From Liolophura sinensis (lineage: Eukaryota > Mollusca > Polyplacophora > Chitonida > Chitonidae), in the NCBI RefSeq assembly GCF_032854445.1, contig NC_088302.1, positions 56,274,237 through 56,338,236 on the forward strand: DNA of 64,000 nucleotides, written 5' to 3'. Both the position numbers and the translations under genes were made by a program. Under the pieces are notes generated by a model, which worked only from the letters and a program-made list of their open reading frames with translations, did not search any database and was not told where the DNA came from. Below are positions 1 to 64,000 of the stretch, piece after piece (within the stretch, counting starts at the first letter, position 1; every line of letters starts with the position of its first letter).

Positions 1-640
1 TAAGCCACGTAAATGTCGTCGACATTTTACTGTTAATAAAACTTCATAAAACAAATATAGGGCGGGGCTGTGGTGTGGTGTCTGCAAAGTCCTTGCCTCA
101 GTAACCTGAACCACTCCTGGATTATATTGGGCATACACTGATGCCCTGGGTCATCCGCAGTGTAGGCAGTTGAAGCCTGTATCAGTAAACAGTCAGTAAT
201 CCATCTGTTAAAATGCAGAGCTGCATGCCAAGCTCCGGCAAGATATGTGCTGGCTGTTCGCAAGTTTCTTCCCGCGACACTTTTCGTTGAGAATTTATTT
301 TATGTTTTTTACGTTTTCCTTAAGACCATGTGACGGGTTATAGGCCTACGTACTGGTATTGCACGGCTCGAATTGAAGCACTATTCAGTTTGAATCAACA
401 AGCTCCCTGAATCAACCTTATTTAAATATAAAATTACGAAACTGACAGACTTCACTTAGTTTGTGCTTATGCTTTCTTGCCCCAAAACATATCACATGAA
501 AAATCTTACAACTCCTGGAAGAAATCCTAGATATGCGTCAATGAAATACATTCGCTCCCACACATTAGGGACAAAGCTTGTTAGGGACACAGTAGATTAT
601 AGGGGCATGGCACTTTGGTAAAATATAGTGTGTACTATAG
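1..640. other. No gene recognised
   Basis: AT-rich sequence with only short chance reading frames. I see no exon with convincing splice sites, no tandem repeat and no RNA gene. Confidence 0.5.
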
Positions 641-654
641 AATATGTACTGGTA

Positions 655-870
655 CCTGTAGACGTCATGTTGCCCCCTTTCGCATTCCGTCTCGACATAG
701 CCAGCCATTTGATTTTACACTTTGAAAGTTGTCTTCCGTTCTGGTGGACCGGAAGTTGAGATGAGAGCTGTGTTTATCACAGCAGCGGTGTTCTGACATT
801 TTTATCTCCTTTAATATAAATCACCCCTATAAAGTGTTCCGAAGTGTTTACATCGACCAGGCCGATAACG
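655..870. promoter_or_regulatory. Possible promoter region with CRE-like and ETS-like motifs
   Basis: The stretch holds a CRE-like GACGTCA near 661 and an ETS/GABP-like core ACCGGAAGT near 748-756, about 120 bp before a short ATG-initiated frame at 878. ETS and CRE sites are common at broadly expressed animal promoters. The assignment rests on motif matches alone, and the regulated gene is not identified. Confidence 0.25.
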
Positions 871-877
871 ATCTGAA

Positions 878-973
878 ATGCTGTCGGGCAAACCCAGCAC
901 AGCTTCTCGATCCGAGCTGCCTCAGTGGTACCAACCTTCCGCGCTGATTGATCATCTGCACTCTAAAACCTAA
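878..973 (+). CDS. Short ORF or uORF, unidentified
   Basis: A 31-codon frame begins MLSGKPSTASRSELPQWY and ends at TAA 971-973. A GTAAAC donor-like site follows at 978. Its composition looks protein-like and it lies just after the possible ETS/CRE promoter, so it could be the first exon of an unidentified plus-strand gene or an upstream ORF. An in-frame stop before the donor argues against a simple first coding exon. I recognise no family. Confidence 0.2.
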   Translation: MLSGKPSTASRSELPQWYQPSALIDHLHSKT

Positions 974-1996
974 TCTGGTAAACTTAACATAGTGCTCCAT
1001 TTTCTAGGTGATGCTAATGTTATTTTACGGACAAGATAATGTCCCGTGCTTTTACACCAACAAAAATATCCTGTTGCGAATAACAGAATAAGTGTCGTAA
1101 ATAAAATAAACGCAAACATTTGGGTCATCAGATAATTCTGTCAATATAAGAGTTTATTTTTCGAGTGTAGACGTTGAAAACGCTTGGCAGTGTTGTATTA
1201 TCTTCTTGAAATCATACCTTTAGAGCATGGCCTTGTAAGTTAGGATTATGTTTTGAAGACTCATAACTTTGTACATGATCTAACTTTATATCGTTCAATA
1301 AAAGGCTCGTTCAGTGCGCTTCTTTTGTCATTTCATTACGTTCTCCAGGGAAACGTATTGTTGTCTGTCACTGCAGTGTACTTTAGAACGACAAGGGTAT
1401 AATCCACAGCTCCTTTGGTCTCAAGATCACTCTCCTCCGTCTTTGGCTTACAGAAGGCTATCTGTATGAACACAAGCATGCAGAAACCAAGCAAGCCCAT
1501 TCTGCCATAGGGTAGGCATTACTACCTCCGGTATGGTAGCGACCATCATCTTCTGTATATGGTCGTGTTATCTTCCTGTGTAAGGTGTTTCCGCGAAGAG
1601 TCACGGTATATGCCGCATAGTTTTAAAGTTTAATGGCTCGATCTCGCATTTGATTGCTCAGGTGAAACCCAGTGAAAATGGATGCTCACCTTCATTCTCT
1701 CCTCGGAAAATTGCCTCATTCTACATCATGCGGAACCAATCTTATTTTTTCCTTGCTTTATCCAGCGATAATTCCTGGACACTGGTCTCACATATGAACA
1801 GGTTTAGATACCTGTGTCTTAATTGTCAGTTGGTGCAGACTTGCCACGCTTTGGTTTGTCTACTTTTCGAGAAATACTTTTGTCTTCAGTATTCCTGTTC
1901 TATCACCATGTATACAGCAGTTAACTAAGTGTGGTTTATCTGATGTGCACCTTATACATAAAAGGTTAGTAAATGAGCCCTGTTTATATTTTCTAG

Positions 1997-2074
1997 CCAA
2001 CGCGCCTACAAAGGTGGTTGTCAGCTCAGCCCGTTAGCGAGTCCAGAAACAGAGTCCATGTAACCTGTGGTCAG
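1997..2074 (+). CDS. Possible internal exon, unidentified gene
   Basis: A 78-bp segment is bounded by a good acceptor (TTTATATTTTCTAG) and a donor (CAG/GTAACG), and is open for 26 codons in one frame. It could join to the short frame at 878, but no partner exon or family could be identified. It may be chance. Confidence 0.15.
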
Positions 2075-2883
2075 GTAACGGCTCGCTTCTGTCGTCGGCT
2101 TAAGCTGATCTATCACCAGTACAATAAACTAATAGATTTAGTAGATACAGTAACAAAGGAGAATCACAAAAATGCTGACTTACTGTTTAATATGCATATC
2201 ACATATGAAGACAACAAATGAAAGAGGCGTGTGTTTATTGGACTGTAGCTGGCCTCATGTCCTGTGGCTACATATCTTCTAACACTTAAATGTTTTTACA
2301 CGCCAGTAGCTGTTAACAATGTTGAGTAAATTAAATATAAAAAGCTTTTCCATTCCTAGAGTTAAGTGGTTTCAGGGCTGAGCGAAGAACGGAGAGCGAA
2401 GTGCAGAGTGCGAATTTAGTCGGATGATTAATTCACAAGCAATCACTAACACCAATTTCCGGCTAAAAGACAACAGCGAAAATAAAATGCATACCTTTAA
2501 AGGAAACACATAAAAAGACATTCACCATTAACGATTTTTTAATATCCGGTCATGTGAATAGAAGGCATAAAATGTTGGTGTTGTCAGAAATACACATCCA
2601 CTATTTGCATATTGTACAAATGGACATTTTTTCAACTCACTTGGACCTGCACACTGCCATTGTTATATACATGTATTTGGGAGATCACTACAGGAATCGA
2701 CAGAATTAGGGCTTTAGTTTTGGAAGACAGATTTTTTCGACAGGCTTGATATTTTGACATGTTATACTTCAAAACTAGGCCTATGCACAAGTATACAACA
2801 CCATGGCAGATATAACAGCGCACAGAAAGCGATATAAACCCTTCCTGTCATGCAGTTTCTGGGGTCGGTAACTTTCTCCCATT

Positions 2884-2909
2884 CCCCCCCTACCCCCCCC
2901 CCCCCCCCC
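2884..2909. repeat. Poly-C tract
   Basis: Two runs of C split by TA, followed by G. This is a low-complexity tract, prone to length errors in sequencing. Confidence 0.8.
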
Positions 2910-3380
2910 GTAAGTCTGGCACGATATAAGGGAAAAAGACCTGATCATTACAAGGCCTTGTTCGGGTGACACGTATTTATGACATCAGAAATAACATGAC
3001 TCTAGGGGAAGTACTTATATCCGGTCGACCAGAGTGAATTTTCAACCAGTGTTGAGCGACGATACAACAAACCAGAGGAATCCATTTCTATCGCCAATGA
3101 TACACCCCATTCTCGGTTAAATGTGAAGGATTTGAATTCAGTTCCTGAGTTTTGAGTGTCGGAACATAACTTTCATTAACACTTCATCAAGTAGGCCATT
3201 GCCCACAGCTCCTAGCAGCGTGCTAATTAAGCGCGTCCAAAAGTAGAGTGCAGATCATGGCTAAGTAAAAATCATACGGAGCCCATTCAAAACTCCATTC
3301 AAATGCGATGTATATTGCCGTTATTTAGTCATGCATTGTTGTTTTTAATTAACAATAGGAACGAGTTTATCCCTACACAT

Positions 3381-3614
3381 TTAAGTTAAATCACCTTTGG
3401 TAAGTGTGGACGTATGTGGAATCAGCTGGACGGGTTCCCGCTTGTAGAAACTGCCAGTTTGTGCGTAGTACTCCAGCGTGAGAAAGCTGTCAGCGTGGGC
3501 ATGACGATTTATGGCGTTTACTGATGTAATTCCCACCTGCCTCACATATTGCTCCTTGTACAATTCTGCGTCCAGTAACCCGGGTTTTTTTATCCCTTGA
3601 AAGCAGTCTGCCAT
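3381..3614 (-). CDS. Unidentified ORF or exon
   Basis: A 77-codon minus-strand frame begins MADCFQGIKKPGLLDAEL and contains YVRQVGITSVNAINRHA. It looks more like real protein than other short frames here (balanced composition, few cysteines, mixed charge). Its ATG overlaps an AG, so it could start at that ATG or be an internal exon starting at ACTGCTTTC after GGCAG. It ends at TAA, with a weak GTGATT donor just before. It lies about 0.9 kb beyond the MTHFS stop on the same strand and would be a separate gene. I do not recognise the family. Confidence 0.35.
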   Translation of the reverse strand: MADCFQGIKKPGLLDAELYKEQYVRQVGITSVNAINRHAHADSFLTLEYYAQTGSFYKREPVQLIPHTSTLTKGDLT

Positions 3615-3818
3615 TTCAGGTACAAAGCTGTTCCAAATCTACTGATACCTGATATTACACACGACACATATATGTAGTTTTAATTACGTGAACAGTCACA
3701 CCGTTACATTCACTAAGCAAATTTATCACTTAATCACGGGTTTCGGGAGCGATCATAATGTATATGTAATTCAGATGGTCTTATATAACCCTCGCTAGAG
3801 ATCACTGGCTCCCCAGGG

Positions 3819-4064
3819 AACCTCCGTGGTCGAGGGGTTAGCACGCCAGCACGGCGCAATGACACATGGGCCTCTCACCAATGCGATCGCTTTCAGTTCA
3901 ACTCCACCTCATTCCGGCTTCCTCTCCGGCCGTAAGTGGGAAGGTCTGTCAGCATTCTGCGCATGGTTGGGGTTTCGTCCGGATTCTGCTCGGTTTCCTC
4001 CTACCATAATGCTGGCCGTCGTCGTATACGTGAAATATTTTTGAGTACGGGGTAAAACACCAAG
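3819..4064 (+). mobile_element. tRNA-derived SINE, family A, near full length
   Basis: A tRNA-like head (GTGGTCGAGGGGTTAGCACG) and box-B-like GTTCAACTCC are followed by the body shared with many other copies here (CTTCCTCTCCGGCCGTAAGT, CCATAATGCTGGCCGTCGTC). The tail is GAGTACGGGGTAAAACACCA. The frame at 3826-4044 is an artefact of this element. Confidence 0.8.
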
Positions 4065-4194
4065 CAAGTCTTACATGAATGTTGTTAGAAATGGCAGTTC
4101 TACATTCAGGTCACAAATAGAGACCGATCTATGGGTGAAAATCTGCGCGTCACAGTTCGTCAGTCACTCGCTAAAGGTCGGTGGTTTACTCTGC

Positions 4195-4262
4195 AGTAAC
4201 CCATGGCATAACCGCCGTGGTATAAGTGAAATATTCTTAAGGACGGCGAATAACACCATATT
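4195..4262 (+). mobile_element. SINE family A, 3' fragment
   Basis: Only the 3' portion is present: CCGCCGTGGTATAAGTGAAA, ATATTCTTAAGGACGGCGAA and ACACCA. It matches the tail of the copy at 3819-4064. Confidence 0.6.
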
Positions 4263-4502
4263 AGCAGACACCAAGGCACCTGCATTCGCGTAAGGTTTAT
4301 ATGGAAACTCTATCCAATTTGGGCCACTGCAAGCTCCAATAGCGCATTGTCACTGACAGAATATAAAGTCATTATTCAGCATGACGTGTGTTAATGCTTC
4401 CTTTGGTATGATACAGTGCATAGTCGGGGCTAACCTGAGGTATACAAATCCCCAATCTTTGCATGATGTACAGTTCCAGACTGTTTTGTTTATGACTCCA
4501 AT

Positions 4503-6335
4503 TTACTGCCTCATCTCACTTTTGTCAGCGAACAGCACGTGATCCACAGGCACATCAGATTCAGACATCGGAATATCGTCAAGTATCTGCACTGAGTACG
4601 CAAGCGCGATGGTCAGCGGATTGCTGCCTTTCTTACGACAAAGTCTCAGATAGTTGTCATAGTAACCTTTTCCCCTGCCCAATCGCAAGCCTCGTTTGGT
4701 AAATCCGAGTCCAGGCATCAAGATTAAGTCAAGCCCTCCTGGAAAACAGAGACAGCGCCCCTTTCATAAACATCGTTACAATAATGTGTTAATAAATTCA
4801 ACACCCATATAAAACTGCGACTTAATTATGAAATAATTAATAATGAAATAAAAAATTAGAAAGAGTCTTTTATTTACTGATCTGTGTTTAGTTTAATACC
4901 GTGCTCAACATAAGAGGTGTAAGAGTGAAACTACACCACACAGAGCCTTGGGAAAGCTAACGTACCTCGCATATGCAGACACCTGGCAAACGTTACACGT
5001 AATAAGCCTCCGATAGCTAGTTGCGGACCTTCAATCTCGATGTCTTTGGATAATGGTGAACCATAAAAACGAATATAGATACCTAAACTAAATTGTACTG
5101 CGCATACCTGTGTCAAGGGCGTCCTCTCTGACGTCATCCAAGGCTGGCTGTTTGATTTTCCACCTAGTTTCGGGCAGACTGTTGTAATCGGCCGTGGAGT
5201 CCAGTCGTACCATCTTCATGCCAGCCTTGGAGTATTGCGGAATGAAGCAGTCCTTCCGTGACGAGAACAAATCCTCCATTATTTTGTGGGTCTGGATTTC
5301 ATCCTTCATACTTAGGAACACGGATACCCGCCGGCTTTGTTGATACTGGGGCATCTTCAACAGCTGTCCAGAAAGATCACATCTGACAGATATTAAATGT
5401 ACAGTGGTAATATGAGAAAAGAGATAAATATATGAAGAGGCCTCTAAACATAGGCCTTTACAAATAAGTAGATATTATGGGTGCTTATTCGCTAGTCTTT
5501 ACCCCACACGGGTTCATCTACATCAATCTGTAGAGACAAGTTCAAGGTGTGACATTTAAATTCACCATTAATCATGTATATGCCTGCACCGGTGCGCCGG
5601 TGCCTAACACTCTAGGCCTATCGTACTCGTCATTTAATAATATATCAGTGCCCAAATGCGTCAATGCATTTGCAGTTTGCCGCCGCTAAATATGTCAGAC
5701 TGACTGCCAACATAATAAAAACCGCTTCACTTAATACAATATTTTTCCATAACGTTATCACGATTACCAGAATAAATGGTGTCGGTAACACTTGAATAAT
5801 CAAAAATTTGATTATGTCATAATTAATGTAGGCTATACATTCATTTGCCGTTTACGCCGTACTCAAGAATATTTCACTTCTACGATGGCGGCTAGCATTA
5901 TCGTGGAAAGGAATTAACCGAGTTTGGGAAACCCACCGCCATGTGCAAGTTACTGGAAACCCGAGAGGAAGCCAGCATAAGCTGGGAAAAGAGAGATAAA
6001 GAACAACTACAATATGCCTACCATTGCCAATGATAACAGGGACTTATGGACCTGAATTATTGACAAACTTAACCTGCGGTTCTGTCGCAAACACAAACAA
6101 TCCAAGGGCAAGTAACTGTGTTTGACCATCTGATACGAGGGCTAATACAGTCAAATAACGCCCAAGTTACGGCCTTGATGCTAAGCGTACGCATGTGTCA
6201 GTTGAATTTGTTGGAAGTAACCTTTTCAGTAACTATTTCGGACTGCACTGCCTTCTCGGCCTCTGTCAGCAGAGAGAGTTTCTCCTTCAGTGCTACCCTT
6301 AGCTCGCTTTTGGCCGTGTGAACCGACACAGCCAT
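4503..6335 (-). CDS. MTHFS: 5-formyltetrahydrofolate cyclo-ligase (methenyl-THF synthetase), complete
   Basis: This enzyme converts 5-formyl-THF plus ATP to 5,10-methenyl-THF in cytosolic one-carbon metabolism. Three minus-strand exons are seen: 6222-6335, 5108-5363 and 4503-4738, with GT-AG borders and phases 0 and 1. They give 201 residues (human MTHFS is 203). Exon 1 starts MAVSVHTAKSELRVALKE. Exon 2 carries RRVSVFLSMKDEI and WKIKQPALDDVREDAL. Exon 3 carries GGLDLILMPGLGF and the conserved nucleotide-binding LGRGKGYYD, then ends VDHVLFADKSEMRQ. Exon borders match the vertebrate gene as I recall it. Nothing is truncated. It diverges from BBS7, with about 3.7 kb between the two starts. Confidence 0.95.
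5848..5985 (-). mobile_element. SINE family A fragment in MTHFS intron 1
   Basis: The reverse complement of the family A 3' half is visible: TTTACGCCGTACTCAAGAAT, ATTTCACTTCTACGATGGCG, then GAGAGGAAGCCAGCATAAGC. It is diverged and lacks the tRNA-like head. The rest of the 858-bp intron holds nothing else recognisable. Confidence 0.65.
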
Positions 6336-6614
6336 GATCAGGAGTGAAAGGGAAGTAACTATATTGTAATGACCAAGTCCGGTAGATTATTCACCCGCTT
6401 GTTTGATACGTTTCTGATAAAGTTGATAACCATAGGATATTGAGAGCAGAACAAACGCAAACCTTTGTATAAAAATGTAAGGGGTCAAGCAGGAGAATCG
6501 TTTTGAATCGGTTCATAGATCCATATGCTGCTAAAAAGGATCCACGATATTCTACAGTCATATTTGTACCTAGGGTAAATATTTACTGGTACCTGTTGGT
6601 TGACAGGTGACAAC

Positions 6615-6632
6615 AGTAACAAGATGGCGCCG
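6615..6632. promoter_or_regulatory. YY1-like motif
   Basis: ACAAGATGGCGCCG matches the AAGATGGCG core of YY1 sites that sit near transcription starts of housekeeping genes. It lies between the MTHFS start (6335, minus) and BBS7 (10061, plus), directly left of the first inverted-repeat element. It could serve either gene. The match is by motif only. Confidence 0.25.
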
Positions 6633-6645
6633 AATTACCGAAGAA

Positions 6646-7099
6646 GGCCACAGACCCCCATTAGTTTTCCATAAGCGACAATGTTAACGTTTAGCGCTGT
6701 AGCTCAGTCCCAAACATTCCGAGGCCAATAAGCTTTGGTGCATACCTGGCCCAGCCTGAGAGAAAGAAGCTGTAAAAATCTTGACATAGGTTGACCGTCA
6801 AAATCTGGACCTTTACATGTCGGCAGCTGGGAGGGGTGCTTAGCAACGCCAAGGGGACGTCACTCGCAGCCTCGTCACCACCTGTCTCCTTGTGTCCTCT
6901 CGCCCAGAATTTCAAACTTTCACCATTAAAACTCATACCTGCGCAAAGCTTAGACAATTTCCATCATTTTCGTACCAAGCATGCACTTGTACACTAAAAA
7001 CGGCAGGCTGGCAGCAAAAAAAAGACTTTACACCCTAAAATACACAGAACTACAATCGTCCCTACTGAAAAACGCAAGTTGTAATGGGGGTCTGTGTCC
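6646..7099. mobile_element. MITE-like element, copy 1
   Basis: A 454-bp element bounded by inverted repeats: left GGCCACAGACCCCCATTA, and right TAATGGGGGTCTGTGTCC, which is its reverse complement apart from one base. No transposase frame is present. A near-identical copy lies at 9560-10010 in the same orientation. I could not find a convincing target-site duplication, so the superfamily is left open. Confidence 0.75.
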
Positions 7100-9559
7100 T
7101 ATCACACCAGCCAACTTTTTTTAAAATCAATCATTTTTGCACCACATAATGCTTACTACCTCTAAACCTCACACATAAAGTTACAGCTTGATACATGCAA
7201 AAACTTTTCAGTAGGAGGAATTTAACTTGGGGTACCCCTATCTTGGAAATGTGTCTGTTTGTCCGTCCTCAAGCACCAAGTTCAAAGCTCTGTAGTGCAC
7301 ATACCGTTGAAAATATCTTAACCAGGTCAAATGTTTTGGAAAGCTGGTATGTATATCTGCAAGAAAAATGAAAAAAATTCCAATGACAAAGTATTTTACA
7401 TTTTCCATTGACAAACATTTAGAAAATTATGGATTTTCAAGTAGATTTTCTTGTTTACAGCAGTGTTAAGAAAATACTTAAAAGCCAAAAGTGTCAAAAT
7501 ACATATCAAAAGACAGGTAATTTATCTGACAATTCACTTAGCAAATATAGGACATACCTTTTAGCAACTTTGTGCAAAATTTGACTTAAAGTGATACAGG
7601 TGGGTAGCAAAGCGGAGTTTCAAAATTCCAGAAAAGTACATTTTGATCACCATCAAAGTAAACGTATGCATCCAAATTGATATAGAAATGCTCATAGGCA
7701 CAGTTTCCATGGATAGGGCTAAAGAAAAGACTAGTATCCCTTTTACATAGTGATTCACATGATAAAACCCTTTAAAAGATCACCCACTCCCCCCCCCCCC
7801 CACACACACACACACACTACTCCCCTTTCCCGTCTCCCCCATGGCTGCCATTGGTTGGCTGGCTTACCTCAACTCACAGTGCAAAAGAATCCCACCACCT
7901 GTGTTGTTGCCTCAGACTAAATTAGTACTTTCCACATAACAAATACCAAAGTGTGACACTGGCATCTACAAGAGATAAGTAGAGGGGAGAAATATGAATT
8001 TGCCACTTACAAAAATAAAGCCACACAGTACATGCACATTGGTCATTCAGACAGTCAGCAAGGCAACCCTCCCAAGACATGTTGAAGGGACCCAAGAAGA
8101 GGGGAAAAGCTATACTTTTTAACCTGTAACAACACAGAAATCCTCAAATAATCAGTGAGAAATTACATCCGTAATCAGGTTCCACACTGGGTGTTGCTGG
8201 GTGGGCATGAGGAATGGACATTCAAACTGTCCGTACATATATGAGAAACCTGTGACGTTTCCCCGGTTGGGGGGGTGGGGGGGCCGGAGGGGTATGTGTC
8301 ATGGTGTAGTACCGGACCAATGACGGGGATTCTAGGTCGGCCAAAGGAGTCGAAGACTGCATCCGAATGGTCAGGCCTTTGAGGAAGCTGAACGGCTAGC
8401 AGACCCCACTCACCTAGGTAGATCCCAGTTCAATATATGCATAAACCAGGCAAAGTTCACTGACGCCATGTTTGGGAGACAAGATCTAAAGAGGGAAACC
8501 AAGACAAAAGCTCAATAGGTATTAAACTAGGATGTGAAAGACATATGTAGCTGTCTAATTTCTAACTTGTGTGTGAGGACATTGGAAACATAAAAAAAAT
8601 CCCAGTTGCCCAGGGAGGTGGATGCCACACTGGGCCAGATACTAAAACAAAAACTCCTTGAGATGTCGCAGGAACAGCGTACTATGTTCTGGTGGAAAAA
8701 CAGACACCTGGTGGGGCAGAGACTCATTTTCACAAGGGCAATATTCCAACAGATCACACTCACATGTATGCTAGAAACTTGAAATTGATCATTTTTGTTC
8801 CAACGCCACACATACTGTGTGAGTGCACATGTAACTTGTCAGAGGAATGAATATACACATGCAATGAAAACTACATGCCTACAGTGGTTTATTTTTAAGT
8901 TTAAAGAGGAAAATTTACCTTGTCCACTTCAAGTCTATGCCCAAAACAGCAGACAGTGTTCCAGCAGATATGCCTGTTTTTCATGTTTTGTGACCTGCAG
9001 GATGATTTGAAGCACATTTACCTAGTGTGTGGTGGCACACATGGGAGGAACCTGACTTGGTTTGTAAATTAAATGCACACTGGCCCTCTCTACTACTCTA
9101 GCCAAGTAAATTAATCTGCTGATGTGTTTTTATCCAGCTGTGTGAGGCTGGGCCCTTATATGTGATGCAAGGCCTTATTGACCATCCTTAATCACACCAC
9201 CCTATCTATCAGCCACATACTCCAATTTCACTCGCAGCACTCAAATTTTGCATTATTTATCAAATGTCAGCCCCAAAAGAGACATTTTAAAAACCAGGAA
9301 CAATGAAAACATTGTCTGTGTTTGTTCCAGTCTGTTTATACTCCTGTACTACCCTTGACCACAGAGCGCTTTAGCCGATTTTTAGACAAAATGGGATATG
9401 TGGGGAAAATATAGAATTAAAAAGCTTTAAAACTGCTCAATCAAGTTCCATGTCAATGCAAACCACATCGCAGATGTACCCACCCAAATATTATCAGGCT
9501 GTTGCCAAATCTGAGCACACAGTGACATATTACATGTTTTGGCACAAGTGGACAGATCA
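7100..9559. other. Segment between two MITE-like copies, no gene seen
   Basis: About 2.46 kb with no long frame (the longest is 94 codons), no splice-supported exon and no coding similarity I recognise. It contains a C-run with (CA)n at 7790-7818 and a G-rich stretch near 8262-8290. Because it lies between direct copies of the same element, it could be the inside of a larger non-autonomous element or simply the host promoter region between MTHFS and BBS7. Confidence 0.5.
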
Positions 9560-10010
9560 GGCCACAGACCCCCATTAGTTTTCCATAAGCGACAATGTTA
9601 ACGTTAGCGCTGTAGCTCAGTCCAAACATTCGAGGCCAATAAGCTTTGGTGCATACCTGGCCCAGCTGAGAGAAAGAAGCTGTAAAAATCTTGACATAGG
9701 TTGACTGGAAAAATCTGGACCTTCTACATGCCGGCAGCTGGGAGGGGTGCCTAGCAACGCCAAGGGGACGTCACTCGCAGCCTCGTCACCACCTGTCTCT
9801 TGTGTCCTCTCGCCCAGAATTTCAAACTTTCACCATTAAAACTCATAGCTGCGCAAAGCTTAGACAATTTCCATCATTTTCATACCAAGCATGCACTTGT
9901 ACACTAAAAACGGCAGGCTGGCAGCAAAAAAAAGACTTTACACCCTAAAATACACAGAACTACAATCGTCCCTACTGAAAAACGCAAGTTGTAATGGGGG
10001 GTCTGTGTCC
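9560..10010. mobile_element. MITE-like element, copy 2, abutting BBS7 exon 1
   Basis: A 451-bp second copy with the same terminal inverted repeats. It ends about 50 bp before the BBS7 start codon, so it lies in the BBS7 promoter or 5'UTR. Many differences from copy 1 are single-base changes in homopolymer length (TTT/TT, CCC/CC, CC/C, GGGGG/GGGGGG). That pattern is typical of recent copies or of residual long-read errors. Confidence 0.75.
9746..9758 (+). promoter_or_regulatory. X-box (RFX)-like motif inside MITE copy 2
   Basis: GGTGCCTAGCAAC resembles the two-half RFX X-box (GTNRCC, short spacer, RGNAAC) found upstream of ciliary genes. It lies about 300 bp upstream of the BBS7 start. Copy 1 has GGTGCTTAGCAAC at the same place. 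The 5' half has one mismatch to consensus, and no function is shown. Confidence 0.2.
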
Positions 10011-10060
10011 AGAACTTGACGAGCCCACTGAAGAAATATATCTGTTAAACCTTCAAGATG

Positions 10061-13000
10061 ATGGAAATGAATTTATCCGAGTAGACTATGTCCAGGTAAT
10101 GTATCCTTTCACTATCCTGCTCACAGTAGAACGGCTTATAATAAGCAGGACTGAGAATAAGGTTAATTTAGGTACCCGTACAACAACAACAAAAATGTTC
10201 CTGCCCACATAAGCGGATGGTTTGGGATGTTGCTCAGATGGGTGCAAAAAGTCATGGTCATGGATTGCTCCCATTCAGCTATAAAGGAAACATTTTAAGA
10301 TTTCAGAAACAGTCGATTACTAACCTCTCCATCCTGTCCAGTTACTCCTTTACAATTCTTTGCATCCCAGGGCACTTAACTGTTAAAATCCCGAGCCGTC
10401 GCTCATTCCAAAGGTAAAAATCCATCCATATTTCAGTCAAGGGCGGTGCAATACAGTAAACCTTACACAATGTGGCGCAGCCGCTGCGCTGTGCTTTGTG
10501 TCACCTGCAAGGCACTGTGGGGCAGATCCCTAGCACTGTGCAGTTGTCCTTCATACAGTAAGCCTACTGTGCAAGAGCTGCATGGCACTGTCTTCAGTGT
10601 GCAGTGCGGTACCACAGCTGTGCACTACCACAACAGAATGATTTGTTGGGGCCTGAAATACTTTGAAACCCTTAAAAATATGTAATTTTCATTTTAAAAT
10701 TTTCATTTGCTGTGTAGTTTTCTGTTACAACAAAGCCTCACTGTTCTGCAAGTGAGATATACACATGTAGGCCAAAAATAAGATTATCACATACAAGTCT
10801 CATGTCTTGGTAGAAGGATTTTGTAAACTGTGGTAAAGTTTTATTTGTGATGAAAAAGCAAAATGAAGCAAGTGCGCGTGGATTGACAGTTTTCTGTGAC
10901 AAAAGGAAGCAGCTGACTAACCAATCATGTGGCACATTACCACTTGGCTCAACCATTCAGATGCAAAGTGATTAACAGATCATGCTATGAAGATCGGCGC
11001 AGCCGGTCTTTAAAGTATGGCAAATATCTAGAAGTTTACAGATTTTTTTGCCCAAAATGGTAAGTATACACATGTTTTATTATGTTTTGTTGCATCTACA
11101 GTGCTTAATTGTATATCTTTATTAGCTGATATACCAAATACTTGTTAGGTGTTGTTGTTGTTTCATCGAAAAACTAGAGCTTCTGCAATACTAATGTCTG
11201 TCATTTCTAATTAGATCATCCTTTTTATGTGTTGTAAAAGTGAATAAAATATTTTGTTGTTTCTATTCTGTTGTAAAACTGTCTTTTACTTCTATTCATA
11301 AGGCACTGCGTATTATGTGAGTGTAAAAAATCCATCGGGTTTTATTATGATGTTAATATTGTCATTGTTTTTTCTCTACATTTGTAGTGGAGTCATCAAA
11401 CACAGACGCCAGCGTCCACTGACCACAAACTGTACTACTCTGTGACCAGCTGTCCTTTGTGACCTCTATTACAAGAAGCTGGTTGAAAGACATGTATTAA
11501 AAATAAATTATATTCAGAGATGTCACAGTTTTTTTTTTCTTCCTTCTTTAATTGACTGATTGCTTCTGTTGGTAGTTTAACAAAAATATCTCAGTTATGT
11601 AATGATGGACAGTATAATTATGGCTGGCTCTAATTAGGTACATCTGGAAAACATCAGCAGATTTTATTCTGCCAAGACTTCCACTCCATGTGTGGAAGAA
11701 TTAGGCGATAGCCAGATTGGAACAGGTGAACATATTGTTGACCAGACACTGTGTTTAATTTCATGCTAGGGTGGCCAACAGGTTTTACCAGATGTAACAT
11801 ATTCCTGCCATGGTATTGGTTAAGTATATTATACTGTGTCGCATCAACTCTATATTTACAGTGCCCCGTTACTACTAACTTTGTGGCAGCGGATTCTGTG
11901 TGTGACTAAGAATGGCAGACCTTCTGAAAACATACAGCTACAGAAGGAAGTAATTGACAAAATATATATCCTAACAATTATCTGTCTCACTTGACATTTT
12001 TTAATTGCCATTCTCGTGATCTATAAGTAAATTGATCCTGATATAGAGAAGGACTAGGAAAGGCACATAATGTGTATGGTTTTGGTCAAAATATCAAAAC
12101 AATGCATTTGTTACTTGCTTCCTTTTGTCATAAGAGGAGGACAGTGTAGTCCAAGACGGTTTTGTGATTCTGGGACCGGATCTTTAAGATCATGCATCGT
12201 ATACTTCAAATAGATTTCATTATTTGTTTTTGTTTTTTTCAGGTGGGGATTACGTCACAAAAGACGATGAGACTTTTACCTCTGTCTGGTAAGACACAGA
12301 AGGTAAGCAGCTTGTTTAGCAATTTAGTCCTCTGATGTTAAACATGTGAAGAAAAAAAAAAAGAATATTTAAAACTACTGAAAACTGAGTCTATTCAGAA
12401 GTCCTCTGAAAAACATCAGGTTGCATTATTATTTATATGTGGGAGAGAGATGCACATGTGAGAAAGCTCATCAGTAACTTGCCAAATCTTGTTGGTTTAG
12501 GCCGTGCACTTACCTTATCCCATGAAACTGACAGCAATTGTATTGGTGAAAAGCTCATTGTATGGTGTTTAGCAACAATCAAATAAATAAATAAAACAAA
12601 TATAATTAAAGCTGTTAGCAGGGTTCGCACGGGTCCTTAAAAACCTTGAAAGTACGGTAATTCAAGGACTGGAAAGTGCTTGAATTTGACCTTTTTATGT
12701 GGAGGTCCTTTAAAGTACTTGTTTTTGTTTGTGTCATGTGAAGAAAGTTATTCGGTGGTAAGAATCTGTGAATCAACTGGCAACAGGCATGCACCTAAAA
12801 TGGCCACCAGTGGTATGTACATGTCATAGTTTTGTGCCACTACAGACTTCCTTTTCTCTGCTAGAGGGCGCTAAGATCACCACTTTTGGGTTTGGTGGTA
12901 AGAGCTTACGCTGTAGTCATCGAGAGTGATTTGATGCATGAAAAAAAAAACGCATTAGAGATGCCAGGCAACTGTCGTTTTATCGATGAATGGCTGTAGT

Positions 13001-16000
13001 TCCCAGATTTCAAGGACTGGCTTGTGCGTGACGCCAGCAGTGTCAGTCGGGCATGCTGGTGATTGTGTCTCCGAACTATAAATGTCTCCAGCATGGGCAG
13101 ATCTGCCCTGGACTACTCGTGACTGACAGTGGCGCTGTTTTCAAACACGTACGTTGTGCGGAATTATTTTAAGCTGCGCTTTTTATTCTGATGCACAGTG
13201 GAAAATTGATAAGAATCAATGATGGGTTGTCTGATTATCAGTGATGTCTTCACCGACTGATGGTTATGGCACCAACACACGGCTGCGTACCGGTCCAATG
13301 CCACGGCATGGCTGTACCACGCTTACAAAATGACCTAAAAAAGTATTCAAGCTGTGCCTGTTGTCTCAGTTTGTACGCGAAAGCAGAGATTGTGACTGTA
13401 TGAGGTACTTGAATTTGTATTTTAACTACTTGAAAGTACTTGAAAAGTCCTTGAAATTTTGTTGGCCATCTGGCGTACGAACTCAGGCGTGTTAGGTTCC
13501 AGTTAGCACTACTGGTGGACAAGCATCAAGGCCCAAGTGAATGTCAAATAAGAAAACACTATGCAAGTAATGCACTGAACCAATTTGCCACGATGGGAAA
13601 AAAAAGCTTCAGCAAACATCTGTTTGCAAAAAGATGCTAACACACATAATGACGAATAGCTCCATTTAACTGCTGAAGAAGAGGGACAATGGACAATTCA
13701 ACAAATTCAACCAGCATGTAAAAACTGTAACAGTATTTACAAAAACTGACAACATGGACAAAAGTGAAAAATAACCAACTGGGTTTGAACCGCACACTAC
13801 CAGATACCATATACAATGCACCCACTGCTGAAGAACACCACAGCGTCTTGCCCGTATTAGGCCTTGGTGATCGCCGAACCTGGTTAAGTACGTACATTTC
13901 AGGTTGCTCGACACATGGTGTGCAGTCACCTGACTCTAGTGTCCCATCTGGTTTGCCTGGGCTCAGTTCAGTTTTGACAGCGGGCGAGGACAGAGTGCAT
14001 GTAGCTGACAGGAAATGTTAGGAGACTATAAAGATATGAAGTTTTGGCCTTAATAGTTAGATGGAATAAGTGGGCATGGCGTACGGTCTCGTAGTTACAT
14101 TTCTGTGCGGCACCCTAAAGCCGGTCTCTTCCTCACAGGCATGTAAGGTCTAGACCTGAAAAGAAACTGGAAATCATGATATTTCTTTAATGATTGAATT
14201 TGGCCTAATAAGAGGTACATTTGTTGGGCTCGTCATGACTCAAGGTACATGTGTGGATAGAAATTGTTGGTATATTTGGCAGTGGCTTTGGACTTATATT
14301 GGTGTTAGCTTGGGGTTATGGGGGAATGCCATCGGGATTGGTGAGAACGGGCTGGCTTACATGCGGAATTGTCCGTTAATAACTTTGGAGAGGAGGAAGA
14401 GTGGTTCATTTATTGGTTTGAATGACAGGCGGCCAACCTATGGGGCAGGTTACCTGCAGCCCGTGTACAGTAATGAACAGTTAAATCTAAAGTCTGTGTT
14501 AAATGCACAGCTTACAGTTCTATTTCTGAAGTAGGGTGGTGTCATTTAAACATTTCTAGCAAAAAAAAAATATTGATCTTAGCTCAAATCCGTTGACATC
14601 CACAAGAAACTACTTGTCAAATTGGGCTACAATTTGGTGCAAGCTTCACATTTCTAGCTACCATAGTTCTCGAGTTACAGGCCATTGAAATTACGTAAAT
14701 GAAAACATTTTTTGATCATATATCGAAAAGTTACAAAGATAGGCAAATTCATCAGAAAGCAAATTCTGAATCAGCATTGCCAAATACACCAGAATACATA
14801 AAAACATTATCAAAATTAGACACTTTTTGAGATGCCATAACTTCGACCAGTGGCTAGCTTCCAAAGCTTTTGATGAATGACTAATATATTTTCAAATTTG
14901 CTCTAACTGGGATCACTCTACAAGTATATGTACATCAAGTCTGAAAAGAACTCGTTCGTTGATTCTTGAGAAGATTTTTAAAGGGTTTGATCAGAATCCA
15001 AGATGGCTGCCATGTCAAGTGACCAAAGTTAACCCAAAACAGCCAAAATTTGCCTCGTACCTTGTTCCTAAAATCACCAAATTTTAACAACATCATATAA
15101 AAACTGTTCCTTTTACAGCTCTTAAAGCTTTCAAGAAAATGAAAGAAAAAAAAAACACTGGGAAGCTGTGTGTATTTAAGTGACTTTCTTACTTGCTTTT
15201 TTCCTTAGCATCTTAATTGTGTTTTCTTTTTTTCTTTAAATAGAAACATTTTGTGTTCTTCTAGTCTTTCAGGCGTAAATATGTAAGAAATACTTTAAAT
15301 ATTTTATTTTACTTTTAAAGGCAGATTTACCTCAGTCTTCACACTTTTCTTTCAGGTTGCCATAGCAGACCATGAAGGAGTTCTTCAGTGTTTCAGTGTT
15401 AAAAAGGGGGAGATTACTGTAAGTTAAGCCTATTAGTTGATGATTTAGGCATGTCCAGCAGTCCTGTTGAAATGAATTTGATACCATTTTGATGATAGCT
15501 TTCAAATGGACGTGCATTCTATGTGTTAGGTCACTATTTGTAATAATATCAAACTGAGAATTATTGAAAACTTGGATAAGTTTCCCTGTAGATGGTTTTG
15601 TATCATGATAATTTCTTCGCAGTGTTTGTATGATTTTCAAAGCACATGTAACAGTTACATGTACAACTTACAAACATGACAAACTGTCAGTACTGACATG
15701 TGATAACATCTGTATTTCATTTCAGCATGCCTTCAAGACCCTGCCAGCTCAGAAGATGACACGGTTAGAACTTGGGGGACCAGTGGGCGGTGCAAAGGAG
15801 AGAATCTTTGTGGCCTCAGGGGCAGAAGTTCAGGGCTACACCAAGAAGGGAAAACAGTTTCTAGGCTTCGATACAAACATGACTGACAACATTTCTTCAA
15901 TGTAAGTGTATTAGATACTGGTGCTGTGAAGGCCTGCAGTATTGATGAACTCTGTAAAACTGTGGGAGAACAATTGTAAGGGTATTTCAACATAACACAA

Positions 16001-19000
16001 TGTCATCAAGAAGCATTGTTCGTTGTTATCAGACAAGTGGTACATGTACTCTGTGGAATCTGGTCAGTCACGGTAACCCTGTTTGAGGTATTGCCAGAAT
16101 ACTAGGATTTTACATTGTTTGTACAAACGCACGCACTGGTCAGATGTCAGGCTGCCTGGCAGTCACATGAAATGGCCAGTGGGAAGTTTTGATAGAGAGA
16201 AACCCACACACTGGTCAGATGTCAGTCTGCCTGGCAGTCACATGAAATGGCCAGTGGGAAGTTTTGATAGAGAGAAACCCACGCACTGGCCAGATGTCAG
16301 CCTGCCTGGCAGTCACATGAAATGGCCAGTGGGAAGTTTTGATAGAGAGAAACACACGCACTGGCCAGATGTCAGTCTGCCTGGCAGTCACATGAAATGG
16401 CCAGTGGGAAGTTTTGATAGAGAGAAACCCACGCACTGGCCAGATGTCAGCCTGCCTGGCAGTCACATGAAAAGGCCAGTGGGAAGTTTTGATAGAGAGA
16501 AACACACGCACTGGCCAGATGTCAGTCTGCCTGGCAGTCACATGAAATGGCCAGTGGGAAGTTTTGATAGAGAGAAACGCACGCACTGGTCAGATGTCAG
16601 TCTGCCTGGCAGTCACATGAAATGGCCAGTGGGAAGTTTTGATAGAGAGAAACCCACACACTGGTCAGATTTCAGTCTGCCCGGCAGTCACATGAAATGG
16701 CCAGTGGGAAGTTTTGATAGAGAGAAACACACGCACTGGTCAGATTTCAGTCTGCCTGGCAGTCACATGAAATGGCCAGTGGGAAGTTTTGATAGAGAGA
16801 AACCCACGCACTGGTCAGATGTCAGTCTGCCTGGCAGTCACATGAAATGGCCAGTGGGAAGATTTGATAGAGAGAAACGCATGCACTGGTCAGATGTCAG
16901 TCTGCCTGGCAGTCACATGAAATGGCCAGTGGGAAGTTTTGATAGAGAGAAACCCACACACTGGTCAGATGTCAGTCTGCCTGGCAGTCACATGAAATGG
17001 CCAGTGGGAAGTTTTGATAGAGAGAAACCCACGCACTGGCCAGATTTCAGTCTGCCTGGCAGTCACATGAAATGGCCAGTGGGAAGTTTTGATAGAGAGA
17101 AACCCACGCACTGGTCAGATGTCAGTCTGCCTGGCAGTCACATGAAATGGCCAGTGGGAAGTTTTGATAGAGAGAAACCCACGCACTGGTCAGACGTCAG
17201 TCTGCCTGGCAGTCACATGAAATGGCCAGTGGGAAGTTTTGATAGAGAGAAACCCGTGCACTGGTCAGACGTCAGTCTGCCTGGCAGTCACATGAAATGG
17301 CCAGTGGGAAGTTTTGATAGAGAGAAACCCACACACTGGCCAGATTTCAGTCTGCCTGGCAGTCACATAAAATGGCAAGTGGGAAGTTTTTATAGAGAGA
17401 AACACACGCACTGGCCAGATGTCAGTCTGCCTGTCAGTCACATGAAATGGCCAGTGGGAAGTTTTGATAGAGAGAAAACTTGGGCATGAAAAACTGACAA
17501 GCATATTCCTGACATGTAAAGTATACTATTAAATTGTTATCTCATGTATTCTGTATAAATTAGAGGGACCTGTATGGGCCAAGATGTTTACGAGTGGGGT
17601 GTTGATGGTGCTGAGTTGTTTACCTGTGTCTGTTTTTCAGGTGGGTGGATGAAGCTGAACTGTTCACCTATGTGTGTCTGTTTTCAGGTGGGTGGACGGT
17701 GCTGAACTTTTTACCTGTGGTAATCACATCTACAATCACTACAGAGACTGTAAGGATATGCATTACTTCCTGTGTGGAGACAAAATCAATGATGTGGTGA
17801 CTCTACCAATCAACAAGCACCCAGAAATCATCCCCATACTGGCTTGTCAGGACAGGGTCCTCAGAATACTACAGGTAACACAGACCTCATGGTTAATACG
17901 AGACTTGATTACAGGTGTTGTGGGTTGTGAGATTTACTCCATGTTACACCAGCTTGTTTGCTTGTAATTCTTGTCTTCAGTATTGCTTACAGAAAGGTTT
18001 AGAAGGTGCCACATTGAACATGTTGCGCGTAAGTTGAAACAGCTAAAATGTTGGTGCCATTTTGACCAGTGAAATGGATCACTATTTTGGTAGAAAACAG
18101 TATTCTTACCTATAAATGTAGGATTGACTTCTTGTCAGTTTTTGTAACTTTTAAAAATACCTGTATTTGCTAGTAAGTTCTCCAATAAAATGAAAAAGAC
18201 AGTTCATAGTTACCTTTAAAACTTTAAGTTACTTTCACATTTGATTTTGAAAGTAATGAAACACCTGTTTTAATTATAAAGCCTGCATGTATATATGAAA
18301 TGTGATCGTTATTTTCTGTATTGATCTAAGACTGTCATCTTCGAGCATTGTATTGATCTAAACTTGTCAGTCATCCTTAGACATGTGACACTACCCAGAT
18401 TGTATTGATGTAAACTGGTCAGTCATCCTTAGACATATAACACTACCCAGATTGTATTGATGTAAACCTGTCTGTCATCCTTGGACACGTGACACTACCC
18501 AGATTGTATTGATCTAAACCTGTCAGTCATCCTTAGACATATGACACTTTCCAGATTGTATTGATCTCAACCTGTCAGTCATCCTTAGACATATGACACT
18601 TCCCAGATTGTATTGATGTAAACCTGTCTGTCATCCTTGGACACGTGACACTACCCAGATTGTATTGATCTCAACCTGTCTGTCATCTTTAGACATGTGA
18701 CACTACCCAGATTGTATTGATCTCAACCTGTCAGTCATCCTTAGACATATGACACTTCCCAGATTGTATTGATCTCAACCTGTCTGTCATCTTTAGACAT
18801 GTGACACTACCCAGATTGTATTGATCTAAACCTGTCAGTCATCCTTAGACATGTGACACTTCCCAGATTGTATTGATCTCAACCTGTCAGTCATCTTTAG
18901 ACATGTGACACTACCCAGATTGTATTGATGTAAACCTGTCCGTCATCCTTGGACACGTGACACTACCCAGATTGTATTGATGTAAACCTGTCCGTCATCT

Positions 19001-22000
19001 TTGACACATGCCTTTACCCAGGGTTGTTCATTCCGCAGGACTCAGACCTGGTATATGAGATGGAGTTGCCTGGGCCACCAGTTGTCCTCCAGCTTTATGC
19101 CAATAATGGAGGTCAGTGCACTTGGTCTGTCGGAGGTTTCATTCAAGAGACATGTCTCTCAATAAAATTTCACAGTAATGCTTGTGGAAAGCAAAAACAC
19201 ATAGGATTCAAGCTAAGATCACTTTTGTTCTTTTTTGTATTGCTCCAGTAACTACAGTTACACAATATATATATTTTTTCACTCCATCTGTGGTTCATGT
19301 AAAGTAATGTCAGCAGGCATTCACCAGAACTTATGAGTAGGAACAGTGTTATGTATTCTTCCTCTGATGGAGTTTAAATGTTTTTACAGTAATTATATCT
19401 GTCTTACAGTCCCAGCCTACAGCTTTACATCTAATGAATTTGGCCTGTTTGTCTTACAGGAGATGAGGGTAATGAGATTTTGTATGGCACGTCTGATGGC
19501 AGAGTTGGACTGGTTGAAGTGGGAAGGTAAGGGGAATAACTCTGATGACATTACTTGGATTCACCATCGCTAACTTTTCTTCAGTTTGCCTTTCTCCCAA
19601 ATTATTACTTAATAGGTTTTGTCCAAAATGAATTTGTGTTAGACAGTATTGGAATTGTTGTGGTGTTGTAATTTCTAGTTTAGTTGAATTAAATGAAGGT
19701 GTGAAAGTACCTGTATGTTTGCTGAAAAAGTGCCTTGGTGTTGAATGAGTTAGTGAAAGAAGCTAGCCATGTGCAATCAGTTTTCTGCTGTATTATCACT
19801 ATTGTTAAGTTCAACATTTGTAAGCATTATACGCACTACTTTTGTAATAGATGCATTTGCCAAATATCTTAGGGTTACATGTATATCTCACTGGGGGTGT
19901 GTAAGTTCCATCTGGATACTTCTAATATCTGGTCAGCGGCCCTGATAGCACAGTTGGTTGAGCATCCGCTTCGGGAGTGGTAGATCCAGAGTCAATCCTT
20001 GGTCGGGTCACACCTTAGACCTTAAAACAGGAAATTGTAACTTCCACGCTTGGCATTCAGCATGAAGGGGACAGTACAACAACTGGTTGACCTGTATCAG
20101 AATAATGGCTTGGGCGGGGTGGCTTACTTGCCTTTGGTTAGGCGTTTCAGTGAAGCAGCACTAGATAAAAGACACATTACATGCACTCTAAGTATTATTT
20201 CGTCACCATATTACTGAAAAATTGTCAAGTACGATGTTAAACCCCTAGCACTCACTCACTCACTAATATCTGGTCAGTAGTTAGTCTGAAATTAGCTATT
20301 TTCAAACATTACATTTTTCAGGTTGGCCCCAGGACACAAGTGGGAGTTAGCAAATGAGAAGAGAAATGGAGGTAAAGTTGAAACAACGTACATGTGTGCA
20401 GCTTGTACTCACAGTGAGATGCATGTACATATATGTAATTTGTGTCTTCTTGTAAATATGGTATTCCACCAGACGCTAAGCATATTCAGAATAATACACA
20501 ATTACTTGTACGCACAGTTTTTCATCAAGATACAAAATTTTGCTGACCGCCTCGAAGTTTGGAGGCCGCGCAATCAAATTCAGGGCGGGTCATACCAAAA
20601 AACAGTTCTTGCTGCTACCACGATTGGCACTCAGTAATGAAAGGTTAGAGCATGAAAACATGACTGGTTGGCCCGGTGTCAGTACAGTGTGACTGGGTGT
20701 AGTGTGTCATGTCTGGTGTCTTCGGCATGATGCTTCAGTGGCAGCAGCACTTTGGTTGCATGAACTCGCCTTGCTACAAGAAGATACAATATATGTACAC
20801 ACACTTAATGACTCTTCATTGTCATGTGACTGAAAAGTTGTTCAGTACGATATTAAACCCCAAACATACATACATACGTAATTTTGCTGGAGGCGGGATT
20901 TTGATTGTCTCTCAGTCGTTGGACACATGAGATTTGGATTGTCTCTCAGTCGATGGACACATGAGATTTGGATTGTCTGTCACTCATTGGGCAGAGTGTT
21001 TTTAAGGCTCCTCCCTCAATTCTGCTCCCTAAACCGTGGTGGCAGTAAGCTGCTGACAGCTGTTCAGGTGTACTTACATGAAGTTTAAGGGTTTGATTTT
21101 AACACTCCAGCTCCTTACAAACAAAACTTTCTGAAATACCTTATCTTGAGTACAGAGGTAAACTCTGGCTAGTCCGCAAATGTGGTGTTGTGGGTTGTAG
21201 GTGTGTTAAGCCTGGATAACTATGATGTGACTGGTGATGGGGTTCTAGACCTCATCGTGGGGCGTGATGACGGGCAGGTGGAGGTGTACAGTTATGATGA
21301 CACAGATGAACCAACTCACCGCTTCAGCCATGTGAGTAACAGATAATTGTAGATAGGATGATGTTGTCAGTCAAGCGGGGTCTAGGAAACTTATTGTCTC
21401 TCTGGGAACAACAGAACCATATTTTTTGTAGCTTGTTCTGAAAGACTGAAAATCATATTCATATATGATTTTATTTCAGACACATGGTTCATATATATCA
21501 TCATAAACATAAGTGTCCAAAAAAAAAAAAATGATGAGAAAAAGAAGAAAGGCTGCTGAGTATGCTATTCCTGTATAACGGTTCATTCCATTTGGAATGT
21601 ATTGATGAGACAAACATGACATCAGATTCCAGAATGACCCTCAGTGAATGATTATTGCTGGAAATCATTCTCTCCATTAATCTAACAGGAGTTCATAAAA
21701 GTCATTTTCTGTATACTGACCTTCCACTGTCAGGATGAAATGAGTTTTTGTTTCAGTTGAAATTGAGGTTTTTTTTGTTTTTTACCGATTGGTTGAGGTA
21801 CCAAAACTAAATAGCATTCATTGATTAAAGTAATTATCACTGCCTGTATGAATTCAGTTTAAGGCTGACCTACTGTGTGATATTGCAAACTGATAATCAG
21901 TGCAAATTGCAGTTATTGTTACTGTGTAAATGTATTTAAGACTGGCACAAACTGTGTCCAGTAAAGTGGGAAGACCTGCCCAGAAAGACAAAGACTTAAA

Positions 22001-25000
22001 CAAAGAGCATCAATCTAGACTCGCTGAAACTCAAAATGTGTGCAATAAGACTGCTTTGAATTATCTCCCTTGATGTAAACTTGCTGTTACATAACAGCGA
22101 TCATGACGTAACACGAGATTAGTGTATGAGGTGTGAAACTGTGAGCAGTGGGACTTCGTCTGTTAAAACATGCAGTATGTAGGTTATGCCATGACAATGA
22201 GAAATACTTTCAGAACAACAGAATGTAAAGAAAACATTAGATCAGCCTTTAAGAATCGCAGAAATGTTAGGATATCTTAAATTAAGATAAATTAAGCTTA
22301 AAGTAATTGTTTTTCAGCTTAAGAGTTCGCCGATGCTGTTTATTGTAGTTAATTAGGGCCAGAATTTTAAAATCATCTAAAAGTGGATTAAAACAATGCA
22401 TAACATTTATCATAGGTTTTCTGGAAGTTAAAATCTGTCTTAACGCGAGGTTTTCGAAGATCTTATGCCACGTTAACTCCGAAACTTGTCATTAGCAATT
22501 CTCCGAGGTACACCTTACTCCACCTTACACCTTTTTAACGGGAGAGTGACGTTAAGGGTGGTAATTCAGTGCCGCCCTATTGTTGTTGACATCACTTTCA
22601 AGCTATATTTCAGTGATGAATCAAGATACAATGTTCATGTGCTCTCACTTTTCGTCAAAAATGAAAGTGAAGAAAAAGAAATATCTGAAATATTTTAATG
22701 ATTTGAAATCATTAAATACTTTACATGTAGACCAGATGAATGTTCTGGGCATTATGTAAATTCTCTTGATACACTATATGTTATCCTTACTTGTCAACTT
22801 CCAAAAATTGCCTTTTCTAATCAACGCAGCTGGTCATGGAGATTTCCATATAAGGGAGATAACTAATCGGTTGCTTCGCGAAACTTTGAAGATGTTCAGA
22901 AAGAATTTATGTAAAAATGTTGAATACTTCTTTTAAAATTAAGATAAGTTGAATAAATACAATCAGATATTGAGTTTTTTATTCAATAAATGGACTGAAT
23001 CCAGTCTCGTCCAGACGACTTCTGTAAACCCCTGTCAAACAATACTTTTATGCATGACCTTCACAAATGGTGGAACATTATTGATGGCAGAGATAGCGCT
23101 AGTACCACTATATATATGTATATGATGTAGTAATCATCTGAAAATATTACCAAACATGGTCCAGGTCTTCCAGCAACCTGCAGATGCTCCCACCATACTG
23201 CTGGCCGTCTTCGTATAAGTGAATTATTCATGAGTACAGCATAAAACACCAATCAAATAAATAAATAAATAAATGAATCAAACATGGTTTGTGACTTGTC
23301 AAACATAAATTAAGAGTACACTGACCATGCACATGGTAGATTCCTTAATGACCCAGGAGCTTCTCACCAATGCGGTTGTTGCGGTAAGTTAATGCCCATC
23401 TCATGCTGGCTTTCTCTTCAGCTGTGCATGGGCCAGTAATCTGCAGATGAGCATGGGGTTTCCCCCGGGCTGTGCCCAGTTTCCTCCAACCATAATGCTG
23501 GCCACTGCACTCTATGGCTGAACTGTGTGTTTATGTGTCATATATTTCAGACGTGTAGCGAGAGTGTGACATCAGTACAAGGGGGAGTGGTCTCTTCACC
23601 TGGCTATGATGAGATTGTCTGTGCTACCTATGCAGGTCAGGTTCTCACCTGTCTTACATTGCTTTCTACAAAGACATACATGGAGTCAGCATCCTAAGTA
23701 ACTGGTACATGTAGTGGATGTGTAGTTATGATAAAGATTCTATTTAGTACAGGTGCTTTCCTTTTAAAATTTGTTTTCAAAATCATTCTGTCCTGTTTTT
23801 GACTGATTTACAGTGAGAGGTTTTATTTTTGTATAATTGTTGTTTTTTTTAATAATGAAAAGAGGAGCATATTCCCCAGTTTAAGACCTCAGACAAAAAT
23901 ACAACAGTAACCAATTTCCCTGATATTGCTCGCCTGTGTTCCATTTCCTAAGTGAACAAACTGACAAATGTTTTCAGGGAGAGTTTTTATCTTGTCCTCA
24001 AACCCTAAGTACAAGAGTTCAGATGCTGTATCTTCAGAGGGGTGGGCCAGAATCGTGACACTGAGGTAACCTGCCTGACTGGGGTTGGAATGGGAGTGGG
24101 GCAGGTTTGTGGGGTGGGTGGTGTAGGTGCATCATACCAGGCATGGGGGATTGGAGAAAAGGGATGCATGTGTTAGTTAGCATGCTAACACTGATGTGGA
24201 CAGTCATATTACGTTTGAAAGTTATAATACATAACTACACCTGAACATAAGAGGATGTGGTTAGCAACTTTGGGGCAAGGGATATGGTGTAGGAGATGAG
24301 GCTGATAAACAGGTTGAGGTGACATGGCTCTCATCATTCAGCAATGTGCATCTTGCCAAAGCATGGTTGTAAGCGGTTAGTCCCAAGACAAGCTGTCCTT
24401 CTTTGTGGAGTGAACATGCATGGTTAGGGATGTTTGTGTGGTGCCAGTGTGTAGTGATGCTCTAACATGTAGTGTGTGTATCACATAGTGAATCAGTTGT
24501 GGATGCCGTGTATTTGTGAATACTCACTCAGTCTAAAAGCAACTAGTCCAATCTTTTTTTAGTTCAGATAAGTGATTAAGACATGGATTGTATTAATTGA
24601 GTTGAGATGAGAGTTGCATTTCTAAAGTTACATTACATTATGCTTCCATTATTATACTTCCATTCAGATAGGGATTGCATTACTTGAGTTCAGATAGGGA
24701 TTGCATTAAAGGAGTTCAGATAGGGATTGCATTAAAGGAGTTCAGATAGTTCAGATAGAAGTGTATTTCTTGAGTTTAAATGGGAAGTGTATTACTTGAG
24801 GTTAGACATTTTAAATAGGGATTGCATTTTTTGAGCTCAGAAAGCTTTGGCCTAGTGCACTACTTGAGTTCAGATAGGGATTGCACTTGAGTTCAATTAT
24901 TTATTTTAATTTATCAGATGTTTTACGAGGTACTCAAGAATGTTTGACTTACACGATGGTGGCCAGACGAGGTTGCTGGCAGACCTTCCCACGTGCTTGA

Positions 25001-28000
25001 GTTCAGATAGGGGTTGCATTACTAGAGATCAGGTTGGGATTGCATTACTAGAGATCAGGTTGGGATTGCATTACTAGAGATCAGGTTTGGATTGCATGAC
25101 TAGAGATTAGGTTGGGATTGCATTACAAGAGATCAGGTTTGGATTGCATGACTAGAGATCAGGTTGGGATTGCATGACTAGAAATCAGGTTATGATTGCA
25201 TTACTAGAGATCAGGTTTGGATTGCATGACTAGAAATCAGGTTATGATTGCATTACTAGAGATCAGGTTTGGATTGCATTACTAGACTTCAGTATTATTA
25301 GGATGAGGATGGTACAGAAGAGTGATTCATGTACTCTTTGATCTTTGGCAGTGACATTTTCACCTGTTAATTTGTTAATACATTACAATATGTGTATAAA
25401 ATAGATACATTATGTCTATATTAAAGGTGCAGGGACTATTGGTTAGGCTTTATATGAAGGTTTTCTCCCTTAAATAACCAGCTTTGTCTTCTCTCCATAC
25501 AATTGTGCATCCATGTGCCTCATGCACATCTTAATGGGGTTCTGGGATAAGCTGGTATTAACATAATGTGGTGATGGTGTTATTTGCATGTGACCTCCTG
25601 ACCTGTGACTGTGCATGATAGGCTGGGTGCTGGCTCTTACCACTGAACCCCAGGCTAAGACAGTCAGCTCTACAACCACCACCATAGACCCAACCACACA
25701 AGGCAAGATTGTTCACCTCAAGTGAGTACATGAATCACAGACCCAACCACACAGGGCAAAATTATTCACCTCAAGTGAGTACATGAACCACAGCCATAGA
25801 GCCAACCACACATGGCAAGATTATTCACCTCAAGTGAGTACATGAACCATAGCCATAGACCCAACCACACAGCACAAGATTATTCCCCACTAGTAAGTAC
25901 ATGAACCACAGCTATAGACCCAACTGCACAGGGCAAGATTATTCACCTCAAGTGAGTACATGAACCACAGACCCAACCACACAGGGCAAAATTATTCACC
26001 TCAAGTGAGTACATGAACCACAGCCATAGACCCAACTGCACAGGGCAAGATTATTCACCTCAAGTGAGTACATGAACCATAGCCATAGATCCAACCACAC
26101 AGGGCAAGATTATTCACCTCAAGTGAGTACATGAACCACAGCTATAGACCCAACCACACAGGGCAAGATTATTCCCCACTGGTGAGTACATGAACTACAG
26201 CCATAGACCCAACCACACAGGGCAAGATTATTCCCCACTAGTGAGCACATGAACCACAGCCATCGACCCAACCACACAGGGCAAGATTATTCCCCACTAG
26301 TGAGTACATGAACCACAAACCCAACCACACAGGGCAAGATTATTCCCCACTGGTGAGTACATGAACCACAGCCATAGACCCAACCACACAGGGCAAGATT
26401 ATTCACCTCAAGTGAGTACATGACCATCACAGACATGACCACACAGGGCAAGATTATTCACCTCAAGTGAGTACATGAACCACAGCCATAGACCCAACCA
26501 CACAGGGCAAGATTATTCCCCACTGGCGAGTACATGAACCACAGCCATAGACCCAACCACACAGGGCAAGATTATTCACCTCAAGTGAGTACATGAACCA
26601 CAGCCATAGACCCAACCACACAGGGCAAGATTATTCGCCTCAAGTGAGTACATGAACCATAGCCATAGATCCAACCACACAGGGCAAGATTATTAACCAC
26701 TAGTGAGTACATGAACCACAGCTATAGATCCAACCACACAGGGCAAGATTATTCCCCACTGGCGAGTACATGACCATCACAGACATGACCACACAGGGCA
26801 AGATTATTCACCTCTAGTGAGTACATGAACCACAGCCATAGACCCAACCACACATGGCAAGATTATTCCCCACTGGTGAGTACATGAACCACAGCCATAG
26901 ACCCAACCACACAGGGCAAGATTATTCACCTCAAGTGAGTACATGAACCATAGCCATAGACCCAACCACACAGGGCAAGATTATTCACCTCAAGTGAGTA
27001 CATGAACCACAGCCATAGACCCAACCACACATGGCAAGATTATTCCCCACTGGCGAGTACATGAACCACAGCCATAGACCCAACCACACAGGGCAAGATT
27101 ATTCACTACAAGTGAGTACATGAACCATAGCCATAGAGCCAACCACACAGGGCAAGATTATTCACCTCAAGTGAGTACATGAACCACAGCCATAGACCCA
27201 ACCACACAGGGCAAGATTATTCACCTCAAGTGAGTACATGAACCATAGCCATAGATCCAACCACACAGGGCAAGATTATTCCCCACTGGCGAGTACATGA
27301 CCATCACAGACATGACCACACAGGGCAAGATTATTCACCTCTAGTGAGTACATGAACCACAGCCATAGACCCAACCACACATGGCAAGATTATTCCCCAC
27401 TGGTGAGTACATGAACCACAGCCATAGACCCAACCACACAGGGCAAGATTATTCACCTCAAGTGAGTACATGAACCATAGCCATAGACCCATCCACACAG
27501 GGCAAGATTATTCACCTCAAGTGAGTACATGAACCACAGCCATAGACCCAACTGCACAGGGCAAGATTATTCACCTCAAGTGAGTACATGAACCATAGCC
27601 ATAGATCCAACCACACAGGGCAAGATTATTCACCTCAAGTGAGTACATGAACCATAGCCATAGATCCAACCACACAGGGCAAGATTATTCACCTCAAGTG
27701 AGTACATGAACCACAGCCATAGATCCAACCACACAGGGCAAGATTATTCCCCACTGGCGAGTACATGACCATCACAGACATGACCACACAGGGCAAGATT
27801 ATTCACCTCTAGTGAGTACATGAACCACAGCCATAGACCCAACCACACATGGCAAGATTATTCCCCACTGGTGAGTACATGAACCACAGCCATAGACCCA
27901 ACCACACAGGGCAAGATTATTCACCTCAAGTGAGTACATGAACCATAGCCATAGACCCAACCACACAGGGCAAGATTATTCACCTCAAGTGAGTACATGA

Positions 28001-31000
28001 ACCACAGCCATAGACCCAACTGCACAGGGCAAGATTATTCACCTCTAGTGAGTACATGAACCACAGCCATAGACCCAACCACACATGGCAAGATTATTCC
28101 CCACTGGTGAGTACATGAACCACAGCCATAGAGCCAACCACACAGGGCAAGATTATTCACCTCAAGTGAGTACATGAACCATAGCCATAGACCCAACCAC
28201 ACAGGGCAAGATTATTCACCTCAAGTGAGTACATGAACCACAGCCATAGACCCAACCACACAGGGCAAGATTATTCACCTCAAGTGAGTACATGAACCAT
28301 AGCCATAGACCCAACCACACAGGGCAAGATTATTCACCTCAAGTGAGTACATGAACCACATCCATAGACCCAACTGCACAGGGCAATATTATTCACCTCA
28401 AGTGAGTACATGAACCACAGCTATAGACCCAACCACACAGCACAAGATTATTCCCCACTGGTGAGTACATGAACCACAGCCATAGACCCAACCACACAGG
28501 GCAAGATTATTCCCCACTGGTGAGTACATGAACCACAAACCCAACCACACAGAGCAAGATTATTCCCCACGGGCGAGTACATGACCATCACAGACATGAC
28601 CACACAGGGCAAGATTATTCACCTCTAGTGAGTACATGAACCACAGCCATAGACCCAACCACACATGGCAAGATTATTCCCCACTGGCGAGTACATGAAC
28701 CACAGCCATAGACCCAACCACACAGGGCAAGATTATTCACCTCAAGTGAGTACATGAACCATAGCCATAGAGCCAACCACACAGGGCAAGATTATTCCCC
28801 ACTAGTGAGTACATGAACCACAGATATAGACCCAACTGCACAGGGCAAGATTATTCACCTCAAGTGAGTACATGAACCACAGCCATAGACCCAACCACAC
28901 AGGGCAAGATTATTCCCCACTAGTGAGTACATGAACCACAGATATAGACCCAACTGCACAGGGCAAGATTATTCCCCACTAGTGAGTACATGAACCACAA
29001 ACCCAACCACACAGGGCAAGATTATTCCCCACTGGCGAGTACATGACCATCACAGACATGACCACACAGGGCAAGATTATTCACCTCTAGTGAGTACATG
29101 AACCACAGCCATAGACCCAACCACACATGGCAAGATTATTCCCCACAGGCGAGTACATGAACCACAGCCATAGACCCAACCACACAGGGCAAGATTATTC
29201 ACCTCAAGTGAGTACATGAACCATAGCCATAGAGCCAACCACACAGGGCAAGATTATTCACTACAAGTGAGTACATGAACCATAGCCATAGACCCAACCA
29301 CACAGGGCAAGATTATTCCCCACTAGTGAGTGCATGACCATCACAGACATGACCACACAGGGCAAGATTATTCCCCACTAGTGAGTACATGAACCACAGC
29401 CATAGGCCCAACCACACAGGGCAAGATTATTCCCCACTAGTGAGTACATGACCATCACAGACATGACCACACAGGGCAAGATTATTCCCCACTGGTGAGT
29501 ACATAAGCATCACAGACATGACCACACAGGGCAAGATTATTCCCCACTAGTGAGTACATGACCATCACAGACATGACCACACAGGGCAAGATTATTCCCC
29601 ACTAGTGAGTACATGACCATCACAGACATGACCACACAGGGCAAGATTATTCCCCACTGGTGAGTACATAAGCATCACAGACATGACCACACAGGGCAAG
29701 ATTATTCCCCACTAGTGAGTACATGACCATCACAGACCCAACCACACAGGGCAAGAGTATTCCCCACTAGTGAGTACATGACCATCACAGACATGACCAC
29801 ACAGGGCAAGAGTATTCACCTCTAGTGAGTACATGTACATGATCATTGCAGACCCAACCACACAGGACAGCTTTTTATACCCTTACCCAGTTGTAGCTTA
29901 TGGGTGTATTATACCCTGGCATGGTGAGATTTGCTGTGATGTTTGTGTGTAGTTGTGGTTGTCACTAGCCTGAATGCCACATGTAGCATGAAAGAATAGC
30001 TGTAGACCTAGGGATACACATATGTGTATGGGTATAAAGAAAACATTTTTCGTCATAACTTTCATATTTTGCATCGTGTAATAAATATAAATTATGATGT
30101 TTACAGAGTTAAATGTACATGTAAGATCCAAAGAAAATGTATATATGTGTATTGTAAAAAAAAGATATGCATTTTCTTCAATATTAGCTTGTTACACATA
30201 AGCAAAGTATTTTGCCGATATCAGAATAATGAACATGTATTTTATTGCTGCCCTGGGTTTTTGAACAGGAATAAAGCATTTCCCTATTCTGTTATTACAA
30301 TATACACGTAGTCTGTAGTTAGGGGCATTCAGTGTTTACCGATGAGTGGTCTTGGGTATAGATGTGAAGTGTTGGTGAATGTTTTGCAGACATGAGTTAG
30401 AAGATTTACAACAAAAGGTGATGAGGGAAAGGGAAAAGTACCAGCACACTGCCCAGACCAAGGGGGCGTTGTCAGCACTTCCCGCGTTTGACATCAACAA
30501 CAAGTTTGTGTTGAATAGAGAGGACGCTAGCTACACGCTGAGTCTGGAGGTACAGATGGCCATAGATAACGTGCTACTACAGGTGAGCAGTGTTGACTGT
30601 GATCGTTTTGACATGTTTGATTCTCAAGAATATTTTTATGGTTGGACAATAACGAGGGTTGTTCGTAACTTGATAAGTCTCTGCTTGTGAGGCTCACACC
30701 ATACCACTGGGAGCTGATGTAACCCAGATACATGTAGTCAAGTGTTGATCATCTGTAGTTAGATCACGTCTTTTCAGATTGCTTTGTGATTTAAAATTGT
30801 ACTGATTACCTGGAGATCTACAGGTTAATGGTTATGGGAATGACAAGTACATGTATGTGAGGTGAGGAGTTTTACATGAAGCTGTTAGTCTACCAGTGTG
30901 GTGACAGATGTCTCAACTGTTTACAGTCAGTGAATTGTTTATGCACATGGTTTACAACTGTGTTCCAGAGTGATGTGCCTATAGACCTGTTGGATGTAGA

Positions 31001-34000
31001 GAAAAACTCTGCAGTGGTCAGCTACAGCGCCTGTAACCCTGAGGTAAGCTAATCATGCCCCTACACTGCCTGTAACCCTGAGGTAAGTTAATCATGCCCC
31101 TACAGCGCCTGTTACCCTAAGGTAAGCTAATCATGCCCCTACACCGTCTGTCACCCTGAGGTAAGCTAATCATGCCCCTACACCGTCTGTCACCCTGAGG
31201 TAAGCTAATCCTGCCCCTACACCGCCTCTAACCTTGAGGTAAGCTGATCCAGCCCCTACACCGCCTGTAACCCTGAGGTAAGCTAATCATGCCCCTACAC
31301 CGCCTGTCACCCTGAGGTAAGCTAATAATGCCCCTACACCACCTGTAACCCTGAGGTAAGCTAATCATGCCCCTACAATGCCTGTCACCCTGAGGTAAGC
31401 TAATCCTGCCCCTACACCGCCTGTCACCCTGAGGTAAGTTAATCCTGCCCCTACACCGCCTGTCACCCTGAGGTAAGCTAATGATGCCCCTACAACACCT
31501 GTAACCCTGAGGTAAGCTAATCATGCCCCTACACCACCTCTAACCCTGATGTAAGCTAATCATGCCCCTACACTGCCTCTAACCCTGAGGTAAGCTAATA
31601 ATGCCCCTACAACGCCTGTCACCCTGAGGTAATCTAATCCTGCGCCAACACCACCTCTAATCCTTAGGTAAGCTAATCCTGCCCCTACACCACCTCTAAC
31701 CCTGAGGTAAGCTAATCCTGCCCCTACACCGCCTGTCACCCGGAGGTAAGCTAATCATGCCCCTACATCACCTCTAACCCTGAGGTAAGCTAATCATGCC
31801 CCTACACCACCTCTAACCCTGAGGTAAGCTAATCATGCCTACACCACCTCTAACCCTAAGGTAAGCTAATCATGCCCCTACACCACCTCTAACCCTGAGG
31901 TAAGCTAATCATGCCCCTACACTGCCTGTCACCCTGAGGTAAGCTAATCCTGCCCCTACACCACCTCTAACCCTGAGGTAAGCTAATCATGCCCCTACAC
32001 CACCTCTAACCCTGAGGTAAGCTAATCATGCCCCTACACCACCTCTAACCCTGAGGTAAGCTAATCATGCCCCTACACCACCTCTAACCCTGAGGTAAGC
32101 TAATCATGCCCCTACACCACCTCTAACCCTGAGGTAAGCTAATCATGCCCCTACAACACCTGTCACCCTGAGGTAAGCTAATCATGCCCCTACACCACCT
32201 CTAACCCTGAGGTAAGCTAATCCTGCCCCTACAACGCCTGTCACCCTAAGGTAAGCTAACCATGCCCCTACACCACCTCTAACCCTGATGTAAGCTAATC
32301 ATGCCCCTACACCACCTCTAACCCTGAGGTAAGCTAATAATGCCCCTACAACGCCTGTCACCCTGAGGTAAGCTAATCATGCCCCTACACTGCCTCTAAC
32401 CCTGAGGTAAGCTAATATAGCCCCTACAACGCCGGTCACCCTAAGGTAAGCTAACCATGCCCCTACACCACCTCTAACCCTGAGGTAAGCTAATCATGCC
32501 CTTACACCACCTCTAACCCTGAGGTAAGCTAATCATGCCCCTACAACGCCTGTCACCCTGAGGTAAGCTAATCCTGCGCCTACACCGCCTGTCATGACAG
32601 ATTGATGGAGATCCCTCAGTTTTGTTGCTCTGCCTATATAAATATGACCCCATCTCAGCACATCAGAGTAAATCCTAACACTTCAGTGTGCTGCATTGCA
32701 GCTCTCATTTACTATCTTTTATGACAGTTAAGAGAAAATTCTAGTCCTCTGATTGGTCAGTAACATTTGAAGGTTTGTGTGGCGATACAAGTGTCAGTTC
32801 AGTAATGTAGTATAATGTTCCTTTCAGGAGGGTAATTTTTTGTTAGCCACCTACCGTTGTCAGGCGAACACCACACGGCTGGAGCTGAAGGTGCGGTCTA
32901 TAGAGGGCCAGTATGGGACACTTCAGGCGTACATCACCCCAAGGGTCCAACCAAAGACGTGCATAGTCAAACAGTACCTGGTTAAACCTCTGTCACTTCA
33001 TCAACGTACACACGTGTTTGATAACTCCAGGTATGCATGTATGCTACCACACAAAGCATGTCAAGGCTAGGCTGAATATAGAAGATCAAGGAAACATTGG
33101 CATATATGTCATAACTGACATATTTTATAGTTTCCCTTTTCTGTTAAAAGAGGCACATGTGAGTATTTTTATTTGGCTGTCAGTATTTTTCTTCACAGTT
33201 CTAATTCAAGAATGAGACTTCTTTTAGACATGTATGTATTGAGGACAACTAAAATGTTTTGCACAGATAAAACTGTGCTTTTGTCTGTGTTAATTTGGTT
33301 TTTTTCTTTATTTGTGTAGACCACTGAACACTCTGAAGTTGACTGGCCAGTTCAGTTTAGCTGAAGTCCACTCCTGGGTATCTTTTTGCCTGCCTGAATT
33401 ACCAGAGAGAGCTCCAGCAGGGGAGACAATCACATTTCATTTTCTGTCAACTTTCCTGGATACCCAGTTGGAATGCACTTACAGGTGAGAAATTGACATT
33501 TTTGGTCAAGAAGGGATGATGTGTGGATATTTGTAGATCCTACTAATACACTACTTAAATCTTAATTGTTGCATTTCTTAGAAAATGAGTAATAAATAAT
33601 TTCCAGTTTTTACGTACAGAATAAAGCCAAAAGCAGACATATGTAGATTATTAGAAAATTGATTTTGTCTATTCTCAAAACAAAAAAGATCAAGTTGTAC
33701 TTTGAGAGTGGCTTCACTTAGGTACAGATACATGTATATGATGTACCATTTGTGATACTCACAGGCTGTGTTATGCATGACTGAAGGTGGATTTTCCCTC
33801 TCTTCATCTTGTTAAACTCACACGTATGTTTACAGAAAAGGTGAGGCTGTTTTTAGATCTGACAACATTTCAACAATCTCTATACTCAAAGATGTACTGA
33901 CCAAGGAGGCCACCAAGAAGAAGATTCGCCTTGATATTACGTATGGTAAGTTTGTGAAGATTTTACATATTGACATTGGCATTATAATAATATCCTCGTT

Positions 34001-36483
34001 TGATGTCTTCATAATTTGTAGATAACATATTGTCTTGTTCTTCCCACACCAGACATCGATGAGAACTCCATCCCTCACACACTGAGTCTGATCCACCCTA
34101 AGCTGGAGTACCAGCTGTTACTGGCCAAGAAAGTCCAGCTAATAGATGGCCTCAGGGTAGGTATAATGTACAGTCACAGGGACTACGGAGGGTAACACAG
34201 TCCCAGACACTACAGACTATAATACAGTCCCAGAGACTACAGAGTATAATACATGGTTCCACAGACTACAGAGTATAACACACAGTCCCAGAGACTACAG
34301 AGTATAACACACTGTTCCAGAGACAACAGAGTATAACACACAGTCCCAGAGACTACAGAGTATAACACACTGTTCCAGAGACAACAGAGTATAACACAGT
34401 CCCAGAGACTACAGAGTATAACACACAGTCTCAGAGACTACAGAGTATAACACACAGCCCCAGAGACTACAGAGTATAACACATGGTTCCACAGACTACA
34501 GAGTATAACACACAGTCCCAGAGACTACAGATTATAACACACTGTTCCAGAGACAACAGAGTATAACACACAGTCCCAGAGACTACAGAGTATAACACAC
34601 GGTTCCAGAGTATAACACACAGTCCCAGAGACTACAGAGTATAACACACAGTCTCAGAGACTACAGAGTATAACACACAGTCTCAGAGACAGACTACAGA
34701 ATATAACACTCGGTTCCAGGGTATAACACACAGTCCCAGAGACTACAGAGTATAACACACAGTCCCAGAGACTACAGAGTATAATACACAGTCTCAGAGA
34801 CTACAGAATATAACACACGGTTCCAGAGTATAACACACAGTCCCAGAGACCACAGAGTATAACACACAGTCTCAGAGACTACACAGTATAACACACAGTC
34901 CCAGAGACTACACAGTATAACACACAGTCCCAGAGACTACAGAGTATAATACACAGTCTCAGAGACCACAGAGTATAACACACAGTCCCAGAGACTACAC
35001 AGTATAACACACAGTCCCAGAGACTACACAGTATAACACACAGTCCCAGAGACTACATTAAAATATGAAGCGCAGGAGATGTGGGTTCAATTCCCTGGCT
35101 TTAACAGAGTTTTTCTCTGCTCTTATTGTTCGTTGTGCCTTTCTGATAGCACTTTGAATCGGTTATGGGGATAACTTGTCCACATATATGGCTTACAAGA
35201 CTGTAATGTAACACCCAGATAAATTCATCACTGACTTGTGAAGGTCAGTGTCATTAGGTTTCCTCAATCCATAATACTGACTGCCATCGTATCAGTGAAA
35301 ATTGTTTCAGCATGTTACCAAACAAAAATCAAACAAATCAGTGTACACATGTATTTGTACAGATGTGTGTCTATTAAAAGACAATGCATGTCTGTATCTA
35401 GGGGAGATAACCATGTTTCATTGACTGACTTCTAACTGAGTGTGTGTTGTACCTGACCAGGAGATGCAGGTCCATGAGAGTGACCTAAGCTTTATGTCAC
35501 CTGAATACAGACAAATCCTGGACAATGCTGAGGCTCTGCAGATAGAGTTCAAACAACAGCCCTGTCACCTTGAGAGGCTCTACGGTATCCTTTTTCACCC
35601 CTGGGCTCTTCATACAGTGGCTGAGTCGTTCTGTGAAGTAGCTATATGTATGCACTAGGGCAGTTATTTGGTATTTAAATGGCAGGGATGAGAATTTCGG
35701 CTGATGAATTGATTTCAGGTGAGAAATCTTGACTTTCAAACTGCCTAATCTTTCACAATGATGGCCACAACTAATCATTTACTAATGGGAGTCAGTTAGT
35801 GGTAGAAGAAAGTTTACTGATTTTAAAGGAGAAAATTCTCTTTCCAGAAGAACTGTGCCTATGTGTCTGAAGGTTCTAGTCCTAGATTTTTTAATAGTCA
35901 TACTCCTGAAGTATCTGAGTCTAGCTTAGTGTTATGAAATTCATGGGTTTGTAGTACACAAAGGTTAGTGCCTACATTTGTAACTTGGTGAGTTTCACCC
36001 AATTTAGCTTTTCAATCATTTGTTTGCCGCCAAGCATTTACCTGTACATTGATGATTGTCTCTTTGCATAGGCTATTCCAAAGTAATGTGTTCTTCAAAG
36101 CGGTGATAGCAATATTGCCTATGTATGTTGCTATGGTGGTTATAATCAATGAACCTTGCCATCGCTTTCTGAACGTGGGCTTCGGATGGTCTATTACTCA
36201 AAATCAGTAAATTTTATCCAGTCACCAAGCGAACACAAACAAAAGTAGAGTCAACGTAATAACACTTGAGGAGAAAAACTTTGATGTTTATGGTCAGCAT
36301 AAGAATGTACAGCTTCTGTAATTGATTTACCTTAACGCCTGCTCAGGTATGATCACAGATCTCTTCATTGACAAGTTCAAGTTCAAAGGTCAGAATGTCA
36401 AAGGGAAAGTACCGGCTCTTTTGGAGATTCTGGACAACTATGATCTCACAAATCTCATCACGTTTTTCCAGACAGCTTCATGA
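10061..36483 (+). CDS. BBS7: Bardet-Biedl syndrome 7 protein homologue (BBSome subunit), 19 exons
   Basis: BBS7 is a BBSome subunit that carries membrane cargo in cilia. Exons: 10061-10095, 12243-12302, 15356-15418, 15726-15901, 17688-17874, 19039-19111, 19460-19526, 20322-20371, 21201-21331, 23551-23635, 25622-25721, 30390-30582, 30969-31043, 32828-33030, 33320-33484, 33836-33945, 34053-34156, 35461-35584, 36347-36483. Exons 2-19 join in phase through GT-AG sites and give 700 residues (human BBS7 is 715). Signatures include [35 protein letters not shown] (N-terminal beta-propeller), [15 protein letters not shown] (coiled coil), [35 protein letters not shown] and [20 protein letters not shown]. 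Exon 1 reads MEMNLS, then needs one extra base (near 10076-10079) to continue RVDYVQ, so the start is frameshifted here. Introns 4, 5, 10, 11, 13 and 17 hold long tandem arrays. Confidence 0.95.
11100..12230. other. BBS7 intron 1, nothing specific recognised
   Basis: The 2.1-kb intron (10096-12242) is AT-rich with short poly-T/poly-A stretches. No repeat unit, SINE or nested exon is recognised. Confidence 0.5.
12619..13486. mobile_element. Non-autonomous DNA transposon, hAT-like, in BBS7 intron 2
   Basis: The left end is CAGGGTTCGCACGG, followed by phrases of the type CCTTGAAAGTACGG and GTGCTTGAATTTGACC. The right end mirrors these (CTTGAAAGTACTTGAAAAGT, then GGCGTACGAACTCAG). Inner end sequences GTTCGCACG and CGTACGAAC are inverted with one change. 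Flanks GCTGTTAG (left) and GCGTGTTAG (right) resemble an 8-bp target duplication, as for hAT elements. No transposase frame is seen. Confidence 0.55.
14395..14650 (+). repeat. Dispersed repeat, copy 1 (BBS7 intron 2)
   Basis: It contains GACAGGCGGCCAACCTATGG, GGTTACCTGCAG, GTGGTGTCATTTAAA and AGCTCAAATCCGTTGACATC. The same phrases appear in reverse complement at 44580-44828. It is an interspersed repeat of unknown class. The 114-codon frame at 14190-14534 overlaps it and is not considered a gene. Confidence 0.6.
16131..17480 (+). repeat. 75-bp minisatellite, 18 copies (BBS7 intron 4)
   Basis: A highly uniform 75-bp unit is repeated 18 times. Because 75 is a multiple of three, a 468-codon frame stays open on the plus strand (unit reads [10 protein letters not shown] then [15 protein letters not shown]) and shorter frames open on the minus strand. 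The array starts 230 bp after the exon 4 donor and ends 207 bp before the exon 5 acceptor. It does not resemble either exon. I treat the frame as non-coding, since flanking exons 4 and 5 join in phase without it. Confidence 0.9.
17594..17716 (+). repeat. 47-bp triplication of the exon 5 acceptor (BBS7)
   Basis: Three head-to-tail copies of exactly 47-bp spacing begin at 17594, 17641 and 17688. Each starts like exon 5 (GTGGG.G...TGCTGA.CT) and the first two run through a pyrimidine stretch to TTTTTCAG or TTTTCAG. The third copy is the true exon 5 start. The acceptor ending at 17640 would add 47 nt and shift the frame, so the 17687 acceptor is the one that preserves BBS7. Confidence 0.85.
18317..19025 (+). 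repeat. 52-bp minisatellite, ~13 copies (BBS7 intron 5)
   Basis: The unit includes CCCAGATTGTATTGATCTAA, ACCTGTCAGTCATCC and TTAGACATGTGACACTA, with exact 52-bp spacing between successive CCCAGATT phrases. It runs up to the exon 6 acceptor: the last decayed unit (TTACCCAGGGTTGTTCATTC) leads directly into CGCAG at 19038. Confidence 0.9.
19938..20272 (+). mobile_element. tRNA-derived SINE, family B, full length
   Basis: The head GGCCCTGATAGCACAGTTGG, TTGAGCATCCGCTTCGGGAG and a box-B-like AGATCCAGAGTCAATCC are tRNA-like. The body includes GCTTGGCATTCAGCATGAAG and the tail AAGTACGATGTTAAACCCC, followed by CACT repeats. An opposite-strand copy lies at 39848-40202. It is unrelated in sequence to family A. 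Confidence 0.75.
20560..20872 (+). mobile_element. SINE family B relative (BBS7 intron 8)
   Basis: It shares the family B layout: GATTGGCACTCAGTAATGAA, then a body ending in CATGTGACTGAAAAG, TTCAGTACGATATTAAACCC and a CATA run. The middle differs (GTGTCATGTCTGGTGTCTTC), matching in reverse the sequence near 42545-42600, so it is a subfamily. Confidence 0.6.
21340..23150. other. BBS7 intron 9, mostly unique sequence
   Basis: AT-rich intron with no gene or long array. Repeats in it are the SINE fragments listed next to it. Confidence 0.5.
23160..23278 (+). mobile_element. SINE family A, 3' half
   Basis: It contains CCAGCAACCTGCAGATG, CCACCATACTGCTGGCCGTC, TATAAGTGAATTATTCATGA and GTACAGCATAAAACACCAAT, followed by an AAAT run. 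Confidence 0.7.
23350..23512 (+). mobile_element. SINE family A, middle portion
   Basis: It contains GGAGCTTCTCACCAATGCGG, CATCTCATGCTGGCTTTCTC and CCAACCATAATGCTGGCCAC. The 5' head and the tail are missing. It sits about 40 bp before the exon 10 acceptor of BBS7. Confidence 0.65.
24660..25295 (+). repeat. ~26-bp tandem repeat in two blocks (BBS7 intron 10)
   Basis: Block 1 (about 24660-24890) repeats GAGTTCAGATAGGGATTGCA. Block 2 (about 25000-25295) repeats GAGATCAGGTTGGGATTGCA plus TTACTA. Both are variants of one unit split by a SINE fragment at 24893-24998. Confidence 0.8.
24893..24998 (-). mobile_element. SINE family A fragment within the 26-bp array
   Basis: The reverse complement of the family A 3' part is present: ATGTTTTACGAGGTACTCAA, CACGATGGTGGCCAGACG and TTGCTGGCAGACCTTCCCAC. 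It interrupts the tandem array, so it inserted after the array existed. Confidence 0.65.
25722..29855 (+). repeat. 59-bp minisatellite carrying the exon 11 donor, ~70 copies (BBS7 intron 11)
   Basis: The unit (59 bp, with 53- and 55-bp variants) reads CATAGACCCAACCACACAGG, GCAAGATTATTCACCTCAAG, then TGAGTACATGAACCACAGC. It copies the last ~40 bp of exon 11 (ATAGACCCAACCACACAAGG ... CACCTCAA) plus its donor GTGAGT. The first copy is the exon itself. Most copies keep GTGAGT; one subset has GCGAGT and has lost the GT. Variant units (CCATCACAGACATGACC) recur in groups, showing higher-order structure. Confidence 0.95.
29860..30380. other. Unique part of BBS7 intron 11
   Basis: About 0.5 kb of non-repetitive AT-rich sequence between the array and the exon 12 acceptor. 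No nested gene is seen. Confidence 0.5.
31020..32600 (+). repeat. 39-bp minisatellite carrying the exon 13 donor, ~40 copies (BBS7 intron 13)
   Basis: The unit is CTACACCGCCTGTAACCCTG, AGGTAAGCTAATCATGCCC, 39 bp by spacing. It copies the exon 13 3' end (TACAGCGCCTGTAACCCTGAG) plus donor GTAAGC and the first intron bases. The exon is copy zero. Nearly every unit keeps GAG/GTAAGC. Read in the exon frame, every unit contains a TAA stop. Confidence 0.95.
34157..35055 (+). repeat. 29-bp minisatellite starting at the exon 17 donor, ~30 copies (BBS7 intron 17)
   Basis: The unit is TATAACACACAGTCCCAGAG plus ACTACAGAG. The array begins within about six bases of the exon 17 donor: GTAGGTATAATGTACAGTCA is already a diverged unit. 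Exon end CTCAGG may correspond to unit CTACAGAG, but this is too short to be sure that the exon tail is part of the unit. The rest of the intron to 35460 is unique. Confidence 0.9.
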
Positions 36484-37120
36484 TACCTGGTACAGGGATG
36501 GGGGCTTTCTGGCCACAGATACATGTACATACAAAACATGATCTGTACCATAAGCTGTAAACGTGCTCTTATCAGTCATGTTGACGACGTTCAGTCCTAG
36601 CTTGTAATGTGGGCATACGCCGTACATGTACTGTTTATTATGATCTGACACATCTTCACTTTGTTCTAGGAATTTAGACTTGTATGGACCGTTTGTTAAC
36701 CCTCTTTGATCTTCCTAGAAATGTCAACACTCATATAAACACAGGCAAAGCATAAATACCATGTACATGTATAATGGTAGTTTTCTGGATGAAGGCCTGG
36801 ATCATGACCAAATATGTAATGGATTCGAGCCTAGTCCAGTGCCAAGCTTTCGACACACTATCATGTAAATCTGTCGTGCATAACTTTCCTGTAAAGTTGC
36901 TGACAGTCCGACACTGACAGATAAGTAAATGCACAATGAACCTGTGTGGCTGATGTAAATATCAGCTTTGTATAATACATGTAAATACATACCGTACTGA
37001 TGGAATGAGTGTTAGATGAATCTCACCAGCAGCTGGCTAGCCTTTATGTTCAACCCCTGCTTAATTGGGAAGGTCACATTTTTAGGTAAACCTCATAAAA
37101 ACTGTTGTTCTGGTTATGCC
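36484..37120. other. BBS7 3' flank / likely 3'UTR
   Basis: Sequence after the BBS7 stop. No canonical AATAAA was found close to the stop, so the transcript end cannot be placed. Confidence 0.4.
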
Positions 37121-37124
37121 ATCC

Positions 37125-37330
37125 AGTGGCCCCCGTGGCCGAAGACTTTAGCACGCCAGCGCGGCCCAATGACCCACGAGCCTCTCACCAGTCTGGTCGC
37201 TGTGAAATTAAGTCCAGCTCATGCTGGCTACCTCTCAGGCTATACTTGGGAAGATATGCAGATGGTCGTAGGTTCCCCTTGGTTCTGCCTTGTTTCCTCC
37301 CACCCTAATGCTGGCTGTCGTTGCTGCCAT
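37125..37330 (+). mobile_element. SINE family A, near full length without tail
   Basis: Head CCCCGTGGCCGAAGACTTTA, then CACCAGTCTGGTCGCTGTGA, GTCCAGCTCATGCTGGCTAC and CCACCCTAATGCTGGCTGTC. The overlapping frames (37016-37339 and 37105-37308) are by-products of the SINE. Confidence 0.75.
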
Positions 37331-37339
37331 GTGGTTTAG

Positions 37340-38670
37340 AATTTTCTACACCTCTTTTTGTTAAAGTATAAGAGGACGAATATATATATAAATATGTTTA
37401 TTATATGAGAAGAGAACTAAAATACTTACTGTAATGAAAAAAAAAATTAAAAAATTAAAGTCACAATTAAAATCTTTACAACTCGTTCATCTTCGATTTT
37501 TGTTTCTACATGAAGGTGTCTTATCCCATCTATTGCAGAGAAATGTGATTGAATTGGAAAAAAACATTTAAATGCATAGTTCCCACCAACATCACACGTA
37601 GTTTTTATTCTCATGAAATCCATTAGGAACTCTCTAGGAACAGTCTACTGGAGACTGGAAATACCTCTATAAAGATGATTCTGCCTAGCAGAAATAATAT
37701 CCAATATTACAGCAAGATCATGAATGCGAGTACTTAAAGGTGGGGAAAACAACAATAACACATTTATTCGCTGATGGCTGACAGACCTAAACATTGCATG
37801 AAGTTCAGATGAAAGAGTGTGCAGTTCGTTGTGAATATGGTCTTGATTCATATTAAATATAAAATCAAATAAACAAAAACTGGTCCAGGGTGGCAGAAGC
37901 TAGACTGAAGGGAAAAGCTCACTGGTAAAATGATAGTGAAAGGACATCTGTGGTAAACAAAATTTACAAGAGCGAAAACAAAACCATTAGGCATGTTAGG
38001 AATATAAACTTTATTGTGCTTGACAGCATATACAGCTAATACTGTAAATGTGACCTGAAATCCACAGCAAGTAAATGAATTCTCCAGAACAGAACTAAAA
38101 CAAATCAGTGTAAAACATGTTAATATTTCTGTCTCTGTACGTGCTGTTGTGGACAGTGCAAATTTCAGATATCAGTAGCTACCATAAAGACTAAAATCAC
38201 CAATAATATAACATATATAACCCAGCATGCGTACTGTGCAATGTTTTTGACTGCAAAATAAATGTTATAAAATGTGAAAATCCTATTATTTCCCTTAAAA
38301 CCTATCACAGTATATTTACATGTTGTGATGCATGTACTTTCCCTGTACTTTAGTGTTACCATAAATCATAACATGGAAACATTTCACTTCTGAGCAAATT
38401 TGAAAAAACTTCAAAATAAAACACTGGCCAAACACAAAACGAGCTAAACTGACACGTAAAAACACACACTGAATGCATTAAAATGTTCCGGTTACTGTAC
38501 AGTACAACCTGAAGGATTCTTCACACCATTATCAACAAACTGATAAAACTGAACAAGTCCCTGAAGTGTCAATACGATAATTATCCCAAAACGCTTTTAT
38601 AAAGAAAAACATATTCATGTACATATTTTATCAAAATAAGGTAAAAACTGATTTCATTTGATATGTTGTA
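37340..38670. other. Intergenic between convergent BBS7 and the MAPEG gene
   Basis: AT-rich with poly-A/poly-T stretches, and no exon recognised. A reverse-strand AATAAA near 38004-38009 could be a distal poly(A) signal for the MAPEG gene. Confidence 0.4.
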
Positions 38671-38676
38671 CCTGGA

Positions 38677-39188
38677 TGTGGTAGGGGGTACAGTGTGGAT
38701 GTGGTAGGAGGCACAGTGTGGATGTGGTAGGGGATGTGGTAGGGGGTACAGTGTGGATGTGGTAGGGGGTACAGTGTGGATGTGGTAGGAGGCACAGTGT
38801 GGATGTGGTAGGGGGTACAGTGTGGATGTGGTAGGGGATGTGGTAGGGGGTACAGTGTGGATGTGGTAGGGGGTACAGTGTGGATGTGGTAGGAGGCACA
38901 GTGTGGATGTGGTAGGAGGCACAGTGTGGATGTGGTAGGGGATGTGGTAGGGGGTACAGTGTGGATGTGGTAGGGGGTACAGTGTGGATGTGGTAGGGGG
39001 TACAGTGTGGATGTGGTAGGGGATGTGGTAGGGGGTACAGTGTGGATGTGGTAGGGGATGTGGTAGGGGTTACAGTGTGGATGTGGTAGGGGGTACAGTG
39101 TGGATGTGGTAGGGGGTACAGTGTGGTAGGGGGTACAGTGTGGATGTGGTAGGGGGTACAGTGTGGATGTGGTAGGAGGCACAGTGTG
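38677..39188. repeat. 23-bp G-rich minisatellite, ~20 copies
   Basis: The unit is GGATGTGGTAGGGGGTACAG plus TGT, mixed with a 12-bp short form GGATGTGGTAGG and a variant GGAGGCACAG. Reverse-strand frames of 81-183 codons (PPTTSTLYPLPHPHC-type) come from it. It lies between convergent gene ends, about 350 bp past the MAPEG gene stop, possibly in a long 3'UTR. Confidence 0.9.
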
Positions 39189-39348
39189 TTATATAAAAAT
39201 TATCTATGTAAAAAGTAACTGTACATGTATTGGTAAATCTAGTTTATGTAGGTGTACAAACCCAGCTGGCATATTGGGAGAGAAACACAGTCAGTAGTAC
39301 CCTAATTCCTAAACCTTTTCGCATATGAAAAAGCAATCTTCAGTGCAA

Positions 39349-39354
39349 TTTATT
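39349..39354 (-). terminator. Possible poly(A) signal for the MAPEG gene
   Basis: Reverse-strand AATAAA about 185 bp past the stop at 39539. The position is typical, but there is no transcript evidence. Confidence 0.35.
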
Positions 39355-39538
39355 CACATATTTAATTTGATTTTGGAGACAAAACTGCATTGGTTGGATT
39401 GGCCAGTTTTTAGGGCTTCGCAAAAAGTATAATTTTATCTGTCTACACAGAATAATACCTTCAGAATATGCTAAAATAAACACCTTGCAAACACGTGAAA
39501 AGGTTGAAGAATGACAATAGAGACTTCTACTTTACTTA

Positions 39539-42500
39539 TTAAAAGTTGAGATACTTCTTAGCGATGTTAGCTTTGATATCAATGCCTGCATAAGATGCCA
39601 GTAGTGTGTTCACAATGCCTGCCAAAGACAGCACCAGGAACACCTGAAGGGCCAGCACAGATTTCTTAAAAGCACCAAGTCTGAAAAAAAAAGAATTAAT
39701 AACGAAGTTACACAACTGCATGAGGCAATTCTTTAAGTCAAAATATAGAGTGATGCTGTCTGTACCAGTCAACTCCAGGTATGAAAAAGTTTGTGCATGC
39801 ATGTAGTCATTTGGGGATAGGGGTGTGTGTGGAGGGTGGGGGGGGGGGGAGTGAGAGAGTGCTCAGGGTTTAACGTTGTACAGCACAATTTTTCAGTCAT
39901 ATGACGACAAAGGAGTGCATGTACATGTAACCTGCCTCCTTGTTGCAGGACAGATTTCCACCTCTCTTTTATCTAGTGCTGCTTCACTGAGATGACTTAG
40001 CATAGGCAAGTAAGGCACCCCACCCGAGCCATTATATTGATATGGGTCAACCAGACGTTGGACTCTCCCCTTAATGCTGAATGCCAAACAAGGAAGCTAC
40101 AACTTCCTCTTTTAAGGTCTTAGGTGTGTGACCCAACCAAGGATTGACCCTGGATCTACTGCTCCCTGAAGCGGACGATCTAGCAACTAAGCCATCAGGG
40201 TCAGAAAAGGGGGGTTAGGGGCAGGCATCGGGGGAGTTGCTCACCTCTTTTCAGTGGCCTCTGCATAACCGTTAAAATACTCCTCTCTCGCATAAATGTA
40301 AAAGAGACCAACTAAAGCAGCCACAACTGAAAAATAAAAAAATAATGATTATCAGTTTTACGTCAATCCACAGTTGATTCATCAATTTATTTGAGTGCTC
40401 ATCTGGATGATTGCAACTACACTGACAATAGTGCTTAATGCATCAACTGAAAATATTTACTTACTTAATTTATCATAGTTTTATGCTGTCCTCAAGAATA
40501 TTTCACTTACATCTTATACAACCTGGGACTAAGGTAAGTCTGTTATCTTTATGGTCCAGCACAGGCCAGCGTTATGGTGGGAGGAAACCCACGACCATCA
40601 GCAGGTTGCTGGAAAACCTTGCCAAGTGCGACCAGAGAGGAAGCCAGCATGAGCTGGACTTAAACTCGCAGTGAGCGTATTGGAGAGAGGCTCCTGGGCC
40701 TTTGTGCTCCGCTAGCACGCTAAACCACTAGGCCAGAGAGGCCCCCAGAGTCTGAAAATAATACATGTATAAGCAACACTTTTACATAATTGTGATGTGG
40801 TGACCCTTTTGAGGTTTGAACCCATGGCATTTGGGACAATAGTCTGTGACTTTGTAACTTCATGACTTTGATAGGATACAGAAATAATTAGTATCAATTC
40901 CACCATATATTTCCGTATGATATCACTGAATGACCACGTAACAGAAAACCCATCAATGACTGATGCTGTCCAATTAAAGCAGATAATTTTGTCTGCTATG
41001 GGATAATAGCCAGTACACTGCTATAACATATATTCATATAGTCTTCGTATATGTACAGGTAGTAAGAAAAGTGAATGACATCACAGGGACTATCTCAAGC
41101 AACACAAGCTGCATTAAGCTCCAAAACTAAACTTCAAGCACTAAATCAAAACGAAATCCTCATCAGCCAGGTTGCAGAGAGCCCATACCCTCTGCCTTGT
41201 TTATACACAAACTATTACCATGTACATGTTTACATGTGGTATGCATTTATCACCTGTGTTCACTAAGTCTGATTACCAGAATATTCTGTATCACAAAGTG
41301 TTCCAGTCATGCCTTAATTGAGAAATAGCCCTCACACCCACAGGTAGTGTTCACTAAGTCTGATTACCAGAATATTCTGTATCACAAAATGTTCTAGTCA
41401 CACCTTAATTGAGAAATAGCCCACACACCCACAGGTAGTGTTCACTAAGTGTGATTACCAGACTATTCTGTATCACAAAACGTTCTAGTCAAACCTTAAC
41501 TGAGAAATAGCCCACACACCCACAGGTAGTGTTGAGTAAGTTTGATTACCAGAATATTCTGTATCACAAAACGTTCTAGTCACACCTTAATTGAGAAATA
41601 GCCCACACACCCACAGGTAGTGTTCACTAAGTGTGATTACCAGACTATTCTGTATCACAAAACGTTCTAGTCACACCTTAATTGAGAAATAGCCCACACA
41701 CCCACAGGTAGTGTTCACTAAGTGTGATTACCAGACTATTCTGTACCACAAAACGTTCTAGTCACACCTTAATTGAGAAATAGCCCACACACCCACAGGT
41801 AGTGTTCACTAAGTGTGATTACCAGAATAGTCTGTATCACAAAACGTTCTAGTCACACCTTAACTGAGAAATAGCCCACACACCCACAGGTAGTGTTCAC
41901 TAAGTGTGATTACCAGACTATTCTGTATCACAAAACGTTCTAGTCACACCTTAACTGAGAAATAGCCCACACACCCACAGGTAGTGTTCACTAAGTGTGA
42001 TTACCAGACTATTCTGTATCACAAAGCGTTCTAGTCACACCTTAATTGAGAAATAGCCCACACACCCACAGGTAATGTTGAGTAAGTTTGATTACCAGAC
42101 TATTCTGTATCACAAAGCGTTCTAGTCACACCTTAATTGAGAAATAGCCCACAAACCCACAGGTAGTGTTGAGTAAGTTTGATTACCAGAATATTCTGTA
42201 TGACAAAACTTTCTAGTCACTCCTTAATTGAGAAATAGCCCACACACCCACAGGTAGTGTTGAGTAAGTTTGATTACCAGACTATTCTGTATCACAAAGC
42301 GTTCTAGTCATACCTTGATTGAAAAATAGCCCAGACACCCACAGGCACACCAGAAACACTGGGAAGAACTCTAAAGTGTTTTGTCTGCAAAATAAACACA
42401 CGATTCAGAAGTAAGTAGAGTATGTAGGCCTATGCCTGACGTTTTATGTCGCACTTAACAATTTAGGAAGTATCGGTACATTGGGTACATGTACATATAC

Positions 42501-44148
42501 TGTGTCTTCTTGTGGCAGGGCGAGGCAATGCTGCCACTGAAGTTTCATGCCGAAGACACCAGACATGAGATCCCACCCAGTCACATTATACTGACACCGG
42601 GCCTACATTTACCAGTCCTATTTCCTTCCTCTAACCTCTCAGTGTTGAGTGCCAAGTGAGGCAGCAACAAATACCATTTTCAAAAACTTTGGTACGACCA
42701 AACCCGGGTTTGATTCCAGGTCTCCTGATTTCGGAAATACCGAAACCTACAGTATGATATGTAGTATGAATACAGAATCAACTGCTGAAATATCGAGCCT
42801 AAAATTTCTGATTAATTTTGTTGTTTGTTTTTTTTTTTTTTTTTGCATTTTGTTGAATTTATTATTAAGTAATATCACCATTTTAATTATAGCTCTCCTT
42901 AGCAAAATCTAACTTAAATTTCAGACCATGCAGGATATTTGCTTTTGACTGAAGTATTCCTGCCACACTTGGGATGATGTCTTGACTTCTGAATATGACA
43001 CCTTCAGTCAATTCAAAGACTCTATGTATTTATTTATTTGATTGGTGTTTTACGCAATACTCAAGAATATTTCACTTATACGATGGCGAACAGCAATATG
43101 GTGGGAGAAAACCGGGCAGAGCCCAGGGGAGACCCATGTCCATTTAAAGGTTGCTGCCAGACCTTTCACGTACGACCGGAGAGGAAACTGTGACGCACTG
43201 GTGAGAGGCTCTTTGATCACTGCAGCACACTGGCGTGCTAACCACGTCAGCCACAATGGTCCCCTCTGCCCCTATTCAACGTATTTATACATGAATGGTA
43301 ATGTCTTCATCTGACAATAAATCTACCAGGGTTCTATCAGGGTGTGATAACACCTCCCCCTTACTGAGCTCTGAAGTGTCGCACAAAACCAGGGTCACCA
43401 GTTGTCTCCGGGGGTACGACCTTGAACTTCCTGCGAGCATTTCCAACCTTCCTGGCAAAACGTGCTGTGAATAGGATATGAAAACGTAGTAAGGTCCGAG
43501 TGTGCTGATATGTCAATGTTCACATGCAATGGGAACAGGAATCGACAATTTTTCAATAGAGAAGCAGACCGGTACCAAAATCTCAAAAGTCCACAGCATC
43601 TATATAATGACAATTAATTTCTCACATTTGTCACGCAATTTCAAGCAAGCTGCAAACATGTAACGACCACAGCCAAAATATTACATTATGTGAGATTTGC
43701 TTACACTAGATCACGTTTTCTAGTCAGTCATCTCGTCACTCGGGTCAGGTCAAAATCTGGGACTACTGATTTAATATCCATCCTGACTGAAGGGTCAGTT
43801 GCCATTTCTGCGTCAAACTAGCTTTATATGTGTGTACATGAAGATAAAATGCATGCAACAAGCTAAATGGCATGGATGACTAAATTCGCTGTTTGGATTA
43901 ATTTGTAAACATAAAAAAAAAACAAAAACAATACTCCCAACAGTCATCGCTAGCAGCATGTCGTTGTCACAACGAGTCTGCGTAGGAGCTACAACCACTA
44001 GGTCTAGCTGTTAATGTACTGCTGTATCACATGGTAATGCACCAGCTATGATGTTGATCATGCGGTACCCACCCAGTTGGTAAGCTGCCAGAAGTGACAC
44101 TGCTCCCAAGAACACGATGTCTTCCAAAATATGATGCAGGTAACCCAT
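39539..44148 (-). CDS. MAPEG-family membrane protein, MGST2 / leukotriene C4 synthase-like
   Basis: Members are small four-helix ER or nuclear-envelope proteins that conjugate glutathione to lipids or electrophiles. Five minus-strand exons: 44073-44148, 43365-43464, 42314-42384, 40245-40326, 39539-39680. They join through GT-AG sites in phase and give 156 residues (human MGST2 is 147). The start ATG (44146-44148) has an A at -3 and G at +4. Features in order: helix LEDIVFLGAVSLLAAYQL, loop KFKVVPPETTGDPGF, motif FRAQQNTLEFFPVFL (the MAPEG RAQxNxxE glutathione-site motif), helix VCLWVSGLFFNQ, then YIYAREEYFNGYAEATEKR (matching the YFxGY...R active-site segment of LTC4S/MGST2) and a final helix ending NIAKKYLNF. 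It resembles MGST2 most, but LTC4S or a lineage-specific MAPEG role is possible. Confidence 0.9.
39848..40202 (-). mobile_element. SINE family B, full length, in MAPEG intron 4
   Basis: Reverse complement of the copy at 19938-20272. On the minus strand it reads CCCTGATGGCTTAGTTGC, then AGATCCAGGGTCAATCCTTG, and ends with a GTTAAACCCTGAG-type tail plus a CACTC run. The minus frame at 39893-40087 is an artefact of it. Confidence 0.75.
40468..40746 (-). mobile_element. SINE family A, near full length, in MAPEG intron 3
   Basis: On the minus strand it runs from GGGGCCTCTCTGGCCTAGTG and TTTAGCGTGCTAGCGGAG, through CCAGCTCATGCTGGCTTCCT and CACCATAACGCTGGCC, to a tail related to ATATTCTTGAGGACAGCATA. 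Confidence 0.75.
41257..42345 (-). repeat. 91-bp minisatellite carrying the exon 3 donor, ~12 copies (MAPEG intron 3)
   Basis: On the coding (minus) strand the unit reads CTGTGGGTGTGTGGGCTATT, TCTCAATTAAGGTGTGACTA, GAACGTTTTGTGATACAGAA, TAGTCTGGTAATCACAC, spacing 91 bp. It copies the last ~31 bp of exon 3 (CTGTGGGTGTCTGGGCTATT, TTTCAATCAAG) plus donor GTATGA, which became GTGTGA in the array. The exon copy at the high-coordinate end is copy zero. Confidence 0.95.
42508..42722 (-). mobile_element. SINE family B subfamily copy, in MAPEG intron 2
   Basis: The reverse complement matches the element at 20560-20872: TGTCTTCGGCATGAAACTTC, then CACTTGGCACTCAACACTGA. The head end is GAATCAAACCCGGGTTTGG. 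Only part of the element is clear. Confidence 0.55.
43026..43265 (-). mobile_element. SINE family A, near full length, in MAPEG intron 2
   Basis: On the minus strand it runs from GGGGACCATTGTGGCTGACG, GTTAGCACGCCAGTGTGCTG, through TCTCCGGTCGTACGTGAAAG, to TATTCTTGAGTATTGCGTAA, AACACCAATC and an AAAT run. Confidence 0.8.
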
Positions 44149-44579
44149 TTTCTGAAGCTCCTGCAGAACAAGTCGGCGAACAAGTAACGTGCGATTGCAA
44201 TACAAGGGACATAACCCTGACTGCACTTTTACCCGTTTGAATTTTACCCCGAATATTTGAGTCATAATGTGAACGAGTTGATTGGGTTAAAAGCTATATA
44301 ACTTAATTTTCTCCCTCAACATAAATTGACTGGATGTAGCGCATCGAACCTGACTATACTTGTTGAGGCTGCTGTCATTTGTAAAACTTCAATGTCAAAG
44401 TTGAACGGAGAGAGCGGCTGGGAAAACATGTGCCATATAGCTAACCTAATGAATTAGACGTTGTGGGCCTGTATCGTAAGCATACTGGACAAGGTCTAAT
44501 ATATTAGGGTACCATATAGACATCTTTCAGTCACGTATTTTTCAATGGCCTGTCACTCGAGATCTACGAAAAGTACAAA

Positions 44580-44828
44580 TCTGAGACTTGCATCAAATTG
44601 TAGCCCAGTTTCTTGTGCATGCCAACGGATTTGAGCTACGGTCTATAGTTTTCTCGCTAGAAATATTTAAATGACACCACTTTACTTCAGAAATATAAAT
44701 GTAAGCCTGTGCATTTAACATAGACACTAGGGGTAACTGTGTATTACTGTTCATGTGCTGTAGGTAACCTACCCCATAGGTCGGCCGCCTGTCACTCAAA
44801 CCGAGAAATGAACAACTCTCCCAGATCA
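44580..44828 (-). repeat. Dispersed repeat, copy 2
   Basis: Reverse complement of the repeat at 14395-14650: shared phrases are GACAGGCGGCCGACCTATGG, GGTAGGTTACCTACAGCACA, GTGGTGTCATTTAAATATTT and TAGCTCAAATCCGTTGGCAT. It lies upstream of the MAPEG gene. Confidence 0.6.
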
Positions 44829-44885
44829 GAAAAGTGAGTCGACGGTTCCCGGTAGGCTGGTACGATATGCGATTCAAGGCCTACA

Positions 44886-44966
44886 GCGAACGCATTGGTG
44901 AGCAACCCCTCGGGGTAACTTGCGCCGCGCCGGCACGCTAACCACAGCGGCTAACGGAAGCCCCGA
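44886..44966 (-). mobile_element. SINE family A, 5' fragment
   Basis: The minus strand reads GGGGCTTCCGTTAGCCGCTG, TGGTTAGCGTGCCGGCGC, then TTGCTCACCAATGCG. Only the head is present. Confidence 0.6.
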
Positions 44967-45334
44967 TTTTTTTATATGCATGACAAAGGGCATTAACGTG
45001 CCCGGAAAAAATAACACTTCCAGTTGTAAAGTCATTCATACCTAGAATGTAGGAACACATAAATCGGCCTGTATACTCGCCTAATCAAATTAAAAAACAA
45101 CCCGAGCCGATGGCACGTTCACGTTGTTAAACGCGACATCATCTTCAGAGGTAAAGGACATGTATTCTGGTGTTCTATAGCCACATATCAGTATCTTTCT
45201 CTAGATGTTTCCAACATCTTATAGCAAATTCTTCGGAGATTATTTGCCTTCCTTCAACATATTATAGGCCTACAGTGTCCCAGTGTCACCGCTAGAACAA
45301 ACTTTTTTTGTTCTTTCTTCCATCAACGCGAAGA

Positions 45335-45877
45335 AACGCTATAGGGCACCTGTACACTTCAAGAATACATATCCTCAGAGCCGTTACGTGGGGGAAACAC
45401 TATAGGGCACCTGTACACTTCAGGAATACATATCCTCAGAAAAATTAGGCCTACGTGCGAGAAACACAACAGGGCACCTGTGCCCTTCAGGGATACATAT
45501 CCTCAGAGCAGTTACGTGCGGGAAACACTATAGCGCACCTGTCCCATCAGGAATACATATCCTCAGAACAATTACATGGGGGAAACACTATAGGGCACCT
45601 GTACACTTCAAGAATACATATCCTCAGAGCCGTTACGTGGGGGAAACACTATAGGGCACCTGTACCCTTCAGGAATACATATCCTCAGAGCAATTACGTG
45701 CGGGAAACACTATAGGGCACCTGTACCCTTCAGGGATACATATCCTCAGAACAATTACATGGGGAAAACACTATAGGGCACATGTACACTTCAGGAATAC
45801 ATATACTCAGAGCCGTTACGTGGGGGAAACACTATAGGGCACCTGTACCCTTCAGGAATACATATCCTCAGAGTAAT
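45335..45877 (+). repeat. ~61-bp minisatellite, ~9 copies
   Basis: The unit is CTATAGGGCACCTGTACACT, TCAGGAATACATATCCTCAG, AGCAATTACGTGCGGGAAACA. It lies about 1.2 kb upstream of the MAPEG start. It is not near a recognised exon. The frame at 45455-45715 comes from it. Confidence 0.9.
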
Positions 45878-45890
45878 GGGTCGTTTACAA

Positions 45891-46312
45891 TAATAAGCGA
45901 CCCAGGCCTTAGCGAGCTAGCGCAGCACAATGACCCATGAGCCGCTCACCAATGCGGCCGCTGTGTGTTCAAGCTCATTTGAGGCGTGTGCTTATAACGC
46001 TGAGTGAATGAAATATTGTTGAGTACGGCGTAAAACACCAATTAAATAATTATTCTTGAGTACGGCGTAAAACACCAATTAAATAATTATTCTTGAGTAC
46101 AGCGAAAAACACCAATTAAATAATTATTCTTGAGTACGACGTAAAACACCAATTAAATAATTATTCTTGAGTACAGCGAAAAACACCAATTAAATAATTA
46201 TTCTTGAGTACAGCGAAAAACACCAATTAAATAATTATTCTTGAGTACGACGTAAAACACCAATTAAATAATAATTCTTGGGTACGGCGTAAAACACCAA
46301 TTAAATAATTAA
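45891..46312 (+). mobile_element. SINE family A with its 3' end amplified into a 37-bp array
   Basis: The head GACCCAGGCCTTAGCGAGCT, body CACCAATGCGGCCGCTGTGT and tail ATATTGTTGAGTACGGCGTA are followed from about 46021 to 46312 by eight copies of a 37-bp unit (GAGTACGGCGTAAAACACCA, ATTAAATAATTATTCTT). The unit is the SINE tail itself. Confidence 0.85.
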
Positions 46313-46319
46313 ATAGTCC

Positions 46320-47545
46320 ACATGCCCAGCTCGATCCCCGTCCGCTGGAGGTATATGTGCATCACGAGACCTCAATGGTAAGGTCGAATATGAATTCGAT
46401 TAGCAAGGACATAATAAATGTATGAATAAAGGATAAATGAACAAGTAAACTCTTTATTTGAGTGTAATAATACTCCGTTGCATATACTATTTAAAGGGCT
46501 GTACAGTTATGAAATATTTCATATGAATGAAAAATGTTTTTGATACAGGAAAAGAGTTCCATGACATTCACAGATGTATTGTAAAACATGCAATAAAAAT
46601 ATGGTCATTATACATACATTAAAAATACATTAGAATTTTCACCATATCTTGTCTATAATCATTCGGCACTCCCATGTATTTGGTAATAGGAGCCCGATGT
46701 TCTGCGCTATATTCTTTTGGTAATATCAACTGAACTAGGAAGAGTCAAAAAAGCTTCCATGCTTACACGTTTTTGGCCACCAGAAACGAGATACAACTTC
46801 TTGTTTTGGGCCCAGAAATCATGCATACACGTTCTAGTTTTTAGCCCCATAAATCACACACGTTCTAGTTTTTAGCCACCATAATGTTGGTCTTGAACTA
46901 AGCCTCCAAAATGTGCTGTACATTACGCTCATATATGTGAAAACAACACTGGCAATTCTAACATGCTGGAGAACATTTTAGGTAAAGCGACTGTTAATCC
47001 TGTCTTTACATATATAACAGGTGACGCCCGAAGTAATTGTACGAAAACTGGAGACTTGGTTTATGGTCGACATTCATCAACGACACAATGTACCTATTGC
47101 CAAGGGTCACGAACGTACAACATGTGCGCCGCTGCCTATGCAACTTCAACAGAAAGTGTTCACTTGAGCTGGACAGCTTGGAACCATATAAGACCGTCAC
47201 AGCCTGTAGGTTCACGCATCCCATAATGTTGGTATAGGCCTATATGAATACTACACCAACTTAGGCAAAGAGCATAAAACGCTGCAAACATACAAAATGA
47301 GTTACTAATCCCTCCCTGTATTTTCTGAAAATCGGAACATAAAATAAAGTAGTCGAGTAGAGGTAAATGAGTGTTCTCAGGTAGGGCGGTCGGCACACAT
47401 GCATTGCCACGTCCATGTCTATCAGTCAAAAGATCAATATCTAGTAAGTAGTTGACACGAATATAGGCAAATATTGTAACCAAATTGGCCACTCATTAAA
47501 TCACCTCGTTGGACAGTCGCTAAATTGAACAGTCACTGGGTACAT
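46320..47545. other. Intergenic, no gene recognised
   Basis: Several short overlapping frames (up to 110 codons) on both strands between 46963 and 47492 have no splice support and no family resemblance. I leave them unannotated. Confidence 0.4.
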
Positions 47546-47547
47546 TT

Positions 47548-48095
47548 TAGCTCTAGATATCCTGTAGGCCCTGATTAGGTAACGACAATAATGCACAGTA
47601 TGCATAGTTCTAGATATCCTATAGACCCTGATTAGGTAACGGCAATCATACACAGTATGCATAGTTCTAGATATCCCATAGACGCTGATTAGGTAACGAC
47701 AATAATGTACAGTATGCATAGCTGTAGATATCCCATAGACCCCGATTAGGTAACGACAATAATGTACAGTATGCATAGCTGTAGATATCCCATAGACCCC
47801 GATTAGGTAACGGCAATAATGCGCAGTAGGTATAGTTCTAGATATATTATAGACCCTGATTAGGTAACGACAATAATGAACAGTATGTATAGTTCTAGAT
47901 ATCCCATAGACCCCGATTAGGTAACGGCAATAATACACAGTATGCATAGTTCTAGATATCCTATAGACCTTGATTAGGTACCGGCAATAATACACAGTAT
48001 GCATAGTTCTAGATATCCTATAGACCTTGATTAGGTAACGGCAATAATACACAGTATGCATAGTTTTAGATATCCCATAGACCCTGATTAGGTAA
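47548..48095. repeat. 57-bp minisatellite, ~9.5 copies
   Basis: The unit is TTCTAGATATCCCATAGACC, CTGATTAGGTAACGGCAATA, ATACACAGTATGCATAG. As 57 is a multiple of three, a 186-codon minus-strand frame stays open (MHTVYYCRYLIKVYRISRT repeats). It lies about 0.5 kb past the stop of the chitin-binding-type gene. Confidence 0.9.
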
Positions 48096-48564
48096 AGAAA
48101 ATATACATGTACATATAAAATAAAAAAAGAAAAACAGAATTAGCGGTATATAAACAGGTTACGTTGAACAGTTTCCATCAGTGATGAGTTTCCATTTGCT
48201 ACAATTAATATAGATGTAGGCCTACTATTGTTTGTGGAGAGTTGCTGAGCTTGAGCATACTGATAAGTCGGTACATTATAGACAGTTTACTCTTCTCTGT
48301 ATCGCTTGCGATACGACGCTGCAAGTACAGCAAGGGAAATATACTTAACGGGAAATAATTTGGCTGTTGGTTAAAATACATATAAAATACAGCCATTAAG
48401 GCATAAATAACACACACGGTAAATATTTGAAAAATTCATAAATGTACTTTAAATATATTTCTACACCAGTAATATCTTCGGTAGAAAGCGTTGTTAGATA
48501 TATCGATGACCATGTCCCGTGCCTACAGATGCAGTAGGCGGTTTCGGTTATGTCCGTCAGTACA

Positions 48565-49762
48565 TCAGTAGCTGCCGCTTTTGAATGGCCCGTAGCCACC
48601 TCTCGCCTTACAGTCGCAGGTCGAAGACCAGAACTCACACCTCTTCTTGTAGTCGTCCCAGCAGAGGTAGGCGGGACAGGGCCTGTAGTCGTAAGTCAGT
48701 CCCGCTACACAGCTCACGTAGAAGTTACAGCCACTACAAGACTGGTAGTCACCGTCGGGCACGTAGGCACAGTGCTTAAGACACCCACCGCTACCTCCGG
48801 GCTTCTGGCTCGGTCCAGGGTACCTGGGATGAGGAGCGGGCTGAACGTGATCCTGTTCAGGGTAACTGGGACCGGGTTGGGGGTAAATAGGACCGGGTAG
48901 TGGGTGTACAGGACCGTAATGGGTGTATACGGGACTGGGCTGTGGGTGTAAGGGACCGGGCTGTGGGTGTACCGGACCGGGTTTTAGGTATACCGGACGG
49001 GACTGTGGGTGTATCGGGCCGGGTTTTGGGTGTACTGGACCGGGTTTTGGGTATACCGGACCGGGCTGTGGGTGTATCGGGCCGGGTTTTGGGTGTACCG
49101 GACCCCGCTGTGAATACTTGTGTTGGACGGGGACCAGGGGTTGGTATTTAGGCTGAGGATTAGCTGGGTATGGGTGAGGGGGAGGTTGACGTTGCGAGGC
49201 AAGCTTGGGGGCAAGAGGAGCTGGCTGTGGGTAATACCAAGGCATGGCTGAAAAGAAAGTAATAATATTAGCACAATAAATACGCGAAAGGCACAACTTA
49301 TTTATTTCATTGCTGTCTAATGCTCTTCTCCAGAAGTTTTATTGCTTCCACGATTGGTGACAAAACTTTGGATGGAACCAGAATATCCGAAGAAAACCAC
49401 CGACCTTGCGATCGAGAAACGAGAAGACATCGAGCTAATTAGTAAAACTTCAATCAAAGGTGCCGAATAAAATGTGAGATTAACTTTACTGGTGTTTTTG
49501 GTTCATTAGTGACATTATAATGTATAATGACTATCACTTGCGGAAACCTGACAGTCTGGGAACACCAGCTCGTGGCCGGTATCTGAGCATGGCAGCTCTC
49601 CTGGCACACAGATAACATACGTAGGCCTCCACATTCCAGCTGGTCACCTCATTGTAAACTGCTACAGGTGTAGGCCTATATTTAAACGCTTATTAAAAAT
49701 AAACGTAATCCTGGCCGTCGTCGTATAAGTGAAATACCTGAGCACTGCTTAAAACACCAAAA

Positions 49763-49813
<51 letters not shown>

Positions 49814-50333
49814 AACAGAAAGCAGAGCATCCCACCAGTCAATGCCTAATAGTCAACAACCAGCACATTTCCCTCGGAACAAATATTTTAAGCTGTCATA
49901 AATGCACGCTTACTATTCAAATATTCTCATGGCCGCGAGTGTAACACTGTAATAGATACAGGGTAGGCTACGATGTCAGGTGATACAGACCTCTGAAGAA
50001 AGTCTGAGCTTAATCGCAAATCTGAAGTAAGAAAAAACCCATGTCTCTCTGGTAATACAGTACTGTAAATACCCAACCTTAAGTGACAACGTCCAAACTT
50101 CATGTACACTGACAAAAAACATCAAAGCGGAGTCGAACTCACGAAAAACTAAAGCAAGGCTTCAAGCTGCAAAATGCAGTGGACATTGTGTTTGTTTTAT
50201 CTGTTCATTATAGTTTAAAAGGACACCTGTAGATTGTGTTCCCTGTAAATGGTCACCTGTACATTGTGTTACCTGTCTACTCACCCAGTGTAAGGGCAGG
50301 CAAGGCCAGCAACATCAAGCTCACGAGCATCAT
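48565..50333 (-). CDS. Secreted proline-rich repeat protein with C-terminal chitin-binding type-2-like domain
   Basis: Two minus-strand exons, 50285-50333 and 48565-49247, join through GT-AG in phase 1 and give 243 residues. Exon 1 encodes a clear signal peptide (MMLVSLMLLALPALTL), so the product should be secreted. Residues ~18-160 are proline-rich, built of heptads of the type PGPVHPKPGPIHPQ. The C-terminal ~60 residues hold a six-or-more-cysteine module: CLKHCAYVPDGDYQSCSGC, NFYVSCVAGLTYDYRPC, then CWDDYKKRCEF. This spacing fits peritrophin/CBM14-type chitin-binding domains. Such architecture is common in cuticle, shell-matrix or mucus proteins of invertebrates. A structural or barrier role is inferred; the exact orthologue is unknown. 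Confidence 0.85.
49705..49815 (+). mobile_element. SINE family A, 3' fragment with long AAAT tail
   Basis: CTGGCCGTCGTCGTATAAGT, GAAATACCTGAGCACTGCTT and AAAACACCA precede about 16 copies of AAAT. It lies in the intron of the chitin-binding-type gene. Confidence 0.75.
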
Positions 50334-50426
50334 CTTCTGCGGGCGATTTGATCAGATGGATATCTCTCCCTGATATGAGCACACGGGCCGGTTAACACGA
50401 AATAATCCCACACACTTCCTACCCAG

Positions 50427-50436
50427 TTTATAAACC
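50427..50436 (-). promoter_or_regulatory. TATA box of the secreted proline-rich gene
   Basis: GTTTATAAAC (TATAAA on the minus strand) lies about 95 bp upstream of the ATG at 50333. This is a sensible distance for a TATA box with a short 5'UTR. TATA promoters are typical of tissue-specific secreted proteins. Confidence 0.45.
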
Positions 50437-50499
50437 ACAGTTTTTGCTTGCTTTTCAAAAAATCGTTAAATTGATTATGTGTAAGCATGTAATACTGTC

Positions 50500-52400
50500 T
50501 TTTGGTGTTAAATACTCGAATTACCCTTTTGAGAAAAAACGCATTTGACTTCGGTTTGGGAGCAATGTTTGGTACTCACGCTACCTCTACAAGCCATTAT
50601 CGTGTGTGTGTGAGGGAGTGGGGGGGGGGGGGGGGTTAGAAGTAGCGTGGATTATTTATTTTTGTGTATTGATTTGTTTGCAAAATCCTTGAGACAGGCA
50701 CACTTTGACTAAAACATTGCCGCAGGGTGGTATAACGTGGTTAGTTAACTTTGCGCAGTGAGAAGTTTCTTAACCTCCCAGTTGTTTTCATTTTACACAC
50801 CCCTAGCATTATTATAAATTACACGCGACTGCGCTGCGATTAATGTCGTGTGTCTTAGTACCAGGGCTGCATGCCTTCTTACTTAATTGATACTACCAGC
50901 CAACTGGTCAATTAAGAACTCTGTGTCTTCATAGTTGAATGCGTGGAAGATTCAGTGAAGCATGTTTTGTGAACACGGATGACGATTCTCATCATGACCG
51001 AGATCGACCTGTAGCCAGATTAACTTCACGCTCAGTATCACGCACCAGCTCCCTGCAGGTGGCTTTGTTTGATACCAGATGCATGAGACACAGGCAATTC
51101 TATACTGTAACGATATTTGTGGCATGTCTCTTTATTATTTTTACAAATTAAATGCATTACCTAGGCGTATATTTCAACATTTTTCCTGAGTCATGTATTG
51201 TCGTTACTAATAAAGTGCTGTAGAACTGGTCACAAGAACGGTTATATTTTCTGTTCAATGAGTTAAAGCGTTCCTGAGGTTTTTTGTCCCTCGAATGGTG
51301 TTAGATAGGGTGGGATACTTTCCCCTCCACTATCTCACATTCGCTGACGTGTATTATCTGTAAATCATGCTAATTCGCTTCAACCCCTTTAATTCTTTCC
51401 AAATGTGAAAAGTTTTCTGATTCGCATGAGGTCATATTGCTGTGACATGTATTGTAATTATTTGGGGTGTTCGTATAAGAAGAAATCATGAAAGCCTTTC
51501 GTGTGACATACAACAATTCACCAAGATGGTTACGTTGTTACAAAAAAGATTGTAGTGCTAGTTGTAGTTGTATTCACAGGATTCCGACCTTTGGTGACCT
51601 TATGCGCAAATCAGCAATGCACAGAGGGTTAAGCATCACATGTTGCCTTTACAACAAGCGATGGAACTTGAACCACTTCATGGCCAACTCAAGATCGATA
51701 AAGATTTTTGTTATATGTTGTTAATGATATTTATGATTACACAATTAAAAGGAATCAAAGTTTCAAGCTTGATGATTAAAGCGCCGCACATGCATGTGTA
51801 GCTACTGTACTGTAAGTACACTGTGATTACATGATTTTCCTGTAATTCCTCTTTTATTTATTCATCAATTTCTCTCTCGTATATACAAGTATGGACTTCG
51901 TTTGTCTGAAATAAAGATATTATTATTAATATTATCATTATTAGTCTACAGTTCAAGAGATTACTTCCTAGGGTGAACTATTTAGTGTAAATTTAATCAA
52001 CCCATGCGCTAGTTCCCATTGTGGACTCATATTCCGGCCTGTGAAGGCGGGAGAGATTCACATGATAAGCCGACCACCGTTAACCGTTTTACTGCCAGTA
52101 TTATAGACCTTGTATATTCTCTCATCCAAGTTATATATCTCGCGTGCAGTAGCCTCCCATCATTGAAAGGATCGTGAGTTCGAATCCCGCCCTGACCCAG
52201 ATTGTGCCTTTCTTTGAAAACCTTGTGGATAGTGTACATTAGCGTTGTAATTTAAGGTATTTAGGTATCTTCACTGTGCCCACTTCACTTTTCAAGAATG
52301 AAAAGGGTTAACACTGTTGACGCGAAGGATCCCTGATAACCACACATTTCTTGCACGACATAACAGATAAGCAGTGTGAGTTTCCTCACAGACGACGCTT
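50500..52400. other. Intergenic between divergent secreted-protein gene and TEP-like gene
   Basis: About 2 kb with a G-run near 50618-50635 and a tRNA-like box-B phrase GAGTTCGAATCCCGCC near 52177-52192. That phrase probably marks an old SINE and explains a minus-strand frame containing GGIRTHDP. No other gene is seen. Confidence 0.5.
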
Positions 52401-52418
52401 CCATACCAATCCGCCATC

Positions 52419-53369
52419 ATGGCCGCCTGCACACTGTGCTTCCTGCTGGGCGTCATCTCGTGTGCTGTAGCCAAAAAGTAAGTTTCCGGATTGCTGTATG
52501 TAACACGAATGGGTATACGAAACCCTTTTAAGATACGTTCTTAGTGCTTTTTTTATGAAAAAAACTCTTCCTTTATGAAAGCCTACATGTAGGTTCCTTG
52601 GAACATTTTCAACGTGTGAAAGCATCACAGGTCCCTTAGAACATTTACAATATTTGACGGCATCATAGATCCCTTGGAACATTTACAACATGTGAAAGCA
52701 TCATAGGTTCCTTGGAATATTTGCATTATGTGAAGGCATCACAGGTCCGTTGGAGTATTTACAGTATGTGGAAGGATCACAGGTCCCTTAGAACATTTAC
52801 AAGATGTGAAGGCATCACAGTCGCATGGTGACATGGTAAACTACTTAGTTGGGGTTGTTAAATTACATGTCGTTTTCTAGTAAAAGAGCCTCGAATGAGA
52901 GCTCAAACCAACATGCATACACAAAGGAACAGATGTGTTCTCGCCCCACTCAGCTTCAGCCAGAGTGTTGAACATAAGCAATACTTTAGCTTCAAGTAGA
53001 TTCTTGTACAATCCCTTTGGCTTCAGGCAGATTCATATACAATTAGTTTGGCTTCAGACAGATTCATATACAATTCCTTTAGTTTTAGTAATATACATAT
53101 ACAATTCCTAAATTAGTTCATTTAATTTATTTCAGATGTGTTTTACGCTGTAATCAAGAATTTTTCACTTATACGACAGCGGCCAGCATTATGGTGGGAG
53201 GAAACCACGGCCATCCGCAGGTTGCTGACAGATCTTTCAACGTTCGACCGGAGAAGAAGCCAGCATGAGCTGGACTTGAACTCACGTAGACCGCATTGGT
53301 GAGAGGCTCCTGGGTCATCGTGCCGCGCTGGCCACAGCTACGGAGGCCCCACAATTCCTTTAGTTTTAG

Positions 53370-53466
<97 letters not shown>

Positions 53467-55740
53467 GTCCCTTCAGTTGTGGCAATAGACATTCACAATC
53501 GAACAATTTAGTTTTAGGAATATACATTCACAATTAGCTGGCTTCAGCCAGATGCAGGGGCAGCTCCTTTGGCTTCAGCCAGTTGCATGGACAGCTTGGC
53601 TTCAGCCAATGCAGAGGCATTCCTGTTAGTTTGAGCCAGATAATATACAAACACAGTTCCTTTGGTTTCAGCCAGATGCAAAGGCATTCCTGATAGTATT
53701 AGCCAGATAATATACATCCACAGTCCCTTGGCTTTAGACAGATGCAAAGGCATTCCTGGTAGTGTTAGTAGTTTTAGTGAGGTAATATACATACACAGTT
53801 CCTTTGGCTTCAGCCAGATGCAAACACACTGGATTCCCTAGAGCTTCAGCCAAATGCATACGAAGTTCCTTTGGTTTCAGGCAGATTCAGAGGCATTCTA
53901 TGTGTTAGAATGCAATAATGCTGCAAGACCAGATATGTATACGCCTTATACAGGACCCTTTGATATATTGTGATATGCAATGAAACTATCCCTCTTGTCG
54001 TACAGTCTGCGATAGAAGAGATCGTTTTCGTCTTTGAACAAATATAGGTACTGATTTACCACCTGGAGAGCCTGTGGAGTCAGCTTTCACAGCTTTTGGT
54101 TTAAATGAATTCTTTAAAACTAGCAGATCATCAATATACGCCTGTCGATGAGTGTATGAGAATGGGAACCTCTCTCCCAAATCGAGCGGAATTACACTGG
54201 AAATACACGAACACTCCACATGGTCCAGGACAATCAGGTATTCCGTACTCTTGCAGTGAAGCGACTGACACTTGGTGTAAATGCTACGAACATTGTACAG
54301 TATATTTAGCCGAAAACCACCTTACTTATGTAAACTTTATTTCAGCACTTATGTGGTTTTGGTTCCGAAGGTCATACGCCCTGGTCTACCACTTAACGTC
54401 AGTGTCAACGTTCTGCATGCGTCAGGCGATGTCCACATCGAGGCTAAAGTGACATCAGACAACGGCAACTCCACGGTAGCTCATAGTTCGGCCATTGTCC
54501 GCAAGGGGGAGCCGTTAAACATCAAACTGGAGGTATGTTGGGCTAATATTTGAGTTTCAGTTAATCTACTTTAGTAATTAGTGCCTGGTATTTTTGGCAA
54601 AGTTTACTAAACTTTGAATAGAAGCCCTTGATAGTAAAATCTAGTAAAAAGTTCCAGCAAAGCGATATGACCTTTTATTGAAATCGTCGAGCTAAGTACA
54701 CTGTCTAGCATATGCAACTGGGCGAGTCATTTATATCCCATATGCTGGGTTTTGCCATCCATAAATGGAACAATATCGAAATTAAAGCCATCTCTCTTGT
54801 CATATAATCGACGCGAGAGGAGGCAATGGTCGTTTTTATAAATATACAAATCCATATAAAACGTGCTATCTACGGAATGGGTACACTGTTACGGTATAAT
54901 TGGTAACGTTTAACATGTTTACTTAAGGTGAGTTTATTTTATTAAATACACGTGTTTGTCTCATAAATACATGGATTTATTTTATAAATACATGGAGTAT
55001 TTTACAAACACACTGTACTTACATTTATTGCATAAATGCAATCATTAATGTAGTAAATTGGATGGGTTTATTGCTTAAACGGAGTAATTTAAAGTTTTCA
55101 GTGTACATGATCAACATTATAAGGCGGTCTTATTATCATTTGCTGGATAAACATGTTTAAGTATGTTACAATTAAACATTAGGCACTTTTATCATCAGTT
55201 GTGGGATAAGCATTTTAAGTATGTTACGATTAAACACTAAGCACGTTGATTTTTCATTTGTTTTTTCAGTGTAGTTTGTCCAGTGAACTGGGATACACTT
55301 CCTTCACTGCTTCGTGTATTTAGAGATTATGTACAACCAGAAGATTGTCCATATAAGGTGTGGTGATTGTAAATGAGCGGAATTTCATGAAGTTGATCAC
55401 ATATTCTGCCTTCAGTCGTATACATACAGAGCAGCGTACTTAGATTCCAGTGTGATACCTGTGCTGTGGATAAATCGCGCTGCCACATTTCACAAATACA
55501 CAAATTGATCATAAATTTGAGTAGTTCTACAAACCGTGCAAAACTCCAAGAATAGTAACCTGATACTGACTTGTGTGTTCTGACAATTATGAAACCAAAT
55601 CAATCAGTTTACCGAGGCACTGAATTAAGTGATGTAGAGGAATGCTGCGGATGGTCGTGAGTTTCCCCCAGGCTCTGCTGAATTTCCTACCAAAATTTAA
55701 GTGAAATGTTTTTTGAGTTAGGCACAAAGCTGCAATAAAA

Positions 55741-55771
<31 letters not shown>

Positions 55772-58700
55772 GGTAAATAAATGATGAGGGATGGTATTAT
55801 AAAGAGTTGAGAAGTCCCCTGTGGATGTGTGTTTACACTTCATTTGAGCTGTCAAATCTCATTGATCGGTCAATGTTTAGTATCCACAAGTATTGTCCAT
55901 TGGAGGTTTTTAGAGAAACTGAAGAACATCTTTCTCCCAATCTTTTATTTTCCAATAGATCTTTTGCTAACAACGTGGAGAAGAGTGCACCCGGCAGCCT
56001 GTATTTGTATGATGTTTCCTACATAATGGGTATTCTGCATATTTTTGGCAAAATTTCATTATCGATTCTAAGCGAAATACCCCTTTCCTTGAGAAAGATT
56101 TCGTGATATTAAGTTCGGAAACACAACAGCATGTACATGTACGTAATTAAAGAGAAAATGAACAATGTATATCTTATACCCAACCACATTTCCATGAACA
56201 GTGAAAACTTATTTTCAGCGAAACATGCCCCGTGTGGTGTGAATCCGGCTTACATACCAAGACACACCACTGTCACGTAGGACTGGAATGTTTTAATTTT
56301 GACGTGTCTGCATCGTGTATGACATGTAGAAAGTCATTCCTGGCTGATTTGTTTGTTAAATGAACCATGTCTGATGGATAAATATTTCTATGTTTGAACA
56401 CGACTTACAGATTCCTCAAGGTCTTTCTGTCGGCCATTACAAGGTGACCGTACAAGGGTCGGGAGGTGCAAGCTTCAACAGCCAGGCGGCCATCAGCTAC
56501 AAGCAGAAGAGTCTGTCTGTGTTTGTACAGACAGATAAGGCCGTCTATAAACCATCACAGACAGGTACGCACGGGTCGGCCAGCAGATTATGCCTGTATA
56601 CTTCTTGTCCCATAATGAAAAACATAATGAAGAAAAAAAACCGTTAGTGTCAGGACCTGAGTATACAGATTCTGATCCCGTGGAAGTTTGTAAACAACCA
56701 ATCAAAATAAATAATGTGTTTATTAATCAAGATAAAAGTTTCTAAACTCAAATTATTGCAAATTCGCCTGCTTTATATCACAATAAAGCTGAACTAATTA
56801 AAGTCTAAACATTGTTACATCCTTTGGAGCAAAGTGTCTTAACAATTCCTAACAAAACTATAATGTATAGGACTGTATAGTAATACCTTTCCTGTATTTG
56901 TCAGTACAATTCCGGGCCTTAGCCGTACACCCGGATCTCCGGCCTTACACCGGTTCCCTGGACATTGAAATCTTTGTGAGTAAACTTTATATACCCACAT
57001 CACGTAGCTAAACATTGTTTTACAATGTAAATGTGATCACTGTCATATTTTCCCTCGTAAGTGATTTCATCTGGGTGGTTAAACACAGACAGTAAGTATT
57101 AAAGGAAGAATTAGTTCGTAGGCAGTTTGATACAAGTGTCCTGGGTTCGAAGCAGTCGATCAGTAGTGCTATTAATCTCTTTGGCTTTCTGGGATTTGTC
57201 ATTTAAGTACGAGTAACCTAAATGTAAGATGTAAGTATTACCGTGTACTGTTATTTACCTGATAACACATGTATGTTGCAGGACCCCAAAGGTAACAAGA
57301 TCAAGCAATGGATGAATGTGAAAGACACTAAAGGTGTGGTGGAAAACAAACTGGCTCTGTCTGAACAGCCTGTCCTGGGCGACTGGAAGATCAAAGTCAC
57401 TGTCCAGGTAAAACCCTACTTAGTTACAGACCTACAAATCGACGTTCATGGCCAAAGAAAAGGTAACTGACATACCTGGACATCGAGAACGCGTTATCGA
57501 GCGATGAACATTGCATAACATCGGAACATCATCCCATCAGTGTTACCTCCATCAGTGGAGAACGTGTTATCGAGTGATCGATTTCAAAATAAGCTAAAAC
57601 GTGTTGTTTTATAACAGAATTTAGTGATAAGTCTTTTCGTCATTGCTTTTTCCAGGGCCAGACAGAGGAGAAAGTTTTCACAGTGGATGAGTACGGTAAA
57701 TACACAAACAATGATTACGGAATTGCCCCACTTTAACAAAGTACCTTTCTTAGAGTAAACTATCCTTTTATAACGATATTTGCTCAGCTTTCTCAGCTTC
57801 CGACAAAGGGATGATAAAAGCTCTCCCTCGTCTTTCATCAACTGTCTCACTTGTGGAAAGCATCCGCTATGGTATAAGGTTGTCTGTAAACTGGAAAGTG
57901 TGTGGATGTTATCATGCTTGCTAGACACAGATATAAAAGAAATAATACAAATACCCAGAAATGTAATCCTTCGCTCAGGATTAGCTAATGTTTAGGAGAC
58001 GATGCACAAACCTTGCACACATAACATTGTATTTCAGTTTGCAGCATACACTGGTAAAGTGTATAAATATATGATTTTATAAAACATGACGTGTCCAGGC
58101 TATGTAGGTGCTCGCGAACCCACACAAGAAACTAAACTCACCTGGATTTCATCAAACTGTTCCAAAGACATTTTTGTGGACATCTACCCCAGTTCTTGTC
58201 CTGGTAAAGATGAAATATATAGGATTAAATTTGACGAAACACTTGAAAGTGTTTATACATGATTAGGAATTAACAGGTAGATAGTTGAGCAACTCAAACT
58301 TTTCCGTCTCTGCAACTCGTAATTAACATTCAAGTCCAGATAAAATACTGTTCATATCCTGCAATTTTGCAGAGCTAATGAGGGACGAACGGGTTTGCAG
58401 CGCTAATGAGGGACGAACATTTTGGATTGTTTTAAAATGAACAGACAATGTCATGCAGTATTCCCAGTTGATATACAGCTGCACTCGACTGGGTGGGGCG
58501 GCTGTCAATGGTATCAGTTTTTGTAGTAGGCCATTTTACCACAGGTTAATATCTGAAAACCTACTCCATCTCATTTACCTCAGTTTTACCGAAGTTTGAA
58601 GTAACCGTCAAGTTACCTTCCTATGCTTTGACCAGAGACAAGCGATTGTCAGGAACTGTGAAAGCCATGTGAGTTACTCGCTACGTAATAGTGCATTTCT

Positions 58701-61700
58701 TGGATTTCCGGGGCAGTGTTTTTACTCAAAACTCAATGTAAAATATTGGCTCATATAATTAATAAATAGCGTGCATTTTTTCTGTATATGAGATCTACCA
58801 AAAACACTTGTGTTGAGAAAAAATATGTTGAGTTGTAAACTTCACAACAACAACCAAAATTTCGATTCAATTTCTTTGTCATAAAAATATCATAAATATT
58901 TTCAAGATAAAATATCTAATAATAATAAAATATCTAATTTCACTACCGAGTTATGTGTGATCAGACACAAATTATTACGTTGTCTAAGCTGCTTTGGTAG
59001 GATGGAATCTCTTTCTGCTCTTTGTCATCCCTGTAGGTATACCTACGGCAAACCAGTCAAAGGGACAGCTAATATCAGCCTGAAATTCAAAAACTCTAAA
59101 GCTGGCTTAAACACAATTACCCAGACGCTACAGGTAATTATAAAACTTTTTTCAAGCAAAAGTCTGTTGAGACATTGAAATCATGTTATGTACGAGACTT
59201 TTTGTGTTTAATCTTTCTTTTTCCGTGTTTCAGCTTAATGCGATATGTTTCTTAACTTTACATTGCAGTTGAACCTCGATATTGGAAACAAATGCGCAAG
59301 AAATTTTAAATTTGTTTTTAGATTCTGGTTGAGTGCTTCTTTCTCTTGCCTCGGCCCATCACAAGTTCATGTATTTCGTAAAGCTTGCATTTTTAAATGG
59401 ACATTTAACAAAGAATGTCCTCTGATGTCTCTTCAGCTGGAAGAAGGTGAGAAGGCTTTTACTGTAGCCTTTTCGCAGTTGACGTCGCTCACCCCAAACA
59501 CTCTGGATGGGGCTGTGGTTGTAGCCGAGGCGAATGTCACAGAGACGCTGACGGGCGTCACCCTTAACGGCTCCTCCTCCGTGACGTATCACCAACACGC
59601 CACCAAGCTGGATTTTAGCAGCTCCAATCCCAAAAACTTCAAACCAGGCCTGAAATACACCGCCTACGTAAGTCAATAATCTTTGCTAACATATGTAGGA
59701 GGAAGATAACATTGCTGACGCAAGTCATTGGGATATAACTTTGCTCACCTAAGTGAGTAGCAGATAACTTTGTTAGCATAAGGCAGTAGGAGAAAACTTT
59801 TTAGCATAAGTCCGTGGGAGACAACTTTGCTAAAATAAGTCAATAGGAGATAACTTTGCTAACGTAGATCAATGGGAGATAACTTTGCTGACGTTAGTCA
59901 ATGGGAGATAACTTTGCTAATACAAGTCAGCAGGGGGATAACTTTGCTAACGTAAGTCACCGGGAGATAACTTTGCTAACATAAGTCCTTGGGGGATTAT
60001 GTTCCATTATGTTTGCTCAGTGAGGATGGGTGTACTACATGTATATCGTTTCGTCGATGTGATCTGACGCTGAGTTGATGTAGTAACTGTTATCTAGATC
60101 TGTCTGAATAAACTCAGTTGGATATAGGAATATGTTCTAATATATGTAGTCTTACTGGATTAACTGATCCACTGCTCCCTAGTTGTGATGTTCACACGGA
60201 ATTACCGTCAGCCGAACTAGCCTATTCACGTGCCCTGTCCACAGAAGAGTAGTAGTGATACATTAGAACCCCCAACGGTAAATGGTATGTGATTACTTAT
60301 AACCCATGGAGAAGCAACAACCAGCGGCAGTTGGCATGTGGTTACTTATAACCCATGGAGTAGCACCAACCAGAGGCAGTTGGTATCTGGCCAAGCATAA
60401 CCCATAGAGAAGCAACAACCAGCGGCAGTTGGCATGTGGTTACTTATAACCCATGGAGTAGCACCAACCAGAGGCGGTTGGTATCTGGCCAAGCATAACC
60501 CATGGAGTAGCAACAACCAGCGGTAATTGGTATCAGGGTACTCATAACTCATGAAGCCGCGACAACCAGCGGTAGTTGGTATCTGACCACTCATAACCCA
60601 TGATGCAGAGACAACCGGCGGTATTTGGTATCTGACCACTCATAACCCATGAGGCAGAGACAACCACCGGAAGTTGGTATCTGGCCACGCATAGCCCATG
60701 AAGCAGCGACAACCACCAAAAGTTGGTATCTGGCCACTCATAACCCATGAAGTAGCAAGAACCTGTGGTAATGGTAGTTTGGGTCCAAACTATGTAGTCT
60801 ACACATTACTGGCGAATTATGCCATTGTTGATGGTTTAGAATTAATGGCGTCTTATCAGAATAAGATGCTAAAAATATTTGAATTTTCCACTTTGCTCAA
60901 TATCAGAGCACAATTACGAAGAAACAAACGTCACACTATCATATGTACGTGAACACGTAATACAGAGTCTCATTAACCTACGGTCAACAAAATTTTTTTC
61001 TATAATTGCAGCTCAGAGTATCTCAGCAAGATGGTCGCCCTATCGTCGGACCGAGAAGCTCGGTTACCACTTCCGCTGTGGTGACCAATGAGAAACCTAA
61101 CACCGTTTCCATTTTCCATTACCCAGTGTTCTCTACTCACAGTCTTCAAACCCAGACTTTCACAGTGCCAGAAAATGGTCTGGTGCCTATCGAGATAGAT
61201 ATACCCACAGACAATTACACCACCAAAATAGCCATCAAGGTATGCCAACTCTTCTCTTGGAATAACAACCGATCTATGTTACCACTGTAAAAAAATTGAC
61301 AGTTTATAAAGCATTGAAATTTAAACTGCACTGCACTTAAATTAATGAACATAATAACTGTTCTGTAAAAGATTAGCGTGTTAATACAAATAAAATAATT
61401 AAGTGAACAAATACCATTTTCCCAAACAGTGGCCATCGATGTTTACAAGTCATATTAAGTAGGAATGTATCGAAAAGCTGGGATATATAATTCGCTTCTC
61501 CGTGGTTTATCTATTTGAACAGAAAAGCGCTATTCGTAAGAAATGCACTGCAATCGCTTCACTTTTCTGTATTCTCAGGCTAAGTACCCGGATGCAGATG
61601 ACGTCACACTGAACATCGACCGCATGCATTCTCCAAGCAACAGTTATATGCAGATCATTCTGAAGTCAGACAAGCTGCAGGTAAAGGCTAAACAGACTTG

Positions 61701-64000
61701 ACATTGAGGATATAAATTCTCGGAACACATGCAATACAATATGTGTCATATTGGGTACATAAATATATGTATCTTACATATTTTGAAAGAAGCTTTTGTT
61801 TTCATATTTTCTCTACCAGGAAGTCGACATCTTCACTCCTATCTGTCGAATATTTTCATGTGGATGTAAATGCGACGTTAAGCCACAATCATTCACTCGC
61901 TTATTTTCCTGAACTTTTCTTCTGTCCAGGCGGGCGATGAAGCCAATTTTGATCTGAAGTCTACAAATCCGATGACATCAGTAATATACCAGGTAAAGAG
62001 AATGCATGATTCTCCAGTCTCCTATTCTATTTCTGTGCACAATGTTAACATCACAGGTTTATCGCCACCAATACGCCACTTTATATTTCCACGAGAGGAT
62101 GTCTTTTTGGTTTTTGGAAAATATTGTCAGTTAAGTAAATAACAAATCATTGAGCAATATAAAAACATCTACATTGCTCCTCTCTCTCGATAAAGTTATC
62201 ACTGTCCCTTTAAATACAATGACAAACTTGGTCTGAACTTCGGTGTTCTTGTAACAATTTACGCCCTGGTTTTTGTTTCTAGGTTCTCTCCAGAGGATCG
62301 ATTGTATCAGCTGGGAAAGTCGACGCTTCTGGTCAGCTGACCAAAACCTTCAGTCTGCCCGTCACATCCGATATGGCACCGACGGCCCGAATTATAGTGT
62401 ATTACGTTAGAGATGACGGAGAAATCATCACGGACAGTATCTCGTTTAACGTCGACGGTATTTTCCAAAATAAGGTAAATGGTTTTAAGAGTTATTGGCT
62501 TCATCTAAAGTTTGATAAGCTACTGTGGGAACCATTCACTATTCCTGTAGGTTCGAAGGGCACAGAAGATATTCGAAGTTAAACTTACTTTGAATTTCAA
62601 CGAAACCCTTGCGAAAGGACGTATCAGAAACCATTGTAGCAAAGCAAGTTTCTACTTATTGTTATAGCTACTGAAGTTACATTCCAGGTATCGGTGAATT
62701 TCAACACCCCAAAAGCTCAACCCGGAGATCACGTGGACTTGCATGTGACAGCTGATCCAGATTCTCAAGTGTCCATCCTGGCAGTTGATCAAAGTGTTCT
62801 TCTGCTCAAGTCCGGAAATGATATCACAGAAGGGCAGGTCAGTCTGTTCTGACGTGATAATAACTATGCTGTTCAGTTGTCTGAAATGGGAGGATTTCAT
62901 GAGAGCTCAAACATAAGTCATAATTTTTCTAGCCGGTGGCAGTATACCGGTTAAAACTTTTAAGAACATCAAGGTGATAAAGATGAATTCCCTGTTTAAT
63001 ATTTTTATCAACAAAGCAATTGTTTATTTTTCTTTTCTTTGTTATGAGCTGTTTGCATGCTGTTTTCTGACCTCATGCAGGTTAACGATGAACTCCAGAC
63101 ATTTGATACCATTGACGTCTCCAAGCATCGCCCGCCATTCTTCCATTTCTGGCCTCACATCGCTCTCCGTGGGAAAAGGATGCTTTGGTGGCCGCATTAC
63201 CCGGTGTACTTTGACGGAACCGACGCTAATCAAGTATTCCAGGTGAGTAACATAAGGTAAATTTGACCGTTATCGTAGAAGTGAAAAATTCTTGAACTTG
63301 CCGTTAAGGATCACTCAAGTAAATAAATTAATAAATAAGTCAAGCAAACATAACTACATGATACCAGACAATATACAAAACCCAAAAGCAAAAAGTACGT
63401 AAGCCATTTACCGTGAAGAAGATTATATCATGTCAGCAAAGCACCGTACATGCACCGGATTTGGTAGATACTTGTTATAATTATCCTTTTGGCCGTTTTT
63501 CCGTCTAAAATATAGTGATATTCTGTTTGATTTGAACTGACAATGGAACCATACAATACTGATGACAGCTCGATGATATCAGTGGTAATCTTTCAGAATG
63601 CCGGGGTGATTATCATGACAGACGCCACAGTTTACCATTACAAGAAACCAGTATGTAAGTGTATTAGACTTTCGACTCATACAAGCTTTCGTTAGGCATG
63701 GCGTAATACACCAACCATGTATTTATCTCAGAACGAAATGGGGCCTTCTACCTTCAATCAGTCTCATATTTTTTTTGATCAACTTTATATTTTTTCGGTA
63801 AACTGCTTTATAGAAAACGTGTAATATTTCCAATTGAATGGAAATTGTTGTTCACAACTAGCGTATGCTATTTTACAATATGAATCCTTAATTTTTTTTA
63901 GATTTCCACCTACCTCACTTCCACCATTTGTTTGGTGGAGGTGTGAGCCATATCATTAGCAAACCCAGCATACCACAGACTAAGCCCGATGTCAAGCCAC
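52419..64000 (+). CDS. CD109 / thioester-containing / alpha-2-macroglobulin-like protein, 5' part (runs off window)
   Basis: Family members are large secreted or membrane-anchored protease-binding or opsonin proteins of innate immunity. Exons: 52419-52477, 54346-54532, 56411-56564, 56905-56975, 57282-57407, 57656-57695, 58584-58668, 59037-59133, 59437-59667, 61012-61239, 61579-61680, 61930-61992, 62283-62474, 62688-62837, 63081-63242, 63597-63654, 63902-64000+. All join in phase, about 701 residues so far. Exon 1 is a signal peptide (MAACTLCFLLGVISCAVA). Then come macroglobulin domains: TYVVLVPKVIRPGLPLNVSV (MG1), VFVQTDKAVYKPSQT and DPKGNKIKQW (MG2), VLPKFEVTVKLP and YTYGKPVKGTANISL (MG3), and VSILAVDQSVLLLKSGND near residue 580. 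NAGVIIMTDATVYHY resembles CD109/TEP more than A2M. The thioester GCGEQ region would lie beyond the window, so the subtype is undecided. Confidence 0.92.
52580..52840 (+). repeat. ~38-bp tandem repeat, ~6 copies (TEP-like intron 1)
   Basis: Units of the type CATAGGTTCCTTGGAACATT plus TACAACATGTGAAAGCAT. Diverged. It begins about 100 bp after the exon 1 donor but does not copy exon 1. Confidence 0.7.
53117..53353 (-). mobile_element. SINE family A, near full length, inside the tandem array
   Basis: On the minus strand: GGGGCCTCCGTAGCTGTGGC, GTTCAAGTCCAGCTCATGCT, GGCTTCTTCTCCGGTCGAAC, CCACCATAATGCTGGCCGCT, tail TTCTTGATTACAGCGTAAAA. The flanks both carry ACAATTCCT, which is either a target duplication or the array unit itself. 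Confidence 0.8.
53372..53463. repeat. (TA)n microsatellite
   Basis: About 45 uninterrupted TA dinucleotides. Frames such as IYIYIYIY on both strands are artefacts. It expanded from a unit of the surrounding array (AGCAATATA). Confidence 0.95.
53970..54225 (-). pseudogene. Degraded reverse-transcriptase fragment (TEP-like intron 1)
   Basis: The minus-strand frame contains AYIDDLLVLKN, matching the RT catalytic YxDD motif, and in a shifted frame RLYDKRDSF. A related phrase occurs at 54735-54870. This is a broken retroelement remnant with at least one frame change. Its class is uncertain; no other domains are seen. Confidence 0.5.
54735..54870 (-). pseudogene. Second reverse-transcriptase fragment (TEP-like intron 2)
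   Basis: Minus-strand translation of about 54740-54815 gives RRLYDKRDGFNFDIVPF, a segment seen downstream of the YxDD motif in some invertebrate retroelement RTs. It overlaps in content with the end of the fragment at 53970-54225, so the two are probably separate insertions rather than one element split by exon 2. Confidence 0.45.
54900..56390. other. TEP-like intron 2, unique part with a SINE
   Basis: AT-rich intron. A family A SINE 3' part lies at 55640-55772. The 99-codon plus frame at 55807-56106 has no splice support and no family resemblance, so I do not call it. Confidence 0.45.
55640..55772 (+). mobile_element. SINE family A, 3' half
   Basis: TGCTGCGGATGGTCGTGAGT, TTCCCCCAGGCTCTGCTGAA, AAGTGAAATGTTTTTTGAGT, then an AAAT run of about eight units. 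Confidence 0.7.
59655..59998 (+). repeat. 29-bp minisatellite carrying the exon 9 donor, ~11 copies (TEP-like intron 9)
   Basis: The unit is TAAGTCAATGGGAGATAACT plus TTGCTAACG. It begins at the exon 9 end: ...GCCTAC/GTAAGTCAATAATCT is copy zero. Later units include CTAACGTAAGTCACCGGG, which keeps ACGTAAGT, the exon-donor junction. Several copies have lost the GT. Confidence 0.85.
60270..60765 (+). repeat. ~49-bp minisatellite, ~10 copies (TEP-like intron 9)
   Basis: The unit is CCCATGGAGTAGCAACAACC, AGCGGCAGTTGGTATCTGGC, CACTCATAA. It lies in the same intron as the 29-bp array but is unrelated in sequence. Minus-strand frames at 60346-60748 derive from it. Confidence 0.85.
61853..61905 (+). 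mobile_element. SINE 3' tail fragment (TEP-like intron 11)
   Basis: GTGGATGTAAATGCGACGTT, AAGCCACAATCATTCACTCG resembles the family B tail (GTACGATGTTAAACCCC then CACTCACTC). It is short and weak. Confidence 0.35.
63268..63340 (+). mobile_element. SINE family A, decayed 3' fragment (TEP-like intron 15)
   Basis: GACCGTTATCGTAGAAGTGA, AAAATTCTTGAACTTGCCGT followed by AAATAAATTAATAAAT matches the family A tail with several changes. Confidence 0.4.

Follow-up and report, generated by a model that had tools for sequence, protein, structure and literature searches.

Genes and donor arrays of the window

The window, which is the whole stretch of 64,000 nucleotides that was analyzed, is DNA of the chiton Liolophura sinensis, a marine mollusc (Mollusca, Polyplacophora). 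All array measurements in the window derive from one assembly, with TRF used for array detection. The gene models place BBS7 introns 11 and 13, MGST2 intron 3 and one TEP intron beside arrays, and each array of the window lies within one intron of these models. The array-bearing genes are found on both the + and the - strand, as a sequence-only reading of this DNA had stated.

The BBS7 model (exons 2-19, 700 aa) was aligned to Haliotis over 100% of its length (76%), and its exon 1 carries a 1-nt frameshift. The best BBS7 protein matches among those listed are from molluscs, with no Liolophura BBS7 protein among the best 120 matches listed in either of two BBS7 database searches. The five exons of MGST2 (MAPEG), when joined, equal the public L. 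sinensis MGST2-like protein P0121 letter for letter. On these mollusc matches and this exact MGST2 identity, amphioxus was rejected as the origin of the DNA. The joined TEP-like exons carry A2M-family domains; the upstream exons of this gene were modelled approximately, and the numbers "intron 9" and "exon 9" are those of the earlier reader.

Four arrays with units of 59, 39, 91 and 29 bp had been described at exon ends, and TRF recovered all of them at the places claimed. They had been said to start exactly at the exon end, which needs correction: the first base of three arrays lies within the exon, by 48, 22 and 32 nt, whereas the TEP array starts at the donor. The longest occupies BBS7 intron 11 (25674..29835, + strand; 59 bp x 72 units by TRF), and its unit consists of the last 48 nt of exon 11 (25622..25721, + strand; donor CAA|GTGAGT) and 11 nt of intron, with GT retained in 63/72 units. 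In BBS7 intron 13 (31022..32592, + strand; 39 bp x 40 units by TRF), the last 22 nt of exon 13 (30969..31043, + strand; donor GAG|GTAAGC) are repeated together with 17 nt of intron, and all 40/40 units retain GT. The MGST2 intron 3 array (41256..42345, - strand; 91 bp x 12 units by TRF) joins the last 32 nt of exon 3 (42314..42384, - strand; donor AAG|GTATGA) to 59 nt of intron and keeps GT in 10/12 units. The fourth array (59668..59987, + strand; 29 bp x about 11 units by TRF) abuts the donor (TAC|GTAAGT) of the TEP-like exon 9 (59437..59667, + strand). By eye, it includes no more than about 4 nt of exon sequence; its TRF start lies 8 nt past the donor, and 4/11 units retain GT.

Comparison of each donor with its own intron (30 donors tested) gave SW scores of 85 for BBS7 intron 11, 85 for BBS7 intron 13 and 80 for MGST2 intron 3, against 25, 24 and 28 for the best of 100 shuffles. 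The claim that the donor is copied is therefore clear for these three. The TEP donor scored 28, modestly above its best shuffle of 100 at 22, and the TEP array is a borderline case of a border-spanning repeat. BBS7 intron 17, proposed as a possible fifth case, found no support: its array (34170..35057, + strand; 29 bp x about 32) starts 13 nt past the donor at 34157, and its donor copy is not above chance (SW 23, best shuffle 23; 30 donors tested).

Acceptor copies and arrays elsewhere

The sequence-only reading had proposed a process acting at donors; acceptors are copied too, both in BBS7 intron 4 and in a gamma-tubulin-complex gene outside the window. A 47-bp repeat spans the acceptor between BBS7 intron 4 and exon 5 (17590..17725, + strand, about 3 copies by eye; 17625-17716 and 1.9 copies per TRF) and scored SW 51 against 25 in shuffles (30 acceptors tested). 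The decoy acceptor at 17641 outscores the true acceptor at 17688. The border-spanning arrays in the window comprise three at donors and one at an acceptor. The array in BBS7 intron 5 (18347..19006, + strand; 52 bp x 12.7) stops 32 nt short of the acceptor and contains no exon sequence, and a second array in intron 4 (16125..17477, + strand; 75 bp x 18) lies away from the junctions and represents a comparison case.

A random sample of 20 regions of 10 kb on three contigs contained 58 arrays covering 23,224 nt. This is 11.6% of the full 200 kb and 12.2% of 190 kb without region L012, which reads N throughout. Arrays make up 22% of the window. The gamma-tubulin-complex gene, in random region L010, bears one donor array and one acceptor array, so that the structure recurs in a further gene of this genome. 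MAPEG paralogues were compared by matched stretch at four loci (L001-L004). At L001, L002 and L004 the arrays with a period of at least 15 are clear of the matched stretch; a 14-bp x 2 repeat lies just before it at L002, and a 24-bp x 1.9 repeat lies within it at L003.

The unit comparison covered window units only. Here, units of different arrays showed no kinship, with the closest pair among 8 units scoring 1 point above the best of 60 shuffles. Within the window, a single repeat or transposon that spread between sites is thus not supported, and the result agrees with the separate local duplications suggested earlier.

Decoy splice sites

The decoys are not degraded. Among the 131 extra units of the four donor arrays, GT is present in 113 and the score equals or exceeds that of the true donor in 85, which matches the earlier description of numerous decoys next to the real donor. 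The donor 9-mer has mid-rank variability among the copies in three arrays and falls into the lower-variability part only in BBS7 intron 13. Within the unit, 30/59 windows vary less than the donor window in BBS7 intron 11, 9/39 in BBS7 intron 13, 46/91 in MGST2 intron 3 and 17/29 in TEP. Selection on the decoys is unsupported, as the donor 9-mer is not consistently conserved across the four arrays.

The first in-frame stop past the true donor follows after 1 nt in BBS7 intron 11, 6 nt in BBS7 intron 13, 29 nt in MGST2 intron 3 and 9 nt in TEP. Since the joined MGST2 exons equal P0121 exactly, the annotation of P0121 relies on the donor that comes first in the 91-bp array. The annotated MGST2 protein and the BBS7 homology would both fit the use of the exon-proximal site.

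Origin and persistence of the arrays

The sequence-only reading knew of no named class for such repeats. The same structure has been described in amphioxus, where minisatellites across exon-intron borders are termed "mirages" in the accessible text of two reports (PMC3087553, PMC3902484). We posit that the chiton arrays are probably mirage-type minisatellites, of ordinary birth and growth, which are tolerated at exon borders since the exon-proximal site is spliced. In a minisatellite-rich genome, local tandem duplication would occasionally cross an exon-intron border, and the duplication may then expand, with slippage or unequal exchange as the putative motor. Splicing would stay at the exon-side site, i.e. 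the donor that comes first in a donor array and the acceptor that comes last in an acceptor array, and exon definition, which would favor this site, may be the reason for the tolerance. Transcripts spliced at a decoy would hit a stop codon or frameshift almost immediately and presumably be destroyed. The array may thus persist because the gene still splices at the exon-side site.

Array edges were also examined relative to splice sites, in a sample of 69 exons from the window and random loci that were picked by eye after the junction scan was known. Within 60 nt of donors, 10 edges were found compared with 2.36 expected (0/500 trials), and from -60 to +25 nt 8 compared with 1.66 (0/500 trials); the random loci alone gave 4 within 60 nt compared with 0.56 (0/1000 trials). 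Acceptors in the 69 exons displayed no significant edge excess (4 compared with 2.46 expected). With seeds uniform in introns, P is 0.004 for 4/12 donor-seeded arrays in the window and 0.013 for 4/17 when the approximate upstream TEP introns are included. Strictly donor-spanning arrays are only modestly enriched, with 4 compared with 1.08 expected in the 69 exons (13/500 trials), 3 compared with 1.16 in the window genes (88/1000 trials; spanning-only P of 0.088 and 0.054) and 1 compared with 0.27 in the random loci alone (239/1000 trials). The suggested gathering of array starts at donors is hence upheld for edges within 60 nt and only modestly for strictly spanning arrays. The concentration of donor edges beyond uniform placement, with no significant excess at acceptors, counts against the tolerance view, as tolerance alone would favor donors and acceptors equally.

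Donor-targeted birth, in which U1 binding, transcription pausing, R-loops or nucleosome edges raise tandem duplication near 5' splice sites, would account for this contrast between donors and acceptors. We regard it as a tentative and rather unlikely alternative, given the mild excess of strictly spanning arrays, the occurrence of acceptor arrays and the choice of exons by eye. Sense-strand GC skew is -0.29 in BBS7 intron 11, -0.33 in BBS7 intron 13, +0.24 in MGST2 intron 3 and +0.27 in TEP. Because these values have no common sign, R-loop orientation is unsupported, and the earlier tie to R-loops gains nothing from GC skew. Hairpin-driven slippage is likewise unsupported, as the folding of 5 single units is not better than that of shuffles (z -0.43 to +0.90). 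It is similarly doubtful that, in chiton genomes, duplication is biased to the first intron bases, with edges crowded into the 60 nt or so around donors and decoy-donor runs in a substantial fraction of introns. If such a donor-biased process were true, splice-site duplication in chitons and amphioxus would be a type of mutation that acts genome-wide, recurs among animals and is tied to transcription or U1 binding.

Chance, whereby some arrays of a minisatellite-rich genome start at donors accidentally, appears improbable. The abundance of arrays in the random sample and the window is in its favor; moreover, where the genes of the window are better defined, 8/12 arrays lie away from donors (7 if BBS7 intron 17 is treated as undecided). 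Donor motif excess is also weak in array units, both in the random sample (36 arrays; percentile 0.60, se 0.05) and in the window (19 arrays; percentile 0.56, se 0.07). Against it stand the P values for the window genes, 0.001 to 0.09 depending on definition, and the random loci, where the trend recurs within 60 nt.

The decoys, of which one intron has 62 with GT, might be functional, e.g. as U1-binding sites that reinforce the true donor or prevent premature polyadenylation within a long intron, but this is very unlikely given the variability of the donor 9-mer, which is somewhat low only in BBS7 intron 13, and the TEP copies that mostly lack GT. An assembly artefact, conceivable because assemblers often struggle with the copy number of long arrays and BBS7 exon 1 is frameshifted, is hardly credible for units that each carry their own substitutions (identity to the consensus averages 0.83 to 0.97 in the donor arrays) in a pattern that occurs at several places and has known counterparts in amphioxus.

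The preferred reading of tolerated, mirage-type minisatellites draws on the anatomy of the arrays, the unrelated window units, the strength of the decoys, the downstream stops, the presence at both border types and the gene in the random sample. Each array would represent a natural experiment in splice-site choice, with many equally strong, near-identical sites of which one is apparently used, and the rule that the exon-proximal site wins is directly testable by RNA sequencing. The arrays may also be a source from which exons are extended and introns altered.

Comparison with known systems

In the accessible open-licence literature, we found no account of minisatellites across exon-intron borders in chitons or other molluscs. 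The first-intron minisatellites of earthworm metallothionein share intronic units of tens to hundreds of bases with the chiton arrays, and the accessible text does not mention an exon edge or splice site within the units (PMC12783039). A model in which introns arise through tandem duplication of AG|GT, discussed in the part of PMC3087553 consulted, likewise involves splice signals copied in tandem. In contrast, the chiton copies sit inside a pre-existing intron, and the window gene models show no intron newly made from duplicated AG|GT sites.

According to the accessible text, amphioxus mirages occur with normal splicing in Adh3, the globins BflGb6 and BflGb9, and PGBD5 (60- and 108-bp repeats), with unit lengths of 10-72 bp in Adh3 and 60-160 bp elsewhere (PMC3087553, PMC3902484); troponin C is also named as a mirage gene (PMC3902484). 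As described there, mirages resemble the chiton arrays in that tandem units combine an exon edge with the splice site and the adjoining intron edge, 5' and 3' borders are both duplicated, and many, though not all, units keep AG/GT. Unit lengths overlap, and units differ between sites. A further trait by which mirages are recognized is unstable length, between alleles or somatically; the chiton data come from one assembly. Judged by this analogy, the chiton arrays are the mirage structure already known from amphioxus, now in a distant phylum, which extends a little-cited oddity at large scale. They differ from the mirages described in belonging to Mollusca (Polyplacophora), in being far longer, with 72 and 40 units compared with 3 and 6 in BflGb6 haplotypes, and in residing in a genome with about 12% minisatellite in the random DNA sampled.

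Genes of the window

The arrays at exon-intron borders of the chiton L. sinensis (Polyplacophora) are a real structure of the same kind as the amphioxus mirages, which are minisatellites spanning such borders, and they come in donor and acceptor forms. They occur at three genes within the window region (C8:56274237-56338236 of an assembly of 609 Mb in 632 contigs) and at a fourth that lies in a randomly chosen region. BBS7 occupies 10058-36480 on the forward strand with 19 exons. Its model is collinear with homologues, and the rough protein obtained by joining predicted exons has its best matches in molluscs (Mytilus, Haliotis), with no Liolophura BBS7 protein among the 120 matches listed in either BBS7 protein search. 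Exon 1 (10058-10095) shows a one-base frameshift against the homologues, possibly an assembly error. The five joined exons of MGST2 (44148-39539, reverse strand) are identical in every letter to P0121, the public entry 'microsomal glutathione S-transferase 2-like [Liolophura sinensis]'. The TEP-like gene model runs on the forward strand from about 52.4 kb to beyond the window end; its exons are approximate upstream of 58584 and rest downstream on ab initio prediction and A2M domains in the joined exons. At 48565-49338 (reverse strand), a frame for a proline-rich protein contains a 21/63-bp repeat and gives a weak, below-cut-off match to chitin-binding PF01607 (E 0.063). Exons at 4520-5363 (reverse strand) resemble, by eye, a 5-formyltetrahydrofolate cyclo-ligase gene.

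Donor and acceptor arrays

TRF reported 41 tandem-repeat rows in the window, and at each of 30 introns both borders were compared with the intron's own sequence. The sequence-only reading had placed donor-copying arrays in three genes, which held clearly for BBS7 introns 11 and 13 and MGST2 intron 3 and moderately for the TEP donor at 59667, while the BBS7 intron 17 donor stayed at chance level. The repeat unit joins 48 nt of exon to 11 nt of intron in BBS7 intron 11, 22 to 17 nt in BBS7 intron 13, 32 to 59 nt in MGST2 intron 3, and about 0 to 29 nt in TEP. GT is present in 63 of 72, 40 of 40, 10 of 12 and 4 of 11 units, respectively. Decoys, that is, extra copies of the true site, score at least as high as the true donor in 41/71, 35/39, 8/11 and 1/10 cases under hand-entered position matrices for vertebrate splice sites, where 'stronger' means nearer to that vertebrate consensus.

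Duplication is not confined to donors, since acceptor arrays occur in BBS7 intron 4 and in a gamma-tubulin-complex gene (PF04130, E 5.9e-25) of the random region L010. BBS7 intron 4 is the one clear acceptor copy among the 30 introns: the acceptor, together with the exon head WVDGAELFT behind it, occurs in about three copies, and only the last copy yields the conserved protein. The decoy acceptor at 17641 scores 6.1 versus 4.6 at the true site and shifts the frame. The 75-bp array unit of this intron is divisible by three, and the stretch holding it (16077-17489) has one frame open for 470 codons. The gamma-tubulin-complex gene of L010 (2998-3724 and 6483-7240) carries both donor and acceptor arrays. 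The acceptor array (43 bp x 17.4 copies; SW similarity score 73 vs 26) has a unit of 29 nt intron end and 14 nt exon start, keeps AG in 8 of 9 upstream copies located by exact anchor, and its nearest four upstream copies equal the true acceptor score of 5.4; the donor array belongs to a different exon (74 vs 22). A 53 bp x 2 repeat also lies 20 nt upstream of another L010 acceptor.

Position of arrays relative to borders

In the random sample, twenty 10-kb regions from contigs C4, C8 and C13, 58 arrays cover 23,224 nt, or 11.6% of 200 kb (12.2% without L012, which is all N). Strong donors are a minority of array units, because best donor scores in units have a mean percentile of 0.60 (se 0.05) in 36 random arrays (unit at least 20, at least 2.5 copies) and 0.56 (se 0.07) in 19 window arrays, with few units reaching 5 bits (3 vs 1.7 and 1 vs 0.9 expected).

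Against a null of seeds spread evenly over the introns, the 4 arrays at donors among 12 have P = 0.004 and the 5 at a border of either type have P = 0.009, in a window itself chosen for showing this pattern; adding the approximate upstream TEP introns gives 4 of 17 at donors (P = 0.013; any border P = 0.035). Under whole-array placement (69 exons, 50 arrays, 500 trials), 4 arrays span donors versus 1.08 expected (reached in 13/500), 8 lie at -60 to +25 nt versus 1.66 (0/500) and 10 within 60 nt versus 2.36 (0/500). Acceptors showed no significant excess (spanning 2 vs 1.18, 150/500; -60 to +25 nt 3 vs 1.76, 122/500; within 60 nt 4 vs 2.46, 109/500), and the difference between 10 donors and 4 acceptors is not significant (one-sided binomial 0.09). 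Random loci alone gave 2 versus 0.68 at either border, -60 to +10 (73/500).

When arrays were instead placed inside gene spans (1000 trials), window genes and flank gave 3 donor-spanning arrays versus 1.16 expected (88/1000), 6 at -60 to +25 versus 1.65 (4/1000) and 6 within 60 nt versus 2.30 (18/1000), and their acceptors 1 to 2, without excess over expectation. Collapsing seeds gave P = 0.054, 0.001 and 0.016 for the same three donor classes in the window genes. Random loci, run separately, gave 4 versus 0.56 within 60 nt of donors (0/1000), 2 versus 0.39 at -60 to +25 (60/1000), 1 versus 0.27 spanning (239/1000), and 2 versus 0.56 within 60 nt of acceptors (102/1000). The 25 sample exons were hand-picked from 48 ab initio exons (39 + 9) with junction scores already seen; the 23 that were dropped resembled, by eye, transposons, frames coded by arrays, overlaps on the opposite strand or calls lacking support, and included rows with junction matches in L009 (two), L017, L028 and L029 (two). 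A kept L015 exon has an acceptor match (32 vs 25) with no matching array edge in the 69-exon test. Taken as a whole, a donor bias in array starts is suggestive and merits a genome-wide test.

In L025, which adjoins the window on its right, a later TEP intron contains a 73 bp x 26 array (6888-8775) that starts 22 nt past the donor. Further arrays begin downstream of predicted donors of ab initio exons, at 12 nt (L015 1-920) and 51 nt (L014 982-2456; L011 414-686).

Splicing and origin

Reading beyond the true donor, the first stop follows after 1 nt (BBS7 intron 11), 6 nt (BBS7 intron 13), 29 nt (MGST2 intron 3) and 9 nt (TEP), so use of a decoy donor should give a truncated frame. The first donor of the MGST2 array is the one used in the annotated protein, and in every array, donor or acceptor, the exon-side site is the one fitting the conserved protein. 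Exon definition would favour the exon-side splice site for donors and acceptors alike. The suggested R-loop origin finds no support in the sequence, because the sign of sense-strand GC skew varies among arrays and none of five folded units shows a hairpin tendency.

Comparison with amphioxus mirages

Excerpts of the chiton genome paper that deal with repeats, introns, tandem sequences and Liolophura do not describe such arrays (PMC12005716). The sequence-only reading knew of no named class for them; excerpts of two amphioxus papers already name the same kind mirages (PMC3087553, PMC3902484). These are tandem repeats over exon-intron borders in Adh3 and globins (PMC3087553), and also in PGBD5 and, as cited there, troponin C (PMC3902484); the repeats affect both types of border, reportedly leave splicing normal and are unstable in length (PMC3087553, PMC3902484). 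The chiton arrays, analysed here at the sequence level, share the structural features of the amphioxus mirages.
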